Below are positions 1-64,000 of a stretch of 64,000 bases of DNA, piece after piece. Under the pieces are notes generated by a model. That model was not told the origin of the DNA. It did no database searches and saw nothing but the letters and a program-made list of their open reading frames with translations. The DNA is from an uncultured Bacteroidota bacterium (lineage in GTDB: Bacteria; Bacteroidota; Bacteroidia; Bacteroidales; P3), in NCBI GenBank assembly GCA_902791695.1, contig CADAWR010000007.1, forward strand, positions 110,371 to 174,370, written 5' to 3'. The position numbers and the translations under genes were made by a program. Position 1 is the first letter of the stretch, and every line of letters begins with the position of its first letter.

Positions 1-1
1 C

Positions 2-1519
<1,518 letters not shown>

Positions 1520-1521
1520 TT

Positions 1522-4185
1522 TCAGTCGCCGGCGACCTTCAGCGCCTCCTCAACGAGTGCACGTTTCCACGGAGTGCTCATGTCGAAAATCTCCTCGATG
1601 GGCTTGTTGAGCATTTCCACCAGCAGGTGGGTGTTGTCCTGATGCTCAATGCGTTCGAGGACTTCTGAGATTTTCTCCCAGTCGCGGTTGGCGTAAAGCA
1701 GTGGAATGAAGTTGCTGAGGTCGAAATTGCGCAGCACCATATTGTCTATACCTTCTGTCTCGATGCGGCTATGTGCACGCGCTAGTTTTATTTCGCCCAC
1801 CTCCTGTAGCACCTGTTGGTATTTCTCATACAGCACATACTCGTTGAGCAGGAAGGCGATGACATCGACGTCGAGCGACTCCCACATTCTCTGTGGCAGT
1901 GGGTGGGCAGTGAAGCGCCCAATCATGAAGCTGCCGGCGGTAAGTCCCGAGATTCCTTTGTCGATACACATCTTGTATACTTTTTGAAAGAAGTCAATCT
2001 TGTGCTCGGTGGTCAGCAGGTTGAACAGGCGGCTCTGGTCGTTGTGGTCACCCATGCGGCTCCGCAGTACGCCGTCAATGTATTCGTTCGGGTGTTGCTC
2101 AAACCATGTGTTGACAATAGTAGATGCTTTCTTGGGCTGATTCTGCAGGTTACAGCGTATCAGTCGTGCTAGTTTGCTTATGTCGGTGATATATGATACC
2201 TCGTTCGAGGTGACTATCTGCTGGTATTTTTCATATGCTTTCTGCATGTGGCTGAAAAATACCTTTTCTTCGTCGTTGAGTTCTACGTTGGCGCCCTGCA
2301 GATATTTGGTGAAGCGTGCTGGTTTGAATGCCGCCTGCCCTTTGTAGATGCTCTGCCGCTTGGAGCTTATGGTAAGCATCTCGCCTTCGGCAATGGTTAC
2401 GCCTTCGCTGTTGACTATGGTGTTCCCGTCAATTGAGATACCGTACGACTGCAGGTCCATGAAGGCCGGTATTCCGTATCCGCGGCAGGCGGTCACTACG
2501 TGAATGGCGGCGGGCTGCATCGAGAGTATTGCGTCGAGCTCGTTGAGGGTGATGGTGTCCTGCGGCACAAAATGATTCTGGCATAGGCACACATGCTCCC
2601 CTTTACTTTTATATTCGTGTGCTTTCGCCACCGTGAAGCACAGGCGAGCCGATATTGCTGTGCGAGGCAGCACGCTTAGACCGTGTCCGAAAAATTGCAG
2701 TTTGGATATGGTGCGGTCGTCAATCGAGGCCGATATTATCTGTCTCAGGTGGTAGGGTTTTATAAGGTCGGGCACATAACGGTCTGCTATCAGGCCCTCG
2801 TTGACCATGTCTATGGCCGATATTAGGGCTGCTCGGCCGGTCATCTCCGAGGCGTTGAGCTGCAGCACGGAGAAGAGGCTGAGCTGATGGGGACGGCTCT
2901 CTACGGCAAACTCAATGGTCACCGGCGTCTTGTATCGGCTTTCCAGTTTCTTAAGCAGCGGGTCGAAATGGTAGACAGCTGGGAACTGATTACGTATCTC
3001 GCTGCGGTCACTGTAGGCGCGATCTTCAGTGGTGACGTCGCCTGTCATTATTTCTTCTCCGAAAATGTTGCGGTAGCTCTCTATTTGCTTTCCTTCGCCA
3101 GTGCGTGAATGACGGCTGTACAGCACTCCGGGGTAGCTCAGGTCATTGCCGATAGTCCACACCATGCGCTGCAGTATCAGGCTCGGGAAGGCCTGTTTGC
3201 CTTGCATGAAGGTGAGGATGAGATCGGGGTTGTTGATATAGAACTGTCGCACGAACTGCGTCAGGCGTAAGGCTTGGTGGTATGCATCGGTGATAAGCCT
3301 CTCTTCCCCCGCGGCTGTAATCTTCGTCTCCAGTTCTGCGATGCGCGAGTCTTGGTCGTCGACATTTAGTTTGATGTCGGTGGTCTGGTATTTATGGTCG
3401 AGTCCCAGCATCTCGCATATGGTGTGCAGGGTGCTGAGGTATACGCGATTGGCCATCGTGGGCGCGAAGCTGGTTTTGAGAGCCTGATAGGCAACCTTTG
3501 TAACGCCAATGTTTAGCAGCGTCGGCATCAGTCCCGGTATGTACTGCGGCATCGCGCATCGTATTGCGAAGACCAGTGGGTTGCGTACGTCCCCAAGCCG
3601 GCAGTTGGTCATTATCTCTAGGTCTCTTATGGCTCTCTGCAGCAACTCCGGCAGGTGCTCTGGGTTATTGAACGACTTTGCTGTGAGTATCACGAAGTCT
3701 GGCACAGGGTAGCAGTTCCTCGTCAGGTCGAGGAGCATGTGCCCCTTGTAGCTTATGGCCTCGTCTGTAAAGTTAGCGGTGGTGGTGAGGGTGGTTATCA
3801 GTTCGTCCGAGTCATATAGGGGGTTCTGCTTAACGAAGTCGATACATTGCTGGCGGAAAGCGTTGCGGTTGTCATCCAGTGCAGCCTTCTCTTCGGTGCT
3901 GATGGTGCCGAAGTGTTCCAAGAGCAGGAGCTCAAGAAACTGTCGTTGTTCGTCACCGCGCAGCTTCAGCAGCTGGTACATGTCATACCAGCGCGGCGGG
4001 AACTCATGCACATTGTCTTCGTCTCCTTTAAGGCGGTATATTACAGTGCCGGGTTTGTTGCCCTCCAGTTTGTTTTCAGGATCCTCACTGTCATGATTGA
4101 AAATCTCCATGCCTTCTTTGGCATAGAGATTCACCATATAGTAGTTGGGATAACTTGCCCTTATACGAAATGATGCTACTTTCAT
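1522..4185 (-). CDS. PPDK-like protein: ATP-binding and phosphohistidine domains, no PEP/pyruvate domain
   Basis: 887 residues. Residues 140-460 follow the pyruvate phosphate dikinase nucleotide-binding domain: K147 in SYKGHML, PVPDFVILTAKSF, R209 in the IRC...YIPGLMPTLLNIG segment, QRMVW, a FGEEIMTG segment and IEFAVE. Residues 500-620 match the swivelling phosphohistidine domain. IHVVTACRGYG places H562 in register with the catalytic His of PPDK (SHAAVVARGMG). Two positions differ from PPDK: the LQTR motif reads LQLN (441-444), and the Ser before the His is Ile. The PEP/pyruvate TIM barrel is absent; residues 1-135 and 630-887 match nothing I recognise. It is the last gene of the ruvX-def-TPR unit and overlaps the TPR gene by 4 bases. 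The domain match is from motif reading; the function is unknown. Confidence 0.6.
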   Translation of the reverse strand: MKVASFRIRASYPNYYMVNLYAKEGMEIFNHDSEDPENKLEGNKPGTVIYRLKGDEDNVHEFPPRWYDMYQLLKLRGDEQRQFLELLLLEHFGTISTEEKAALDDNRNAFRQQCIDFVKQNPLYDSDELITTLTTTANFTDEAISYKGHMLLDLTRNCYPVPDFVILTAKSFNNPEHLPELLQRAIRDLEIMTNCRLGDVRNPLVFAIRCAMPQYIPGLMPTLLNIGVTKVAYQALKTSFAPTMANRVYLSTLHTICEMLGLDHKYQTTDIKLNVDDQDSRIAELETKITAAGEERLITDAYHQALRLTQFVRQFYINNPDLILTFMQGKQAFPSLILQRMVWTIGNDLSYPGVLYSRHSRTGEGKQIESYRNIFGEEIMTGDVTTEDRAYSDRSEIRNQFPAVYHFDPLLKKLESRYKTPVTIEFAVESRPHQLSLFSVLQLNASEMTGRAALISAIDMVNEGLIADRYVPDLIKPYHLRQIISASIDDRTISKLQFFGHGLSVLPRTAISARLCFTVAKAHEYKSKGEHVCLCQNHFVPQDTITLNELDAILSMQPAAIHVVTACRGYGIPAFMDLQSYGISIDGNTIVNSEGVTIAEGEMLTISSKRQSIYKGQAAFKPARFTKYLQGANVELNDEEKVFFSHMQKAYEKYQQIVTSNEVSYITDISKLARLIRCNLQNQPKKASTIVNTWFEQHPNEYIDGVLRSRMGDHNDQSRLFNLLTTEHKIDFFQKVYKMCIDKGISGLTAGSFMIGRFTAHPLPQRMWESLDVDVIAFLLNEYVLYEKYQQVLQEVGEIKLARAHSRIETEGIDNMVLRNFDLSNFIPLLYANRDWEKISEVLERIEHQDNTHLLVEMLNKPIEEIFDMSTPWKRALVEEALKVAGD

Positions 4186-4709
4186 TCCATCACAAGATTC
4201 TGGTCCGAGGCATTGGCCATGATGGCGTCAAACATATCTTCGGGACTCATACCAATGTAGTTGATCATAACCTTGGTGTCGGCGGCAAGGTAATGGTCAG
4301 GATAGTTCTCCACGAAGTAATTGTATGCCTCTTTGGCCTCGTCGTATCTTTCGGCGCTCTCGTATGCGTAGCCTTTCAGGAAGTAACATCCGGCTATATC
4401 CTCGTATCCGGGGTACAGTGTGATGATGCTGTCCAGCAGGTTCACGGCATCGTCGCTCATGCCGAGGTTGATGCAGAGGTCGGCGGCACGTGCCATGAAA
4501 GCCGGTGCCAGGCTGTCTTCTGGGAAGTCTGCGGCGAACTGGCGGTAGAGTGCCAGCATCTCCAGCGCTGCACTGTCGTCGCTGCTCACGTCTATGGCCG
4601 AAAGCTTCTGCTCATGTTCTGCTATCTTTTCAAGCTCTTTCTCACGGTTGGGCGAACTACATGCAGCCACCAGCATCACGCCCACAAGCAGTATCAATAT
4701 TTTCTTCAT
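4182..4709 (-). CDS. tetratricopeptide-repeat lipoprotein
   Basis: 175 residues with a lipoprotein signal peptide (LVAACSS, cysteine at about 17). The body has helical TPR-like repeats (CINLGMSDDAVNLLDSII, then GYAYESAERYDEAKEAYNYF). It is probably a periplasmic or membrane-anchored scaffold protein resembling outer-membrane-assembly TPR lipoproteins; no specific partner can be named. It lies 11 bases after def and overlaps the start of the PPDK-like gene by 4 bases, so the two are probably translationally coupled. Confidence 0.7.
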   Translation of the reverse strand: MKKILILLVGVMLVAACSSPNREKELEKIAEHEQKLSAIDVSSDDSAALEMLALYRQFAADFPEDSLAPAFMARAADLCINLGMSDDAVNLLDSIITLYPGYEDIAGCYFLKGYAYESAERYDEAKEAYNYFVENYPDHYLAADTKVMINYIGMSPEDMFDAIMANASDQNLVME

Positions 4710-4720
4710 GGGGTTTTGTG

Positions 4721-5281
4721 TTATTTCTTTATTTTCATTCTGTATTTCGTTCTCACTCTGCCGGCGGCGATGTCATTCAGACGGCGCTTGAGCATGGTCT
4801 TGCGCAAGCTGCTGAGGCGGTCGGTGAAGACTTTACCGTCCAGATGGTCCACTTCGTGCTGTATCACACGGGCATAGAGACCCGTGGCGTCGTCGGTATG
4901 CTCCTGCCAGTCTTCATCCCAGTAATGCACCTTCACGGTGGTGGGACGCAGCACATCCTCGTGGATGTCAGGCACGCTCAGACAGCCCTCGTTGAAGTAG
5001 TCTTTCTGGTCGCCGAACTCCAGTATCTCGGGGTTGATCAGCGTGTGCTGCTCAGTCACATCGCCGTAGCTGTCGGTCTTCTCGTCGTAGGGGCGGAAGC
5101 CAATCACCACAACTCTTATCGGCAGGTCTATCTGCGGTGCTGCCAGGCCCACGCCGTCGGCGGCATACATGGTCTCATACATGTTCGCCACCAGCTCTTT
5201 TAGGTTGGGGTAGTCTTTCGTTATCTCCTGCGCTTCTTTTCTTAAAACAGGGCTTCCGTAGCCCACAATTGGTAGAATCAT
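4721..5281 (-). CDS. def: peptide deformylase
   Basis: Removes the N-formyl group from nascent proteins. All three signature motifs are present: GVGLAAPQI at 43-51, EGCLSVP with the metal-binding Cys100, and HEVDH (His142, Glu143, His146), where many homologues read HEYDH or HEFDH. 186 residues is the normal bacterial length. It starts 10 bases after the ruvX stop in the same leftward unit. Confidence 0.98.
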   Translation of the reverse strand: MILPIVGYGSPVLRKEAQEITKDYPNLKELVANMYETMYAADGVGLAAPQIDLPIRVVVIGFRPYDEKTDSYGDVTEQHTLINPEILEFGDQKDYFNEGCLSVPDIHEDVLRPTTVKVHYWDEDWQEHTDDATGLYARVIQHEVDHLDGKVFTDRLSSLRKTMLKRRLNDIAAGRVRTKYRMKIKK

Positions 5282-5291
5282 ATATTAACTT

Positions 5292-5702
5292 TTAGCATTT
5301 TCTCATATAGTCCTGCAGCATTATAGTCGCTGCAATCTGGTCAATCATGCCTTTGTTGCGGCGGTCTTTCTTCTTCAGGCCGCTGTCTATCATGGTCTGG
5401 AAGGCCATCTTCGACGTGAAACGCTCATCCACCCTTGCCACCTCCTTGTCGGGAAACACTTCCTTCAGCTTGGCCACGAAAGGCTCAATGTACTGCATCG
5501 ACTCGCTGGGTGTGCCGTCCATGTGCTTGGCCTCGCCAACCACGAACATATCCACCTCCTCGCGAGTGCAGTAGTCCTTCAAGTACTGGAATAGGGTAGG
5601 GGTCTCCACTGTCGTCAGTGCAGTGGCTATAATGCGCACGGGGTCGGTCACTGCCAACCCCGTGCGTTTTACTCCATAATCTATGGCCATTATGCGACCC
5701 AT
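5292..5702 (-). CDS. ruvX: Holliday junction resolvase-like / pre-16S rRNA nuclease YqgF
   Basis: RNase H-fold protein required for pre-16S rRNA 5' processing in E. coli. The start MGRIMAIDYGVKRTGLAV is typical; it carries the first acidic residue (DYG). The middle has FVVGEAKHMDGTPSE and the end VDERFTSK and DQIAATIMLQDY. I chose the ATG at 5702 because the upstream in-frame extension runs into the tRNA-Met gene; this gives 136 residues, a normal family length. It heads the ruvX-def-TPR-PPDK-like series and probably shares the tRNA promoter. Confidence 0.93.
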   Translation of the reverse strand: MGRIMAIDYGVKRTGLAVTDPVRIIATALTTVETPTLFQYLKDYCTREEVDMFVVGEAKHMDGTPSESMQYIEPFVAKLKEVFPDKEVARVDERFTSKMAFQTMIDSGLKKKDRRNKGMIDQIAATIMLQDYMRKC

Positions 5703-5738
5703 TGTCTGTAACCTTAAAAGGTTCACTCGTTTCTCTTG

Positions 5739-5812
5739 TGGCCCCTCTCGGGTTCGAACCAAGGACCCGCTGATTATGAGTCAGCTGCTCTAACCAACTG
5801 AGCTAAGGGGCC
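5739..5812 (-). tRNA. tRNA-Met (CAT anticodon, elongator type)
   Basis: 74 nt on the minus strand. Acceptor arms GGCCCCT/AGGGGCC with discriminator A. D-arm TAGCTCAGTTGGTTAGAGC, anticodon stem GCTGA/TCAGC with loop CTCATAA (anticodon CAT), T-arm around GGTTCGAACC. The CCA end is not encoded. The CTCATAA loop and the overall pattern resemble elongator tRNA-Met; a lysidine-modified tRNA-Ile with a CAT anticodon is a less likely alternative. ruvX begins 36 bases downstream. Confidence 0.93.
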
Positions 5813-5869
5813 GATTTCTCGCTGATTTTCGGCACTTTCGTGCTTTCGGTCTGTCTCTGAAATCGGCTG

Positions 5870-5900
5870 CAAAATTACACACATTTTCTGACATGACAAA
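5870..5900 (-). promoter_or_regulatory. Bacteroidetes promoter for tRNA-Met/ruvX unit
   Basis: On the minus strand TTTG (5897-5900) is followed after 19 bases by TAATTTTG (5870-5877), a full match to the Bacteroidetes -33/-7 pattern. Transcription would start near 5863, about 50 bases before the tRNA. Confidence 0.8.
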
Positions 5901-5929
5901 ATTTTTTTTCTCATTTCATATTTTTTTTA

Positions 5930-5937
5930 TATTTTTG
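5930..5937 (+). promoter_or_regulatory. -7 element upstream of ilvE
   Basis: TATTTTTG matches TAnnTTTG, 46 bases before the ilvE ATG, in a T-rich stretch. The -33 position reads TTTC, an imperfect match. Confidence 0.6.
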
Positions 5938-5983
5938 CCTTTACGTTAATAAACAATGTAAATAACATAATAAATTAACACAC

Positions 5984-6997
5984 ATGAATATAGATTGGCA
6001 AAACCTTCCGTTTGGTTACGTAAAAACGGATTACAACGTGCGCTGCTGGTATCGCAATGGCCAGTGGGGTGAGATTGAGGTTTCTTCCTCCGAGCACATC
6101 GAAATGCACATGGCTGCCTCCAGCCTCCACTACGGCCAGGAAGCCTTCGAGGGCCTGAAAGCCTATCGCTGCAAGGATGGTAAGATCCGCATCTTCCGTC
6201 CCGAAGCCAACGCCGAGCGTCTGCAGAGCACCTGCCGCGGCATCATGATGCCCGAGCTCTCCACCGAGAAGTTCGTCGAGATGTGCAAGCGCGTCATCAA
6301 GCTCAACGAGCGCTTCATCCCGCCCTATGGCACTGGTGCATCCCTCTACCTCCGCCCGCTGCTCATCGGTACCGGTATCACCGTGGGTGTCAAGCCCGCC
6401 GACGAATACCTGTTCTTGATCTTCGTCACCCCCGTCGGACCTTACTTCAAGGGCGGCTTCAAGGCCAACCCCTATGTCATCACCCGCAAGTACGACCGTT
6501 CCGCCCCCCTCGGCACCGGCGTCTACAAAGTCGGTGGTAACTATGCCGCTTCCCTCAAAGCCCACGTCGAAGCTTGCCACGGCGGCCAGTACGCCTGCGA
6601 GTTCTACCTCGACGCCAAGGAGAAGAAGTATGTCGATGAGGCTGGCGCCGCCAACTTCTTCGGCATCAAGGACGGTGCCTACATCACCCCGAAGAGCACC
6701 AGCATCCTGCCCTCCATCACCAACAAGAGCCTCATGCAGCTCGCCGAGGATATGGGCATGAAGGTCGAGCGTCGTCCTATCGACGTTGAAGAGCTCAGCA
6801 CCTTCCAGGAGGCCGGTGCCTGCGGTACCGCCGCCGTCATCAGCCCCATCGAGCGTCTCGACGACCCCGAGACTGGCAAGAGCTACGTCTTTGGCAAGGA
6901 GCCTGGTCCCTACAGCACCAAGCTCTACAATGCCCTCCGCGCCATCCAGCTCGGCGAGGCCGAAGACAAGCACAACTGGAACACCATCATGGACTAA
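5984..6997 (+). CDS. ilvE: branched-chain amino acid aminotransferase
   Basis: PLP-dependent transaminase for the last step of Leu, Ile and Val synthesis, or the first step of their breakdown. The protein has 337 residues and is of the BCAT class II type. PLP lysine K182 sits in GVYKVGGNYA; SLHYGQEAFEGLKAY, FRPEANAERL, YLRPLLIGTG and DEAGAANFF are typical family segments. It stands alone between its own promoter and a hairpin terminator. Confidence 0.96.
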   Translation: MNIDWQNLPFGYVKTDYNVRCWYRNGQWGEIEVSSSEHIEMHMAASSLHYGQEAFEGLKAYRCKDGKIRIFRPEANAERLQSTCRGIMMPELSTEKFVEMCKRVIKLNERFIPPYGTGASLYLRPLLIGTGITVGVKPADEYLFLIFVTPVGPYFKGGFKANPYVITRKYDRSAPLGTGVYKVGGNYAASLKAHVEACHGGQYACEFYLDAKEKKYVDEAGAANFFGIKDGAYITPKSTSILPSITNKSLMQLAEDMGMKVERRPIDVEELSTFQEAGACGTAAVISPIERLDDPETGKSYVFGKEPGPYSTKLYNALRAIQLGEAEDKHNWNTIMD

Positions 6998-7015
6998 TCA
7001 ATCCATGACAACAAA

Positions 7016-7041
7016 AAAGCCGCTCCATTCGGGGCGGCTTT
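7016..7041. terminator. hairpin terminator between ilvE and gcvH
   Basis: AAAGCCGC (7016-7023) pairs with GCGGCTTT (7034-7041); the stem extends inward with one G-T pair and ends in an ATTC loop. A-rich sequence on the left and T-rich on the right suit termination of both converging genes. Confidence 0.8.
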
Positions 7042-7063
7042 CTTGTTGTTGTTGCCTTAAATC

Positions 7064-7441
7064 TTAGGCACCGATTTTGGCTTTGTAAGCCTCGGCATCC
7101 ATCAGGGCGTCGATGTCGGCCATGTTCTCGGGTTTGATCTTGATGATCCAGCCATTGCCGTAGGGGTCGGCGTTGATGGCGCTGGCATCCTCCAGGGCGG
7201 TGTTGAACTCAACCACCTCACCCTTCACGGGCATCAGCAGGTCAGCCACGGTCTTCACGGCCTCCACGCTGCCGAAAGCCTCACCGGCCTCGACGGTGTC
7301 GCCCTCGCAGGTGACGTCGACAAACACGATGTCGCCGAGCTCGTGCTGAGCGTAGTCGGTGATACCAACGAAAGCAAATTCGCCTTCAATACGCACCCAT
7401 TCGTCGTCCTGGGTGTACTTCAGATTTGCAGGAATGTTCAT
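7064..7441 (-). CDS. gcvH: glycine cleavage system H protein
   Basis: Carries the lipoyl arm that shuttles the aminomethyl group between the P, T and L proteins of glycine cleavage. 125 residues. The lipoylated lysine is K63 in SVEAVKTVADL; the preceding GDIVFVDVTCEGDTVEAG is typical. No other gcv gene is in the window. It is transcribed leftward from its own promoter. Confidence 0.96.
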   Translation of the reverse strand: MNIPANLKYTQDDEWVRIEGEFAFVGITDYAQHELGDIVFVDVTCEGDTVEAGEAFGSVEAVKTVADLLMPVKGEVVEFNTALEDASAINADPYGNGWIIKIKPENMADIDALMDAEAYKAKIGA

Positions 7442-7488
7442 GTTTTTGCGTTATTTAAGTGAATAATTATCCTTTTACTTTCAAATTG

Positions 7489-7496
7489 CAAAAGTA
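7489..7496 (-). promoter_or_regulatory. -7 element for gcvH
   Basis: The minus strand reads TACTTTTG at 7496-7489, 48 bases before the gcvH ATG. A weak ATTG (-33-like) lies 21 bases upstream at 7521-7518. Confidence 0.6.
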
Positions 7497-7777
7497 CATC
7501 TTTTTTTTGAATTACATCAATTATTTTTTTCTCTACCGGAGAATAGTTCTTCAAGCATTCGAGTAATTCGCCCATAAATGACCTGCGTAACTTAAAAAAC
7601 CAATCCATCGCGCGCAGCCAGCGATACCTGAAAAAATCTACAAGATTCCTCCCGCCCCGCACCCGGATAAATCCCGCCGTAGGCGGAAATAATTTACAAG
7701 ATTTACTAGATTTCGCTCGCGCAGCGAGCAGGAGAATAAAGTGACCTGCGTGGCTGTATAATTCGCCGTAAAAAAAT

Positions 7778-7817
7778 AATTAACGTTCAATTAACGAACA
7801 ATTAACGGCAATTAACG
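7778..7817 (+). repeat. four phased AATTAACG boxes upstream of rho
   Basis: AATTAACG occurs at 7778, 7789, 7800 and 7810, spaced 11, 11 and 10 bases, so all four lie on nearly the same face of the helix. The array ends 44 bases before the rho -7 element. The rest of the 510-base gap between gcvH and rho is AT-rich and holds small hairpins (CCGCCGTAGGCGG near 7671; CTCGCGCAGCGAG near 7718) but no credible gene. Confidence 0.5.
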
Positions 7818-7861
7818 TTAACATAAACCGTAAAAAATTCTTCATTATCTGTTTTTTTTCG

Positions 7862-7869
7862 TATCTTTG
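7862..7869 (+). promoter_or_regulatory. -7 element for rho
   Basis: TATCTTTG matches TAnnTTTG, 83 bases before the chosen rho ATG, giving a leader of about 75 bases. No good -33 element is visible. Confidence 0.6.
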
Positions 7870-7952
7870 CACCGTCAAATCGATAGACACTTTGGCGCTA
7901 AATCACAGCCATCGTGTTGACAATCAGTCAGAACTTTTTATTAAATCCTATA

Positions 7953-9893
7953 ATGTACAGTAAGACAGAACTGGAGGCGAAAGCCCAAATTGACCTTATC
8001 GGAATAGCGGAACAGCTCGGCATATCTAAGCTGCGCGCTATGACCCTCAACCCACAAGACCTTATTTACCGCATACTCGACCGCCAGGCCGCCAACCCCG
8101 AGAGCCCTGCGCCTCAGGCTCAGACGCCCGACGGCGAAGGCCAGCGCCAGCGTCGTCAGCACCTCAAGCCCCAACTCCTCGCCGAGTCGTCCATGAACAA
8201 CCCCGAGGTGCACCGCAAGAACAACCGCCGCAACAAGGAACAGGGCAACAAGCCCGCCAAGCCTCAGGCCGACGCCCAGCCTAAGGACAAGTTCGAGATG
8301 CCTTCCTTCAATATCGGCGACCTCGAGATGCCTACGGTGCCCACGGTGCCCGACATCCTGTCGCCCGACGGCCGTTTCCTGCGCCCCGCAGCTCCCGTCG
8401 AGGCCGGTAGCCCCGACACCAAGCCCGCCGAGGAGCCCAAGCAGGCCCCTGCCGAGCCCAAGGCCGTGGAGCCCAAGCCTGTCGAGGAACCCAGGCCCGA
8501 GGCAGCTGCCGAGCAGCCCGCCAAGCGCAAGCGCGGCCGTCCCCGCAAGAACCAGCAGCCTGCCGTCGAGCAGTCTGCCGACCAGCCGGAGGCCAAGGTG
8601 CAGGAAGAGCCTCAGGCTCAGCCTCAGCCCGAAGCAAAGCCCGCGAACACCTTTGAGAAAGAACACGTCAGTGAGCAGCCTCAGCGTCAAGAGCCTAAGC
8701 CAGAGCCCCAGAGGCCCAAAGACTCAGAGGCTCAGTCCCCCAAGCCTGCCCAGCGCCGCCGCTATGCCTTTGAGACCGAGGGCGTCATCGAGGCCGAGGG
8801 CGTCCTTGAGATGGTGCCCGACGGCTACGGCTTCCTGCGCTCGTCCGACTTCAACTACCTCACTTCGCCCGACGACATCTACATCAGCCCGCAACAGATA
8901 CGCACCTATGGCCTCAAGAGCGGCGACACCATCCGCGGCACCGTGCGCCCGCCGCGCGAGGGCGACAAGTTCTTCCCTATGGTCAAGATTCTCAACATCA
9001 ACGGCCTCACGCCCGACCGCATCCGCGACCGCATCCCCTTTGAGTCTATGACCCCGCTCTTCCCCGACGAGAAGTTCAAGCTCACAGGCCATCCTCAGGA
9101 GACTCTCTCTACGCGTATCATCGACCTCTTCACCCCCATCGGAAAGGGTCAGCGCGGCCTCATCGTGGCACAGCCCAAGACCGGTAAGACAACACTCCTC
9201 AAGGAGATTGCCAACGCCATAGCTTTCAACCACCCCGAGGTATACCTCATGGTGCTCCTCATCGACGAGCGCCCCGAGGAGGTGACGGACATGCAGCGCT
9301 CCGTCAAGGCCGAGGTCATCGCCTCCACCTTCGACGAGCCCGCCGACCGCCATGTGCGCATCGCCAACATCGTGCTCGAGAAGGCTAAACGCCTCACCGA
9401 GTGCGGCCACGACGTGATGATAGTCCTCGACTCCATCACGCGTCTGGCACGCGCCTACAACACCGTCCAGCCAGCCTCCGGCAAGGTGCTCAGCGGTGGC
9501 GTCGAAGCCAACGCCCTGCAGAAGCCCAAACGCTTCTTCGGCGCGGCACGCAACATCGAGGGCGGCGGCTCGCTGACCATCATCGCCACAGCCCTCACCG
9601 AGACGGGCAGCAAGATGGACGACGTCATCTTCGAGGAATTCAAGGGCACCGGCAACATGGAGCTGCAGCTCGACCGTAAGCTCAGCAACAAGCGCATCTA
9701 CCCCGCCATCGACATCAACGCCTCCAGCACCCGCCGCGACGACCTCCTCGTCAAGCCCGACATACTGGCGCGCAGCGTCGTGCTCCGCAACCACCTCACC
9801 GACCTCACGCCCATCGAGGCCATGGAGTTCCTCCAGAAGCAGATGGTACACACCCGCAGCAACGAAGAATTCCTATACACCATGGATAAATAA
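7953..9893 (+). CDS. rho: transcription termination factor Rho with long disordered insertion
   Basis: Hexameric RNA translocase for factor-dependent termination. The ATG at 7953 ([19 protein letters not shown]) is preferred over an in-frame GTG at 7914, because the family N-terminus starts here; this gives 646 residues. A Rho_N helical segment is followed by about 230 residues rich in P, E, Q and K, including an AT-hook-like KRGRPRK. Next come the cold-shock RNA-binding fold ([12 protein letters not shown]), Walker A (PKTGKTTLL), Walker B ([12 protein letters not shown]) and Rho signatures ([31 protein letters not shown]). Low-complexity insertions are typical of Bacteroidetes Rho; in B. thetaiotaomicron this region is reported to drive phase separation. 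Confidence 0.97.
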
Positions 9894-9895
9894 AT

Positions 9896-9924
9896 AAGAG
9901 GGCCGCCCGACGGGCGGCCCTCTT
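9896..9924 (+). terminator. rho gene terminator hairpin
   Basis: A perfect 13-bp stem (9896-9908 with 9912-9924, arm AAGAGGGCCGCCC) with a GAC loop sits 2 bases after the rho stop. The following T-tract is short. Confidence 0.75.
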
Positions 9925-10176
9925 ACCCATCTCTCGTCCTTCTCATACCCTTCTCATACCCATCTCCACAGGTGGCTCATATTTGTATTGGTTTCTCAGT
10001 ATGTCAAAGAATTCTTTTAGAGTTTCTTGGAAAGGTTCTCGCTGGCCAGTTCGTTCCCCTTTTCGAATGCAAAAGTACGACCGCCGCATTGCGGTCTACG
10101 AATTTTTATGAAAAAAATTTCATTATTTCATAAAGTATTCATTACCGCACGGTTATACATCAATCTCTCCGCATAG

Positions 10177-10330
10177 CGTTACAGCGTTACAGCGTTACAG
10201 TTCATTTTGTGGTTATCCTATCTGCTAAAAATAGTCCTTATATCTATATATTATAATATATAGATATAAGAATTCAATTTTGACTTTTGGAATACCTGTT
10301 TTGGAACTGTAACGCTGTAACGCTGTAACG
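10177..10330. repeat. nested inverted repeats in AT-rich gap
   Basis: An outer perfect 27-bp inverted repeat (10177-10203 and 10304-10330) is built from three tandem copies of CGTTACAG. It encloses a perfect 34-bp AT-rich palindrome (10237-10270, arm CTTATATCTATATATTA). Further right, at about 10345-10420, there are several ATTCGTG units, twice followed by TTCGAAAAA. The whole 9925-10654 gap is AT-rich without a convincing gene. A leftward TACTTTTG (10077-10070) precedes an open stretch ending at 9943 that has no start codon. Confidence 0.85.
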
Positions 10331-10541
10331 GTGGTGTGCTTTCCATTCGTGTTATTCGTGTTCGAAAAAGTTGAAACAGAAATAATTCGTGTTCATTCGT
10401 GCGATTCGTGTTCGAAAAACGAGAAGCATTAGCGTCAAATTCACCTCCAATTGGCCGTTAAGAAAACTTAACGTTTGGTTTAAAAAAACACAAAAAATGC
10501 CATTGTTTATAAATTTATTATCGCGTGTGAGAAATTTGTCG

Positions 10542-10549
10542 TATCTTTG
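10542..10549 (+). promoter_or_regulatory. -7 element for the small-protein/surface-protein operon
   Basis: TATCTTTG, 106 bases before the first ATG, matches TAnnTTTG. There is no clear -33 element. It would drive the three-gene unit from 10655 to 17437. Confidence 0.6.
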
Positions 10550-10654
10550 CACAATGATATTATAGCCAATGTTATGCACTTTTGGTGTGTAATGTATTTG
10601 GTGATAATAGCTTACGGATAATAGTGTAGAAACAAAAAAAGACAAAAACAAAAT

Positions 10655-10921
10655 ATGGAAAAAGTAAAAAAAGCGTACATAGCCCCACTCCTGACGGTAG
10701 TGGAGTTCCGTACGGAAAGAGGCTACGAAGGGTCTGCCGCCATCACATGGGAGACTCCTGCACAGCAGATCAACATGTTCATCATGACTGAGTCTGGAAT
10801 GATTACAGAAGAGCATGATGAGAACGGCAATCTGGCCGCTGGTTACATGGGCGGTCAGGAAGACCACAGCGGTGATGGTAGCAGCTCCAACTGGTCTTAT
10901 GCCAACGGTGGCTGGTTTTAA
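10655..10921 (+). CDS. small protein of unknown function (YIAP-type N-terminus)
   Basis: 88 residues. A basic start (MEKVKKAYIAPLLTVVEF) leads to RTERGYEGSA and then a Gly/Ser/Asp/Asn-rich tail ending in YANGGWF. No signal peptide, membrane segment or catalytic motif is seen. Short Bacteroidales proteins beginning with K-x-YIAPxxxVV are familiar to me as unannotated small proteins, but I cannot name a function. It is the first gene of an operon, 32 bases before a surface lipoprotein gene, and its codon use is clearly that of a translated gene. A role as an accessory or secreted peptide is a guess. Confidence 0.6.
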   Translation: MEKVKKAYIAPLLTVVEFRTERGYEGSAAITWETPAQQINMFIMTESGMITEEHDENGNLAAGYMGGQEDHSGDGSSSNWSYANGGWF

Positions 10922-10953
10922 TCAACAGTGAAACAGATTAAAGGAGAAACGAT

Positions 10954-12585
10954 ATGAAAAAATCAAAATACCTTTTGTTTGCAGGTGTCGCCTGTCTGTT
11001 GGCGACGGCTTGCCAGAAAGATAGGGATTCGTTGGTTGATATTACTCTTGACAAGTTTGTTATGGGTGATACTCAATTCAAGTCCAGCGATGATAGTAAA
11101 GTTGCTTTGCAATACTCAAGCAACAAGCTTATATATGAGGTGGGTGATGTTATCAAAGTCAATGGTAAAACCTACACATTGAGTAAGACGGGCGAGGTGT
11201 GGTATGCTAATGGCCCCGAACAAACAGCAAACCAGTTCTACTGCGCATATGCAGACGGTGTTGAGAGTACGCTTTCCTATAACTCTAGCAATAATACGTA
11301 CCAATTTAGTCTTACGCCCAGTACCACCTCGAACAAGGTTCTCTTGGGAGGTGTTACTGAGAATAATGTTTTAACTCTTCATCCGGCATGCGCTATTATT
11401 CGTTTGCCTCTAAATGATTCATATACCAATGTTAAGGTCGGTTTTGAAACATCGGCAGTGTTGAAAGCTGGTACAATGACTATTACAAGTGAGGGCGTGA
11501 CACTTTCTGGTAGTACTTATATGTTGGGAGTGGATGTGAATGGTGATGACGCAGACTTTTTGAAGATGGAATATACTACCGATGAAGGTGGTTATTGGTA
11601 TGTTGCAGTACCTGTTTCAAATACTGTGTCAACAAAATTGTATTTCTATTGGAAAAATAGTGGAGGAACAGAAGTTCGTAATGTTACATCGGGGCAGGTT
11701 ACGTTGGCAAAAGGATGGGTATATACGGCTGGCACTTCCCGACAGACTCCTTTTAATGCTTATGGAATAGGAAATCATAGATTTAAGGTTAGTGACAGTC
11801 AATTTGTTCGTTTCTCTGCGGGTAATCTTCAGTGTATACGAGAATATGACCCGCTTACTTATGCTAGAACTAATAAATGGCGCTTTGCCGAACATCAATA
11901 TGATATGATACAATCGGGAAATAACAATATTTCCGAATCTAATACCTCAACTTGGATTGATTTATTTGGTTGGGGAACTAGTGGTGACAATACTGGTCGT
12001 ACATCGGGTATTGCATACGAACCATATGAAACATCTGGCACTTTTGGCTTTGCAGATGTGACTGCAAATATTGCAGGCACTAGAGCAGATTGGGGTGTTG
12101 GGAACAGTAATAATATTTATTATGGTTCTACTATTTCGCGAGTTGCATGGAGAACATTAACTGATGCAGAATGGAACTACCTTATAACAAAATCAGGGTG
12201 TTGTGGGTATGCTATAATAGGAAATGTATACCATGGTGTTGTATTAATACCTGATGATCCTAGCGATCCGTGGAGTATACCAAGTGGGCTTAGCTTTAAC
12301 TCATCTAAATCTTCTTATAATGATAATGAGTATAGTTTGTCGGATTGGGATAAAATGGAAATGGCTGGTGCAATTTTCCTTCCCGCCGCTGGAATCCGAG
12401 CAAGTAATGTTACATCGCAGTATAATTCAGAAGGCTATTATTGGTCTACCTCGAATAGTGGATCATCGGAAAATGCTCATAAAACAAAGGCTTATTGTTT
12501 GAAATTTACAGGAAATAGTATTAATACAGCTCAAGAAGAATTTAGATCTAGAGGTTTTTCTGTAAGACTTGTAATGAATAATTAA
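10954..12585 (+). CDS. fimbrillin-like lipoprotein with FISUMP-like C-terminal domain
   Basis: 543 residues. Lipoprotein signal (LLATACQK, Cys20). Residues about 30-270 resemble the N-terminal part of fimbrillin-type proteins (GDVIKVNGKTYTL, then FYCAYADG). Residues about 275-543 form a Trp- and Gly-rich domain of the FISUMP/DUF1566 kind (FVRFSAGNLQC, WIDLFGWGTSGDN, WRTLTDAEWNYL, LPAAGIRAS, GYYWSTSNSG, GFSVRLVMN). It is probably exported to the outer surface. The gene is AT-rich compared with the rest of the window and lies 13 bases before the giant T9SS protein gene, so they are probably co-expressed. Confidence 0.6.
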   Translation: MKKSKYLLFAGVACLLATACQKDRDSLVDITLDKFVMGDTQFKSSDDSKVALQYSSNKLIYEVGDVIKVNGKTYTLSKTGEVWYANGPEQTANQFYCAYADGVESTLSYNSSNNTYQFSLTPSTTSNKVLLGGVTENNVLTLHPACAIIRLPLNDSYTNVKVGFETSAVLKAGTMTITSEGVTLSGSTYMLGVDVNGDDADFLKMEYTTDEGGYWYVAVPVSNTVSTKLYFYWKNSGGTEVRNVTSGQVTLAKGWVYTAGTSRQTPFNAYGIGNHRFKVSDSQFVRFSAGNLQCIREYDPLTYARTNKWRFAEHQYDMIQSGNNNISESNTSTWIDLFGWGTSGDNTGRTSGIAYEPYETSGTFGFADVTANIAGTRADWGVGNSNNIYYGSTISRVAWRTLTDAEWNYLITKSGCCGYAIIGNVYHGVVLIPDDPSDPWSIPSGLSFNSSKSSYNDNEYSLSDWDKMEMAGAIFLPAAGIRASNVTSQYNSEGYYWSTSNSGSSENAHKTKAYCLKFTGNSINTAQEEFRSRGFSVRLVMNN

Positions 12586-12598
12586 AAAAACAATTATT

Positions 12599-15500
12599 AT
12601 GAAAAAAATGTATTTACGTGCTTTAGAGAAAATATGTATTGTGTTTCTGTGTGTATTTTCTTTTTATACATCGAATGCACAAACATATGAGGTGATTCTA
12701 GAGGCTTCACCTAGTAATGGAGGAATTGTGACTGGAGCGGGTTCCTATAGTAATGGAACTACTGTTACAATAAGAGCAGATGCAGCTGCAGGTTACCGGT
12801 TCCTATATTGGGAAGATGGATACCTTGGTGATGTATATACTGATTCTGAGATTGAGATTACGGTAGATGATGAGCGTTATTTTGTCGCATATTTTGAAAT
12901 TCAGTATTTAATAAATGTTACAATTCTTCCACAATACGCGGATACGGCGTGTTCTGTAATAGGTGGAGGTTATGTTAGTTCGGGTTCTGCACCTGATTTG
13001 TACGCTGTTGTTCGCACGGGCACTCCATATAGATTTGATCATTGGGAGTATAATGGGATAACAAGTGGTATTACGCCAGTTAATATTGGTGTTGTTAATA
13101 GCGATATTGATGTTACGGCTGTTTTCGAATATATTCCCCAGGAGCGTACCATCAGCGTGGCTACGAATGACGCGAACCTCGGCACTGTGCAGATTGCCAG
13201 TGGCGGAAGTCAGGACAACACCTCCCTCAATATCTATGAGGGTCAGCAGGTCTCCCTTACGGCTTCTTATGTCGACCCCAACGCTACCTTCGCAGGATGG
13301 TACCTGAGCGGCAACAAGGTGTCGGACGACCTCGTGTACCAGTTCACCCTGCCCAACGGCAGCGAGAACCGCACCTATACCGCCAATTTCATCTCGCCGG
13401 ATGTATATTTCACCATGACGGCCGAGAAGGTCGGCGGCAACGGCGGTACGATTACCCCGAGTCAGCCCGCAAGTGTACAGGCCGGCAGCCCGTTCACCTT
13501 CAGCGTCAACACGGTCTATACCGGCTGGGTCTTCGACGGATGGTATGACGGTTCGAGCCAGCAGGCCAACCTGGTCACCGCCGACCAATCATACACAATC
13601 AACCAGGTGGTCGAGAATGTGACGCTCTATGCCCGCTTCCACCACCTGCCCTACAACGTGACTGCCACTGTGTACCCCACCGGCGCCGGCACCGTGAGCC
13701 CCGCGCAGGCTGAGGTCGCCGCTGGCGGCAGCATCACGCTCACCGCCTCGGCCAACAGCGGCTACCGCTTCCTCAACTGGGACGGCAACGCCAACAACAC
13801 CAACCCCTCGTATACTATCAGCCCTGTCAACGAAGACAAGGCTGTTACGGCCAACTTCATGCAGACCTATGCTGTCACTGCCACCGCCACCCAGGGCGCT
13901 GCCCCCACCATCACCGCCAACACCACGGCCCACGACGGCCGCTATGACGCTGGCTCGCAGGTGACGGTCACCGCCGGTGCGGTCGACGGCTATGAGTTTG
14001 CCTACTGGACCGTCAACGACACGCCCGACCAGCAGGCCACCAGCACCGAGTATGTTATCAACTCGCTGTCCGAAGACGTCACCCTCGTGGCCAACTATGC
14101 ACCTCTCTATCGCGTGCGATTATATAAGAACAATAATAATGTAGTAGCCACGCTGAATGGTGAGGGTTATGTCCGTCAGGGCACAGATCATCAGGTTAGC
14201 GTCGACTTCGACAACAACCTCTACACCTTCAACGGCTGGTCCTACTTCGGCAACCAGAACATCATCTCTACTGACAATCCCTTCAACTTCACCGTCAGCA
14301 ACAACGTCGACCTGGTGGCCAACTTTACGGTCAACACCGTGTACCACACCGTGACCATCAACGTCGAGGGCACCGGCTGCTACGTCACCAGCGACCAGAT
14401 CGCCAACATCGTGAGCGGTCAGGGCAACCAGGTGGAGGAAAACACCGAGATTACCCTCGTGCCGCATGCTGTGGGTGACTACCGCCTCGTGCGCTGGACT
14501 ATTGGCAACACTAACTATCCCGCCGCCCAGTATTCGACCTACAGCACCACGGTGACCAGCGACCTCACCATCACCGCCGTCTTCGAGGAGGCCAATGTCT
14601 ACCATGTGACCTTCCTGACCGACCCCGAGAACGACCCCATCATCGAGTTCATCGGTGTCAACCCCAATGGTATCTATGCCGAGAATGAAGCCCTCGACGT
14701 CACCGTCACCGCCCACGGCAACCCCAACTACGAATTCGTGGGCTGGCTGCTCAACGGCCGCCTCTACCGTTCGGCCCGCACCGAGCACCTGCAGATTGCC
14801 CACGTGACCGCCGACATGGAGTTCACGGCTATGTACGATGTGTACCAGACCGAGGATATCGACTACCTGATTTATGACGACCCCGTCGCCAAGACCACCA
14901 TTCTCGGTGTGCAGGACGGCTACCGCACCAGCATCAGCACCGTCAACATCCCCGTGTCGGTGACCGCTATTGCCGACCAGGCCTTTGCCGGCTGCACCAG
15001 CCTGTCGAGCCTTGTGATCCCCGCCAACGTGCAGACCATCGGCAGCTATGCCTTCAGCAACTGCACGGCTCTGACCACCATCATACTGCCCGACGGCGTA
15101 ACCCTGGGCGATTATGCCTTCAACAACTGCCGTTCGCTGCGCAATGTCGAGCTGCCTGCCAGCATGACCGCCATCTCCGAAGGCCTCTTCTACGGCTGCA
15201 ACGACCTGGCGTCGGTTGATATCCCCGCCGGTGTTACGAGCGTTGGTAGCTTCGCCTTCGACGGCTGCCGCAACATCTACACGCTGACCGTGCCCGCCTC
15301 GGTGACCACCATCGGTGCCCGTAGCTTCGCCGGCATGAGCGGCCTGCGCATTGTCAACCTCGCCGGCGGTCTCCAGACCATCGGCAGCAATGCCTTCGAG
15401 AACAGCACCCGCATAATGATTACCAACTTCGACGGCACGCTGGCCGAATGGTGCGCCATCAGCTTCGAGAACGAGAATTCGCAGCCTGTGTCGCGCTCGC

Positions 15501-17437
15501 GCAACCTGGCCATCGGCGGTGAGCTCGTCACCGAGCTGAACATCCCCGCCGGCATCACCGAGATCAAGCCCTACGCCTTCTACGGTGACACCCTGATTAC
15601 CGAGATAACGATGCCCGCCGATGTCACCACCATCGGTGCAAAGGCATTCTACCACCTCAAGAACCTTGAGCGCATCACGCTGAACAGCCTGCCCGCCAAC
15701 GTCGAGGCCAACGCCTTTGAGGGCGTGAGCGCCGACGTGGTCGTCGCTGTGCCTTGCGGCATGGAGACCCAGGCCCGCAACCAGCAGTGGGGCGGCTTCA
15801 CCAACTTTGTGACCGACGGCATGCCCATGCTCACCCTCGAGCAGCGCCCCGGCGGCACGGTGACCATTGACCAGTATCCCACCTGCAACGATGCCGAGTA
15901 TACCTATCATATCATTGCCAACAACGGTATGAACTACCAGTTCCAGAGCTGGAGCGACGGTAACACCGAGCAGAGCCGCAATGTCACCCTCACCGAGGAC
16001 ATGACTCTCTCGCCCATCTGGGTGCGCATCGAGAATGCCCAGACCACCAATCCCAACTATGGCTGCGCCTTCGAGAGCAGCGAGGAGAAGGCTGCCTGGT
16101 ATGCCATCGCCCCCGGCACCAACAAGTGGTACATCGGCAATGCCGTCCATCACCAGTCGGTGCTCGGCGGCACCAAGAGCCTCTATGTGACCACCGACGA
16201 GAACGGCGCCAACAACGAGTATAACGACGAAGGCCTGAGCACCTATGTGTTCTCGGATGTCTACATGTATCAAGGTATCAGTGAGGTCCACTTCGACTAC
16301 CGCGTGGCCGGCAATGAGGGCGACAACCTGACTGTTGCCATTCTGCCCGACGAGATGAACTATGAAGACTTCACCCCCTATGCCAATGGTGTCATTATGG
16401 TTGCCGACAAACTGCAGGGCGACGGCGACACCTGGCAGTATGAAGCCCGCTTGGTGAATATCCCGCAGAGCGGCTGGCGCAAGGTGGTCTTCTTCTGGAA
16501 TGTCACCGACGATAACAACAGCACCGATGTTGCTGCCGCTATCGACAACCTTGGCGTGTGGTACCGCAACCCCGGTAGCATGCAGAATAGCTTTGTCGAC
16601 GTCGCTGTCGAGGTTGCTACCGCCAGCAACGGTATGGGTACTGTCTACACCGGCAACACCCCCGGCGTCACCAGCCAGCGTTACTACTATGGCCAGAATA
16701 TTACCATCCACGCTGTCCCCGCTGACAACCAGCACCAGTTTGTGCAGTGGATGATTGAAGACCGCGTTGTCTCCACCGAGGCCGACTGCACTCTCGACTT
16801 TGTCGAATACTGGGGTGTCAACCCGACCCTGACGGCAGTCTTCGAGGTTATCCCCACGACCTACACCGTCACTGTGACCCTGCAGGAGGGTGCCGACAAC
16901 TCCTCCACCGAGTATGGTGTGATGAATGCCAATGGCGCCATCAATGCCGTTGCCGAGATCGACAACACCGAGGATGCCGACCTGTACCTCAACCTGCCGC
17001 AGGAAGGCTGGGCCTTCTTGGGCTGGGCTGACGAAGCCGGCAACATCGTGGCAACCGATAACCCCTTCAACTACACCGGCCGCGTGAGCGCCCACTTCAT
17101 CGCCGTGATGAAAGAGTACCACGACTGCCCGGATTACGACGATCCCAACTACGGCAACTTCCACAACAGACACATCGGCGAGGAGCCCGTCAGCGAGCAT
17201 GAGACTCCCGAGCTGCGCGATGTCATCGTCTCCAACATCAATGTCTTCATCGAGGGCAAGCAGATTGTTGTCGAGAACACCGGTGACTACACCGTCACGC
17301 TCTATGATGTCGCTGGCCGCGTCCTGGAGCGCCGTGTGAGCCCCGACCAGAGAATCTACTTCGACGTGCCTCTCTCCGGCTCCTACCTCATCAGAGTGGG
17401 TGACGTGATGACTCAGCGCGTTGTTGTTGTCAAATAA
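12599..17437 (+). CDS. large T9SS-exported protein with InlB-like repeats and BspA-type leucine-rich repeats
   Basis: 1612 residues. A signal peptide ends near SNAQ (residue 28). Divergent InlB B-type repeats (pattern G-T-V ... W-x-x-G, then VTANF) occupy about 29-755. BspA-type LRR_5 repeats follow at about 760-1050 (TIGSYAFSNCTAL, SVGSFAFDGCRNI). Another InlB-like repeat and a jelly-roll or anchor-J-like segment (about 1145-1320) come next, then more InlB-like repeats. The last 70 residues form a T9SS type A sorting domain (VTLYDVAGRVLERR, GSYLIRVGDVMTQRVVV). It is probably a cell-surface adhesin. The first 540 bases are AT-rich and the rest GC-rich, with the switch near 13135. Confidence 0.85.
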   Translation: MKKMYLRALEKICIVFLCVFSFYTSNAQTYEVILEASPSNGGIVTGAGSYSNGTTVTIRADAAAGYRFLYWEDGYLGDVYTDSEIEITVDDERYFVAYFEIQYLINVTILPQYADTACSVIGGGYVSSGSAPDLYAVVRTGTPYRFDHWEYNGITSGITPVNIGVVNSDIDVTAVFEYIPQERTISVATNDANLGTVQIASGGSQDNTSLNIYEGQQVSLTASYVDPNATFAGWYLSGNKVSDDLVYQFTLPNGSENRTYTANFISPDVYFTMTAEKVGGNGGTITPSQPASVQAGSPFTFSVNTVYTGWVFDGWYDGSSQQANLVTADQSYTINQVVENVTLYARFHHLPYNVTATVYPTGAGTVSPAQAEVAAGGSITLTASANSGYRFLNWDGNANNTNPSYTISPVNEDKAVTANFMQTYAVTATATQGAAPTITANTTAHDGRYDAGSQVTVTAGAVDGYEFAYWTVNDTPDQQATSTEYVINSLSEDVTLVANYAPLYRVRLYKNNNNVVATLNGEGYVRQGTDHQVSVDFDNNLYTFNGWSYFGNQNIISTDNPFNFTVSNNVDLVANFTVNTVYHTVTINVEGTGCYVTSDQIANIVSGQGNQVEENTEITLVPHAVGDYRLVRWTIGNTNYPAAQYSTYSTTVTSDLTITAVFEEANVYHVTFLTDPENDPIIEFIGVNPNGIYAENEALDVTVTAHGNPNYEFVGWLLNGRLYRSARTEHLQIAHVTADMEFTAMYDVYQTEDIDYLIYDDPVAKTTILGVQDGYRTSISTVNIPVSVTAIADQAFAGCTSLSSLVIPANVQTIGSYAFSNCTALTTIILPDGVTLGDYAFNNCRSLRNVELPASMTAISEGLFYGCNDLASVDIPAGVTSVGSFAFDGCRNIYTLTVPASVTTIGARSFAGMSGLRIVNLAGGLQTIGSNAFENSTRIMITNFDGTLAEWCAISFENENSQPVSRSRNLAIGGELVTELNIPAGITEIKPYAFYGDTLITEITMPADVTTIGAKAFYHLKNLERITLNSLPANVEANAFEGVSADVVVAVPCGMETQARNQQWGGFTNFVTDGMPMLTLEQRPGGTVTIDQYPTCNDAEYTYHIIANNGMNYQFQSWSDGNTEQSRNVTLTEDMTLSPIWVRIENAQTTNPNYGCAFESSEEKAAWYAIAPGTNKWYIGNAVHHQSVLGGTKSLYVTTDENGANNEYNDEGLSTYVFSDVYMYQGISEVHFDYRVAGNEGDNLTVAILPDEMNYEDFTPYANGVIMVADKLQGDGDTWQYEARLVNIPQSGWRKVVFFWNVTDDNNSTDVAAAIDNLGVWYRNPGSMQNSFVDVAVEVATASNGMGTVYTGNTPGVTSQRYYYGQNITIHAVPADNQHQFVQWMIEDRVVSTEADCTLDFVEYWGVNPTLTAVFEVIPTTYTVTVTLQEGADNSSTEYGVMNANGAINAVAEIDNTEDADLYLNLPQEGWAFLGWADEAGNIVATDNPFNYTGRVSAHFIAVMKEYHDCPDYDDPNYGNFHNRHIGEEPVSEHETPELRDVIVSNINVFIEGKQIVVENTGDYTVTLYDVAGRVLERRVSPDQRIYFDVPLSGSYLIRVGDVMTQRVVVVK

Positions 17438-17454
17438 CAGACGACAGGATGATT

Positions 17455-17484
17455 TCAAGGGGCGGCCTTCAAGCCGCCCCTTGA
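17455..17484 (+). terminator. terminator after the T9SS surface gene
   Basis: A perfect 12-bp stem TCAAGGGGCGGC / GCCGCCCCTTGA with a six-base loop, 17 bases after the stop codon. The T-tract is weak. Confidence 0.7.
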
Positions 17485-17500
17485 TGTATCAGGATGAGCC

Positions 17501-18148
17501 ATGAAACAGATAGCACACATTGAGTCGGTATACAAGAGCAAGTTCGGGGTGCCGCGACAGGCGGGGCTGGTGGACTATGAGGCCAGGGTGGTCTTTGAGC
17601 CCGAATACCGCGTGGCGGAGGCTGTCAGGGGGCTCGACGAGTTCGACTACGTATGGCTGATATGGAGTTTTCACCTCGCCGAGCGTGAGGAGTGGTCGCC
17701 GACGGTGCGGCCGCCGCGCCTGGGGGGCAACAAGAGGGTAGGGGTCTTTGCCACGCGCAGCCCTTTCCGCCCCAACGCCATAGGACTGTCGAGTGTGCGC
17801 CTGTTGCGCATAGAGGCTGGTCCCGTGCTGGTGGTCTCCGGTGCCGACCTGGTGGACGGCACACCTATCTATGACATCAAGCCATACATACCGTATGCCG
17901 ACAGCCATCCCGAAGCGCGTGGCGGCTTCGCCCAGGAGGCTCCGAAGAGTCTCGAGCTGGTCGATGACCACGGCCTGCTGATGCAGCTGCCGGAAGGACA
18001 GCGTGAGGCGTTGGAGCAGACTCTGTGCCAAGACCCGCGTCCACATTACCAGCATGACGCCCAGAGGGTGTATGCGATGCCGTTCGACAAATGGGAGGTG
18101 AAGTTCAGGGTGACGGACGGTGTCGTAGAGGTGGTAGATGTTAAATAA
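17501..18148 (+). CDS. trmO: tRNA (N6-threonylcarbamoyladenosine37-N6)-methyltransferase, TrmO family
   Basis: SAM-dependent enzyme of the TsaA/YaeB family that methylates t6A37 in certain tRNAs. Family marks are FGVPRQAGLV, FDYVWLIWSFH, the PPRLGGNKRVGVFATRSPFRP block, NAIGLSSVRLL and DGTPIYDIKPYIPYAD. 215 residues is close to the E. coli length. It starts 16 bases after the terminator hairpin. Confidence 0.93.
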   Translation: MKQIAHIESVYKSKFGVPRQAGLVDYEARVVFEPEYRVAEAVRGLDEFDYVWLIWSFHLAEREEWSPTVRPPRLGGNKRVGVFATRSPFRPNAIGLSSVRLLRIEAGPVLVVSGADLVDGTPIYDIKPYIPYADSHPEARGGFAQEAPKSLELVDDHGLLMQLPEGQREALEQTLCQDPRPHYQHDAQRVYAMPFDKWEVKFRVTDGVVEVVDVK

Positions 18149-18193
18149 TGTTAACGTAGTAACAAACGTACATATTGAGCGTCTATACCGACG

Positions 18194-18721
18194 ATGAGCA
18201 TGAGTTATGCAGAGATGGTGGACGGCTGTCGCCGCCGCAATGCCAAAGCCCAGCGGGCTCTCTATGACGAGCTGGCGCCGATGGCAGCAGGTATATGCCG
18301 CCGCTACTCTGCCGACCGCGAGGAGGCTAAAGACATGCTGCAGGATGGCTTTGTGAAGGTGTACGAGCGCATAGGCTCGCTACGTGACCCGCAGAAGCTC
18401 CGCTCGTGGGTGTATAACATCATGGTGAACACCTGCATACAGCACTACCGCAAGGCGCGTCACACGGTGCTCATGGAGATGGATAACGAGGCGAAGGAGG
18501 AGACGGAAGATTTGCAGTACGGTATGGAGGATATCGTGAGGGCCCTCGGCACCCTTTCGGCGGTGCAGCGCATGGCATTCAACCTATGCTGCGCCGAGGA
18601 GCTCTGCTACGAAGATGCCGCCGAGCAGATGGGTTGCAGCGAGGGTGCATTGAGGGTGGCGCTCAGCAGAGCACGCATGAATTTGCGCCAGTATTTGGAA
18701 AACAAAGAAACAAAACGATAG
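18194..18721 (+). CDS. ECF-type RNA polymerase sigma factor
   Basis: 175 residues with region 2 (AQRALYDELAPMAAGICRRY, EEAKDMLQDGFVKVYERIG, LRSWVYNIMVNTCIQHYRK) and region 4 (LSAVQRMAFNLCCAEEL, YEDAAEQMGCSEGALRVALSRAR). It should direct transcription of a small regulon, held back by the adjacent membrane protein. The stop TAG is directly followed by the ATG of that gene, so the pair is translationally coupled. There is an alternative ATG two codons in (18200). Confidence 0.93.
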   Translation: MSMSYAEMVDGCRRRNAKAQRALYDELAPMAAGICRRYSADREEAKDMLQDGFVKVYERIGSLRDPQKLRSWVYNIMVNTCIQHYRKARHTVLMEMDNEAKEETEDLQYGMEDIVRALGTLSAVQRMAFNLCCAEELCYEDAAEQMGCSEGALRVALSRARMNLRQYLENKETKR

Positions 18722-19528
18722 ATGAACTGGAAAGAGTATACGGAAACCCCCGATGAGGGACAGTTCGAAGCGATACAGAAACGCCTGCGTGTGCGTCGTG
18801 CCTGGCGCATAGGCGGCGGAGTCGCTGTGCTGGCGGCAGTGGCCGTAGTGGCCGCTGTGGCATTGGCACCAAAGGAAGAGGCTACCGTCTCGGAGCCAGA
18901 GATAGCCGTACTGGTAGAGCCTAAGGCCATTGTCGGCGAGACGGAGGAAATGGCAGACAATACTGCCGCCGTCAGTGTTGCCAACCCTGTGCCAGAAAGA
19001 AATGTGGCTGTCGAGCTGCCGGAGCCTCAGATGCAGATGGTGGCTGTGGCAGAACCGGCAGAGATGAACGTGGCAACAACGTCGCCGCTTGCTGTACCTG
19101 CTGTGGCTCCAAGGAGAGCAGTCCCAGTGACAAAGGCGGAAGACAAGGGTAATGCACAGGAGGTGCAGGAACAGGGAAGCAGCACAGAGGCTGCAGCCAG
19201 CACGGATGCCAAATTCGGCGGCATTGAGCCGGAACCCTATCATGAGGATAATCTGCTGTGGGCGCCGAATATCATAGTGCCATCCGGTGACAAGGAAGAG
19301 AACCGTGTGTTCAAGGTTATCGCCTCGTCGGAACTGCAGGATTTCCGCATGCACATCTATAACCGTGGTGGTCGACTGGTGTATAGTACCAGCGACATAC
19401 ACGCCGCATGGGACGCCACTGTGGGCGGCACGATGGTGCCCCAGGGCGCCTATGTGTGGGTGGCCACATTCCGCGACAGCGACGGTGTGTCGCGCCGCGA
19501 GGCAGGCACCGTGACGGTGGTCAGGTAG
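18722..19528 (+). CDS. anti-sigma-like membrane protein with type B sorting-domain-like C-terminus
   Basis: 268 residues: a short cytoplasmic region (1-28), one membrane helix (about 30-50, GGGVAVLAAVAVVAAVALAP), a long Ala/Val/Pro/Glu-rich linker, and a C-terminal fold at about 178-268. The last part follows the gliding-motility C-terminal (T9SS type B) pattern: LWAPNIIVP, MHIYNRGGRLVYSTSDI, AAWDATVGG, PQGAYVWVATFRD and GTVTVVR. The topology and coupling to the sigma gene suggest an anti-sigma factor; the periplasmic sorting-like domain is unusual. The function is inferred from position only. Confidence 0.6.
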   Translation: MNWKEYTETPDEGQFEAIQKRLRVRRAWRIGGGVAVLAAVAVVAAVALAPKEEATVSEPEIAVLVEPKAIVGETEEMADNTAAVSVANPVPERNVAVELPEPQMQMVAVAEPAEMNVATTSPLAVPAVAPRRAVPVTKAEDKGNAQEVQEQGSSTEAAASTDAKFGGIEPEPYHEDNLLWAPNIIVPSGDKEENRVFKVIASSELQDFRMHIYNRGGRLVYSTSDIHAAWDATVGGTMVPQGAYVWVATFRDSDGVSRREAGTVTVVR

Positions 19529-19569
19529 CGCCACATAGGTGGTTGCTAAATGGCGTATAACCAAAGAAT

Positions 19570-19600
19570 AAGCCAACGGATTGTACTGTTGGCTTTATTT
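19570..19600 (+). terminator. intrinsic terminator after sigma/anti-sigma pair
   Basis: AAGCCAAC (19570-19577) pairs with GTTGGCTT (19588-19595), followed by TATTTTGTTTTT: a classical hairpin and T-tract. Confidence 0.85.
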
Positions 19601-19627
19601 TGTTTTTACTATGTAAAAAAAAAGTTG

Positions 19628-19635
19628 TATTTTTG
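19628..19635 (+). promoter_or_regulatory. -7 element for rnpB
   Basis: TATTTTTG matches TAnnTTTG. The predicted start is within a few bases of the RNase P RNA 5' end. Confidence 0.65.
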
Positions 19636-19649
19636 CAGTTTGAAATAAT

Positions 19650-20008
19650 GGCAGGGACTGTTCTATCGCTGGGCTTCAGGGCCGAGAGGAAAGTCCGGGC
19701 AGCACGAGCCACCATGCTTCCTAACGGGAAGGGGCTGCGCCTGTAAAGGCGGGGCTACAGAGAGCGCCACAGAAAAGATACCGCCCGAGAGGGTAAGGGT
19801 GAAAACGCGGGGTAAGAGCCCACGACGTGTGCCGGTGACGGCCATGATGGCAAACCTCATGGGCTGAAAGACCAAATATACCGACAAGCCTTCGGGCAAC
19901 GGGCAGGCTCGCCTGTATTGTCGGGGGGTAGGTTGATAGAGGCCGTCGGCGACGGCGGCAGTAGATTGATGATAGAACACGACAGAACCCGGCTTATAGG
20001 TCCTTGCC
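19650..20008 (+). ncRNA. rnpB: RNase P RNA, class A
   Basis: Catalytic RNA that matures tRNA 5' ends. The conserved GAGGAAAGTCCGGGC near the 5' end (19684-19698) and ACAGAACCCGGCTTAT at the 3' end (19982-19997) form the P4/core strands. GGCAGGGACT (19650-19659) pairs imperfectly with AGGTCCTTGCC (19998-20008) as P1. Ends are estimated from this pairing. TTTT directly follows. The next gene starts 22 bases downstream. Confidence 0.93.
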
Positions 20009-20030
20009 TTTTGTTAAGATAAAACAGGCT

Positions 20031-20990
20031 ATGAGAGCTCGACATATAAACAGCATACTACTTGCCTCAGTACTGTTGCTGGCGGCATGCTCAGGGCGCT
20101 ATATTGGTACGCCGCGCGCCGCCATGCTGGACTACCAGACCAACAGCACCTATGGCTCACTGTATGCGTTGGCGACGGCGCAAGCGGAAAGCATCAATGC
20201 CGCTTTGAAAGCCGATACGCTTCACCCTGGCATGTATGCCGAGTACGGTGTGGCGCTGGCCCTTATGGGACATGACGGTGAGGCATGCCGTATGCTGAAC
20301 TCAGAGGCTAAAGCCTTCCCCGAAAGCCGTCGTATGGTGCGCCGCATAAAGGAGCGCCTGCTGCCCGCAATGGTCGACGACACATTGGCTGGCCAGCGCG
20401 ACACCGCCGATATGCTGAAGTTGCAGAACTGGGCTTACGACAGCCTCGCCGCACTGCGTCCACTGCCGTGGGTAGCGGCTGTGATAGACAGCACCGACAC
20501 ATTGCGCGTTATGCAGCAGACTCCCGTTGATTCTGTTGAGTATCCGATACGCCTCACCGCTAACCAGAAGCGCGAGCTTTTAGCCGAAGAACAGCAAAAG
20601 GAAGAACTGCGCCGTAAGGAGATAGAGGATTCTATTGCCGCTGCAAAGCAGGCCAAAATAGACGCACGCAATCAGGCTAAGATAGACAAGAAGAAAGCCA
20701 AGAAGGAGAAAGAGAAGGCCAAGAAAGAGGCCGAGAAAAAGAAGAAAGAGGCCGCCAAGGAAAAAGCCCGGCAGCGTGAACTGGAGAAGCAGCGCAAGGC
20801 TGAAGAGCGTAAAGCGAGACAGCAACAGCAAAAACAACAGCAAGAGCTACAAAAACAGCAGCAGAAACAGCAACAAGAGCAGCAAAAACAGTTGCAGAAA
20901 CAGCAACAAGAGCAACAAAAACAGCAACAAGAGCTGCAAAAGCAGCAGCAAGAGCAGCAACAGCAAGAACAAGAGGAGGATAAGCAGTGA
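20031..20990 (+). CDS. DUF4810-like lipoprotein with long Lys/Gln coiled-coil tail
   Basis: 319 residues from the ATG at 20031, chosen because it gives a clean lipoprotein signal (SVLLLAACSG). Residues about 40-110 follow the DUF4810 pattern (SLYALATAQAESINAALK, PGMYAEYGVALALMG, NSEAKAFPESRRM). From about residue 175 the protein is a charged coiled coil (KKAKKEKEKAKKEAEKK) that turns into an almost pure Gln/Lys/Glu repeat up to the stop. DUF4810 lipoproteins usually pair with DUF799 and CsgG-like proteins at the outer membrane; the DUF799 partner follows and overlaps by one base. Confidence 0.7.
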   Translation: MRARHINSILLASVLLLAACSGRYIGTPRAAMLDYQTNSTYGSLYALATAQAESINAALKADTLHPGMYAEYGVALALMGHDGEACRMLNSEAKAFPESRRMVRRIKERLLPAMVDDTLAGQRDTADMLKLQNWAYDSLAALRPLPWVAAVIDSTDTLRVMQQTPVDSVEYPIRLTANQKRELLAEEQQKEELRRKEIEDSIAAAKQAKIDARNQAKIDKKKAKKEKEKAKKEAEKKKKEAAKEKARQRELEKQRKAEERKARQQQQKQQQELQKQQQKQQQEQQKQLQKQQQEQQKQQQELQKQQQEQQQQEQEEDKQ

Positions 20991-21745
20991 TGAAGAAGAG
21001 TATCTTTATATTGGTTATGTTGCCATTGTTGATGCTTGGCTGCAAGGGTGAGAAGAAGCTGGCCCGATACAATGAGATGTACCAGCAGGAGCCCTCGGTT
21101 ATATACGTGGCACCACTTAACGACCTTTCCATGCGTCGCGCTGTCCGTGAGACAGAGGACTCGGTATACAATGCCTCACTGAACATTGCCTCAAGGCAGC
21201 TGTACCTTACCGCCACCGATCCGCTGACGAGCCACGGATACTATGTGCTCGGACCGTTGGCTTCGGCCCAGCTCGCCGCCACCGAGACCCGTACTGGCCG
21301 CCAGCTGCGCAACGAGAGCATCAATGACCTGTATACCGACTTGGGCATAGATGCAGTGCTCTTTATCGACCTCCTCAATTGGTCCCATACGTACAACAGC
21401 TGGAGTGTTGAGGCCGAGTATGTGCTGCGCTCCACCACTACCGGCATTGAACTGCTTCATGTTCATGTCAATGCCACCAAGATACTGCCTACAGACTATA
21501 AGGGCAACCCCAAGCCGTTGAAGGATGACCTGGAGTTCGCCAAGCAGTATGGTTGTGACCTTGAGACCGCGCAGCGTTGCCGTCTGGTGGAGATCATGAA
21601 CAAGTATGTGCTCAAGGACTTGCCTGCCGGCAAGCGTGCCCGCAAGCATGAGGCCGAGCAATATGCCAAGCCGCATCCCGAATACTTCAACCTGCGCATT
21701 CACCGTGACGGCAGTGTGGAGCAACTAAAAGACGAGGAGCTATGA
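20990..21745 (+). CDS. DUF799 (GNA1162-like) lipoprotein
   Basis: 251 residues from the ATG at 20990 (TGATG overlap with the upstream stop); an in-frame GTG at 20987 adds one residue. Lipoprotein signal (LPLLMLGCKG). Family features: SVIYVAPLNDLS, LTATDPLTSHGYYVLGPLAS, INDLYTDLGIDAVLFIDLLNWSH and YVLRSTTTGIELLHV. It probably acts at the outer membrane with the DUF4810 protein; the exact role is not established. Confidence 0.75.
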   Translation: MKKSIFILVMLPLLMLGCKGEKKLARYNEMYQQEPSVIYVAPLNDLSMRRAVRETEDSVYNASLNIASRQLYLTATDPLTSHGYYVLGPLASAQLAATETRTGRQLRNESINDLYTDLGIDAVLFIDLLNWSHTYNSWSVEAEYVLRSTTTGIELLHVHVNATKILPTDYKGNPKPLKDDLEFAKQYGCDLETAQRCRLVEIMNKYVLKDLPAGKRARKHEAEQYAKPHPEYFNLRIHRDGSVEQLKDEEL

Positions 21746-22437
21746 GGATAGAGGTCTCCTTGTCGCCGGCGTTATACCCTTACCGAACCATCCGGGAGCA
21801 TCAAGCTACCGTTGCCATAGACCTGTTGCGCGCTACCACCGCCGTATGTGCGGCCTTCCATGCAGGGTGCAGTAGCGTTGTACCGTTGGATACTTTGGAA
21901 GGCCTCCTGCCATATCGTGAACTAGGCTTTAAGCTTGCCGCAGAGCGTGGGGGTAAGAAAGTTGGTGATGCTGAGTACGGCAACTCGCCGACGGAATACC
22001 TACGCCACGATATGAGTGGCATAAAGTTAGCCTACAGCACCACCAACGGCACCGTGACCATACTGTGCGGCGCCGACGCGGACATTACATTAGTGGGCTC
22101 GTTTTCCAACCTCACAGCTCTGTGTGAACGTCTGCAGAAAGAGAATATGGACGTCGTGCTGCTATGCTCCGGTTGGCAGCAGGATTTCTGCATAGAGGAC
22201 ACCCTCGTTGCCGGTGCGATAATTGAGAAGATGAAGGTCAGTCCATACGGCGATGCCGCCACTATGGCTTATGCTATGTGGCAACTGGCCAAGGACGATC
22301 CATACGAATACTGCCAGCGCTGCACCCATGTGCACCGCCTCTACGGCCTCGGCGCCGCCGAGGATGTACGCTTCGCCTTCAGGCAGGACGCATGCCCTGT
22401 GGTTCCGGTGCTCAAAAACGGAATACTTACATTGTGA
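21742..22437 (+). CDS. comB: 2-phosphosulfolactate phosphatase family protein
   Basis: 231 residues, ComB family (PF04029). Motifs: VAIDLLRATTAVCAAFHAG, AERGGKKVGDAEYGNSPTEY, AYSTTNGTVTI, LLCSGWQQDFCIEDTLVAGAI. Characterised archaeal ComB makes sulfolactate in coenzyme M synthesis. Many bacteria without coenzyme M have it, and its role there is open. It overlaps the DUF799 gene by 4 bases (ATGA) and the PAP2 gene by 4 bases. Confidence 0.88.
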   Translation: MRIEVSLSPALYPYRTIREHQATVAIDLLRATTAVCAAFHAGCSSVVPLDTLEGLLPYRELGFKLAAERGGKKVGDAEYGNSPTEYLRHDMSGIKLAYSTTNGTVTILCGADADITLVGSFSNLTALCERLQKENMDVVLLCSGWQQDFCIEDTLVAGAIIEKMKVSPYGDAATMAYAMWQLAKDDPYEYCQRCTHVHRLYGLGAAEDVRFAFRQDACPVVPVLKNGILTL

Positions 22438-23066
22438 AACATCTGTTGGTCATAATACTGCTTGCAGCTACCGTTGGTGCTAATGCCCAGTGGGACACCG
22501 TCGGACTCAGGCTGCAGCATTTTAGTGTGGCACCTGCTGCTACGTCAGTAGGACTTATGGCCACAGGTGCTGTGCTTACCTATGCACCTAAGGCCAACAG
22601 TTTGGCTGTAGACTTGCGCGACAAGGTGGTGAGCAGCCATAACCCCAAACTGCATTTCGACGACTACATACAGTATTTGCCGGCAGCGACACCGGTGGTG
22701 CTTAACCTATGTGGCGTCAAGGGTAGGCACAACCTTGGTCGATTACTGATGCTCGAGGGTGGAAGCTACCTCTTTGGTGCCGGTTGGCTTTTTGCTTTCA
22801 AGCATGGCCTAGCTGTAGAGCGACCCGATTATTCCCGCATGAACAGCTTCCCCAGTGGACATACCTTCACCGCATTCACGGGCGCCGAGATACTACGCCG
22901 CGAGTACGGCGAGGAATATCCGTGGATTGCTGTCGCCGGCTACGCTGTGGCTGTAACAGTCGCCGCTATGCGCATCTATAATAACCGCCACTGGCTGGGT
23001 GATGTGTGTGCCGGTGCCGGACTCGGCATACTGAGTGTGACGCTCGTCTACTGGGCGCTGGATTAG
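22434..23066 (+). CDS. PAP2-family membrane phosphatase
   Basis: 210 residues from a GTG at 22434 that overlaps the comB stop (GTGA). A longer in-frame ATG at 22278 was rejected because that stretch only shadows comB. A signal peptide ends near GANAQ. The three PAP2 motifs are KHGLAVERP, PSGHT and RIYNNRHWLGD. It probably removes phosphate from a lipid or isoprenoid phosphate on the periplasmic side; the substrate is unknown. Confidence 0.9.
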   Translation: MKHLLVIILLAATVGANAQWDTVGLRLQHFSVAPAATSVGLMATGAVLTYAPKANSLAVDLRDKVVSSHNPKLHFDDYIQYLPAATPVVLNLCGVKGRHNLGRLLMLEGGSYLFGAGWLFAFKHGLAVERPDYSRMNSFPSGHTFTAFTGAEILRREYGEEYPWIAVAGYAVAVTVAAMRIYNNRHWLGDVCAGAGLGILSVTLVYWALD

Positions 23067-23098
23067 TTAAGAGTTAAAAGTTAAGAATACGAAATTAT

Positions 23099-24796
23099 AT
23101 GAAACTGTTTAGCAATGTAAAAGGCGATCTCTTCGGCGGCATCACTGCCGGTATTGTCGCCCTTCCTCTTGCCCTAGCCTTCGGTATACAGGCTTTCTCG
23201 GGCGTTACCGACCCCTCTGCGGCCTCCATAGGTGCCTATGTGGGCCTCACTGGAGCTATGCTCCTCGGCTTCTTCGCCGCCTTCTTCGGCGGTACCCACA
23301 GCCAGATCAGCGGCCCTACTGGTCCTATGACTGTCGTCACCGCCACCCTCGTTACCGGTGCCTGGACGGCAAGTAACGGCAGCATCTCAGAGGTGATGCT
23401 ATCTATGGCCCTCGCTGCCATCTTCTGCGGCTTGTTCCAGATACTTTTCGGCCTCATCAAGATAGGCAAGTATGTGCGCTACATACCTTATCCTGTGTTG
23501 AGCGGCTTCATGAGCGGTATCGGCGTCATCATCATCCTGCAGCAGCTCTACCCGTTGGTGGGAGCCAGCAAGGGCGGCTCAATGATTGACCTCCTTGTCG
23601 GTCTTCCCGAAGCCTTTGCCAACACCAGCCTCACAGCTTTGCTTCTTGGCATTGGCACGGTGGTAATCATATACCTGTTCCCGTTGTTGACCAAGAAGGT
23701 CCCCTCAACCCTTGTGGCTCTCATCGTAATGACTGTCGTCTCACTCTTCATCAATATGGACGGCGTCGCCACCATCGGCAAGATACCTTCAGGCATACCG
23801 ATGCCTTTCTTCGCCAAGGAAGGGGTAAGCCTCGCCGGTATTAACTGGGGAGCGGTCCTTATGGCTGCCATCGTACCCGGCCTGACTCTTGCCGGCCTCG
23901 GTTCCATTGATACTTTGCTCACCTCCGTGGTGGCCGACAACATAACCAAGACCAAACACAACAGCAACCAGGAGTTGATAGGGCAGGGTATAGGCAACGC
24001 CATTGCCGGTCTCTTCTGCGGTCTGCCTGGTGCCGGTGCCACTATGCGCACCGTCGTCAACGTCAAGAGTGGCGGCCGCACGCAGCTCAGCGGTATGGTG
24101 CACGCCCTTCTTCTGCTGGCCATTATGCTCGGTCTCGGCTCGGTGGTACAGTACGTGCCGCTGTCTGTGCTTGCCGGTATCCTCATCACTGTCGGCGTAG
24201 GTATCATCGACTTCCGCGGCTTCAAGGACCTGCCCAAGATACCGCGTGCCGACGCCGTGGTGCTTATCGTTGTGTTCCTCGTTACCGTCTTCGTTGATTT
24301 GCTCACTGCCGTCGGTATCGGCATGGTGATAGCCTGCGTGCTCTTCATGAAGCGCGCCTCCGACCTCGTCGAGGGCGGCTACAGCAGCCAGGAACTCACC
24401 GGCTTCGACAAGGAGTCGCCGTGGTCCGACGAGGGCGGAATGCCCGACACCGTGGCCCACAAGATATACATACAGCGCCTCAACGGCCCCATCTTCTTCG
24501 GCACCATCAACAAGTTCAAGGAGGTGATGCAGACAGTTCCAGAGGGCGTCAAGATAGTCATCATCCGTATGCGTCTGGTGAGCTTTATGGACCAGAGCGG
24601 CCTGTACGCTATGGAGGAAGCAATCAAAGACCTGCAGGCACGTGGCGTGCAGGTGCTAATGACCATCATCCAGCCGCAGCCTATGTACATGCTTACCACG
24701 CACAAGGTCATCCCTGGCGTCGTCCCCGAGGACCACACCTTCAAGACATTCGAAGAATGCACGGAATATCTGCGTAATCAATTAGAAAACAAATAA
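23099..24796 (+). CDS. SulP-family anion transporter with STAS domain
   Basis: 565 residues. About 10-14 membrane segments (start: GDLFGGITAGIVALPLALAF) carry the SulP signature (TGPMTVVTATLV, ISGPTGP). A cytoplasmic STAS domain occupies about 440-560 (RLNGPIFFGTINKF, RMRLVSFMDQSGLYAMEEAI). Likely substrates are sulfate or bicarbonate; the sequence cannot decide. It follows the comB-PAP2 unit after 32 bases that contain a short GTTAA repeat. Confidence 0.93.
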   Translation: MKLFSNVKGDLFGGITAGIVALPLALAFGIQAFSGVTDPSAASIGAYVGLTGAMLLGFFAAFFGGTHSQISGPTGPMTVVTATLVTGAWTASNGSISEVMLSMALAAIFCGLFQILFGLIKIGKYVRYIPYPVLSGFMSGIGVIIILQQLYPLVGASKGGSMIDLLVGLPEAFANTSLTALLLGIGTVVIIYLFPLLTKKVPSTLVALIVMTVVSLFINMDGVATIGKIPSGIPMPFFAKEGVSLAGINWGAVLMAAIVPGLTLAGLGSIDTLLTSVVADNITKTKHNSNQELIGQGIGNAIAGLFCGLPGAGATMRTVVNVKSGGRTQLSGMVHALLLLAIMLGLGSVVQYVPLSVLAGILITVGVGIIDFRGFKDLPKIPRADAVVLIVVFLVTVFVDLLTAVGIGMVIACVLFMKRASDLVEGGYSSQELTGFDKESPWSDEGGMPDTVAHKIYIQRLNGPIFFGTINKFKEVMQTVPEGVKIVIIRMRLVSFMDQSGLYAMEEAIKDLQARGVQVLMTIIQPQPMYMLTTHKVIPGVVPEDHTFKTFEECTEYLRNQLENK

Positions 24797-24800
24797 TACT

Positions 24801-25511
24801 ATGGGAAGAGCATTTGAATACCGCAAAGCGCGCAAGCTTAAGCGGTGGGGTCACATGGCCCGTACATTCACCAAGATTGGTAAAGAGATAGAACTGGCCG
24901 TCCTTGCCTCGGGTCCCGACCCCTCCTCCAACCTGCGTCTGCGTCTGCTAATGCAGACCGCCAAGAGCGAGTCGATGCCCAAGGAGAATGTCGAGCGCGC
25001 CATCAAGCGTGCCACCGAGAAGGACAAGTCGGCCTACAAGGAGGTCGTTTACGACGGCAAAGGCCCTCACGGCACAGCCATAGTCGTCGAGACCGCTACC
25101 GACAACCCCACTCGCACCGTTGCCAACCTCCGCGCCGCCTTTGTCCGCGGCAAAGGCGAGCTGGGCACAATGGGTATGAACGACTTCCTTTTCGAGCGCA
25201 AGTGCTCTTTCGTCGTCGCCTGGCGTGACGACATAGACATGGACGAGCTTGAGCTCGAACTCATCGACTGCGACATCGACGAGGTGTTCCGCGACGAGGA
25301 CGAGATACTCATTTATGCCGACTTCAAGAACTACGGTCCTATATCCAAGTACCTCGAAGACAAGGGTCTTGAGATAAAGAGCTTCAAGTTTGAGCGCATC
25401 CCCCTCACCATGCGCGAGCTCTCGCCCGAAGAGCAGGAAGACGTCAACGCCCTGATTGAGCGCCTGGAGAATGACGACGACGTTGTCAACGTCTTCCATA
25501 ACATGGCATAA
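24801..25511 (+). CDS. yebC: YebC/PmpR/TACO1 family protein
   Basis: 236 residues, start MGRAFEYRKARKLKRWG as in Bacteroidetes homologues. KSESMPKENVERAIKRA, PHGTAIVVETATDN, RTVANLRAAF and GELGTMGMNDFLF are family blocks. Members have been described as DNA-binding regulators and, more recently, as helpers of translation through proline-rich stretches. The gene starts 4 bases after sulP. Confidence 0.94.
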   Translation: MGRAFEYRKARKLKRWGHMARTFTKIGKEIELAVLASGPDPSSNLRLRLLMQTAKSESMPKENVERAIKRATEKDKSAYKEVVYDGKGPHGTAIVVETATDNPTRTVANLRAAFVRGKGELGTMGMNDFLFERKCSFVVAWRDDIDMDELELELIDCDIDEVFRDEDEILIYADFKNYGPISKYLEDKGLEIKSFKFERIPLTMRELSPEEQEDVNALIERLENDDDVVNVFHNMA

Positions 25512-25581
25512 GTAGAGTGCCTGAAAGCCCGTTTTCGAGGCCAAGCTGCTGCCATGACTGCGTCAGCGAACATGGCATAAG
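25501..25581 (+). repeat. 12-bp direct repeat at the yebC end
   Basis: ACATGGCATAAG occurs at the yebC stop (25501-25512) and again at 25570-25581, 69 bases on. Nothing else is recognised between 25512 and 25660. Confidence 0.6.
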
Positions 25582-25668
25582 ATACAAATCGGCTGTAATG
25601 TAACATGCATTGATACTGCATGTTGTGTCGCATGGTATGCGGCAAACCTTTGCTGGCACTGCGTTTGT

Positions 25669-25765
25669 CCGTACCCGCTCCGTACCCGCTCCGACCCCGC
25701 TCCGACTGTTCTACGGTTTTCTGTCGAAGAACAGTCGGAGGGAGTACGGGGCGGGGGCGTATAGG
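25669..25765. repeat. dispersed hairpin repeat, copy 1
   Basis: Tandem CCGTACCCGCT units on the left and GGGAGTACGGGG on the right flank a perfect 13-bp inverted repeat (CTCCGACTGTTCT 25700-25712 with 25728-25740). It lies between yebC and arcA. It shares sequence with copies at 35561, 46155 and 59024. Confidence 0.8.
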
Positions 25766-25839
25766 GTAGGGGGGGAGTAAGGAGACGGGTGTGGATAAAT
25801 TTTTTTTGATTTGGAGGTGGCGTAATGAAAAAATATTCG

Positions 25840-25847
25840 TATATTTG
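25840..25847 (+). promoter_or_regulatory. -7 element for arcA
   Basis: TATATTTG, 64 bases before the ATG. The leader between contains an imperfect hairpin (about 25855-25888, CATCATCTGCCT against AGGCGGATGTGATG). Confidence 0.6.
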
Positions 25848-25911
25848 CAATCTCTACATCATCTGCCTATGAGAGGCGGATGTGATGTATTTTAATGATA
25901 GATAATATTAT

Positions 25912-27153
25912 ATGGATAGAAAGATAATGGAACCTTGCAGCGTGAATGTGGCTTCGGAGACGGGGCGCCTGCGTGCTGTGCTGTTGCACCGCCCGGGCGT
26001 GGAGATTGAGCGGATGACGCCAATGAACGCCGCACATGCTCTCTACAGCGATATTTTGAACAAGCCGATAGTGGACAAGGAGTACGGCAATTTCTGCGGT
26101 GTGCTGGAGAAATGGACGGATGTCTACTATGTGGAAGATATTCTGGAGCAACTGCTGAAAGACATGGAGTTGCGCCGCCACTTGGTGGAGGAGAGCTGCA
26201 AGATGGACAGATGCACCGAGCTGAAGGACCAGTTGATGGACATGGATGCCCACAGCCTTGCAGCAGTGCTGATAGAGGGTTACGAGAACCCCAAGTGGAA
26301 TGGGGTTGACGACGACCGCTATCTGCTGAAGCCGCTGTACAACCTGTTCTTCACGCGCGATGCATCGAGCACGGTGTATAACCGCGTGCTCATCAACTCG
26401 ATGAGTTTCGAGGTGAGGGAGCGCGAGACGCTGATATACGAGGCTATATTCAAGCATTTCTTCAAGGTGGGCACGCTCAATGCTATGGCTTGGGACAAGG
26501 ACGCCCGCACCGAGGGCGGCGACGTGCAGATTGCTTCGCCTGACCTGCTCTGCATCGGCCAGGGTATCCGCACCAACGAGAAGGGCATCAGGTATCTGGC
26601 GGAGACTTTCGCCAAGGAGCGTGACAGATTCCACATACTGACTCAGGAGTTGCCGATGAGTCCGGAGAGTTTCATACATCTGGACATGGTGTTCACTTTC
26701 CTCGGCAAGCACCAGTGCATGATTTTCGAGCCGATGCTGAAGAAGACCGGTTTGTTCGCCGGCAAGGCTACGACGCTTATTACCGTAGAGGGGGGCAAGA
26801 TCAGCTACCGCGAGGTGCCTAACATGGTGGAGGGGTTGAACAGCCTGGGCTGGGAGATAGAGCCTGTGATTGGCGGCGGGAGCGACCCGTGGGTGCAGCT
26901 GCGCGAGCAGTGGCACAGCGGCTGCAACTTCTTCTCGCTGGGCGACGGCAAGGTGATAGGCTACCGCCGCAACACCAAGACCATCGAGGCGCTGGACAAG
27001 GCTGGATTTGCTGTGCTCAACGCAGAGGATATTGTAAGCGGCAAGGTGGACATGAACGGATACGACAAGTTTGTGGCGGCCTTCCCCGGTAGCGAGTTGC
27101 CTCGTGCCGGTGGCGGCGCACGCTGCATGACGATGCCTATTTTAAGAGACTAA
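25912..27153 (+). CDS. arcA: arginine deiminase
   Basis: Converts arginine to citrulline and ammonia. 413 residues. Hallmarks: GRLRAVLLHRPG, FTRDAS, TEGGDVQI, HLDMVFTFL and the catalytic Cys405 in GGGARCMTMP. No arcB, arcC or antiporter gene is next to it, so the pathway is either scattered or incomplete. The gene starts a rightward chain that runs through to ygiQ. The ATG at 25912 is used; a second in-frame ATG is at 25927. Confidence 0.95.
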   Translation: MDRKIMEPCSVNVASETGRLRAVLLHRPGVEIERMTPMNAAHALYSDILNKPIVDKEYGNFCGVLEKWTDVYYVEDILEQLLKDMELRRHLVEESCKMDRCTELKDQLMDMDAHSLAAVLIEGYENPKWNGVDDDRYLLKPLYNLFFTRDASSTVYNRVLINSMSFEVRERETLIYEAIFKHFFKVGTLNAMAWDKDARTEGGDVQIASPDLLCIGQGIRTNEKGIRYLAETFAKERDRFHILTQELPMSPESFIHLDMVFTFLGKHQCMIFEPMLKKTGLFAGKATTLITVEGGKISYREVPNMVEGLNSLGWEIEPVIGGGSDPWVQLREQWHSGCNFFSLGDGKVIGYRRNTKTIEALDKAGFAVLNAEDIVSGKVDMNGYDKFVAAFPGSELPRAGGGARCMTMPILRD

Positions 27154-27168
27154 ACAATACTCAAAACA

Positions 27169-30100
27169 ATGAAGCAATACCATTTAGCAAACAACATCAT
27201 AGGCTGGGTCATAGGACTCATTGCCTGTGCTGTGTACATCATGACGGCGGAGGCTACGGCGTCGTGGTGGGACTGCGGTGAGTACATCAGCACCGCCTTT
27301 AAACTGCAAGTGGGTCACCCTCCGGGAGCACCGACGTTCCAGCTTGTGGGACGCCTGTTCTCGATGTTCTCGAGCCCCGAGACAGCGGCGCATGCCGTTA
27401 ACGTGATGTCGGCAGTGTGCAGCGGTCTTACCATACTCTTCCTGTTCTGGGCAATAACCCTGCTGGGCAAGCACCTGCTTCCGGACCCGAAGAACCCTAA
27501 CCTTAAGGATTGGAGGACGTGGGGTGTGTTCGCCGCCGGTGTGGTTGGCTCTTTGGCCTACTGCTTCAGCGACACCTTCTGGTTCTCGGCCGTCGAGGGC
27601 GAAGTTTATGCTATGAGCAGCTTCTTCACGGCTCTGGTGTTCTGGGCCATCCTGAAGTGGGAGGAACAGAGCGACGACCCGCACGCACTGCGCTGGCTGA
27701 TACTCATCAGTCTGCTGGTCGGTGTGGCCATCGGCGTCCACCTGCTGAACCTTCTGACGGTGCCCGCCATCTTCTATGTGGTCTATTTCAAGAAATGGCC
27801 GAAGACGACGTGGAAGGGCTTTATTGTCACCGGTGTGCTGAGTGTAATAACTCTGGGTGTCATACTGTGGGGCATTATCCCCGGTATCGTCAACATTGAC
27901 TCGGCGGTGGATGTGTTCTTTGTGAACATCTTGGGACTGCCGTTCGGCAGCGGCACTGTGGTGTACTTCACGCTCATTGCCGCTCTGGTGGTGTGGGGGC
28001 TGTGGTACACACACAAGAAGAACAAGCCCATCATCAATGCCGCCATACTGAGCTTCGCAATGGTGGTGATAGGCTACAGCACTTTCTTTGTGCTTGTTAT
28101 CCGTGCCAATACCAACACGCCGCTCAACGAGAATGCGCCGAAGGATGCCGTTGCAATGCGCGCCTATCTGGGCCGCGAGCAGTACGGCGACACACCGCTC
28201 TTCACGGGCCAGTTCTACACCGCCGGTGCGCCGACGGGTGTCGAAGATGGCTACACGAAGTATATACGTGGCAAGAGTGAGACTGGCAAGGACCGCTACA
28301 TTGTGGCGGCGCATGCGCAGAAATACATATACAACGAGCGCCATACGGGCATTTTCCCCCGCATGTGGAGCGATGATACGAAGAGAGACCATCCGCGCTT
28401 CTATGAATACTGGGCAGGCAAGTGCTACAATGGCCAGCGTCCCACCGGTGCGCAGAACCTCAAGTTCTTCAACCGCTACCAGCTGGGCTGGATGTACTGG
28501 CGCTACTTCATGTGGAACTTCGCCGGTCGCCAGAACGACATACAGGGTCACTACTTCAACGATGACGGTACTCGCGATTACCTGAGCGGCAACTGGATAA
28601 GCGGCATCAAGTTCATCGACGAGAGCCGTCTTGGTCCGCAGGACAACATGCCGGAGGCTATGGAGAACAACAAAGCCCGCAACAAATATTACATGTTGCC
28701 TCTGCTGCTTGGTATCATCGGTTTGATATACCACATCCGAAAGCACCCGAAGGATGCATTCATAGTGTTCATCATGTTCTTCATGACGGGTCTGGCCATT
28801 GCCATATACCTGAACATGCCTCCCAAGCAACCGCGTGAACGTGACTACGCCTTTGTGGGTTCGTTCAGCTTCTACGCCATATGGATAGGCCTCGGTGTGA
28901 TGGCTTTGTCGGAATGGATAAGCGGTCTCTTCAAGAAGAAAGAGGGCGCCGCTGCCGACAACAAGGGCGAAGCCCCCAAGGCCTACAAGGTGGTGATGCC
29001 AGTGGTGTTTGTGGTTTGTATGGCCGCTGTGCCATGCCTGATGGCTGCCGAGAACTGGGACGACCATGACCGTTCGCAGAAGACTGCTGCTCGCGACTTC
29101 GCACAGAACTACCTCAAGAGTATCAGAAAGAACGGTATATTGATAACATTTGGCGACAACGACACCTTCCCGCTTTGGTATGCCCAGGAGGTGGAGGGGA
29201 CCCGCACCGATGTACGTATCCTCAACTACACGTTGAGTGGCATGTACTGGTATGTGGAGCAGCTCTTCAACAAGCTCTACGAGGGCGACGCGCTCCCGTT
29301 CACGCTGCCCAAGGAATACTACGGATTGGGTAAAGATGTCTACTACATCATGGACCGCTCCAACGACTATCTTGAGGTCACCGACGTGCTGGCTATGTTG
29401 CGCGACCATCCCGACCGCTTCACGGTTCGCGACCAGCGCAGCGGTCAGGAGTTCATGTACCTGCCCACCAAGCGCTTCAAGATTACGCTTGATATTCCTG
29501 CTCTCGTCGAGGCTGGTGTGATACCTGCAGAGATTGCAGAATCTGTCAATCCGGAGATTCGCTGGGAGATAGGCAAGCAGGCCCTCTACCGTCACGAACT
29601 CATGATGCTCGACATCCTTGGCACCAACCGCTTCATGCGCGACATCAGCATCATGAACCCCGGCTATATCCGCGACGTCTTCCCGATGGTCAGCTCATAT
29701 AGCATCCAGGAGGGCATGAACCACAAGCTGATACCTTATCCGCGTCAGGGTGGACGTTACACAGAAGGCACTGCCGACTACTTCATCGATGGTGTCGACG
29801 GCGAGCCGCTGAAGTGGGGCAACCTCAACAGCGACATCTATGTCGACCCGATAAGCCTCAACATGGGCACCGTGCAGCGCCAGTCCTTCACCATCCTCGC
29901 CTTTGACGAGTACAACAAAGGCAATGTGGACAAGGCCCGCAAGTTGCTCGACCTCGCCCAGGAGTTCTTCCCGGCCCCCAACTTCCCGATAGATGTATAT
30001 GCCGTATATATCGTCACTGGCAACACGCGTGTCGATGTTGTGGAACTGTACAAGAACATCTATGGCGAAGCGAAAGCCCGCGAGCTTTGGAACGCCGCCT

Positions 30101-30294
30101 ATGACTACTACAGCAGTGAGATAAGCTATTTGGCCCGTTTCCGTGGCGACAAAGCCCCCGGCGTGCGTGGTGAAATGCAGGGCGACCTGCAGATTATGTC
30201 GCTTCTCGCAGACGTTGCCGCTCGTACCCTGCAGGACGACGCTCTCGCCGCACAGGCTAAGGAGGTCGTTGCTCCTTACAACAGCACCTATTGA
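27169..30294 (+). CDS. DUF2723 membrane protein, O-mannosyltransferase-like
   Basis: 1041 residues. The N-terminal half is a multi-helix membrane domain starting with WVIGLIACAVYIMTAEAT and TASWWDCGEYISTAFKLQVGHPPGAPTF (read in two pieces), typical of DUF2723 and its eukaryotic relative TMEM260. The later MPPKQPRERDYAFVGSF and GDNDTFPLWYAQEVEGTRTD are also family blocks. The C-terminal part is soluble and TPR-like. It probably transfers sugar from a lipid carrier outside the cytoplasm. It lies 15 bases after arcA. Confidence 0.88.
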   Translation: MKQYHLANNIIGWVIGLIACAVYIMTAEATASWWDCGEYISTAFKLQVGHPPGAPTFQLVGRLFSMFSSPETAAHAVNVMSAVCSGLTILFLFWAITLLGKHLLPDPKNPNLKDWRTWGVFAAGVVGSLAYCFSDTFWFSAVEGEVYAMSSFFTALVFWAILKWEEQSDDPHALRWLILISLLVGVAIGVHLLNLLTVPAIFYVVYFKKWPKTTWKGFIVTGVLSVITLGVILWGIIPGIVNIDSAVDVFFVNILGLPFGSGTVVYFTLIAALVVWGLWYTHKKNKPIINAAILSFAMVVIGYSTFFVLVIRANTNTPLNENAPKDAVAMRAYLGREQYGDTPLFTGQFYTAGAPTGVEDGYTKYIRGKSETGKDRYIVAAHAQKYIYNERHTGIFPRMWSDDTKRDHPRFYEYWAGKCYNGQRPTGAQNLKFFNRYQLGWMYWRYFMWNFAGRQNDIQGHYFNDDGTRDYLSGNWISGIKFIDESRLGPQDNMPEAMENNKARNKYYMLPLLLGIIGLIYHIRKHPKDAFIVFIMFFMTGLAIAIYLNMPPKQPRERDYAFVGSFSFYAIWIGLGVMALSEWISGLFKKKEGAAADNKGEAPKAYKVVMPVVFVVCMAAVPCLMAAENWDDHDRSQKTAARDFAQNYLKSIRKNGILITFGDNDTFPLWYAQEVEGTRTDVRILNYTLSGMYWYVEQLFNKLYEGDALPFTLPKEYYGLGKDVYYIMDRSNDYLEVTDVLAMLRDHPDRFTVRDQRSGQEFMYLPTKRFKITLDIPALVEAGVIPAEIAESVNPEIRWEIGKQALYRHELMMLDILGTNRFMRDISIMNPGYIRDVFPMVSSYSIQEGMNHKLIPYPRQGGRYTEGTADYFIDGVDGEPLKWGNLNSDIYVDPISLNMGTVQRQSFTILAFDEYNKGNVDKARKLLDLAQEFFPAPNFPIDVYAVYIVTGNTRVDVVELYKNIYGEAKARELWNAAYDYYSSEISYLARFRGDKAPGVRGEMQGDLQIMSLLADVAARTLQDDALAAQAKEVVAPYNSTY

Positions 30295-30557
30295 TGACGA
30301 TGAAAGCGGCCAAACCAAAGCAGAGAAAATACGTCGTCACACTCAGTGAGTGTGAGATGCGTCGACTGTCGGTCTATGCTGAACAGAACGGCATAGACCG
30401 GCCGACGGCGCTGGCACGTATTCTCCACCGCGGCCTCCGCGAGGCTGCCTCTATGGTCCACGCCGACAATACAGATGAAAACCAGCTCCGGCTTTTCGAT
30501 GCCGTGCAGATAGACATTTTCAACAACACCTCAAAGGTAAATCCACAAGAGGACTAA
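30294..30557 (+). CDS. small ribbon-helix-helix-like protein
   Basis: 87 residues from the ATG at 30294, which overlaps the preceding stop (TGATG). Basic start (AAKPKQRKYVVTLSECEMRR), then a helix-turn-helix-like stretch (YAEQNGIDRPTALARILHRGL) in the manner of RHH proteins, and an acidic tail (LRLFDAVQIDIF). No signal peptide. It is 1 base from atpB; a regulatory role is possible but not shown. Confidence 0.55.
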   Translation: MTMKAAKPKQRKYVVTLSECEMRRLSVYAEQNGIDRPTALARILHRGLREAASMVHADNTDENQLRLFDAVQIDIFNNTSKVNPQED

Positions 30558-30558
30558 T

Positions 30559-31653
30559 ATGAAGAGACTGTTCCGTATATTGATTGCGGCATTCCTGATG
30601 ACGGTTCCAACTGTCGCCGCACACGCCTCAGAAGGCGAGGGATTTGACCCAGGCTCAATGATTATCGGCCACGTCACCGACGCCCATTCGTGGCACATGT
30701 TCGACTACTACACCTCAGACAGTGTGGAGCATGCGGTGGCAATACCGCTGCCAGTAATCCTGATCAATGACGGTCGTGTTGACATTTTTATGTCAAGCCG
30801 CTTCCATCACGGACACGCCGACTACAAGGGCTATCGTCTTGTCGGCGGCGGCGCCGAGAAAGAGGAGATTGTCTGTGTCGACGAAGCCGGCAACCTCACT
30901 GGCGCCAAGCCCATTGACCTATCCATCACCAAGACTGCGGCTGCCATCATGATAGCCGTCATCCTTCTGCTGGTCATTATCTTCATCGCCCGTGCGGGCT
31001 ACAAGAAGCGCCCCAACCAGGCCCCCAAAGGTCTGCAGAGCCTTGTGGAGATGCTTGTGGTGTTTGTGCGCGACAGCATCGCGAAGCCCATGATAGGGGA
31101 GCATCGCTATGAGCGCTATCTGCCTTATCTGTTGACGCTCTTCTTCTTCATCTTCTTCTGCAACATCCTTGGTCTGATACCTTTCTTCCCGGCAGGTGCC
31201 AACATCACGGGCAATATAGCAGTGACGGCCACCCTCGCCGTGATTACATTCCTAATTACCAACATCAGCGGCAACCGCCACTATTGGACTGACATCTTCA
31301 ACACCCCCGGCGTGCCGGCGTGGCTCAAGATATTCCCCCTGATGCCAGTGGTCGAGCTTGTGGGTGTCTTCACCAAGCCCATAGTGCTGATGATACGACT
31401 CTTCGCCAACATGACGGCCGGTCATATCGTCATCCTTGGCTTCATTGTGATTATCTTCATCCTCAGCAACCTCTTCGGTATGGCTGTTGGCGGCGCCGTC
31501 TCGGTGGTCAGTGTGCTCTTCAGCGTCTTTATTTCGCTGCTTGAGTGCTTGGTGGCCTACATCCAGGCCTTCGTTTTCACCATGCTCACCGCCCTATACA
31601 TCGGTATGGCCGTTGCCGAACCCCGGCACGGGGACGTGAACACCGCTGAATAA
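30559..31653 (+). CDS. atpB: F0F1 ATP synthase subunit a
   Basis: 364 residues: signal-like N-terminus, a periplasmic insertion of about 110 residues typical of Bacteroidetes, then membrane helices. The essential Arg lies in IRLFANMTAGH; ITGNIAVTATLAV and FVFTMLTALYIGMAV are conserved. It forms the proton half-channels facing the c-ring. No atpE, atpF, atpH, atpA or atpG follows; pgk is next after 60 bases. Confidence 0.95.
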   Translation: MKRLFRILIAAFLMTVPTVAAHASEGEGFDPGSMIIGHVTDAHSWHMFDYYTSDSVEHAVAIPLPVILINDGRVDIFMSSRFHHGHADYKGYRLVGGGAEKEEIVCVDEAGNLTGAKPIDLSITKTAAAIMIAVILLLVIIFIARAGYKKRPNQAPKGLQSLVEMLVVFVRDSIAKPMIGEHRYERYLPYLLTLFFFIFFCNILGLIPFFPAGANITGNIAVTATLAVITFLITNISGNRHYWTDIFNTPGVPAWLKIFPLMPVVELVGVFTKPIVLMIRLFANMTAGHIVILGFIVIIFILSNLFGMAVGGAVSVVSVLFSVFISLLECLVAYIQAFVFTMLTALYIGMAVAEPRHGDVNTAE

Positions 31654-31713
31654 AAACAATAAAGTGAACAGCCGCATCATGCAGAATAAACCCAATAAAA
31701 CCCCAATAACCCA

Positions 31714-32910
31714 ATGAAAAGCATAAAAGATATCAATTTCGCAGGCCGCAAGGTGCTGCTGCGCGTGGACTTCAACGTCCCCATGAACGACCGGAAGCAG
31801 ATTACCGATGACACCCGCATGCGCGAGTCGATGCCCACTATCGAGAAGCTCCTCAAGGACGGTGCCGCCGTCATCATCATGGCCCACTTCGGCCGTCCCA
31901 AGAAAGGCGGCTTCGAGCCTGAGCTGACCCTCGAGCCGGTGGCCAAGTATCTGGAGACCCTCGTCAATCGTCCTGTGAAGTTCACGCAAGAACTCCTCGG
32001 CAGCGGCAAGCCCGAGGCTATGGCCAAAGAGCTTAAGGCCGGTGAGGTGATGCTCCTCGAGAACATCCGCTTCTATCCTGAAGAGACCAAGGGTGGTGAA
32101 GATCTCGCCCGCCAGTTGGCAGCCCTCGGCGACTGCTACATCAACGACGCCTTTGGTGCCGCCCACCGCGAGCACTCGTCGACCGCCGTCATCGCCAAGT
32201 TCTTCCCCAATGACAAATACTTCGGCTTCCTCATGGAGAACGAGGTGCGCAACCTCGAGAAGCTGATGCAGAACCCGCCGCGCCCCTTCACCGCCATCAT
32301 CGGCGGCAGCAAGGTCAGCAGCAAGATTGGCATCCTCGAGAACCTCCTCGACAAAGTCGACAACATGATCATCATCGGCGGCATGCGCTACACCTTCACC
32401 AAGGCCCTCGGCGGCAAGATCGGTAACAGCATCTGCGAGGATGACAAGCTCGACCTGGCCCGTGAGCTTATGCGCCGCATGGACGAGAAGGGCGTGAAGT
32501 ACTATCTGCCCGTCGACAGCGTCATTGGCGACAAGTTCGGCAACGACGCCAACACCCAGATTGTCCCCTCCGGCGAGGTGCCCGACGGCTGGGAGAGCAT
32601 GGACTGCGGCCCCGAGAGCTGCAAGGCTATCCACGACATCGTTATGAACAGCAAGACCATCCTCTGGAACGGCCCTGCCGGCGTCTTCGAACTTGAGACC
32701 TTCGCCAAAGGCACCAAGGCCATCGCCCAGAGCGTGGCCGAGAGCTGCAAGAAGGGCTGCTTTGCCGCCGTTGGCGGTGGCGACAGCGTGGCTGCCGTCA
32801 AGCAGATGCACCTCGCCGACCAGATGAGCTACGTCTCCACCGGTGGCGGCGCCATGCTCGAATACCTCGAAGGCAAGGTCCTCCCCGGCATCAAAGCCAT
32901 ACAAGACTAA
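31714..32910 (+). CDS. pgk: phosphoglycerate kinase
   Basis: Glycolytic enzyme making ATP from 1,3-bisphosphoglycerate. 398 residues, full length. RVDFNVPMND, MAHFGRPK, the IINDAFGAAHREHSS-like segment, IGGSKVSSKI, LWNGPAGVFELE and AVGGGDSVAAV are the standard motifs. Its last base is the first base of the next gene's ATG. Confidence 0.98.
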   Translation: MKSIKDINFAGRKVLLRVDFNVPMNDRKQITDDTRMRESMPTIEKLLKDGAAVIIMAHFGRPKKGGFEPELTLEPVAKYLETLVNRPVKFTQELLGSGKPEAMAKELKAGEVMLLENIRFYPEETKGGEDLARQLAALGDCYINDAFGAAHREHSSTAVIAKFFPNDKYFGFLMENEVRNLEKLMQNPPRPFTAIIGGSKVSSKIGILENLLDKVDNMIIIGGMRYTFTKALGGKIGNSICEDDKLDLARELMRRMDEKGVKYYLPVDSVIGDKFGNDANTQIVPSGEVPDGWESMDCGPESCKAIHDIVMNSKTILWNGPAGVFELETFAKGTKAIAQSVAESCKKGCFAAVGGGDSVAAVKQMHLADQMSYVSTGGGAMLEYLEGKVLPGIKAIQD

Positions 32911-33728
32911 TGAAGAAATACCGTACAGCGATACTGCTGTTTGCGATATTCGAGGTTGTAGCAGTAGGATTATGGTTGCTTTCGGGCAACCTCTTCCTGC
33001 TGCTTAACTTTAGCTATATAGGCATCTGCCTTGGTATTGGCTCGGCGCTGACGGCGGCTGGTAAGTCCTGGGCACGCCTCTTTGTGCAGTTCACCGTCGG
33101 GGCCTACATACTTGTCTTTCTCGGCCTGATATGTCACGAGAACATGCAGATCGAGGGCTTCTGGTACTACCTGCTCTCCGGCATTGTGGGGGCGGGAACG
33201 CTGCATTACTTCATCGCCAAGATATTCGGGCCGTTACTTTTTGGTCGCGGATGGTGTGGCTATGCTTGCTGGACAGCTATGGTGCTCGACCTGCTGCCTT
33301 ACAAGCGGCACAACGGCCCCCGCAAGTGCATCGGCTATATCCGCTATATTGTCTTTGCCCTCTCATTGGCGCTTGTCGTAGTGCTGTTTCTGCTCGGCAA
33401 GGCGACCCCATCGGTGATGTTCCGCTTGTTCATCATCGGTAACATAGTCTATTATGTTGTCGGCATAGCGCTGGCGGTTGCCTTCCGCGACAACCGCGCC
33501 TTCTGTAAGTACATCTGCCCCGTCACAGTCTTTCTCAAGCCCATGAGCCGCTTCTCGTTGCTGCGCATACACTTCGACGAGGAGAAGTGTATCCGTTGTG
33601 GCAAATGCAGGGAGGTTTGTCCCATGGATGTGGAGGTGGACAGCAATTCCCGCAAGAAGAAAAACGCCACCGAGTGCATCCTTTGTCATAACTGCACGCG
33701 CGCCTGTCCTGTTAAAGCGTTGAAGTGA
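32910..33728 (+). CDS. membrane 4Fe-4S protein, NapH/CcoG-like
   Basis: 272 residues with about six membrane helices, GRGWCGYACW and the FCKYICPVT motif, then two ferredoxin-type clusters (CIRCGKCREVCP and CILCHNCTRACP). It probably carries electrons across or along the membrane; the partner is unknown. It overlaps pgk by 1 base and ygiQ by 1 base. Confidence 0.85.
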   Translation: MKKYRTAILLFAIFEVVAVGLWLLSGNLFLLLNFSYIGICLGIGSALTAAGKSWARLFVQFTVGAYILVFLGLICHENMQIEGFWYYLLSGIVGAGTLHYFIAKIFGPLLFGRGWCGYACWTAMVLDLLPYKRHNGPRKCIGYIRYIVFALSLALVVVLFLLGKATPSVMFRLFIIGNIVYYVVGIALAVAFRDNRAFCKYICPVTVFLKPMSRFSLLRIHFDEEKCIRCGKCREVCPMDVEVDSNSRKKKNATECILCHNCTRACPVKALK

Positions 33729-35545
33729 TGGGCCATTTTCTGCCGATAACACTTGACGAGGTCAAACGCCTCGGTTGGGATATGGTCGATATAGTGCTCG
33801 TCACCGGCGACGCCTATATCGACCATCCTTCTTTCGGCACCGCCGTCATAGGGCGTACGCTGGAGGCGGCCGGCTACCGTGTGGCCATCATCCCGCAGCC
33901 TAATTGGCGCGACGACCTGCGCGATTTCCGCAAGTTCGGCCGTCCGAGACTCTTCTTCGGTGTCACCAGCGGGGCCATGGACTCCATGGTCAACCACTAC
34001 ACCGCCGCCCGCCGTCTGCGCCACGACGACGCCTATACCCCCGGCGGCCAGGCAGGCTTCCGCCCCGACCGCGCCACCTACGTCTATGCGCGCATCCTCA
34101 AGCAACTCTATCCCGACACACCGGTCATCATGGCTGGTATCGAGGCCAGTATGCGGCGCCTCGCTCACTACGACTACTGGGACGACCGCCTCTTCCCCTC
34201 CATCCTTGTCGACACTCCCGCCGACCTCCTCAACTACGGCATGGGGGAGAAGACCACCCTCAAGATAGCCCGCCTCCTCGCCGACGGCAAAGGCATCGAG
34301 GCCTGCTATAGCCTGCCGCAGGTGGCCTATGTAACCCGTACTGTAGAGCCGTTTCATGAAACGGCTCAACGCCTCCACTCCTTCGAGGAATGCCTCAAGA
34401 GCAAGCGCGCCGAAGCCGAGAACTACCATATCATCGACCTTGAGAGCAACAAGATAGAGGCCGCCACCCTCATCCAGCAGCATGGCGACCGCTATGTGGT
34501 CGTCAACCCGCCGGAACCCCCAATGGCTACCGACGAGATTGACGCCTCGTTCGACCTGCCGTACACACGCCTGCCGCATCCCAAGTACAAGAAGCGCGGC
34601 GCCATACCGGCCTTCGAGATGATACGCTGGAGCGTCAACACCCACCGTGGCTGCTTCGGCGGCTGCTCGTTCTGCACAATCAGCGCCCACCAAGGCAAGC
34701 AGATAGCCAGCCGCAGCGAGGCCTCCATCCTCCACGAGGTGGACGCCATCACCGCCGACCCCGATTTCCACGGTGTCCTCACCGACCTAGGCGGCCCTTC
34801 GGCCAACATGTGGCGCATGAAGGGCAGGAACCCCGAGCTCTGCCGCAAGTGCAGCCGCTACAGCTGCTCGATGCCAACGATGTGCAAGAACCTCGACAGC
34901 GACCACAAGCCGATGATGGAGCTCCTGCGCAAGGTTGCCTCACACCCCAAGGTGAAGCACCTATACGTCGGCAGCGGCATCCGTTGCGACCTCTTTACCG
35001 AGGACAACGGCGGCTGGCAATACTTCCGCCAGGTAGTAATCAACCATACCTCCGGCCGACTGAAGGTGGCACCGGAGCACACCTCCGACCACGTCCTCGC
35101 CCTCATGCGCAAGCCCTCTTTCGGCCTCTTCCGTGAGACCAAGCGCCGCTTCGACGAGATTTGCCGCCAGGCCGGCCTGCGCTATCAGCTCATCCCTTAT
35201 TTCATCAGCAGCCACCCCGGTTGCCGCCTCGAGGATATGGCCCAGCTGGCCCTCGACATGAAGCAGATGGGCTACCGGCTGGAGCAGATACAGGACTTCA
35301 CGCCCACGCCCATGACCATCGCCACGGAGATGTACTACACCGGCATCGACCCAACCACCCTCAAGCCCGTCTACGTGGCCACTACTCCCGCCGACAAAGC
35401 CGACCAGCGCCGTATGTTCTTCTTCTACAAGCCCGAACTGCGTGCCGACATAGCCGCCTCGCTCCGCCGCAACGGCCTCTCGGCTTATGCTACCAAACTC
35501 TTCGGCAACAATCAATTACAACAAAGGTCTTTCAGAAAGGGCTGA
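33728..35545 (+). CDS. ygiQ: YgiQ-family radical SAM protein
   Basis: 605 residues from the ATG at 33728 (TGATG overlap; an in-frame GTG at 33725 adds one residue). N-terminal YgiQ domain (MVDIVLVTGDAYIDHPSFG, FFGVTSGAMDSMVNHYT), the radical SAM cluster motif CFGGCSFC, GIRCDLF and TPTPMTIATEMYYTG. The reaction is unknown. A perfect palindrome sits in frame at 34346-34367 in a variable linker (THR-TVEPFHETAQ region). It closes the arcA-to-ygiQ chain. Confidence 0.92.
   Translation: MGHFLPITLDEVKRLGWDMVDIVLVTGDAYIDHPSFGTAVIGRTLEAAGYRVAIIPQPNWRDDLRDFRKFGRPRLFFGVTSGAMDSMVNHYTAARRLRHDDAYTPGGQAGFRPDRATYVYARILKQLYPDTPVIMAGIEASMRRLAHYDYWDDRLFPSILVDTPADLLNYGMGEKTTLKIARLLADGKGIEACYSLPQVAYVTRTVEPFHETAQRLHSFEECLKSKRAEAENYHIIDLESNKIEAATLIQQHGDRYVVVNPPEPPMATDEIDASFDLPYTRLPHPKYKKRGAIPAFEMIRWSVNTHRGCFGGCSFCTISAHQGKQIASRSEASILHEVDAITADPDFHGVLTDLGGPSANMWRMKGRNPELCRKCSRYSCSMPTMCKNLDSDHKPMMELLRKVASHPKVKHLYVGSGIRCDLFTEDNGGWQYFRQVVINHTSGRLKVAPEHTSDHVLALMRKPSFGLFRETKRRFDEICRQAGLRYQLIPYFISSHPGCRLEDMAQLALDMKQMGYRLEQIQDFTPTPMTIATEMYYTGIDPTTLKPVYVATTPADKADQRRMFFFYKPELRADIAASLRRNGLSAYATKLFGNNQLQQRSFRKG
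34346..34367. repeat. in-frame palindrome, copy A (in ygiQ)
   Basis: GAGCCGTTTCA followed by its complement TGAAACGGCTC: a perfect 22-bp palindrome preceded by GTA. It reads V-E-P-F-H-E-T-A in the gene's frame. The same design recurs at 43785 and 54492. Confidence 0.8.
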
Positions 35546-35560
35546 TTTCCAGCATCTCTT

Positions 35561-35669
35561 CGTACCCTCTCCGTACCCGCTCCGTACCCGCTCCGACTGT
35601 TCACCGGTTGTTTAACGGTTTTTAGTCGGAGGGGATACGGAGGGGAGTCGGAGAGGCTACGGAGAGGAA
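35561..35669. repeat. dispersed hairpin repeat, copy 2
   Basis: CGTACCCTCTCCGTACCCG-type units, CTCCGACTGTTCACCGGTTG, TTTAACGG and the complementary side (TAGTCGGAGGGGATACGGAG). It lies between ygiQ and the next rightward gene. Confidence 0.8.
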
Positions 35670-35705
35670 TTTGACAAAAAAATACCGGCATATTGTTTTT
35701 TTTCG

Positions 35706-35713
35706 TAATTTTG
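35706..35713 (+). promoter_or_regulatory. -7 element for the 35736 gene
   Basis: TAATTTTG only 22 bases before the ATG, so the leader would be about 15 bases. The hairpin repeat ends 36 bases upstream. Confidence 0.6.
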
Positions 35714-35735
35714 CACCGTTAAACACTATCCGGCG

Positions 35736-37064
35736 ATGCTGAAGAGATGCTCTATATTGAGGGCTGTGCTGACTGCAATGCTGATACTGTGCGGATTGCA
35801 GGTGTTCGGCCAGCAGGATGTCGCTGTGCTTCGTGGGCGCGTGACCTGCGGCGGCCGCGCTGTGCCTTACGCCACGCTGCAGTTGAAGGGCACCTCGGTC
35901 GGCGTAGCCTGCAACGACGATGGCGAGTACAGGCTGAAAGTGCCGGCAGGGCATGAGGAGGACACGGTGGTGGTGCGCTCGGTGGGCTATGTGGCAGTCA
36001 AGCTCACTGTGGCACAGCTCCTTGCCAAGGGCGATGTGAGGCTGCGGGAGCAGAGTGTGTCGCTGCGCGAGGTGAAGGTGGAGAGCTACCGCACGCCGCA
36101 GCACCTGCTGGAGGCTGCCAAGAAGCGATTTGCCGAGAACTACTGTCAGCAGACGGCTTGGAGCACATTCTTCTACCGCGACTGGCGCGCCGTGGACGGC
36201 GAGCTGTACCTCTTCGACGAGGCCGTGATGAGTGTGCGCCGCGCGGGCTACGGGAGCAATGCCAACAAGGAAGCCTACCGCTTCGACAGCGACCGGCGCG
36301 AGTTGAAGTCGAACTACAAGAGTGTGTTGCGCCATCGCATGGTGGTGCACGACCGCGTGCTGCTAGACGACAAGGTTGGCGACCCTCAGGGAGAGGACGA
36401 GCTGCTGCAGTATGCCGACAATGAGGAGTTCTACGACCCGGTAGCGACGCCGAGGGCCAGCTTTGCGCTGTCGCACAGTACCCTGGCGATGCACAAGTTC
36501 GAGCCCATACAGGAGTTTCTGGATGGCGACGACGTCTACTATCTGCTGCGCAGCGTTGGGCCTGGACGTATGGCCAAGATCAAGGTGCGCTACACCTACA
36601 CCGTGCGGAAGAGCGACCTGGCCATTGTGGCCATCACGGCTGCGGTGGACAGCGCCAACGTGGAGGCTGGCAGTGACTCGTGGATCAACATCAAGTACGA
36701 CCGCATGGCACTGACCACCGACAGCTCGTCGTGGCGCTACGATGTGCGCGACGGGCGCTATACGTTGACGCACTACTACAACGAGCGGCGCGTGGTGCTG
36801 GGCTACGGCGACCGGTTCCGCTTCAGCGGCGACCAGGAGTGGCGCCAGTGTGTGGACTGGACGCTGACTGACTTCACCACCACCGAGCCCATGGTGCATG
36901 GCGACACCATCTACGTGCGGCAGCAGACGCTGGCGGAGGCCTTCGGCGCGAGCGACTACGACGGCGACTACTGGGGACGCTACAACAGTGTGCCCGTGGA
37001 CATGCTGCCCCTGCGCATGCTGCGCGAGAAACTGATGAAAATCAAGAATAAAACAAAACAATAG
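35736..37064 (+). CDS. carboxypeptidase-regulatory-like domain protein
   Basis: 442 residues. A signal peptide ends near VFGQ. Residues about 28-110 form a CarboxypepD_reg-like beta-sandwich (VLRGRVTCGGRAVPYATLQLKG split over two strands, VGYVAVKL). The remaining 330 residues match no family I know; they contain many charged strands (FFYRDWRAVDGELYLFDEAV). Probably outer-membrane or periplasmic, like the many Bacteroidetes proteins with this N-terminal domain. The next gene begins 5 bases after the stop. Confidence 0.7.
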   Translation: MLKRCSILRAVLTAMLILCGLQVFGQQDVAVLRGRVTCGGRAVPYATLQLKGTSVGVACNDDGEYRLKVPAGHEEDTVVVRSVGYVAVKLTVAQLLAKGDVRLREQSVSLREVKVESYRTPQHLLEAAKKRFAENYCQQTAWSTFFYRDWRAVDGELYLFDEAVMSVRRAGYGSNANKEAYRFDSDRRELKSNYKSVLRHRMVVHDRVLLDDKVGDPQGEDELLQYADNEEFYDPVATPRASFALSHSTLAMHKFEPIQEFLDGDDVYYLLRSVGPGRMAKIKVRYTYTVRKSDLAIVAITAAVDSANVEAGSDSWINIKYDRMALTTDSSSWRYDVRDGRYTLTHYYNERRVVLGYGDRFRFSGDQEWRQCVDWTLTDFTTTEPMVHGDTIYVRQQTLAEAFGASDYDGDYWGRYNSVPVDMLPLRMLREKLMKIKNKTKQ

Positions 37065-37069
37065 CGGCT

Positions 37070-37771
37070 ATGAAAACGAAGATATTGCTTTTGGCGGCGG
37101 CCTTTCTGCTCGCGGTGCAGGGAGCCGGTGCCCAGCAGGTGGCGGCGGAGGTGGACAGCGTGATGCTGGCGGGCAAGGTGGTTAATCACCACAGCCACCG
37201 CATATACCGCAACTGCTACATGCGCTTTGTGCAGGAGGGGCGCACGGTGGCCGAGACCGTGACCGACACGGCAGGTGAGTTCATGGTGGCGGCGCTGCCC
37301 GTGGGCAGGGTGGAGCTGCATGTGAAGCTGAAGGGACTGCTGTTCCATCAGGCCGACCTCGACCTGCATGAGAACGCATACCTCACAGTGGCGGTGGATA
37401 CTATCAAGCTCATCACCCTGAAGGCGATCACGGTGGTGGCTACCAAGCACATGCTTGGCAGCATGCAGATTACGTCAATCCATGACCGGCGTCTGTGGGG
37501 CTTCAATGGCGGCTACCGCGACGCCAATGCCAGTGTGGCGCTGCCGCCCGACGCACATGGCAACTCGGATGCCGGTGAGGACGGTGGGGTTGGTGGCGAC
37601 GGACCCGTAGGCACGCCATTGTTCGACCCGGCGATGCCGTGGCAGATACGCCATGCACTGATGACAGGCAAACTCGGCACCCTGCTCATGACGCCGCCTA
37701 TATGGGAGGTGGTGCCCGACCGTGTCGTCAAGGCCGACAGTACAAAGGCCGACACTCCTGTGTCGGAATAA
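37070..37771 (+). CDS. exported protein with beta-sandwich regulatory-like domain
   Basis: 233 residues. A signal peptide ends near GAGAQ. A short CarboxypepD_reg/CnaB-like domain follows (VMLAGKVVNHHSHRIYRNCY, TDTAGEFMVAALPVGRVEL). The rest is Gly/Asp-rich with no known motif. It is encoded right after the related 442-residue protein and probably shares its location. The function is unknown. Confidence 0.6.
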   Translation: MKTKILLLAAAFLLAVQGAGAQQVAAEVDSVMLAGKVVNHHSHRIYRNCYMRFVQEGRTVAETVTDTAGEFMVAALPVGRVELHVKLKGLLFHQADLDLHENAYLTVAVDTIKLITLKAITVVATKHMLGSMQITSIHDRRLWGFNGGYRDANASVALPPDAHGNSDAGEDGGVGGDGPVGTPLFDPAMPWQIRHALMTGKLGTLLMTPPIWEVVPDRVVKADSTKADTPVSE

Positions 37772-37805
37772 TATTTGGGGCAGATATGTGCGAGAGGTGA
37801 GGCCC

Positions 37806-38516
37806 TCAGAAGGCGAGAGTAAGGCCTGCCGAAGCCGGGCCGACGTTGAGGCAGAGACTCCATTCGGGCTGCATGTCCCTATTGTCGGGCATTAGTTCGG
37901 CATGTCTGGGGTTGCTTCTGGCGGGGCCTTTGCGTTTGACGCGGTGTGGTTTGGAGCTCTTGCCGCGGGAGTAGCCACCGCCACTGCCACCGCCGTCGGT
38001 CACCAAGAGCACGATGCCGGTGCCAACCAGGACGGCGCCTGCCGCGGTGCCAATGATGCCGGCGGTCTTGATGCCTTTGCCTATATTATTTGCTTGTTTC
38101 AGAGTGGGGTCCTGCGAAGCATTGTCCATGCTGGCTGCCATGTCGGCTGCCGTGGAGGGATCCATGTTGGCTGCCATGTTAGCATCCATGGTGGCTGCCT
38201 GATTGGTGACATTGGTAAACAGGCCGCCCCATAGCCATAGGACAGCACCGCTCATCATGATGACGCCGCCGGAGATGACGCAGGCGATGCCCCAGCCCTT
38301 TTTCGATGCGTATTGCTGGGTGTTGAACTGATTGCCGGTGGCGAAATCGGTGGTGGGCAGGGGGAGCGAGTATATGCTGCTTGGGGTTGTCTGCGGTTGC
38401 TCGGAGAGGCTCAGTTGAAAGGAGTTGTCAGGTTTGAAGGCGCAGGCCAGGTCTTGGGCTTTCATTCCGGTGCAGAAAAGCATTGTAACTGCGATAAAGA
38501 AGAGTGTTTTTTTCAT
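37806..38516 (-). CDS. exported protein of unknown function with two hydrophobic segments
   Basis: 236 residues. A signal peptide ends near GMKAQ. There are two hydrophobic stretches (GIACVISGGVIMMSGAVLWLW and GIIGTAAGAVLVGTGIVLLV), each with glycine-rich spacing. Between them is a Met/Ala/Asp-rich segment with repeated AxMDxNMA-like units; a basic stretch (KPHRVKRKGPAR) follows the second. It stands alone with its own promoter. Confidence 0.6.
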   Translation of the reverse strand: MKKTLFFIAVTMLFCTGMKAQDLACAFKPDNSFQLSLSEQPQTTPSSIYSLPLPTTDFATGNQFNTQQYASKKGWGIACVISGGVIMMSGAVLWLWGGLFTNVTNQAATMDANMAANMDPSTAADMAASMDNASQDPTLKQANNIGKGIKTAGIIGTAAGAVLVGTGIVLLVTDGGGSGGGYSRGKSSKPHRVKRKGPARSNPRHAELMPDNRDMQPEWSLCLNVGPASAGLTLAF

Positions 38517-38551
38517 GTTTTATGTTTGTTTGCTGTGTTTCAAATTCGGTG

Positions 38552-38582
38552 CAAAATTACTTATTTTCCCCGAGGTGGCAAA
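38552..38582 (-). promoter_or_regulatory. promoter for the 38516 gene
   Basis: On the minus strand TTTG (38579-38582), a 19-base spacer and TAATTTTG (38552-38559), 35 bases before the ATG. A full Bacteroidetes match. Confidence 0.75.
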
Positions 38583-38594
38583 ATATTTTTGAAT

Positions 38595-40394
38595 TCAGTT
38601 GATAATCTCGTCGAGTTCCAGCCAGCGCAGCTCCTTCTCGTCGAGCAGGGCTATCACCTCGCCAATGCGTGTGGAGGCTTTTGTTATCTCAGCGGGGTCG
38701 GTGAGGGTGCCGCTGCTCAGCTGATGCTCCAGTGTGGCCTTTTCTGTGGTTAGTGCCTCTATCTCGGCGGTCAGTGCCTCGTACTCCTTCTGCTCCTTGT
38801 AGGTGGCCTTGCGCTTCTCGCTCTTGCTGCGCTCGTACTTGGGCTTCTCGGTGCGCTGTTGCAGGGTGCTCTCGCGCTGCTGGGCGGCCTTCTGCATGCG
38901 GTAGACGGTGTAGTTGCTGTGATAGTCGCGTATTTTGCCGCCCCCCTCGAATACCAACAGGTGGTCGACAATATGGTCCATGAAGGAGCGGTCGTGGCTG
39001 ACGATGATGAGGCAGCCCTTGTAGGTCTGGAGGAACTGTTCGAGTATCTGCAGGGTGTAGATGTCGAGGTCGTTGGTGGGTTCGTCGAGGATGAGAAAGT
39101 TGGGGTTGGCCATGAGCACCTGCAGTAGGTAGAGGCGGCGCTTCTCGCCGCCACTTAGGTTGCCGAAGTAGTTGTACTGCGTGGTGCCGTCGAAGCCGAA
39201 GTAGGTGAGGAACTGGTGAGCTGACATGCTCTTGCCGTTGTCGAGCTCTATCTCCTCGGCTATGTCCTTGACGAGGTCTATCACACGGCGGTCGGCGGGG
39301 GCGCTCATGCCCGCTTGGGTGTAGTAGCCGAACTGTATGGTCTGGCCCACGACGACGCGGCCGCTGGTAGGCTTCAGCCGCTCGGTTATGATGTTGAGGA
39401 ATGTGCTCTTGCCAACGCCGTTGGGGCCGACAATGCCTATCTTCTCGCCTTTCTTGAAGACGTAGGAGTAGTCGTCGATAAGGTCGCGGTAGCAGATGTT
39501 GTACAGCTCCAGTATCTTGCCGCCGATGCGTTCAGTCTTTACTGTCAGTTGCGGACGGCTGTCGTCGAAGCGCGTGTGTGCTTTTGCCTCAAGTTCATAG
39601 AAGGCGTCGATGCGAGCCTGTGCTTTGGTGCCGCGTGCTTGTGGCATACGGCGCATCCACTCGAGCTCGGTGCGGTAAAGGCTGCGGGCTTTCGCCACCT
39701 CGGCGCGCTCGTTGGCCTCGCGCTCGGCCTTCTTCTCCAGATAGTAGTCGTAGCGGCCTTTATAGTGATAGAGGCGCGAATTGTCGAGTTCGTAGATATT
39801 GTCGCAAACGTTGTCGAGGAAGTAGCGGTCGTGGGTCACCATGAGGATTGCCAGCCGCTGGCGCGATAAGAACTCCTCGAGCCACTCAATCATGTCTATG
39901 TCCAGGTGGTTGGTGGGCTCATCGAGGATGAGCAGGTTGCAGTCGTCCATTAGGAGGCGGCAGAGCGCCACCTTCTTCTGCTCGCCGCCACTGAGGGTGT
40001 CCATCTGGCGGTCAAGGAGAGTGTCGACACGCATGCGGCTGAGTATCTCCTCCATGCGTTGTTCGAAGGTCCAAGGGTCCTCGGTCTCGGGGCGTTGCAC
40101 ATTGTAGACGAAGTCGCGCACCTGTTGCTTGGGGTATGCTTCGGGGCTTTGCGGCAGATATGCCAGCTTGAGGTCGCCGCGGAAGGTTATCTTGCCTGCA
40201 TCCTGCAGGGTGTTATAGCCCTTTTGACCCGCAGCGGTCATTATTATGTTGAGCAGTGTCGACTTGCCGTAGCCGTTGCGGGCTATCAGCGCCGATTTCT
40301 GTCCGGCGTTGATGCCAAAGCTAATGTCTTCGAAGAGGAGCTTATCGCCGAAACTCTTGGTTAGTCCTTCGACTGTTAGCAGCGCGTCGGCCAT
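38595..40394 (-). CDS. ABC-F family ATPase (Uup-like)
   Basis: 599 residues from the ATG at 40394. Two ABC domains: Walker A ARNGYGKST and GPNGVGKST, signatures LSGGEQKKV and LSGGEKRRL, Walker B LLILDEPTNHLD and FLILDEPTNDLD. No membrane helices. A C-terminal coiled coil (about 520-600) resembles the Uup DNA/RNA-binding tail. ABC-F proteins act on the ribosome. It overlaps the stop of the phosphatase gene by 1 base and is the last gene of a six-gene leftward unit. Confidence 0.9.
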   Translation of the reverse strand: MADALLTVEGLTKSFGDKLLFEDISFGINAGQKSALIARNGYGKSTLLNIIMTAAGQKGYNTLQDAGKITFRGDLKLAYLPQSPEAYPKQQVRDFVYNVQRPETEDPWTFEQRMEEILSRMRVDTLLDRQMDTLSGGEQKKVALCRLLMDDCNLLILDEPTNHLDIDMIEWLEEFLSRQRLAILMVTHDRYFLDNVCDNIYELDNSRLYHYKGRYDYYLEKKAEREANERAEVAKARSLYRTELEWMRRMPQARGTKAQARIDAFYELEAKAHTRFDDSRPQLTVKTERIGGKILELYNICYRDLIDDYSYVFKKGEKIGIVGPNGVGKSTFLNIITERLKPTSGRVVVGQTIQFGYYTQAGMSAPADRRVIDLVKDIAEEIELDNGKSMSAHQFLTYFGFDGTTQYNYFGNLSGGEKRRLYLLQVLMANPNFLILDEPTNDLDIYTLQILEQFLQTYKGCLIIVSHDRSFMDHIVDHLLVFEGGGKIRDYHSNYTVYRMQKAAQQRESTLQQRTEKPKYERSKSEKRKATYKEQKEYEALTAEIEALTTEKATLEHQLSSGTLTDPAEITKASTRIGEVIALLDEKELRWLELDEIIN

Positions 40395-41095
40395 CACTTG
40401 GACAATTTAAGGTATTCTCTGCGGGCTTTCTTCATGAGTTTAATGAAGCGCTTGTCGGCATGGAGACGTGCTACGGCGGCGCTGGCCACTAGGCGCGCGG
40501 CGTCGACGTCGCTCTGCCAGTGGTAGCCTGCTATCACGCGGCTCTGGCCGTACATATAGCCACGGGCCATGATAGTGTCGGCCTTGTCAGGCGCCATCTC
40601 CGTGAGCAGCAGGGCAGCGCTCCATCCAAGGATGGTGTGGCCGGAAGGGTAGGAACCGTTGGTGCGGAGCCAGGCTTCGTCGCTGGGGTAGATGGTGGGC
40701 TCGTTGTAGAAGACGTAGGGACGCGTGCGCATGTAGTGGTTCTTGGGCAGTTTGCCAGCCTGGTCGGTAGTGAGGAGGCCCAAGGTGAGCATACGGTAGA
40801 TGGCGGGTGCGTTCTGCTCCGATATCTCGAAGCCGAGCACACCGCTGTAGATCTTGCAGATGTTGTCGATGCTCCAGATGGCGTCGTTCACGGCGATGGC
40901 CAGCCTTGTGCTGTCCTTGCGTTGCTCCTTGCCCCAGCGGTACTGCGCTTTGTCGTACTGGAAGGCAGCGCTGGCGGTGTCGGGTGGTGCAGGTAGGAAG
41001 TAGACGGCATTTGGCATCTGCATCGAGTCGAGCAGGGGCTTCTGTGCCAAGCCTATCAGTGGCATGAGGGCTATTAGGATGAGAGTATTTTTCAT
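40394..41095 (-). CDS. PhoN-like class A acid phosphatase (PAP2 superfamily)
   Basis: 233 residues. A signal peptide ends near GLAQK. The PAP2 motifs are KNHYMRTRPY, GSYPSGHTILGWSAAL and GQSRVIAGYHWQSDVDAARL; the second and third match class A nonspecific acid phosphatases. A secreted or periplasmic enzyme with broad phosphomonoesterase activity is likely. It overlaps the YkvA gene by 4 bases and the ABC-F gene by 1 base. Confidence 0.9.
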   Translation of the reverse strand: MKNTLILIALMPLIGLAQKPLLDSMQMPNAVYFLPAPPDTASAAFQYDKAQYRWGKEQRKDSTRLAIAVNDAIWSIDNICKIYSGVLGFEISEQNAPAIYRMLTLGLLTTDQAGKLPKNHYMRTRPYVFYNEPTIYPSDEAWLRTNGSYPSGHTILGWSAALLLTEMAPDKADTIMARGYMYGQSRVIAGYHWQSDVDAARLVASAAVARLHADKRFIKLMKKARREYLKLSK

Positions 41096-41451
41096 TGTTT
41101 AAGTAGATTGTCGGTATGTTCTTTTGCTTTCTGGTTTATCTCTGGTGTAAGATATTTGTTCAGCGTATGCAAGGCCAACATGAGGGCTGTGAGGTCGTCT
41201 GTGAAGCCTAGGGCTGGTATGAAGTCGGGCATGACGTCAACCGGCAGTATTAGGTAGCCCAGTGCGCCGATAATGATGGTTTTGGCTTTCACCGGAACGT
41301 CCTTGGCCTGCAACAGGAAATAGAGCTGCAGGGCAGGGTAGAGCACCTTGCGCCCTACCTGCGTGGCGATGTGGCGAATCTTCTTCCAGAAGCCGTCATC
41401 GTTGTAGTGCCGCTCGAACTTAGGTGCGTTGTCAATACTGAATTTCTCCAT
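41092..41451 (-). CDS. YkvA family protein (DUF1232)
   Basis: 119 residues. The DUF1232 core VKAKTIIIGALGYLILPVDV with MPDFIPALGFTDDLTALMLA is present. It has one or two hydrophobic segments and is probably membrane-associated. The function is unknown across the family. Its stop overlaps the start of the phosphatase gene (ATGA). Confidence 0.85.
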   Translation of the reverse strand: MEKFSIDNAPKFERHYNDDGFWKKIRHIATQVGRKVLYPALQLYFLLQAKDVPVKAKTIIIGALGYLILPVDVMPDFIPALGFTDDLTALMLALHTLNKYLTPEINQKAKEHTDNLLKQ

Positions 41452-41461
41452 GGTTTATTGT

Positions 41462-42421
41462 TCAGGTGAAATCTTCAAGTTTCTCAGGATTGTCGTTCAT
41501 GATATTGGGGCGCGGTTGATAGGCAAGGTGCAGCTTCGGATGGATGCGTAGGCGAAAGTCGCATTCGTCTTCATAGCAGCAACCATTGTCGGTCACCGCA
41601 TCGGTGGCGCCGCTATTGGCAACGGTCAGCATCGTCCAAACACCCTGAGTCTTCAATCTGTGCGACGGGAACCATCCTCGGGGCTGCAGCCCTTGACCGT
41701 CTAGTTCCCACATCAGCGATATCGGAGCTTCGGGCTGGTAGCCGAGAGGGAATGTGAGAGCATATTTGCATCGCTCCAACTGCCACAGTCGTATGGTGTT
41801 GCGTCCGTTCTTGCGCCCATGATATTCGTCGCCGAAGATTTCTATTGCATCTTCGATGGCGGTTACGCCGTCCACATTCTCGACGATTATCACGGCGCCG
41901 TCGTCTTTGGCGGTTTCCATCAGGTTTTCAACTTCCTGCCTGCGGGTGGCTTCTTCTCTTTTCTGCTTTATTATGTCGGGTTCGATGTTGCGGGCGGCTT
42001 TGTAGAACAGGTATACCGCCACGACGACCATCAGCCCTGACATAAGCCATTCATTTTTAGTCAGGAAATAGATGGCAGTTGCTATAGCTACGGCTCCCAG
42101 AATATAGTTGGTGTTCCGCTCCGCGCGTTGCTCTTTCCTGGCTTCGGCCAGTTTTTCCTTGGCTGGTTTGCGACGTTCTTTGCGTTCGGCATCCGCCTTG
42201 CGCTGCCGCTCACGGTTCTCCATACGGTCGTAAAAGAATGTCCATACAAGCAAATATATGGTTAAGGAAACAAAGATGCCCTCCACAATCACTAAAGCAA
42301 TGATTCTGGAGGTAGGGTCTTCCTCTGCCATTATATACTGGTAACTCCGTGCGGCAAACCAACCCGACCCCACGGCGATGGCCAGGCAGATCAGGCGGAG
42401 GAATATGTGGGAAATCTTCAT
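41462..42421 (-). CDS. four-helix membrane protein of unknown function
   Basis: 319 residues. Two hydrophobic helices at the start (ISHIFLRLICLAIAVGSGWF and IIALVIVEGIFVSLTIYLLV), a strongly basic coiled segment (residues about 70-105), two more helices (ILGAVAIATAIYFLT, SGLMVVVAVYLFY) and a soluble C-terminal domain of about 170 residues (ERCKYALTFPLGYQPEAPI, WELDGQGLQPRGWFPSH). No known domain recognised. It begins on the last base of the oxidoreductase fusion gene. Confidence 0.6.
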   Translation of the reverse strand: MKISHIFLRLICLAIAVGSGWFAARSYQYIMAEEDPTSRIIALVIVEGIFVSLTIYLLVWTFFYDRMENRERQRKADAERKERRKPAKEKLAEARKEQRAERNTNYILGAVAIATAIYFLTKNEWLMSGLMVVVAVYLFYKAARNIEPDIIKQKREEATRRQEVENLMETAKDDGAVIIVENVDGVTAIEDAIEIFGDEYHGRKNGRNTIRLWQLERCKYALTFPLGYQPEAPISLMWELDGQGLQPRGWFPSHRLKTQGVWTMLTVANSGATDAVTDNGCCYEDECDFRLRIHPKLHLAYQPRPNIMNDNPEKLEDFT

Positions 42422-44685
42422 TATCCCAGCACCTCCATGATGGCTTTGGCGGCTTTGCGTCCGGCGCCCATGGCAAGGATCACCGTGGCGGCACCGCTCA
42501 CGGCGTCGCCGCCGGCGAAGATATACTTACGGCTGGTTTGTCCGTTCTCGTCGGCCTTTATGCCGCCCCACACCTCGCAGTCCAAGCCCGGTGTGCTGGT
42601 GCGTATGAGTGGGTTGGGGCTGGTGCCGAGGGCGGCGACTATGGTGTCGGCCTCCACGTCGCACTCGCTGCCCTCAATGGGGCTGAATTTGCGGCGACCT
42701 TTCTCGTCGGGTTCGCCCATCTCCATCTTCACGCAGCGCAGGGCACGGACGTAGCCGTCATCGGTGCCGAGAATCTCGAGCGGGGCGGTCTGGAACATGA
42801 ACTGCACGCCCTCCTCCATGGCGTGGTGCACCTCCTCGCGGCGGGCGGGCATATCCATCTCGCCGCGGCGGTAGACTACCGTCACCTCGCTGCCCAGTCG
42901 CAACGCTGTGCGAGCGGCGTCCATGGCCACGTTGCCGCCACCCACCACTATCACCTTCTTGCCTAGATAAATGGGGGTGTCATACTGCTCGTCGTAGCCG
43001 TGCATAAGGTTGGTGCGCGTCAACAATTCGTTGGCACTTATGACGCCTATCTGCGTCTCGCCCGGTATGCCCATGAACTTGGGCAGGCCGGCGCCAGTGG
43101 CGATGTATACGGCGTCGTACTCCATGTCCTCAAAGAGTTGGTCTATCGTTATGCTCTTGCCGATGATGACGTTGGTGCGTATTTCAACGCCTAAGCGGCG
43201 CAGGTTCTCAATCTCCGGCTCCACCACACGCTGCTTGGGCAGGCGGAACTCCGGTATGCCGTAGACGAGCACGCCGCCGGCATGGTGCAGCGCCTCAAAG
43301 ACGGTAACCTGATAGCCGTGTTTGGCCAGGTCGCCTGCGCACGTCAGGCCGCTGGGGCCAGAACCGATGACAGCCACCTTGCGACCGGCAGGGTAGCAGG
43401 GACTCTGCGGCTTGGACTGCGCGCGGTGGTTGTCGGCCACGAAGCGCTCCAGCGCACCGATGGCTATAGGTTCGCCCTTCACGCCCATCACGCAGCTGCC
43501 CTCGCACTGCGTCTCCTGCGGGCAGACGCGGCCGCAGACCGCCGGCAGGGCCGAGTCGTGACTGATGGTGATATAGGCCTGGTTGAGGTTCTCCTCCTTG
43601 ATGTCCTGTATGAAACGCGGTATATTGATGCCCACAGGGCAGGCCTCGACGCAACGCGGCTTCTTGCACTGCAGGCAGCGGTTAGCCTCGATGAGGGCTT
43701 GGTGCTCGCTGAGTCCGAAACTGACCTCGTCGAAGTTCTTGGCGCGCACCTTGGGGTCTTGCTCGCGGGGTTTCTGTCTCTTTGGAGACGCATCATGGTG
43801 CGTCTCTACTGCCGCATCCACTGCATCCTTAAGGTTGCACTTGTGACCACTCTCGGCGGTGGCTATGCGGTAGCGCCGCGCATCCGGTGTCTTCAGCTTG
43901 CGGGCGGCTTCGTCGAAGTCCACCAGATGGCCGTCGAACTCGGGACCGTCCACGCAGCAGAACTTCACCTCGTCGCCAACCCTCACGCGGCAGGCGCCGC
44001 ACATGCCTGTGCCGTCCACCATCATGCAGTTGAGGCTCACTATGGTCGTCAGGTCGTACTTCTTGGTGGTGAGGCTTACGAACTTCATCATCGGCAGCGG
44101 GCCGATGGCCACACAGTGGCTATAGTCGGCACCACTCTGGCAGAGCTGGTCCACCTTGGCGGTCACCAAGCCCTGTTCGCCATAGCTGCCGTCGTCGGTC
44201 ATGATGTGCAGGTTCTGGCACACGGCGCGCAGTTCGTTCTCATAGAACAGCAGGTCTTTCGAGCGTGCGCCGATGATGACATCCGTCGGGATACCCTGGC
44301 GGAAGGCCCACTTCACCTGTGGGAACACCGGTGCTATGCCCACGCCGCCGGCCACGAAGAGCAGCCGCTTCAGCTCGCCCTTCTCGTGCTTCTCTATCAG
44401 CTCGCTTGGCCGCCCCAGCGGGCCCACGATGGTGTAGAGGTCGTCGCCCTCCTGCATCGCCGCCAGCTGGCGTGTGGTCTCGCCAACCACCTGAAACACT
44501 ATCACCACCGACTGGCGCTGGTAGACGATGTCGCTGATGGTGAGCGGTATGCGCTCGCCGTTCTCGTGGGGGATGACTATTACGAACTGGCCCGGCTTGC
44601 CGCTGAGCGATATCCACGGAGCGTGAATCTCCATCCGGTAAATCTCGTGGCTGTTGAGCAGCCTCTTGCTGATAATCTCGTACAT
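42421..44685 (-). CDS. fused DHODH-B-like FAD/NAD-binding subunit and NADPH-dependent glutamate synthase-like protein
   Basis: 754 residues. Residues 1-270: ferredoxin-reductase-like FAD/NAD domain and a 2Fe-2S cluster (CMMVDGTGMCGACRV, then FCCVDGPEFDG). A linker at about 290-320 carries a palindromic insertion. Residues 325-754: GltD-like part with cluster motifs CLQCKKPRCVEACPVGI and CGRVCPQETQC and two dinucleotide folds (VAVIGSGPSGLTCAGDL, VIVVGGGNVAMDAA). The layout corresponds to NfnA+NfnB (SudB+SudA) fused, a form known in Bacteroidetes. It may move electrons between NAD(P)H and ferredoxin; true glutamate synthesis is unlikely without the large subunit. Confidence 0.9.
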   Translation of the reverse strand: MYEIISKRLLNSHEIYRMEIHAPWISLSGKPGQFVIVIPHENGERIPLTISDIVYQRQSVVIVFQVVGETTRQLAAMQEGDDLYTIVGPLGRPSELIEKHEKGELKRLLFVAGGVGIAPVFPQVKWAFRQGIPTDVIIGARSKDLLFYENELRAVCQNLHIMTDDGSYGEQGLVTAKVDQLCQSGADYSHCVAIGPLPMMKFVSLTTKKYDLTTIVSLNCMMVDGTGMCGACRVRVGDEVKFCCVDGPEFDGHLVDFDEAARKLKTPDARRYRIATAESGHKCNLKDAVDAAVETHHDASPKRQKPREQDPKVRAKNFDEVSFGLSEHQALIEANRCLQCKKPRCVEACPVGINIPRFIQDIKEENLNQAYITISHDSALPAVCGRVCPQETQCEGSCVMGVKGEPIAIGALERFVADNHRAQSKPQSPCYPAGRKVAVIGSGPSGLTCAGDLAKHGYQVTVFEALHHAGGVLVYGIPEFRLPKQRVVEPEIENLRRLGVEIRTNVIIGKSITIDQLFEDMEYDAVYIATGAGLPKFMGIPGETQIGVISANELLTRTNLMHGYDEQYDTPIYLGKKVIVVGGGNVAMDAARTALRLGSEVTVVYRRGEMDMPARREEVHHAMEEGVQFMFQTAPLEILGTDDGYVRALRCVKMEMGEPDEKGRRKFSPIEGSECDVEADTIVAALGTSPNPLIRTSTPGLDCEVWGGIKADENGQTSRKYIFAGGDAVSGAATVILAMGAGRKAAKAIMEVLG
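43785..43806. repeat. in-frame palindrome, copy B (in the oxidoreductase fusion)
   Basis: Arms GAGACGCA and TGCGTCTC around TCATGG. On the coding (minus) strand it is preceded by GTA and reads V-E-T-H-H-D-A-S, in the linker between the two fused proteins. Confidence 0.8.
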
Positions 44686-44691
44686 TGTGTT

Positions 44692-46044
44692 TTATTCTGC
44701 GAAATACTTATAGAACAGGGGTATGGTCTCGATGCCTTTGAAGAACTGCTGCAGGGGGTAGTTCTCGTTGGGGGCGTGGATGTCGTCGCTGGCGAGTCCG
44801 AAGCCCATCAGGATGCTCTTCAGGCCCAGTATCTTCTCGAAGCCTGCCACTATGGGGATGCTTCCGCCGCTGCGCGTAGGTATCGGGCGCTTGCCGAAGG
44901 TGTCGGTCATAGCGCGCTCTGCAGCCTTGTAGGCCTTGAGTTCCAATGGGCTGACGTATGCTGCACCACCGTGGCAAGGAGTCACCTTCACGGTGACGTA
45001 GTCGGGAGCCACGCTCTCGAAGTATTCCTGGAACATCTTGCTTATCTTCTCGAAGTCCTGGTTGGCCACCAGACGCGTGCTTATCTTGGCGTAGGCCTTG
45101 CTGGGGAGCACGGTCTTCGTGCCCTCGCCGGTGTGGCCGCCCCAGATGCCGCACACATCCAGGCAGGGGCGTATGCCCGTGCGCTCCTTGGTGGTGTAGC
45201 CTTTCTCGCCCTTCAGCGCACGCACGCCGAGGTCTTTCATGTACTGCTTCTCGTCGAACGGGGCCTGGGCCATCAGCGCGCGCTCCTCGTCGCTGAGCAC
45301 CAGCACATCGTCGTAGAAGCCGGGAATGGTGATGTGGCCATCCTCGTCGTGCAGGTCGGCAATCATCTTGCACAGCACGTTGATGGGGTTGGCCACCGCG
45401 CCGCCGAAGATGCCGCTGTGCAGGTCGTGATTGGCGCCGGTCACCTCCACCTCCCAGTAACAGAGGCCGCGGAGGCCGCTAGTGATGCTGGGCACGTCGG
45501 GGGCAATCATCGAGGTGTCGCTCACCAGTATTACGTCGGCTTTCAGCAGCTCCTTGTTCTTCTCGCAGAAGCCGTAGAGCGAGCCGGAGCCAATCTCCTC
45601 CTCGCCTTCGAGCATGAACTTCACGTTGCATGGCAGGTTGCCGGTCTTCACCATATATTCAAAGGCTTTGGCGTGCATGAAGCTCTGGCCCTTGTCGTCG
45701 TCGGCGCCGCGGGCCCAGATGAAGCCGTCCTTGACCACGGGCTCGAACGGCGAGGTGCGCCACAGCTCGAGCGGAGCCACCGGCATCACGTCGTAGTGGC
45801 CGTAGACCAGCACCGTGGGCTTCTTCGGGTCGATGGTCTTCTCGCCGTAGACCACGGGGTTGCCCTCGGTGGGCATCACCTCGGCGCGGTCGGCGCCAGC
45901 CTCGAGCAACAACTCGCGCCAGCGCTCGGCGCAGCGCACCATGTCGGGCTTGTGCTCCTGCTCGGAACTGATGGAGGGAATGCGGATGAGGGAGAAGAGC
46001 TCCTCGAGGAAGCGGTCCTTGTTCTGTTCGATGTATTGTTTCAT
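44692..46044 (-). CDS. M20-family dipeptidase
   Basis: 450 residues from the ATG at 46044 (MKQYIEQNKDRFLEEL); an upstream in-frame extension to 46167 crosses the promoter and a repeat and was rejected. Metal-site motifs: VLVYGHYDVMP, GADDDKGQ, EGEEEIGSGS, SDTSM and the late NENYPL. A dimerisation domain includes NHDLHSGIFGG. It cleaves dipeptides in the cytoplasm. The stop is 6 bases before the oxidoreductase fusion. Confidence 0.93.
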   Translation of the reverse strand: MKQYIEQNKDRFLEELFSLIRIPSISSEQEHKPDMVRCAERWRELLLEAGADRAEVMPTEGNPVVYGEKTIDPKKPTVLVYGHYDVMPVAPLELWRTSPFEPVVKDGFIWARGADDDKGQSFMHAKAFEYMVKTGNLPCNVKFMLEGEEEIGSGSLYGFCEKNKELLKADVILVSDTSMIAPDVPSITSGLRGLCYWEVEVTGANHDLHSGIFGGAVANPINVLCKMIADLHDEDGHITIPGFYDDVLVLSDEERALMAQAPFDEKQYMKDLGVRALKGEKGYTTKERTGIRPCLDVCGIWGGHTGEGTKTVLPSKAYAKISTRLVANQDFEKISKMFQEYFESVAPDYVTVKVTPCHGGAAYVSPLELKAYKAAERAMTDTFGKRPIPTRSGGSIPIVAGFEKILGLKSILMGFGLASDDIHAPNENYPLQQFFKGIETIPLFYKYFAE

Positions 46045-46086
46045 ATTCAGTATGTTTTTATTAATTCGACGGGAAATTAGAAAGTG

Positions 46087-46118
46087 CAAATATACATATA
46101 TATTTTGACATGTGCAAC
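46087..46118 (-). promoter_or_regulatory. promoter for the dipeptidase unit
   Basis: On the minus strand GTTG (46115-46118), a 20-base spacer and TATATTTG (46087-46094), 42 bases before the ATG. Confidence 0.65.
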
Positions 46119-46154
46119 AAAAAAATGCACTTGGGCCATATCCTCTGCGATGCC

Positions 46155-46275
46155 CCTCCGTACCCACTCCGTCTGTTCACCGGTTGTTCACCGGTTGTTC
46201 GACGGTTTAAACCGTTAAACAATCGTAGAACAACCGTAGAACAGTCGGGCCAAAGTCGGAGAGGCTACGGTGAGG
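46155..46275. repeat. dispersed hairpin repeat, copy 3
   Basis: CTCCGTACCCACTCCG, CTGTTC, two ACCGGTTGTTC units, GACGGTTTAAACCG, then the complementary side (CGTAGAACAACCGTAGAACAG, TCGGAGAGGCTACGG, given in parts). It lies between the divergent dipeptidase and kdd promoters. Confidence 0.8.
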
Positions 46276-46385
46276 TTGCATACAAGCGGCGGAGTCAGTG
46301 TCTATTTGAAATGTATTTGTGGACTTGGAGCAGGCTCCTCGAAGCATTCCGGAGCGGGGGCGATTTTCGTCTTTTTTTTATACAG

Positions 46386-46431
46386 CATGGCAAAAAATAT
46401 TTTGCCATGTCGTTTTTTATATGTATCTTTG
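46386..46431 (+). promoter_or_regulatory. kdd promoter with overlapping palindromic operator candidate
   Basis: TTTG (46401-46404), a 19-base spacer and TATCTTTG (46424-46431): a full promoter match. A perfect 10-bp inverted repeat, CATGGCAAAA (46386-46395) and TTTTGCCATG (46400-46409), covers the -33 element, placed where a bound regulator would block or aid RNA polymerase. Confidence 0.75.
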
Positions 46432-46494
46432 TATGTTTGAATTTTATGTCAAACCAGATAAATCATTTAATAATCAAAAAAATAACCAAACATT

Positions 46495-47568
46495 ATGCAG
46501 AAAAAAGGCAACAAGTACGGTACCCACCGCGTCATCGAGCCCAAAGGCGTGCTGCCTCAGCCCGCTAACAAGCTTGACAACAACATGGATGAGATTTGGG
46601 ACAACGAGATTCTTATCGACGTCCAGACCCTGAACATCGACAGCGCTTCGTTCACGGACATCCACAACTATGCCAAGCAGCAGGCCGGCGAAGGCGCCAG
46701 CCAGGAGAAGATCATGGAAGAGGTGAAGAAGGAGATGTTCCTCAACGTCGAGCTGCAGGGTAAGCACCGCAACCGTCGCACCGGCAGTGGCGGTATGCTC
46801 CTCGGCAAAGTGGAGAAGATCGGCGATGCCCTGAAGGGCAAGATCGACCTCAAGGAGGGCGACCGTATCGCTACCCTCGTCTCGCTGAGCCTCACTCCGC
46901 TCCGCATCGATGAGATTCTGGAGATCCGTCCCGAGGTCGACCAGGTCGACATCAAGGGTAAGGCTATCCTCTTCGAGAGCGGTATCTATGCCAAGATTCC
47001 TACCGACATGCCTGAGAAGCTCGCCCTGAGCGCCCTCGACGTGGCCGGCGCTCCCGCCCAGACCGCCAAGCTGTGCCAGTATGGCCAGACCGTCGTCATC
47101 CTCGGCGCCGGTGGCAAGAGCGGTATGCTCTGCTGCTACGAAGCCAAGAAGCGCGTCGGTGTCACCGGTAAGGTCATCGGCATCGCTAACAGCCCCAAGA
47201 GCACCCAGCGTATCAAGGACCTCGGCTTCTGCGACATCGTGGAGAGTGCCGCCGGCATGACCCCCGTGCAGGTTTACGAGCTCGTCGAGCGCCTCACCAA
47301 CGGCAAGATGGCCGATGTGACCATCAACTGCGTCAACGTTCCCGACCAGGAGATGACCGCTGTGCTCTGCACCAAGGACGACGGTATCGTCTACTTCTTC
47401 AGTATGGCCACCAGCTTCACCAAGGCCAGCCTCGGTGCCGAGGGTATCGGCAGCGACGTGAACATGATCATGGGCAACGGCTACACCAAGGGCCACGCCG
47501 AGTTCACGCTGCAGGAGCTCCGCGAGAGCCCGAAGCTGCGCAAGATCTTCGAGGAGCTGTATGCCTAA
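46495..47568 (+). CDS. kdd: L-erythro-3,5-diaminohexanoate dehydrogenase
   Basis: 357 residues. Deaminates 3,5-diaminohexanoate in anaerobic lysine fermentation. Family marks: YGTHRVIEPKGVLPQPA, NEILIDVQTLNIDSASFT, TGSGGMLLGKVEKIGDAL and the NAD-binding VVILGAGGKSGMLC. The other lysine fermentation genes (kamA, kamD, kamE, kce, kal) are not in the window, and the gene is closed by a terminator. Its promoter overlaps a palindrome. Confidence 0.92.
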   Translation: MQKKGNKYGTHRVIEPKGVLPQPANKLDNNMDEIWDNEILIDVQTLNIDSASFTDIHNYAKQQAGEGASQEKIMEEVKKEMFLNVELQGKHRNRRTGSGGMLLGKVEKIGDALKGKIDLKEGDRIATLVSLSLTPLRIDEILEIRPEVDQVDIKGKAILFESGIYAKIPTDMPEKLALSALDVAGAPAQTAKLCQYGQTVVILGAGGKSGMLCCYEAKKRVGVTGKVIGIANSPKSTQRIKDLGFCDIVESAAGMTPVQVYELVERLTNGKMADVTINCVNVPDQEMTAVLCTKDDGIVYFFSMATSFTKASLGAEGIGSDVNMIMGNGYTKGHAEFTLQELRESPKLRKIFEELYA

Positions 47569-47594
47569 TAGTTAGATTGCATTGCATGAATGAT

Positions 47595-47622
47595 GAGGGG
47601 TGCTTTATACAAAGCACCCCTC
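47595..47622 (+). terminator. kdd terminator
   Basis: A perfect 12-bp stem GAGGGGTGCTTT / AAAGCACCCCTC with an ATAC loop, then TCTGTTT. Confidence 0.8.
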
Positions 47623-47646
47623 TCTGTTTGGGAAGTGTCCAAAAGA

Positions 47647-47676
47647 AAAGCCCCTCGCTGTGTGACGAGGGGCTTT
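47647..47676. terminator. terminator between kdd and the exb operon
   Basis: AAAGCCCCTCG (47647-47657) pairs with CGAGGGGCTTT (47666-47676). T-rich sequence follows on both strands, so it can serve the leftward exbD gene and back up kdd. Confidence 0.8.
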
Positions 47677-47697
47677 CTTGTTTATCGGCTTGTACCC

Positions 47698-48174
47698 TTA
47701 TTTGCTCTTGCTGTTGCCTTTGCTGGCGTTGTAGAAGATCTTGAGGGCACCGGCCTGACGCAGCTCCTGCTTGATGTCGGAGACCATACCCATGCGCACC
47801 TGTTTGTCGGCTTTGATGGCTGTGGTCAGGAACGGACGGTCGGCTTCGGGACGGGCGGAACGCTCGAGCTCGCAGAACGTGATGATGTCGGAAACCTCCG
47901 ATATCTGGTCGTTGAGCTGAATACGGGGTTCCGTACCGTACTTCTTCTGCTGGTCGGGCAGGGGCACACCCACGTTGATGTAGCTGACGAGGCTCTTCTT
48001 CTCGAGCTTGGTCACTTCGCTACCCTGCGGCGGGATGATCTTCACATAGAGTGAGCTCTCGCGCATGGTGGTGATAACCATGAAGAAGAACAGCAGCATG
48101 AAGATAATGTCACTCATCGAGCCCATGTTGAGCTCAGGTGTGGATTTTGCTTTCTTTCCTGTAAAACGTGCCAT
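47698..48174 (-). CDS. exbD: ExbD/TolR family protein (second)
   Basis: 158 residues: a short N-terminus, one membrane helix with the conserved Asp (MGSMSDIIFMLLFFFMVITT) and a periplasmic domain. It works with ExbB to pass proton-motive force to TonB or a similar partner. It is last in the exbB operon and overlaps the first exbD gene by 1 base. Confidence 0.92.
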   Translation of the reverse strand: MARFTGKKAKSTPELNMGSMSDIIFMLLFFFMVITTMRESSLYVKIIPPQGSEVTKLEKKSLVSYINVGVPLPDQQKKYGTEPRIQLNDQISEVSDIITFCELERSARPEADRPFLTTAIKADKQVRMGMVSDIKQELRQAGALKIFYNASKGNSKSK

Positions 48175-48743
48175 TATTTTCCTCCTATCTTAGTGGGCTC
48201 GGCCTCAGAGATGGCCACGGGGATGGCCTGCTCTATGGCTTCGCGCTGTTGTTCGGTGATGTCGGCAAACTTCTTGCCGAAGTGAGCTGTCGATAAGTCG
48301 TCGCGCATCTCTTTGATGGCTGCCGTCAACTCGTTCTGCACCTGAAGGTACATGTCATATGACGTACCGCGGTCGTTGCGCAGCGAGATGACGCCCTTGG
48401 AGACGTCCACTGTTCCCAGCAGGGGAATATCGGTGGCCACCTTCTCAGGCAGATTGGGGAGATTGTTGGGGTTGCCGAGGAATTCCTTGGCACGGTCCTT
48501 CAAGTCCTCAATACGGCCATACTCGTTGTTGTAGAGCAACCGGTCGTCCTTGTTGACGAGCACTACAAAGATATTGCGCTCACGAACATCGGGAGCCTCC
48601 GCGTCCTCCGGCAGGGGAGGGGGAAGCTTACGGGCAATACCCATATCGGTGTTGATGTTGGAGACCATCAGGAAGAAGGCCAGCAACAGGAACGAGATAT
48701 CGGACATTGCGCCAGTGTTGAGTCCGGGAGTCTTTCTTGCCAT
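48174..48743 (-). CDS. exbD: ExbD/TolR family protein (first)
   Basis: 189 residues: one membrane helix with the conserved Asp (AMSDISFLLLAFFLMVSN), then a periplasmic region longer than that of the second copy. Together they would form the ExbD part of the energising complex. It lies 6 bases after the membrane protein gene. Confidence 0.92.
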   Translation of the reverse strand: MARKTPGLNTGAMSDISFLLLAFFLMVSNINTDMGIARKLPPPLPEDAEAPDVRERNIFVVLVNKDDRLLYNNEYGRIEDLKDRAKEFLGNPNNLPNLPEKVATDIPLLGTVDVSKGVISLRNDRGTSYDMYLQVQNELTAAIKEMRDDLSTAHFGKKFADITEQQREAIEQAIPVAISEAEPTKIGGK

Positions 48744-48749
48744 AGTGTG

Positions 48750-49220
48750 TTACTTTTTAAGTGATTTGGCAATAGCTGTGTAGATGATGGACACTGCAGC
48801 GACAATGACCAGGATGTACACCATGTAGCATGCGGCTCCGATGAGCTTCGAGGTACCCTCGGTGACACCGTGCTTCTCCATGAGGGCGGGGCTGACGTCG
48901 TTGCCTTTCGACAGGACGAATGCCAGCACGCAAACCACCACGATGGCGGCAACGATGCCAAGGAATTTCTTCCAATAGCCCTTATCTTCGCTGAACTTTT
49001 TGGCCAAACTCACGCATACGAATGCCAGAATGGCTATGATGGAGACCGCGATGAGGCAGAGCAGGATATAGAAGGTGGCGTCGAAGAGGCCGTTGGCCTT
49101 TACAGCCGAGAGCTCTTTGACATCACCGTTGTACATGGCAAAGACGATGCTCAGCACGGTGCAGATGCCCGCGATGATCAGTCCCGCCCAGGTGATCAGT
49201 TTTCTCGTTGATTCTTTCAT
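48750..49220 (-). CDS. membrane protein encoded within the exb operon
   Basis: 156 residues with about four membrane helices (LITWAGLIIAGICTVLSIVF, FYILLCLIAVSIIAILAFVC, FLGIVAAIVVVCVLAFVL, ACYMVYILVIVAAVSIIYTA). No known domain. Its place between exbB and exbD suggests it is part of, or accessory to, the energising complex; similar small membrane proteins occur at this position in other Bacteroidetes. Confidence 0.65.
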   Translation of the reverse strand: MKESTRKLITWAGLIIAGICTVLSIVFAMYNGDVKELSAVKANGLFDATFYILLCLIAVSIIAILAFVCVSLAKKFSEDKGYWKKFLGIVAAIVVVCVLAFVLSKGNDVSPALMEKHGVTEGTSKLIGAACYMVYILVIVAAVSIIYTAIAKSLKK

Positions 49221-49278
49221 AATGGTTGTTCTTTTTTAGGTTTAGTACTATTTATTTACCTTCCAAAAGAGTGGACCA

Positions 49279-50112
49279 TTATTTGTGGTACTTCACGAGG
49301 ATATCCATGAAGCTGATGCTACCGTCTTCCATCTGGTCGACGAGGCTCTCGATTTTGGTGAGGATGTAGTTGTAGAATATCTGAAGGATGATAGCGGTGA
49401 TGAGACCGAAGATGGTCGTCAACAGAGCAACCTTCATACCGCCAGCCACAACGGTCGGGCTGATATCACCGGCAGTCTCGATGTCATCGAAGGCCTGGAC
49501 CATACCGACAACGGTGCCGAGGAATCCGAAGGAAGGAGCAAGGGCGATGAACAGACCAATCCAGGTCATGTTGTTTTCGAGGCGGGCCATCTGGACGCCA
49601 CCGTAGCTGGTGACAGCTTTCTCGACATTGTCGAGACCCTGGTCGATACGGTCAAGACCCTGAACGAAGATGCTGGCCACGGGGCCGCGGGTGTTGGCGC
49701 AGAGCTCACGGGCACCTTTCCAGTCACCCTTCTTGGCGTTCTCCTCAATGCCGTCGAGGAGCTTCTTCACGTTAGTGGTAGCCATGTTCAGGTAGAGGAT
49801 GCGCTCGATGATGAGAGCCATACCGAAGATAAGGCAGAGGAGCACGGGGGTCATCCAACCGGCACCACCCTGGATGTACTTCTCTTTCAGCATCTGGTGG
49901 AAAGACTTGGTGTCGTCATCAGAAGTGGCGGCAACGGTCTCTTCCACAGCGGCGGGTTCGGCCTCGACTGCTTCGGCTGCGGGAGCCTCGTCGGTGGCGG
50001 CTACTTGTTCTGTTGCTTCAGCGGCGGCGGCCTCGTCCTGGGCCATCACGTTGTTGAAGTTGGCAAATGTCAACAGTCCTACTATTGACATCAAGGCAAA
50101 TACTTTTTTCAT
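49279..50112 (-). CDS. exbB: MotA/TolQ/ExbB proton channel protein
   Basis: 277 residues. A signal-like N-terminus (to VMAQ) and an Ala/Glu/Val-rich stretch (25-65) come before the usual fold: helix GWMTPVLLCLIFGMALIIE, cytoplasmic domain, then WIGLFIALAPSFGFLGTVVG and VALLTTIFGLITAIILQIFY. It forms the channel with the ExbD proteins. First gene of the exbB, membrane protein, exbD, exbD unit. Confidence 0.93.
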   Translation of the reverse strand: MKKVFALMSIVGLLTFANFNNVMAQDEAAAAEATEQVAATDEAPAAEAVEAEPAAVEETVAATSDDDTKSFHQMLKEKYIQGGAGWMTPVLLCLIFGMALIIERILYLNMATTNVKKLLDGIEENAKKGDWKGARELCANTRGPVASIFVQGLDRIDQGLDNVEKAVTSYGGVQMARLENNMTWIGLFIALAPSFGFLGTVVGMVQAFDDIETAGDISPTVVAGGMKVALLTTIFGLITAIILQIFYNYILTKIESLVDQMEDGSISFMDILVKYHK

Positions 50113-50175
50113 GATGTTGTTAGTGTGTTGATTATTAAATTATTGTTTGTTATTCACTCTTGATGTTTCGTTTTG

Positions 50176-50207
50176 CAAATATACACTATTTTTTTAATAT
50201 AGCCAAA
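50176..50207 (-). promoter_or_regulatory. promoter for the exb operon
   Basis: On the minus strand TTTG (50204-50207), a 20-base spacer and TATATTTG (50176-50183), 63 bases before the exbB ATG. It overlaps the 3' edge of the upstream prenyl synthase region. Confidence 0.7.
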
Positions 50208-50212
50208 AAATG

Positions 50213-51187
50213 TCATTTTTTTCTTCCTTTTAACGTTTCCATGAGTTCTCGGAACGGTAGTTTCAGTGTTTCGTCGGTACGAATGCTGTTGAGGCATGTC
50301 ACTGCTTCGCCGAACTCTCTCTCAATGGCCTCCTCCACCTTTGGTCGGAGACCTACGGCATCATAGATGGCCATTACGCGGCGCACCTTCTCTTCCTCGT
50401 CGGTTTCGCTTCCGGAGAATAGTTTAAATAGTTCATCCCTCTGAGCATCATTGCATAGTGTTTCTGCTGTCAGCGGTAGGAATGTCTTCTTGTTGTCGCG
50501 TATGTCCTGGCCTGTCTTCTTGCCGAATACAGCGGTGTCGCCGTATCCGTCGAGCAGGTCGTCTTGCAGCTGGAACGCCAGTCCGAGGTGCAATCCGAAA
50601 TCATACAACTTGCGTACATCATCTTCCGGAGCACCGGCATATAGGGCTCCAATCTTCAGTGCACCAGCCAGCAACACTGCCGTCTTCTGGCGTATCATGT
50701 CCATGTATTCATCAATTGACACGTCTCCGCGGCGCTCAAAGTTCATGTCTTTCTGCTGCCCCTCGCATACCTCGATGGCGGTCTCGTTGAAGCACTGCAG
50801 AATCTCCTGCAGTCGTGGCGAAGGCTGTCTTAGGAAGTATCGCCACGCCAGCGCAAACATGGTGTCGCCGCTCAATATGGCCGTGTTGTCACCCCATTTT
50901 GTATAAACCGTCGGCTTTCCGCGGCGCAACGGCGAACGGTCCATCAGGTCGTCGTGCAGCAGCGTGAAGTTGTGGAATGTCTCTATGCCAAGTGCAGCAT
51001 CACGGGCAGCAGTGATCTTTCCGCCGAACATTGCATTTGCCGCCAGTAGCAGGGTAGGGCGTATGCGCTTTCCTCCGAGGCGTAACGTATAGTCTATGGG
51101 CTCATACAGCTCTCGCGGCTCTGCGATGAACTGTTCGTTTGAGAATATCTCCTCCACTTGCCCGAGGTAGTATTTCAAGTCTTTCAT
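50213..51187 (-). CDS. polyprenyl (trans-isoprenyl) diphosphate synthase
   Basis: 324 residues. First Asp-rich motif in LLHDDLMDRS, second in FQLQDDLLDGYGD; GGKRIRPTLL and the RRGKPT region bind substrate. It adds isoprenyl units to make farnesyl, geranylgeranyl or longer chains. The residue before the first motif (Phe-Thr-Leu-Leu-His) hints at short-chain control, but product length cannot be decided here. It follows the TPR gene by 17 bases. Confidence 0.92.
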   Translation of the reverse strand: MKDLKYYLGQVEEIFSNEQFIAEPRELYEPIDYTLRLGGKRIRPTLLLAANAMFGGKITAARDAALGIETFHNFTLLHDDLMDRSPLRRGKPTVYTKWGDNTAILSGDTMFALAWRYFLRQPSPRLQEILQCFNETAIEVCEGQQKDMNFERRGDVSIDEYMDMIRQKTAVLLAGALKIGALYAGAPEDDVRKLYDFGLHLGLAFQLQDDLLDGYGDTAVFGKKTGQDIRDNKKTFLPLTAETLCNDAQRDELFKLFSGSETDEEEKVRRVMAIYDAVGLRPKVEEAIEREFGEAVTCLNSIRTDETLKLPFRELMETLKGRKK

Positions 51188-51204
51188 GCCGCTATATTAT
51201 TATG

Positions 51205-52311
51205 TTAATAGGTTATTCCGTTCTTTGTGCACCATTCCTGCGCTTTCGCATTGCCCAGCTTGGCTGCCCTGCGATAGTTGTTGCGCTCCTTGGCCACATG
51301 TTTCTGCCGTCCATATAGCTCGGCGATGTTGCAATAGGTCTCCGAATCCTTGTTGTCAATCTCCACCGCTTTCTGATAGTTGCGTATTGCTTTCCCAAAG
51401 TCGCCCATTTCGGCATAGGTGCGCCCGAGCAGTCTGTATCCCTCGGTCATGCGCGGCGCAATGGCTATTGCTTTGCGGTACTGCTCTATGGCTTTGTTGA
51501 ATTCTCCGTTGCCGAAGTAAATGTCACCCAGGCGGTAGTATGCGTTCACATAGCCTGTGTCGAGTTCTATCACCGTCTGCAGGCATTCTATTGCTTTCGG
51601 CTTGTCGCCCTTGAGCATGAATGCCCACCCGAGACAGTAGTACAGTTTCACCGACTTCCGGTTCTCTTTCAGCCCTTTGCGCAGGGTGGTTATGGCGTTG
51701 TCGTGGTTGTTGTGGTAGCAGTATATGGTGCCTATGTTGAAGTGGGCGTCCACGTTGTTGGGGTCATGCTTCAGTGCTTCGCGAAAGGCTTTCAGCGCTT
51801 CAATGTCGTTGCCTTTGCGGAAGTATATTACGCCGGTGGCATTCTGAGCCCTTGCCGATGTGGGGTCTGCTTTTATGGCCTTGTGCGCCCAGTTCAGTGC
51901 GTTGGTGTAGTTCTCTTGGTTACAGTACACCAGCGCCAGCGTACTCATTGCCGATACCATTGTCTCCTTGTCATCTTTGTCGGCAGTCTCTATTGCTTTC
52001 TCTGCCGCCAGCTTTGCTGCCGCCCAGTCTTTTGTCTCTACATGGCATTCGGCAAGATGGGCCATCGCAACAGCACTGCTGTCGGCTTTAATCAGCCACT
52101 CCCGGGCATCGGCATAGTGTTCGCGTCGCTGCAGCAGCATCCCCAGCCGCAATCTGGCCGTGGCACTGGTGTCTGCCGCCTCGCGGTAGTAGCCTTCGGC
52201 CAGGTCGCCCAGTCCTTTGGCTTCTGCCGCAAGCCCTTTGTCGAGCATTCCCTGTCCGGCGGCGGCAACGGCGAGACCGAGCAGCATTGTCAGTATGGCG
52301 GTCTTTTTCAT
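51205..52311 (-). CDS. exported tetratricopeptide-repeat protein
   Basis: 368 residues from the ATG at 52311. A signal peptide ends near AAAGQ. At least eight TPR units follow (for example ALNWAHKAIKADPTSARAQN, ALKAFREALKHDPNNVDAHF, AIEQYRKAIAIAPRMTEGYR), closing with a Sel1-like AAKLGNAKAQEW. A periplasmic scaffold is likely. It is divergent from murL with a 75-base gap; I see no clear promoter for either gene in that gap. Confidence 0.85.
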   Translation of the reverse strand: MKKTAILTMLLGLAVAAAGQGMLDKGLAAEAKGLGDLAEGYYREAADTSATARLRLGMLLQRREHYADAREWLIKADSSAVAMAHLAECHVETKDWAAAKLAAEKAIETADKDDKETMVSAMSTLALVYCNQENYTNALNWAHKAIKADPTSARAQNATGVIYFRKGNDIEALKAFREALKHDPNNVDAHFNIGTIYCYHNNHDNAITTLRKGLKENRKSVKLYYCLGWAFMLKGDKPKAIECLQTVIELDTGYVNAYYRLGDIYFGNGEFNKAIEQYRKAIAIAPRMTEGYRLLGRTYAEMGDFGKAIRNYQKAVEIDNKDSETYCNIAELYGRQKHVAKERNNYRRAAKLGNAKAQEWCTKNGITY

Positions 52312-52386
52312 TGTTCCCTTTAACGCCGCCGCTCTTTTTTTATTGTGCCAATGTAATAATTCGATTTTTTTGTCGTTAAATATCAC

Positions 52387-53733
52387 ATGAACAACAACAA
52401 CGAGAAGTTTCAGTCGCTGCGGCGGCAATATCCCGTCTTCGAGTATGAGGCCTACCACTACCGTGAGGAAGCCGACGGTCTGCGCCTGTGGTTCGACTTC
52501 CGCATGGGCGACATAGAGTTCCACCCATCTGCCGTCATCGAGCGGCGTCCGTTCCTCGATTTCAGCAATAACATTGATGCCATAGTCTTCAATATCGGCA
52601 TGGTTGAGTTGGTGAGTTATTGGAAGTGCGCCTGTCCGCCAACGGTCAAGGTGCTCTGCGGCAGTCTCTCCGACACACAGGTGGCCTTCTGGCGCAAGCT
52701 CTACTGGCATGGCCTCGGTGAGTTTTTCTACACCAACGACATCGCTGCGACCTTTGACGATTATATGCAAGTTAACTGTCAGCATACATGCGGCAAACCC
52801 GACGCTTTCCATATTATTCAGAACACGGATAAATACCTTGTCCCAATCGGTGGCGGCAAGGACAGCGTCGTCACCCTCGAGCTCCTGCGCCGTGCCGGTC
52901 GCACTGTGCGTCCGCTCATCATGAATCCGCGCGGTGCCACGGTGGAGTGCGCCGCCAAGGCCGGCTTTCCCATCGGCGAGGTGCTCGTCATCCGTCGCAC
53001 CATAGACCCCACGCTCCTCGACCTCAACGCCAAAGGTTACCTCAACGGGCACACGCCCTTCAGCGCCATGTTGGCCTTCTACACGCATCTGGCTTCTGTC
53101 CTCAGCGGCATCCCCAATGTGGCCCTCAGCAACGAGAGTTCGGCCAACGAAAGCACCGTCCTCGGCACCTCGGTCAACCACCAGTACAGCAAAAGCCTCG
53201 AGTTCGAGGACGACTTCCGTGCCTACTGCCCCAGCTTCAACTATTTCTCTTTCTTGCGCCCCCTCACCGAGCTTCAGATAGCCATGCTCTTCAGCCGCTT
53301 CACGGCCTACCACGATGTGTTCCGTTCGTGCAACGTGGGCAGCAAGCAGGACATCTGGTGCGGCCACTGTGCCAAGTGCCTCTTCGCCTACATTATACTC
53401 TCGCCTTTCATTGAGCCGGCACGCCTCAATGCCATCTTCGGCAAGTCTATGCTCGACGACACTACGCTTGAGCACGAGTTCCTGCAGCTCACAGGCAAGG
53501 CTGAGACCAAGCCCTTCGAGTGCGTGGGCACCGTCAGCGAAGTGCGTCAGGCGCTGTCTATGACTGTCGACCGCTGGTACAGCACGGTTCGCAGACCCTC
53601 CCTCCTTAAAGACTTTAAAGACCTTAAGGATTCTAAAGACCTTAATAACCTTAAAGACCTCCTCCCCATGGGCAACCTCACCCCCGACGAACGCCAAATA
53701 CTGCAAGCAGCATGTACCGAGAAGACCAACTAA
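52387..53733 (+). CDS. murL: UDP-MurNAc-L-Ala-L-Glu epimerase, MurL-like
   Basis: 448 residues. An ATP-pyrophosphatase-like loop LVPIGGGKDSVVTLELL (GGGKDS at 155-160), ALSNESSANESTV, YSKSLEFE and a CxxCxxC-like WCGHCAKCLFAY. MurL, described in Xanthomonas, uses ATP to epimerise L-Glu to D-Glu on the UDP-MurNAc dipeptide and is encoded next to MurD2. Here a MurD-like ligase overlaps it by 22 bases, supporting the call. Six 9-base repeats (53605-53658) encode an LKD-type insertion at residues 407-424. The identification rests on motifs and context recalled from the family. Confidence 0.82.
   Translation: MNNNNEKFQSLRRQYPVFEYEAYHYREEADGLRLWFDFRMGDIEFHPSAVIERRPFLDFSNNIDAIVFNIGMVELVSYWKCACPPTVKVLCGSLSDTQVAFWRKLYWHGLGEFFYTNDIAATFDDYMQVNCQHTCGKPDAFHIIQNTDKYLVPIGGGKDSVVTLELLRRAGRTVRPLIMNPRGATVECAAKAGFPIGEVLVIRRTIDPTLLDLNAKGYLNGHTPFSAMLAFYTHLASVLSGIPNVALSNESSANESTVLGTSVNHQYSKSLEFEDDFRAYCPSFNYFSFLRPLTELQIAMLFSRFTAYHDVFRSCNVGSKQDIWCGHCAKCLFAYIILSPFIEPARLNAIFGKSMLDDTTLEHEFLQLTGKAETKPFECVGTVSEVRQALSMTVDRWYSTVRRPSLLKDFKDLKDSKDLNNLKDLLPMGNLTPDERQILQAACTEKTN
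53605..53658 (+). repeat. six in-frame 9-bp units in murL
   Basis: CTTAAAGAC, TTTAAAGAC, CTTAAGGAT, TCTAAAGAC, CTTAATAAC and CTTAAAGAC, exactly in codon register, giving LKD-FKD-LKD-SKD-LNN-LKD. Confidence 0.9.
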
Positions 53734-54959
53734 GAGCCCTGCTACAGGGTAAGAGCATTCTCATCGCCGGCTTCGGCCGCGAGGGTCGCAGCGCTGAGCG
53801 TCTCATCCAGCGCCTTGTGCCCGACGCACAGTACACCATAGCCGATGGCAACGAGCAGATTGCCGCCGAGGCCGCCAAGGGCTATGGTCTTATCATCAAG
53901 TCTCCGGGTGTTCCGATGCGTGTTATGGGGGGTGCCGAATGCTCCTCTTTGACCGACCTCTTCCTCCAGGTCTACGGCGACATGACTATCGGCGTCACCG
54001 GTACCAAGGGCAAGTCCACCACCGCAAGTCTCATCCACCACCTGCTGCCCGGCAGCATCCTCGCCGGCAATATCGGCATACCGTTGTTCGACATCCTCGA
54101 CGACCTGCGCGAGGACAGCATAGTCGTGGCCGAGCTCAGCTGCCACCAGCTCGAAAATATCCACCGTGGCCCGCATATCGCAGTGCTCCTTAACCTCTTC
54201 CAGGAGCACCTCGATCACTACGAGAATTATCTCGGCTACAAGATGGCCAAGCTCCAGATAGCCCTCCGCCAGCAGCCAGGCGACCATTTCTTCTATTGCA
54301 CCGACAATGCCGAGCTTGCCGACCTCGTCGCGCAGCACTCCGCAGCCATTGCCTCGGTCGTACACCCTTATTCCATCAATGATGTCTCCGTCGACGAGGA
54401 CACGCTCCTCGATGCTTGCCCACTCGATGGCGAGCATAACCGCAGCAATGCCCTTGTGGCCTGCCGTGTGGCACAACTATTGCGCCCCGTAGAGACGCTT
54501 CATGAAATGTCTCTGCGTTTGGCAACATTCCAAGGGTTAAGGCACCGCATGGAGAAGGTCGGAGTGTATAAAGGTATCACATGGTACGACGACAGCATCT
54601 CCACCATCCCCGCCGCCGCCATCGCCGCCGTACGAGCCCTCGGCCGTGTCGACACCCTCATCCTCGGCGGCTTCGACCGCGGCATCGACTACACACCCCT
54701 CGTCGACTTCCTGCAGCAGAACCCCATAAAGAACCTCGTCTTCGTCGGCGCTGCCGGAAGAAGAATTCATTCTCAATTCTCAATTCTCAATTCTCAATTC
54801 CTCATCGAGGACGACTACACCAAGATTGTCCCTTGGTGTGCCGCACACACGCCGCAGGGTGGGGTAGTGCTCCTCTCGCCTGCCGCCGCCAGCTACGACG
54901 CCTTCAAGAACTTCGAACATCGCGGCGACTTCTTCCGCGAACAGATAATGAAACTATGA
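53712..54959 (+). CDS. murD2: Mur ligase, MurD2-like (UDP-MurNAc-L-Ala:L-Glu ligase)
   Basis: 415 residues. N-terminal Rossmann-like domain (SILIAGFGREGRSAERLI), ATP loop GVTGTKGKSTTASL, ELSCHQLENI, FQEHLDHYENYLGYKMAKLQ, a DDSISTIPAA segment and LGGFDRGIDY. It differs from canonical MurD (NDSKATN) in the DDSISTxP motif, as I recall for MurD2. It should add L-Glu to UDP-MurNAc-L-Ala, leaving MurL to invert it. It carries a palindromic insertion (54492-54513) and a 7-base repeat insertion (54771-54798), both in frame. Confidence 0.82.
   Translation: MYREDQLRALLQGKSILIAGFGREGRSAERLIQRLVPDAQYTIADGNEQIAAEAAKGYGLIIKSPGVPMRVMGGAECSSLTDLFLQVYGDMTIGVTGTKGKSTTASLIHHLLPGSILAGNIGIPLFDILDDLREDSIVVAELSCHQLENIHRGPHIAVLLNLFQEHLDHYENYLGYKMAKLQIALRQQPGDHFFYCTDNAELADLVAQHSAAIASVVHPYSINDVSVDEDTLLDACPLDGEHNRSNALVACRVAQLLRPVETLHEMSLRLATFQGLRHRMEKVGVYKGITWYDDSISTIPAAAIAAVRALGRVDTLILGGFDRGIDYTPLVDFLQQNPIKNLVFVGAAGRRIHSQFSILNSQFLIEDDYTKIVPWCAAHTPQGGVVLLSPAAASYDAFKNFEHRGDFFREQIMKL
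54492..54513. repeat. in-frame palindrome, copy C (in murD2)
   Basis: GAGACGCTTCATGAA...TGTCTC, 22 bp, imperfect (two mismatched pairs), preceded by GTA. It reads V-E-T-L-H-E-M-S in frame. Confidence 0.75.
54771..54798 (+). repeat. 7-bp tandem repeat in murD2
   Basis: Four copies of TCTCAAT in a row, kept in frame because the flanks restore the register; encodes part of HSQFSILNSQFLI. Confidence 0.85.
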
Positions 54960-56077
54960 CCGACTACACCTCCATCCGTCACGCTCTCCACGAGCACCCG
55001 CAGACCGCCGGCAACGAGCAGTTTGCACACGATATGATAGTCAAACATCTGCAGGGTCTCCATCCCACCAAGGTCTACACCAACGTTGGTGGCTACGGCG
55101 TCATCGCCGTCTGGGAAACAAAAGACTCAAGCAATCAGGCAATCAAGCACTCAGGCATTCCCACCATCGCCTTCCGCGCCGACATCGACGCCCTGCCCAT
55201 AGGCCACCGCTGCGGTCACGACGGCCACACCACCATCCTCCTGCGCCTTGCCGAGCTGATAGATGGCATGACCGGCGATCCCGTCATCGGAAAGAACATC
55301 CTCCTCCTCTGGCAGCCCGCCGAGGAGACCGGCACCGGCTCGCGCGCCGTCCTCGACAGCGGCATCCTGCAGCAGTATGACATCCGCGCCATCTATGGCC
55401 TACACAATCTGCCTGGCTATCCTCTCGGCACCGTGGTGCTCTGTCCGCACACTTTCGCCGCCGCTTCCACCGGTGTCGTCTACCGTCTCGACGGCCGCGA
55501 GACTCATGCCTCCACGCCCGAGCTTGGCGTCAACCCAGGCCTCGCCGTGGCCGAGATAATCAACAGGTTCAGCGGGTTTAATGAACATTCACTCAACCAA
55601 TCAAGCATTCAGACATTCAAGCAATCAACGCTCATCTGCGTTCGTCTCGGGCAGCCCGCTTTCGGCACCTCCGCCGGTCACGCCGAGGTGATGTTCACCC
55701 TCCGCGCCTTCACCAACGATGCTATGGAGTGTCTACTCACCGACGCCAACAATGCAGTCGACGAGATTGCCGCCCGCCACGGCCTCACCGTCACGCGCTC
55801 GCTCGTCGAGCCCTTCCGTGCAACGGAGAACAACCCCGTCTGCGTAAAAGCCATAGAAAAAGCGGCACATGATATGCCGCTCAGTGTTGTCTATAAGGAT
55901 ATTCCCAATCGCTGGAGCGAGGACTTCGCCGAGTATCTGCTCGAATTCCCGGGTGCCATGTTTGGCATCGGCTCCGGTGAGCAGCAGCCTGAACTACATC
56001 ATCCCGACTACGACTTCCCCGATGCCCTCATCGAGCCCGCCGCGTGGCTGTTCTTCCGTCTTGCGACGGAACATTAG
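54956..56077 (+). CDS. M20D-family amidohydrolase
   Basis: 373 residues from the ATG at 54956, which overlaps the murD2 stop (ATGA). Motifs of the N-acyl-amino-acid/hippurate hydrolase group: LHEHPQTAGNEQ, FRADIDALPIGHRCGHDGHT, WQPAEETGTGSRAVL, YGLHNLPGYPLG and HHPDYDF. The stretch between ALPI and CGHDGH is very short compared with common relatives. It contains two in-frame repeat tracts (55125-55160; 55585-55627). Operon position suggests a link to peptidoglycan-derived amides, but the substrate is unknown. Confidence 0.85.
   Translation: MTDYTSIRHALHEHPQTAGNEQFAHDMIVKHLQGLHPTKVYTNVGGYGVIAVWETKDSSNQAIKHSGIPTIAFRADIDALPIGHRCGHDGHTTILLRLAELIDGMTGDPVIGKNILLLWQPAEETGTGSRAVLDSGILQQYDIRAIYGLHNLPGYPLGTVVLCPHTFAAASTGVVYRLDGRETHASTPELGVNPGLAVAEIINRFSGFNEHSLNQSSIQTFKQSTLICVRLGQPAFGTSAGHAEVMFTLRAFTNDAMECLLTDANNAVDEIAARHGLTVTRSLVEPFRATENNPVCVKAIEKAAHDMPLSVVYKDIPNRWSEDFAEYLLEFPGAMFGIGSGEQQPELHHPDYDFPDALIEPAAWLFFRLATEH
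55125..55160 (+). repeat. in-frame AATCA/GGCA repeat tract 1 in the amidohydrolase
   Basis: Overlapping units of the type CAATCAGGCA, AATCAAGCA and CTCAGGCATTC; encodes SSNQAIKHSGI, between two conserved blocks. Confidence 0.7.
55585..55627 (+). repeat. in-frame AATCA/GGCA repeat tract 2 in the amidohydrolase
   Basis: CATTCACTCAACCAATCAAG, then CATTCAGACATTCAAGCAATCA; encodes HSLNQSSIQTFKQS. The same repeat family as tract 1. Confidence 0.7.
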
Positions 56078-56815
56078 TGTACCGCCGATGGTGTCACTGG
56101 TGCCATACACCGTTGTGCTGTAATCCAGCGTAAGAATTTCCGAAGCAGGGTCGTAGTTGAACTGGTATGTTGAGTTGTTGATTCTTATGTGCCCAGCGTG
56201 TGCCGTGTTGTCGTATTGCCAGAGGAACGAGGTTCCTGCACAGGTTCCGTTGGCACAATAGTTTACCTGTCCGCCCCAACCATACTCCCAGAAGTCCAAG
56301 CCCCATTCGACAGGCATCAGCGTGTCGCCCGACGACAACTGCTGCTCGGCCTCCCACGAGGTGTTGACGGGGAATGCATCATGCGCTTCGCCTTGCGGAT
56401 GGAATACTGTCTCGCCGCCAAGGGTGACGTTCCCGTCGCCTATCTGCAAGGTCATCGTGATAGTGCGTTTGGTGGAATCATACATGAAGTGGCCCGGCTC
56501 CGGCATGTTGTCTCTATACAGGGTTCCGTTTGTACCGTCGAAGGTATAGGTGAAGACATTGTCCAATGAAGGTTGTGGCTGGGCGGCAATCACCAGGCCG
56601 AAGTGGAGGTCGCCGGTGCTATCAGTGAGTAGCTCGAGGGTCCAGGTGAGAGTGGCGGGGAAACCTTGGTAGTTGTCGTCATAAGTTCCCACCCACGTGG
56701 TGCCGGCCAGAGAGACCGAGGGCGTAGGTTCGGCCTGTGGTGTCGGTGCCGGCTCCTCTTTGGCGCAGGCGGCGAGGAGCAGGAAAGCCGCTGTAAAGAA
56801 TGCAAATTGTTTCAT
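55994..56815 (-). CDS. exported lipoprotein of unknown function
   Basis: 273 residues. Lipoprotein signal (LLLAACAKEE), a Pro/Glu spacer and a beta-rich body with many Thr and Tyr (TTWVGTYDDNYQGFPATLTW, GHIRINNSTYQFNYDP). It probably has a lipocalin-like or similar barrel fold; the family is not recognised. Last gene of the sigma-factor unit. Its 3' end overlaps the convergent amidohydrolase gene by 84 bases. Confidence 0.6.
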   Translation of the reverse strand: MKQFAFFTAAFLLLAACAKEEPAPTPQAEPTPSVSLAGTTWVGTYDDNYQGFPATLTWTLELLTDSTGDLHFGLVIAAQPQPSLDNVFTYTFDGTNGTLYRDNMPEPGHFMYDSTKRTITMTLQIGDGNVTLGGETVFHPQGEAHDAFPVNTSWEAEQQLSSGDTLMPVEWGLDFWEYGWGGQVNYCANGTCAGTSFLWQYDNTAHAGHIRINNSTYQFNYDPASEILTLDYSTTVYGTSDTIGGTLMFRRKTEEQPRGGLDEGIGEVVVGMM

Positions 56816-57447
56816 TGTATCGTCGTGTTAAGTATTTTGTTCTTTTCGTCTTCATTGCTGTAGAAGAAAAGCCAGAGGGTGAGGCTTTCGCTGTCGTCAC
56901 GCACAATATAACCACTGTGACCATGCACGATGGCATGTTGCATTAAGTCCACCACATCCTTTTGAGGACTACCAGTATCCGTCAATGTCGAGAAATCCAA
57001 CAGAATGCCTTGATTCCAATGTTCGCTACGTATGATTGAAAAGGAGGTGTCTATCAGAATGTTCACTGGCGCGTTTGATAGAATATTCCCGATAATGACG
57101 CTGTCGTCCCCAAGCATGCTCTTAAGCGTCTGTATGTCATTGCCGTCGGTGCTGCGTACTTTCCCTATTGCTATGCTTGACACCTTGGTGCTGTCCAACG
57201 CAGCGGCATTTATCCTTTTGCCGACGCCGAACTCCTCGCACAGCCGCAGCCACCCCGTGGCGTCCTGTGCCTGCAGCATCACGGCGTTGTAGCCCTTGTA
57301 GTCGCCAATCAGGGCAACGGTCAGCTCCTTGCGGTCGGCATACTGCATATAGACATCTTTGGCCGCCGAGGTGGCCTCGGGCAGTTCGGCCTCACGCTGG
57401 CAAGCCGCTAACAATAAGATAATGAGTGGCAATAACAGTCGTTTCAT
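56812..57447 (-). CDS. exported lipoprotein of unknown function (DUF4252-like context)
   Basis: 211 residues. Lipoprotein signal (LIILLLAACQRE). The body has a KELTVALIGDYKGYNAVMLQ stretch and no motif I recognise. Bacteroidetes sigma/anti-sigma operons often carry DUF4252 lipoproteins at this place; I cannot confirm membership. It overlaps both neighbours by 4 bases. Confidence 0.55.
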   Translation of the reverse strand: MKRLLLPLIILLLAACQREAELPEATSAAKDVYMQYADRKELTVALIGDYKGYNAVMLQAQDATGWLRLCEEFGVGKRINAAALDSTKVSSIAIGKVRSTDGNDIQTLKSMLGDDSVIIGNILSNAPVNILIDTSFSIIRSEHWNQGILLDFSTLTDTGSPQKDVVDLMQHAIVHGHSGYIVRDDSESLTLWLFFYSNEDEKNKILNTTIQ

Positions 57448-57782
57448 CTTATCATGGTTTTAAAGGTTTCCAAGGTGCCTTCGGCCGAGCAGCCGTTGTT
57501 GCAGGCAAAGTAGAGGTGCTCGCCGTCGATGTCCACGCGGGCAATGCCGTTGTTGGCCTGTGCCGGCCGGCTGACAGTAACAAGTACGGCGGCCAGGCAG
57601 GCGGCTGCCACCACCGACGGCCACAGCCATTGTCTGTGCCTGTGGGAGTTAGTCCTCTGCTCCTGAACCGTGTGCCACACAACATTGCGTATCTCCCTGT
57701 CCAACTCCGCATCGCTCAGGGGGCATTGGGCGTTCTTCATCTCGTCGCCGTATGCTTTCAGTTGTTGCTTAAAATCTCGCAT
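57444..57782 (-). CDS. small membrane protein, probable anti-sigma factor
   Basis: 112 residues: a cytoplasmic N-terminal part with CPLSDAELDREIRNVVWHTV, one membrane helix (WPSVVAAACLAAVLVTVS) and a short outer segment with two Cys residues (FACNNGCSAEG). Position 5 bases after the sigma gene and this topology fit an anti-sigma factor. No zinc-binding HxxxCxxC motif is seen. Confidence 0.6.
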   Translation of the reverse strand: MRDFKQQLKAYGDEMKNAQCPLSDAELDREIRNVVWHTVQEQRTNSHRHRQWLWPSVVAAACLAAVLVTVSRPAQANNGIARVDIDGEHLYFACNNGCSAEGTLETFKTMIR

Positions 57783-57787
57783 ATATA

Positions 57788-58258
57788 TTATCGGTTATAT
57801 TGTTTCCTTAGTTTGCGCAGGGCGCGTGTCAGGCGCATGCTCACTGCTGCCACCGTGAGCCCCGTGATGTTGGCAATATCTTTGTATCCAAAGCCTTGTG
57901 CATGTGCCTTGATGATGGTGCGGTCGGGCTCCGGGGTGGCCTCGATGAGCGCCACAAGGTCGCCGTAGTCGTCGTCGCGGTAGCCAGGGTCCTGCCCTTC
58001 CGGCGGCGGCGCCGTAGGCTGGTTCGAACTCTTCCGCGTCAGGGAAATCATCGTGTTGGTCGCCACACTGAACACCCACGTGCGCTCCGAACTGCGGCCG
58101 TCGAAACTTGCCAGGCCGCGCCATAAGTCGCACAGCACCTCGTGGAAAGCGTCCTCCGTAGTCCACGCAGCACTCAGTCGATAGCTGCTGCACACACGCC
58201 ATATCAGGTCGCGCTGCCGGTGTATCATCTCTTTGAATCTCTGTTCGTCTCTTTCCAT
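57788..58258 (-). CDS. ECF-type RNA polymerase sigma factor
   Basis: 156 residues. Region 2: RQRDLIWRVCSSYR, WTTEDAFHEVLCDLWRGL, SSERTWVFSVATNTMISLTR. Region 4: EPDRTIIKAHAQGFGYKDIA, NITGLTVAAVSMRLTRALR. First gene of a four-gene leftward unit with the anti-sigma-like protein and two lipoproteins. Confidence 0.92.
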   Translation of the reverse strand: MERDEQRFKEMIHRQRDLIWRVCSSYRLSAAWTTEDAFHEVLCDLWRGLASFDGRSSERTWVFSVATNTMISLTRKSSNQPTAPPPEGQDPGYRDDDYGDLVALIEATPEPDRTIIKAHAQGFGYKDIANITGLTVAAVSMRLTRALRKLRKQYNR

Positions 58259-58308
58259 TACATACTATTAGACGCTGCGACGGCGCCAATCACAACATCG
58301 GGCACAAA

Positions 58309-58338
58309 AAAATATCGGAGCCGAAACCCCGATATTTT
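58309..58338 (-). terminator. terminator after the LEA-like lipoprotein gene
   Basis: AAAATATCGG (58309-58318) pairs perfectly with CCGATATTTT (58329-58338); on the minus strand a T-tract continues the stem, as in an intrinsic terminator. Confidence 0.8.
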
Positions 58339-58369
58339 CCCTGTTCGCTTATCGTTATCCAATTTATAA

Positions 58370-58969
58370 TCAGCTCTTGCCGGTCTTCTTCTCCAGCTTG
58401 ATGTAGTTGGGGAAGGGCACCTGCGTGCCGCCGACGTTGATGCTGGGCTTCACGCGCAGGCCCACCTTCGACGAGGTGCCATCCTTGGTGAAGCTGCTGG
58501 CGAAGTTCTTCAGTTTCTCAACGCCCTCCTTCGAGAAGAGGTCGCCGAGGTCGGTGTTCACACCCAGCGGCACGGTGGTGGTGGCACTCGGCCTGATGGT
58601 GTAACGCTGTGAGTTGATTCCGTTTGCCATGTCTTTGCCGTCAATGGCCAGTATCCAGTCGAGGGCCGTCATGGCGGCTTGTGTCGTCGTGGGGTTCTTC
58701 ACGTCGACGTTGACGTTCATGGCCAGCGGCACTTTCTTGGTCTGGTAGGCGGCCACGAGCTTCACCACGTCGGTGGCGCTGAGCTGCCCCTGCGTCAGGT
58801 TCTTCACGTTGACGCCCGCCACGCTCACATTGTTGACGTTCTTCAGGTTGAATTCGCAGTTGCGCAGGTTGGCCACACTGGCGACGTCGCTTGCCAGCTG
58901 GTTGAATATGTCGCACGAACTGAACATCATAGCCCCCAAGGCTATGGCTAAAAAGGTTGTTTTTTTCAT
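58370..58969 (-). CDS. LEA type 2-like lipoprotein
   Basis: 199 residues. Lipoprotein signal (AMMFSSCDIF). The body (LRNCEFNLKNVNNVSVAGVN, KVPLAMNVNVDVKNPTTTQA, DWILAIDGKD) follows the LEA_2/WHy beta-sandwich pattern. It is an outer-membrane or periplasmic lipoprotein of unknown role. The -7 element lies only 4 bases before the ATG, so the mRNA may be leaderless. Confidence 0.7.
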   Translation of the reverse strand: MKKTTFLAIALGAMMFSSCDIFNQLASDVASVANLRNCEFNLKNVNNVSVAGVNVKNLTQGQLSATDVVKLVAAYQTKKVPLAMNVNVDVKNPTTTQAAMTALDWILAIDGKDMANGINSQRYTIRPSATTTVPLGVNTDLGDLFSKEGVEKLKNFASSFTKDGTSSKVGLRVKPSINVGGTQVPFPNYIKLEKKTGKS

Positions 58970-58973
58970 GCTG

Positions 58974-58981
58974 CAAAGATA
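58974..58981 (-). promoter_or_regulatory. -7 element directly at the LEA-like gene start
   Basis: TATCTTTG on the minus strand ends 4 bases before the ATG at 58969; transcription would begin at or inside the start codon. Confidence 0.55.
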
Positions 58982-59023
58982 CGAAAAAAATACAACATGA
59001 AATTATAAATTATGTTTTTCCTT

Positions 59024-59145
59024 CGTATCCCATCCGTACCCTCTCCGACTGTTCTACGGTTGTTCACCGGTTGTTCGACGGTTTAAACCGGTAAACAGTC
59101 GGTGAACAACCGTAGAACAGTTGGAGAGGGTACGGAGAGGGGGCG
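59024..59145. repeat. dispersed hairpin repeat, copy 4
   Basis: The most perfect copy: a 21-bp inverted repeat (59049-59069 with 59100-59120, starting CTGTTCTACGGTTG) encloses GTTCGACGGTTTAAACCGG. The flanks carry CCGTACCCTCTCC and GGAGAGGGTACGG. It lies between the divergent LEA-like and glnS promoters. Confidence 0.85.
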
Positions 59146-59183
59146 GGGATGATTGGCGGAAAACACAGGTGGGTATTCTTTTT

Positions 59184-59214
59184 TTTGCAGTTTTTGAAAA
59201 AAAGCGTATCTTTG
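59184..59214 (+). promoter_or_regulatory. glnS promoter
   Basis: TTTG (59184-59187), a 19-base spacer and TATCTTTG (59207-59214): a full Bacteroidetes match, 53 bases before the ATG. Confidence 0.75.
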
Positions 59215-59267
59215 TAGTTTGAATTTGAATTTAATATTGTATCCAATTATAAAATATTCAGTTTGTT

Positions 59268-60976
<1,709 letters not shown>

Positions 60977-60977
<1 letters not shown>

Positions 60978-62350
60978 TGAAGAACGCGGTGCCATATCTG
61001 TTTGTCATCGGGCTGTTCGGGCTCTTTGCCTGCAACAACCTGCTGACGCGTGGCATGTTCATGGACGGCCTGATATACACGTCGGTGGCCGACAATATGG
61101 CCAACGGCATCGGCTCGTTCTGGCACCCTACCTACACGGCAACCCAGTTCCCCGACTTCTACGAGCACCCGACGCTGATGATGTGGCTGCTGAGCCTGTG
61201 GTTCAGGCTCTTCGGCAGCGGCATGATGGCGGCCAAGGCCTATTCGGTGGCTGTGTTGCTGCTGACGGCGGCGCTGATGGTGGGGGTGTGGAAGCAGCTG
61301 GGTTTCAAGACGGGCCTCGGCTGGTTGCCGCTGCTGATACTGACGCTGATACCCGATGTGGCGCTGGCGGCGCACAACAACTACCTGGAGAGCACCATGA
61401 CGGTGTTTGTGCTGGCTTCCGTGTGGCTTGTGCTGCGCGGCAAAGGCGCCGGCTGGCACCTGCTGGCGGGCCTGATGCTTGTGGCTGCGTTCCTCACCAA
61501 AGGGCCCACGGGACTCTTCCCGCTGGCGTTGCCGCTGATAATGTGGCTCTTCGGCGAGCGCAAAGGCTTATGGCCTATGGTGGGCAACACGCTGCTGATG
61601 GTGGCTGGCTTCGCCGTGCCGATGGCGGTGCTGTGGTTCGCCGTGCCCGACGCGGCGGAGTTCCTCGCCAAGTATATCGACAATCAGGTGATAGGTGGCA
61701 GTCAGCTGCCTATTACAAGCCGCACATATGTCGTCACCACTCTCCTCACGCACACCGCCGTGGTGCTGCTCATCGCTGTGGCGGCGGCCCTGTTCGGCAT
61801 ACTGAACAAGAAAGCCTCGTGGCGTCCTACGCGCGACAGCTGGCGGCGCTTTGGGTTGATGTTCGCCCTTGCGCTCTGCGGCACGCTGCCGATGATGGTG
61901 AGCACCAAGCAGAGGGCGTTCTACCTGCTCACGGTGTTCCCCTTCGTGGCGCTTGCGGTGGCTGCACTGCTTGAGCCGCTGGTGCGCCACTATGAGAAGC
62001 AGCTGCAGCGGCCAGCGATGACGATGGCTACTGTTGTAGTGCTGGTGTCGGCGGTGATAGCCAACGCCCTGCACTGGCAGAAGCCCGGACGCGACAAGGC
62101 GATGCTCGCGGACATGGACGTCATTGCCCCCGCGTTGCAGGAGGGCGAGACGGTGACCATAACCCCCGACCTGGCCTCCAACAACAGCCTGCACGGCTAC
62201 TGGTATTTCTACCACCACGTGACCCTCGACCCGGAGGGCGCGCACAGGCACATGATTAGCACGACAGAAGTGGCGGACAGCAACTACCGCGAGGTGCCGC
62301 TACCGACAGAAGAATATAAACTGTATGAATTAAAAACAGAAAAGATATGA
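60977..62350 (+). CDS. membrane glycosyltransferase, GT39/ArnT-like (PMT_2)
   Basis: 457 residues starting at a GTG (60977) coupled to the glnS stop. About ten to twelve membrane helices. The first loop carries TRGMFMDGLIYTSVADNMAN and EHPTLMMWLLSLWFRLFG, with the acidic residue expected for transfer from a lipid-linked sugar; FLTKGPTGLFPL is typical of the family. It probably moves a sugar from a polyprenyl carrier to a lipid or protein outside the cytoplasm. Its stop overlaps the pheT ATG (ATGA). Confidence 0.82.
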
Positions 62351-62670
62351 ATATCTCATTCGATTGGCTTAAAGAGTATGTGGATTTGGGCGACATGACG
62401 CCCGAGCAGTTGGACGACCTGCTGACTTTCTCCGGCTTGGAGGTGGACAGCATGGAGAAGGTGGAGACCATCAAGGGCGGTCTGGAACATGTGGTGATTG
62501 CGCAGGTGCTAACCTGCGAGCCGCACCCCGACAGCGACCACCTGCACCTGACCACCGTCGACGTCGGCGGCGAGCGTCCGCTGAACATCGTCTGCGGCGC
62601 CCCCAACGTGGCCGCCGGACAGAAGGTGGTGTGCGCCCAGATAGGCACCAAGATCTACACCTCGGATTAA
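62347..62670 (+). pseudogene. pheT: phenylalanyl-tRNA synthetase beta subunit, N-terminal part ending at a frameshift
   Basis: 107 residues: MNISFDWLKEYVDLGDMTPE, then the tRNA-binding OB domain (CEPHPDSDHLHLTTVDVG, NIVCGAPNVAAGQKVV). The frame stops at 62668-62670, just after TKIYTSD. The expected text continues with a few residues before IKKGKLRGAVSEGM, which is found in the next frame from 62666. A loss of roughly 17 bases between 62664 and 62666 would explain both the missing residues and the shift. It could be a real mutation or a sequence/assembly error. Confidence 0.85.
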
Positions 62671-64000
62671 GAAAGGCAAGCTGCGCGGCGCCGTCAGCGA
62701 GGGTATGCTCTGCGCTGCCGACGAGCTGCAGCTCGGCACCGACCACGCAGGCATCATGGTGCTGCCCGACGACGCCCCCGTGGGAATGCCCGCCAAGGAG
62801 TACTTTCACGTGAAGGACGACTGCCTGCTGGAGGTGGCCATCACCGCCAACCGCATGGACGCCATCTCGCACATCGGCGTGGCCCGCGACGTGGTGGCAG
62901 TGAGAAATACCCGCGAGGGGAAGCAGCTGAAAATTAAATGGCCGGAGGTGGCTGCCGACCTTACCCCCAAAGCGGCCGGTGAACCTATAAAGGTGACCGT
63001 CGAGGAGCCCGACCTCTGCCCGCGCTATACAGGCATCACGCTGCGCAATGTGAAGGTAGGGGAGAGTCCCGAGTGGCTGCAGAACCGCCTGCGCACCGTG
63101 GGTCTGCGCCCCATCAACAACGTTGTCGATGTGACCAACTTCGTCATGATGGAGGTTGGCCAGCCGCTGCACGCCTTCGATGCCGACCAGATTGCCGGTG
63201 GTCATGTCATCGTGAAGCGCCTGCCGCAGGGCACCAAGTTCGTCACCCTCGACGGTGTGGAGCGCACCCTCGACGCCCGCGACCTGATGATATGCAATGA
63301 AAAAGAAGGCATGTGCATCGCAGGTGTCTTCGGCGGCCTGAAGAGCGGCACCACTATGGAGACCAAGAACGTCTTCCTCGAGAGCGCTTTCTTCAACCCC
63401 GTGAGCATCCGCAAGACCAGCCAGCGCCACACGCTGAAGACCGACGCCAGCTACCGCTACGAGCGCACCTGCGACCCCAATATCACCGAGTGGGCCCTGC
63501 GTCGCGCCGTGAAGCTCATCCAGGAACTCGCCGGCGGCGAGATCTGCGGCCAGATGGTTGACCTATACCCGAAGCTCATCGAGAAGCCCGTCGTGGAGGT
63601 GAACTTCCGCCGCATGTTCGACCTCGTGGGGCAGGACATCCCGCTGGAGGCAGTCCGCACCGCCCTCACCTCACTCGACATCGAGATTGTCAGCGAGACC
63701 GCCGAGGGCATGACCCTCAAGGTGCCAACCTGCAAGGCCGACGTCACCCGCGAGTGCGACATTGTGGAGGAAATCATGCGCATCTACGGCTACAACAACA
63801 TCCATATCGGCGAGACCGTCAACAGCTGCCTCAGCTACGGCAAGAAGCCCGACCCGCGCAAGCTGAAGAACGCCGTCAGCGACTACCTCACCGACAACGG
63901 CTTCAGCGAGATTATGAACAACTCGCTGACCAAGAGCGAATACTACGACGAGAACCCCGACTTCCCCGCCGACCGCTGCATCCCCATCATCAACCCCCTC
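62666..64000 (+). CDS. pheT: phenylalanyl-tRNA synthetase beta subunit, remaining part (runs past window end)
   Basis: An open frame from 62666 to the window end, no stop. IKKGKLRGAVSEGMLCAADE, AITANRMDAISHIGVARDVV, the B3/B4 domain (GLRPINNVVDVTNFVM, GQPLHAFDADQI, AGVFGGLKSGTT) and the B5 domain (CKADVTRECDIVEEIMRIYG). PheT binds tRNA-Phe and edits Tyr mischarging. An intact PheT is essential, so unless another copy exists the frameshift at 62666 is more likely a sequence error or a recent lesion. Confidence 0.9.
   Translation, partial: MKKGKLRGAVSEGMLCAADELQLGTDHAGIMVLPDDAPVGMPAKEYFHVKDDCLLEVAITANRMDAISHIGVARDVVAVRNTREGKQLKIKWPEVAADLTPKAAGEPIKVTVEEPDLCPRYTGITLRNVKVGESPEWLQNRLRTVGLRPINNVVDVTNFVMMEVGQPLHAFDADQIAGGHVIVKRLPQGTKFVTLDGVERTLDARDLMICNEKEGMCIAGVFGGLKSGTTMETKNVFLESAFFNPVSIRKTSQRHTLKTDASYRYERTCDPNITEWALRRAVKLIQELAGGEICGQMVDLYPKLIEKPVVEVNFRRMFDLVGQDIPLEAVRTALTSLDIEIVSETAEGMTLKVPTCKADVTRECDIVEEIMRIYGYNNIHIGETVNSCLSYGKKPDPRKLKNAVSDYLTDNGFSEIMNNSLTKSEYYDENPDFPADRCIPIINPL

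Follow-up and report, generated by a model that had tools for sequence, protein, structure and literature searches.

Within the window, by which we mean the whole 64,000-nt stretch of DNA analysed, three genes carry a palindrome that follows GTA directly on the coding strand. The first, GAGCCGTTTCATGAAACGGCTC (34346-34367), lies in ygiQ, encoding a YgiQ family radical SAM protein (33725..35545, plus strand; TIGR03904, 789.8 bits). The second, GAGACGCATCATGGTGCGTCTC (43785-43806), is imperfect and lies in a minus-strand gene (42421..44685) for a dihydroorotate dehydrogenase B-like NAD-binding / NADPH-dependent glutamate synthase (FNR-GltA) fusion, which best matched NF009414 (1038.8 bits, under its cut-off of 1103) and scored 566.3 bits against TIGR01316, over its cut-off of 471.75. 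The third, GAGACGCTTCATGAAATGTCTC (54492-54513), also imperfect, lies in a murD-like gene (53712..54959, plus strand; TIGR01087, 248.6 bits) for MurD, UDP-N-acetylmuramoylalanine--D-glutamate ligase. Taken with the GTA, the GTAG-footed copies extend over 34343..34367 (plus), 43785..43809 (minus) and 54489..54513 (plus) and are read as V-E-P-F-H-E-T-A, V-E-T-H-H-D-A-S and V-E-T-L-H-E-M-S, respectively. A sequence-only reading had reported palindromes in three genes of this DNA; its coordinates, frame and host genes were all borne out by the sequence, the translations and the profile matches, and all three translated copies match the pattern V-E-[TP]-x-H-[ED]-x-[SA] that it had claimed. The foot is present at one end only in each window copy, and the RNA hairpin z-scores of the three range from -4.6 to -5.1.

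The same reading had assigned the copies to linker or variable regions, which agrees with the domain positions. The copy of the GltA fusion falls in the stretch from residue 255, where the Fe-S domain ends, to residue 314, the first of Fer4_20, and that of MurD separates the middle domain (95-251) from the C domain (278-391, with a score slightly below the Pfam cut-off). These two are interdomain; the YgiQ copy is intradomain, within Radical_SAM_N, at a site that is variable across the 29 other same-genus loci aligned. In a model of MurD the peptide (260-268) covers a turn and the beginning of a helix (263-271), so it is more than a plain unstructured stretch.

A search of the window with up to 2 mismatches gave 7 matches vs. 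1.39 expected, a number reached in 1 of 100 shuffles; six of the seven are the three sites, since palindromes are counted once per strand. Genome-wide, with up to 1 mismatch, we found 15 and 16 matches on the two strands vs. 4 and 3 in the reversed control, and the tighter pattern GTAGAGACG-N4..20-CGTCTC gave 4 and 2 vs. 0 and 0. A second pattern, again with up to 1 mismatch, matched the window's genome 18 times per strand and the closest relative found (G089, with about 40 element copies) 40 times, vs. 2 in the control for each. The element is dispersed, with counts above the control, and it sits in unrelated genes, as had been proposed. Judged by sequence, the palindromes are copies of a dispersed GTAG-footed REP family. 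No strict element was found in neighbouring same-genus genomes.

For the window's genome, the sample of 14 copies comes from 13 loci judged true; L013, L017, L019, L020, L027, L028, L031 and the last genome-wide match were dropped as chance-level or doubtful, and L001, L012, L014, L015, L016, L018, L022, L023, L024, L025 and L030 as duplicates. Thirteen of the 14 are within one mismatch of the second pattern, and 5 further one-mismatch matches, about 2 of them expected from the control, stand outside the tally.

The element consensus is (T)GTAGAG[A/C]CG-N3-CATG-N3-CG[T/G]CTC(TACA), with T preceding GTAG in 134/215, 26/35, 30/45 and 6/8 feet of four sets. It is thus a palindrome with a GTAG foot in the 20-40 nt range of the REP superfamily, and copies of relatives and of other phyla often have the double foot GTAG...CTAC. 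A REPIN consists of two inverted REPs, usually 45 nt apart, with a short loop between them. In the window's genome and G089 together, 14 pairs lie less than 100 nt apart, though we do not claim each as a proven REPIN; 9 are spaced by 45 nt (8 in G089, 1 in the window's genome) and one pair each by 42, 57, 78, 87 and 90 nt. The close-pair spacing is a multiple of three, as are the unit with its T...A foot (30 nt) and the common REPIN (75 nt). In G089, REPINs are translated whole and in frame in the FeoB, MltG, GNAT, RsmE, MetK, ABC ATPase, GH2 and GH20 genes; the RNA hairpin z-score of the MetK REPIN is -7.7. If the inserts stay in the protein, VEPFHETAHDDGAIYK is an example of the insert-derived peptide to expect in a G089-like isolate.

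ORFs 160 aa or more in length were found to hold 11 of the 14 examined copies of the window's genome and 36 of the 39 of G089. These tallies rest on ORF length and not on gene prediction, so that some ORFs may be spurious. L420:2237 of G089 was counted outside, although the GNAT REPIN has it as its second REP; this miscount is cancelled by L425, counted inside (frame 2) on a probably spurious 161-aa ORF; L428 was counted inside without a Pfam match. A Pfam family was present in 3/3, 4/4, 9/10 and 7/10 host ORFs of four scanned sets. The copies of these two genomes are thus not mainly extragenic as in the GTAG REP superfamily; extragenic placement is the usual location of REPs, which take their name from it, and not their defining structure.

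Within the sample from the window's genome, all 11 coding copies are read in one frame, so the bias looked for genome-wide is present. It is partly forced by stops, as the other two frames of the GTAG strand contain TAG (within GTAG) and TGA (within TCATGA). Where frame 1 is also open, 28 copies use frame 0 and 6 use frame 1 (binomial p 0.0002, the copies not being independent and the ORFs again being defined by length). The proposed insertion in a preferred frame is largely right, with a bias beyond the stops, while part of it is stop-forced. This preference, kept even where frame 1 is open, would also follow if selection acted on the peptide V-E-T-F-H-E-T-S itself as a functional motif, with the DNA palindrome as a by-product, and one copy is common to the same gene of three species (L034, L040 and L422, the last degenerate). 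We consider such selection highly improbable: the middle residues follow the DNA core genome by genome (ETWHAAS, ETVHAPS, ETLHATS), 6 of 35 copies with frame 1 open use that frame, as do those in genes of G007, G017 and L100 that resemble REP-associated tyrosine transposases (RAYTs), and the host genes are unrelated. That the palindromes are protein-bound operators or regulatory sites lying in genes by chance is scarcely credible; dyad symmetry and the CATG centre fit such sites, but the paired REPIN structure, the variable cores, the intragenic position and the RAYT association do not.

Alignment with orthologues showed that the element residues are absent at both sites compared within the genus, YgiQ and MurD (0/29 other loci each), so that the same-genus homologues compared do not speak against insertion. 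A conserved-motif reading was ruled out by these orthologues. Peptide-free orthologues with a difference in site length were found for 3 of 5 genes: MetK, longer in G089 (117 nt with its REPIN vs. 51 nt in the window's genome, +66 nt); CoaBC (81 nt in the window's genome vs. 60-63 nt in 29 relatives, +18-21 nt); and the GltA fusion (+12 nt vs. the G089 orthologue). The MurD site measures 72 nt in the window's genome vs. 60 (3 loci), 63 (2), 69 (23) and 75 nt (1), a gain of only 3 to 12 nt over apparently repeat-free relatives. As the MurD and GltA gains are smaller than the element (25-30 nt), host sequence has been lost or overwritten there. The YgiQ site is 60 nt long with the element and 60 nt in G089 without it; it spans 57-63 nt in 19 of 30 loci, the window's included, whatever its content, and no empty site was seen among the 30. 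These lengths, and the occupation of the MetK, MurD and YgiQ sites by other repeat families in other species, would suit a process in which host codons are overwritten and not split, the element replacing a similar length, for example by annealing of a single-stranded REP at microhomology. We regard this as unlikely for the family, since the G089 MetK and window-genome CoaBC differences are mostly addition. The sites themselves are permissive, and their different repeats suggest that in this group linker protein regularly arises from short DNA, mobile or tandem.

The element extends beyond the window's genome to other Bacteroidota, Cyanobacteria, Chloroflexi and Acidobacteria, and was reported for at least 115 stretches on named contigs of several phyla, 80 of which are among the matches listed. 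A RAYT-like match was seen in only 4 of these at least 115 loci, within the flanking DNA available. Of the 24 distinct RAYT-like loci compared, which had been selected in part because they carry the element, 8 have a REP inside the RAYT ORF (G089, G038, G007, G017, L099, L100, L141 and L089, none from the window's genome), and the G089 gene contains three in-frame REPs. The PF01797 profile detected Y1 transposases in 62 of 149 genomes. It was dropped as a marker of the cognate transposase, as the REP-carrying G089 C11 gene was not listed; the C11 protein reaches 23.1 bits, which is at the cut-off (23). We searched with the G089 protein instead, and 13 of the 18 genomes bearing the element had a match (E <= 0.001) vs. 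26 of the 131 without it (Fisher p 1.5e-5, a value that includes the query source G089 and ignores relatedness). Neither search found a RAYT in the window's genome, which is 95% complete, so this absence is uncertain; its copies could be relics handed down by descent, or the transposase gene could fall within the 5% that is missing.

We consider it highly probable that the palindromes are GTAG REPs and REPINs, a non-autonomous mobile hairpin mobilised by RAYT, whose insertions in genes are kept by selection. The repeat family, the peptide-free orthologues, the frame, the REPIN form and the RAYT association and location in relatives, on which this draws, are all observed. A RAYT/TnpA-REP transposase (HUH, Y1) would most likely copy or move the element as single-stranded DNA. 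Insertions in genes would survive when the net length change is a multiple of three, the element is read in frame 0 and the protein tolerates the insert; surviving copies would then pass on vertically and decay. More tentatively, and with considerable doubt, REPs and REPINs of this lineage may be gene-adapted, a self-propagating mobile protein-linker module favouring genes over intergenic DNA. Such adaptation is suggested by the TCATGA core and GTAG foot, which close the other sense-strand frames, by unit, REPIN and pair spacing all being multiples of three, and by nearly all examined copies being translated, those in the G089 transposase included.

The small dispersed mobile repeats of Cyanobacteria reportedly described by Elhai in 2008 are presumably the same or a close family. 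GTAG-tagged REPs are described as dispersed short palindromes, single or in inverted dimers, associated with RAYTs and known to be intragenic in several species (PMC3733652). The family found here shares all these features, but in the part of that source drawn on the superfamily is mostly intergenic, vs. 47 of 53 copies in ORFs in our two genomes; there, Bacteroidetes figure under CGTC repeats alone, and the groups given for GTAG repeats are Proteobacteria, Cyanobacteria, Chloroflexi and PVC. RAYT subclass 2.4, whose REPs have a double foot, is abundant in Bacteroidetes and Cyanobacteria, and its REPs lie in the transposase gene between the HuH and Y motifs without breaking the frame (PMC6006769). 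As far as that description goes, its REPtrons share with the relatives and other genomes studied here the GTAG...CTAC double foot and the in-frame REP in the RAYT; they differ in that the present family also occupies some twenty ordinary genes within a single genome, and in having their own transposase, whereas the window's genome has no detectable one. REP 16-mers are mainly extragenic in the account of REPINs drawn on (PMC3116915); the unit of two inverted REPs around a loop is the same, but the copies here are mostly translated.

Resemblance to Rickettsia palindromic elements (RPE) had been proposed, and stands in that both work alike, as in-frame palindromic inserts in unrelated genes (PMC3733652). 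The element is not itself one of them: RPE-4 and RPE-6 are counted as CGTC repeats, a class without associated transposase in that description, which sets apart an element with a GTAG end tag and RAYT association, that is, a GTAG REP/REPIN of RAYT kind. CGTC, where present in the window element, sits in the paired stem. The statement that no such description was known for this group fails at the level of the phylum, as the cited parts of PMC6006769 and PMC3733652 cover the class: intragenic GTAG REPs are known, as are double-foot REPs in their own transposase. We found no description of gene-confined REPs beyond these two papers in a literature with few subscription journals covered, and a text search with the element letters gave no apparently related title among the matches listed. 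It is unusual for copies to be so largely intragenic with a single reading frame, and what looks new is the scale of coding location, 47/53 vs. 24/123 in a cross-phylum sample. A nearly all-intragenic REP population beside same-genus genomes that yielded no strict element offers a test bed for gene targeting by RAYTs, for the tolerance of genes to mobile inserts and for the origin and turnover of linkers.

Re-reading of the window placed the three 22-bp palindromes reported by the sequence-only reading where, and in the frames in which, it had put them: at 34346-34367 (plus strand) in ygiQ, at 43785-43806 (minus strand) in the FNR-GltA fusion gene and at 54492-54513 (plus strand) in a murD-like gene, the second and third being imperfect. 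With up to 2 mismatches the pattern occurred seven times in the window vs. 1.39 expected, a number reached in 1 of 100 shuffles, although six of the seven matches are the three sites counted on each strand. The genome-wide scan that this reading proposed, done on 2.17 Mb in 37 contigs with GTAGAG-N6-CATG-N6-CTC and up to 1 mismatch, gave 15 and 16 matches on the two strands vs. 4 and 3 for a reversed control. Nine matches were exact; the most frequent exact form was GTAGAGACGTTTCATGAAACGTCTC, with A or C at the fourth stem base. Fourteen copies were examined, and 11 of them lie within ORFs of 160 aa or longer, every one in frame 0 (the frame that reads V-E-[TP]-x-H-[ED]-x-[SA] in the three window copies), counting both REPs of a pair in a RapZ-C/APH fusion, the second of which is degenerate. 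The other hosts are YgiQ, the FNR-GltA fusion, MurD, PriA, CoaBC, a GNAT acetyltransferase, a short-chain fatty acid transporter, a polyprenyl synthetase and a 177-aa protein with no Pfam match. The remaining three copies (L004, L011, L029), found at ORF ends or in a short ORF, are probably intergenic.

GTAG-footed REPs, their dimers and intragenic copies are already described in the relevant part of PMC3733652. In the sections of PMC6006769 that concern them, subclass 2.4 double-foot REPs are abundant in Bacteroidetes and Cyanobacteria, and are found inserted within the transposase gene with its frame unbroken. Our element, matched by description rather than by tree, agrees with those sections; therefore it works in the manner of a subclass 2.4 REP and is very probably one itself. 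The strict element was present in at least 115 stretches of named genomes which, among the matches listed, belong to Bacteroidota, Cyanobacteria, Chloroflexi, Acidobacteria, Fibrobacteres, Ignavibacteria and Desulfuromonas.

What looks new is the share of copies within ORFs in the genome containing the window and in G089, which by YgiQ is the nearest relative found, vs. a cross-phylum sample of strict matches. This share was 47/53 of the copies examined in the two genomes vs. 24/123 among the matches listed for the sample (Fisher p 2e-18, with kinship ignored and the partners of REPINs, i.e., two inverted REPs around a short loop, counted separately), at unequal limits of 2 mismatches for the first genome, 1 for G089 and 0 for the sample. 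G089 has about 40 copies (40 matches per strand vs. 2 in the control); 36 of 39 examined lie within ORFs, 35 in frame 0, in a tally including two misassigned copies that cancel. Its hosts include FeoB, MltG, MetK, PriA, GH2 and GH20 enzymes, ABC proteins and two that we take, from their Pfam domains, to be TilS and RsmE. Many G089 copies are REPINs spaced 45 nt, with a recurrent peptide, exact or near, V-E-P-F-H-E-T-A-H-D-D-G-A-I-Y-K-E-P-F-H-E-T-A-L. Pairs less than 100 nt apart in the two genomes all have spacings that are multiples of three (14/14), partly because they sit in ORFs; of pairs lying outside ORFs, one from the cross-phylum sample had a spacing of 41 nt and one from G021 had 69 nt, a multiple of three. 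In 62-75% of feet a T stands ahead of GTAG. The unit could therefore measure 30 nt and the usual REPIN 75 nt, each divisible into complete codons. The ORF habit and spacing may reflect gene targeting, the disappearance of copies between genes, or selective design.

The strict element was found in 18 of 149 genomes of the family, whose other members are mixed in the ORF share of copies: 6/7 in G028, 4/9 in G029, 2/4 each in G086 and G038, 1/3 in G005 and G017 together, 2/9 in G007 and 0/3 in G021. In G087, 15 of 22 matches form a variant family with a CCTG/CAGG rather than CATG centre (GCGGCCTGCCGC, GCAGCCTGCTGC), and the members of its close pairs lie 45, 54 and 60 nt apart. At five loci (L048, L329, L315, L098, L104) the REP lies near the C-terminus, in the hairpin loop of an apparent type 9 secretion sorting domain.

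The frame bias claimed from the sequence alone is in large part a matter of stop codons. On the GTAG strand a shift of one base gives TAG and a shift of two gives TGA if the core is TCATGA, so copies with that core are translatable there in frame 0 only; on the opposite strand, a one-foot copy has a second frame open (RRFMKRLY). As a control we used copies whose core leaves frame 1 open. Of 199 distinct copies from all loci compared, 67 were located well within ORFs of 200 aa or longer. Among the 35 of these that leave frames 0 and 1 both open, frame 0 was used by 28, frame 1 by 6 and frame 2 by 1 (28 vs. 6, binomial p 0.0002, for copies that are non-independent, REPIN partners least independent of all). 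All 10 copies with frames 0 and 2 alone open were in frame 0, 20 had frame 0 as the sole open frame, and two with frame 0 closed were read in frame 1. Stops thus account for much, not all, of the bias.

Orthologues of host genes were aligned as DNA and site lengths compared. The CoaBC site measures 81 nt in the genome containing the window vs. 60 or 63 nt in 29 relatives. The MetK site is 51 nt there, 117 nt in G089 with the REPIN VEPFHETAPRRQKVSKETFHETSL, 69 nt in G086 with a single REP of different core, and 48 to 108 nt in other loci, the longest of which contain other repeats. The MurD site, 72 nt, is 60 (3 loci), 63 (2), 69 (23) or 75 nt (1) in 29 others; seven looked repeat-free (L208, L211, L212, 60 nt; L214, L234, 63 nt; L231, L233, 69 nt), and most others carry another repeat. 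The GltA site is 12 nt longer than in G089. At YgiQ both genomes have 60 nt (proteins 96% identical), the G089 site carrying AAAATTGAAAATTC-type repeats, and 19 of 30 loci have 57-63 nt. Net differences are therefore multiples of three, from zero to 66 nt, and a gain shorter than the element means that host sequence was lost or overwritten.

A RAYT-like gene (REP-associated tyrosine transposase) adjoins MetK in G089 and contains three in-frame REPs; its product scores 54.8 bits with NF047646, under the cut-off of 80, and 23.1 with PF01797 (cut-off 23). Of 24 distinct loci with RAYT-like genes, chosen in part because they carry the element, 8 had a REP within the ORF. Four of the at least 115 strict-element loci in named genomes had a RAYT-like match, with the strict element between its two pieces in three. 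Within the family, 13/18 element-bearing vs. 26/131 other genomes matched the G089 RAYT, with kinship ignored, G089 as the source of the query and both scans taken as covering the same 149 genomes. At L316 (G086, contig C13) the RAYT-like gene consists of two open pieces around a REP and appears broken.

Copies common to G089 and the genome containing the window occur in an AtoE-like transporter (L009/L245), the RapZ fusion (L002/L242), PriA (L003/L243) and GNAT (L005/L420), the last of which is complete as a REPIN in G089 and shortened to a remnant in the other genome. A glutamine-codon-rich stretch (CAACAG/CAGCAA) at window 20816-20981 is missing from the syntenic place in G089. Arrays of units of about seven bases (AATTCTC, TTTCAAC, AAAATTC, AGTGGAA, CATCATT), which represent a second repeat type, were seen at window 54768-54806 (MurD residues 353-365) and at L175-L234 and L373-L378. 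Such arrays occupy the MurD, YgiQ and MetK protein sites in many same-genus species and are translated in frame (e.g., HSQFSILNSQFLI, KIENSKLKIENS); the repeat family at these three sites differs from species to species.
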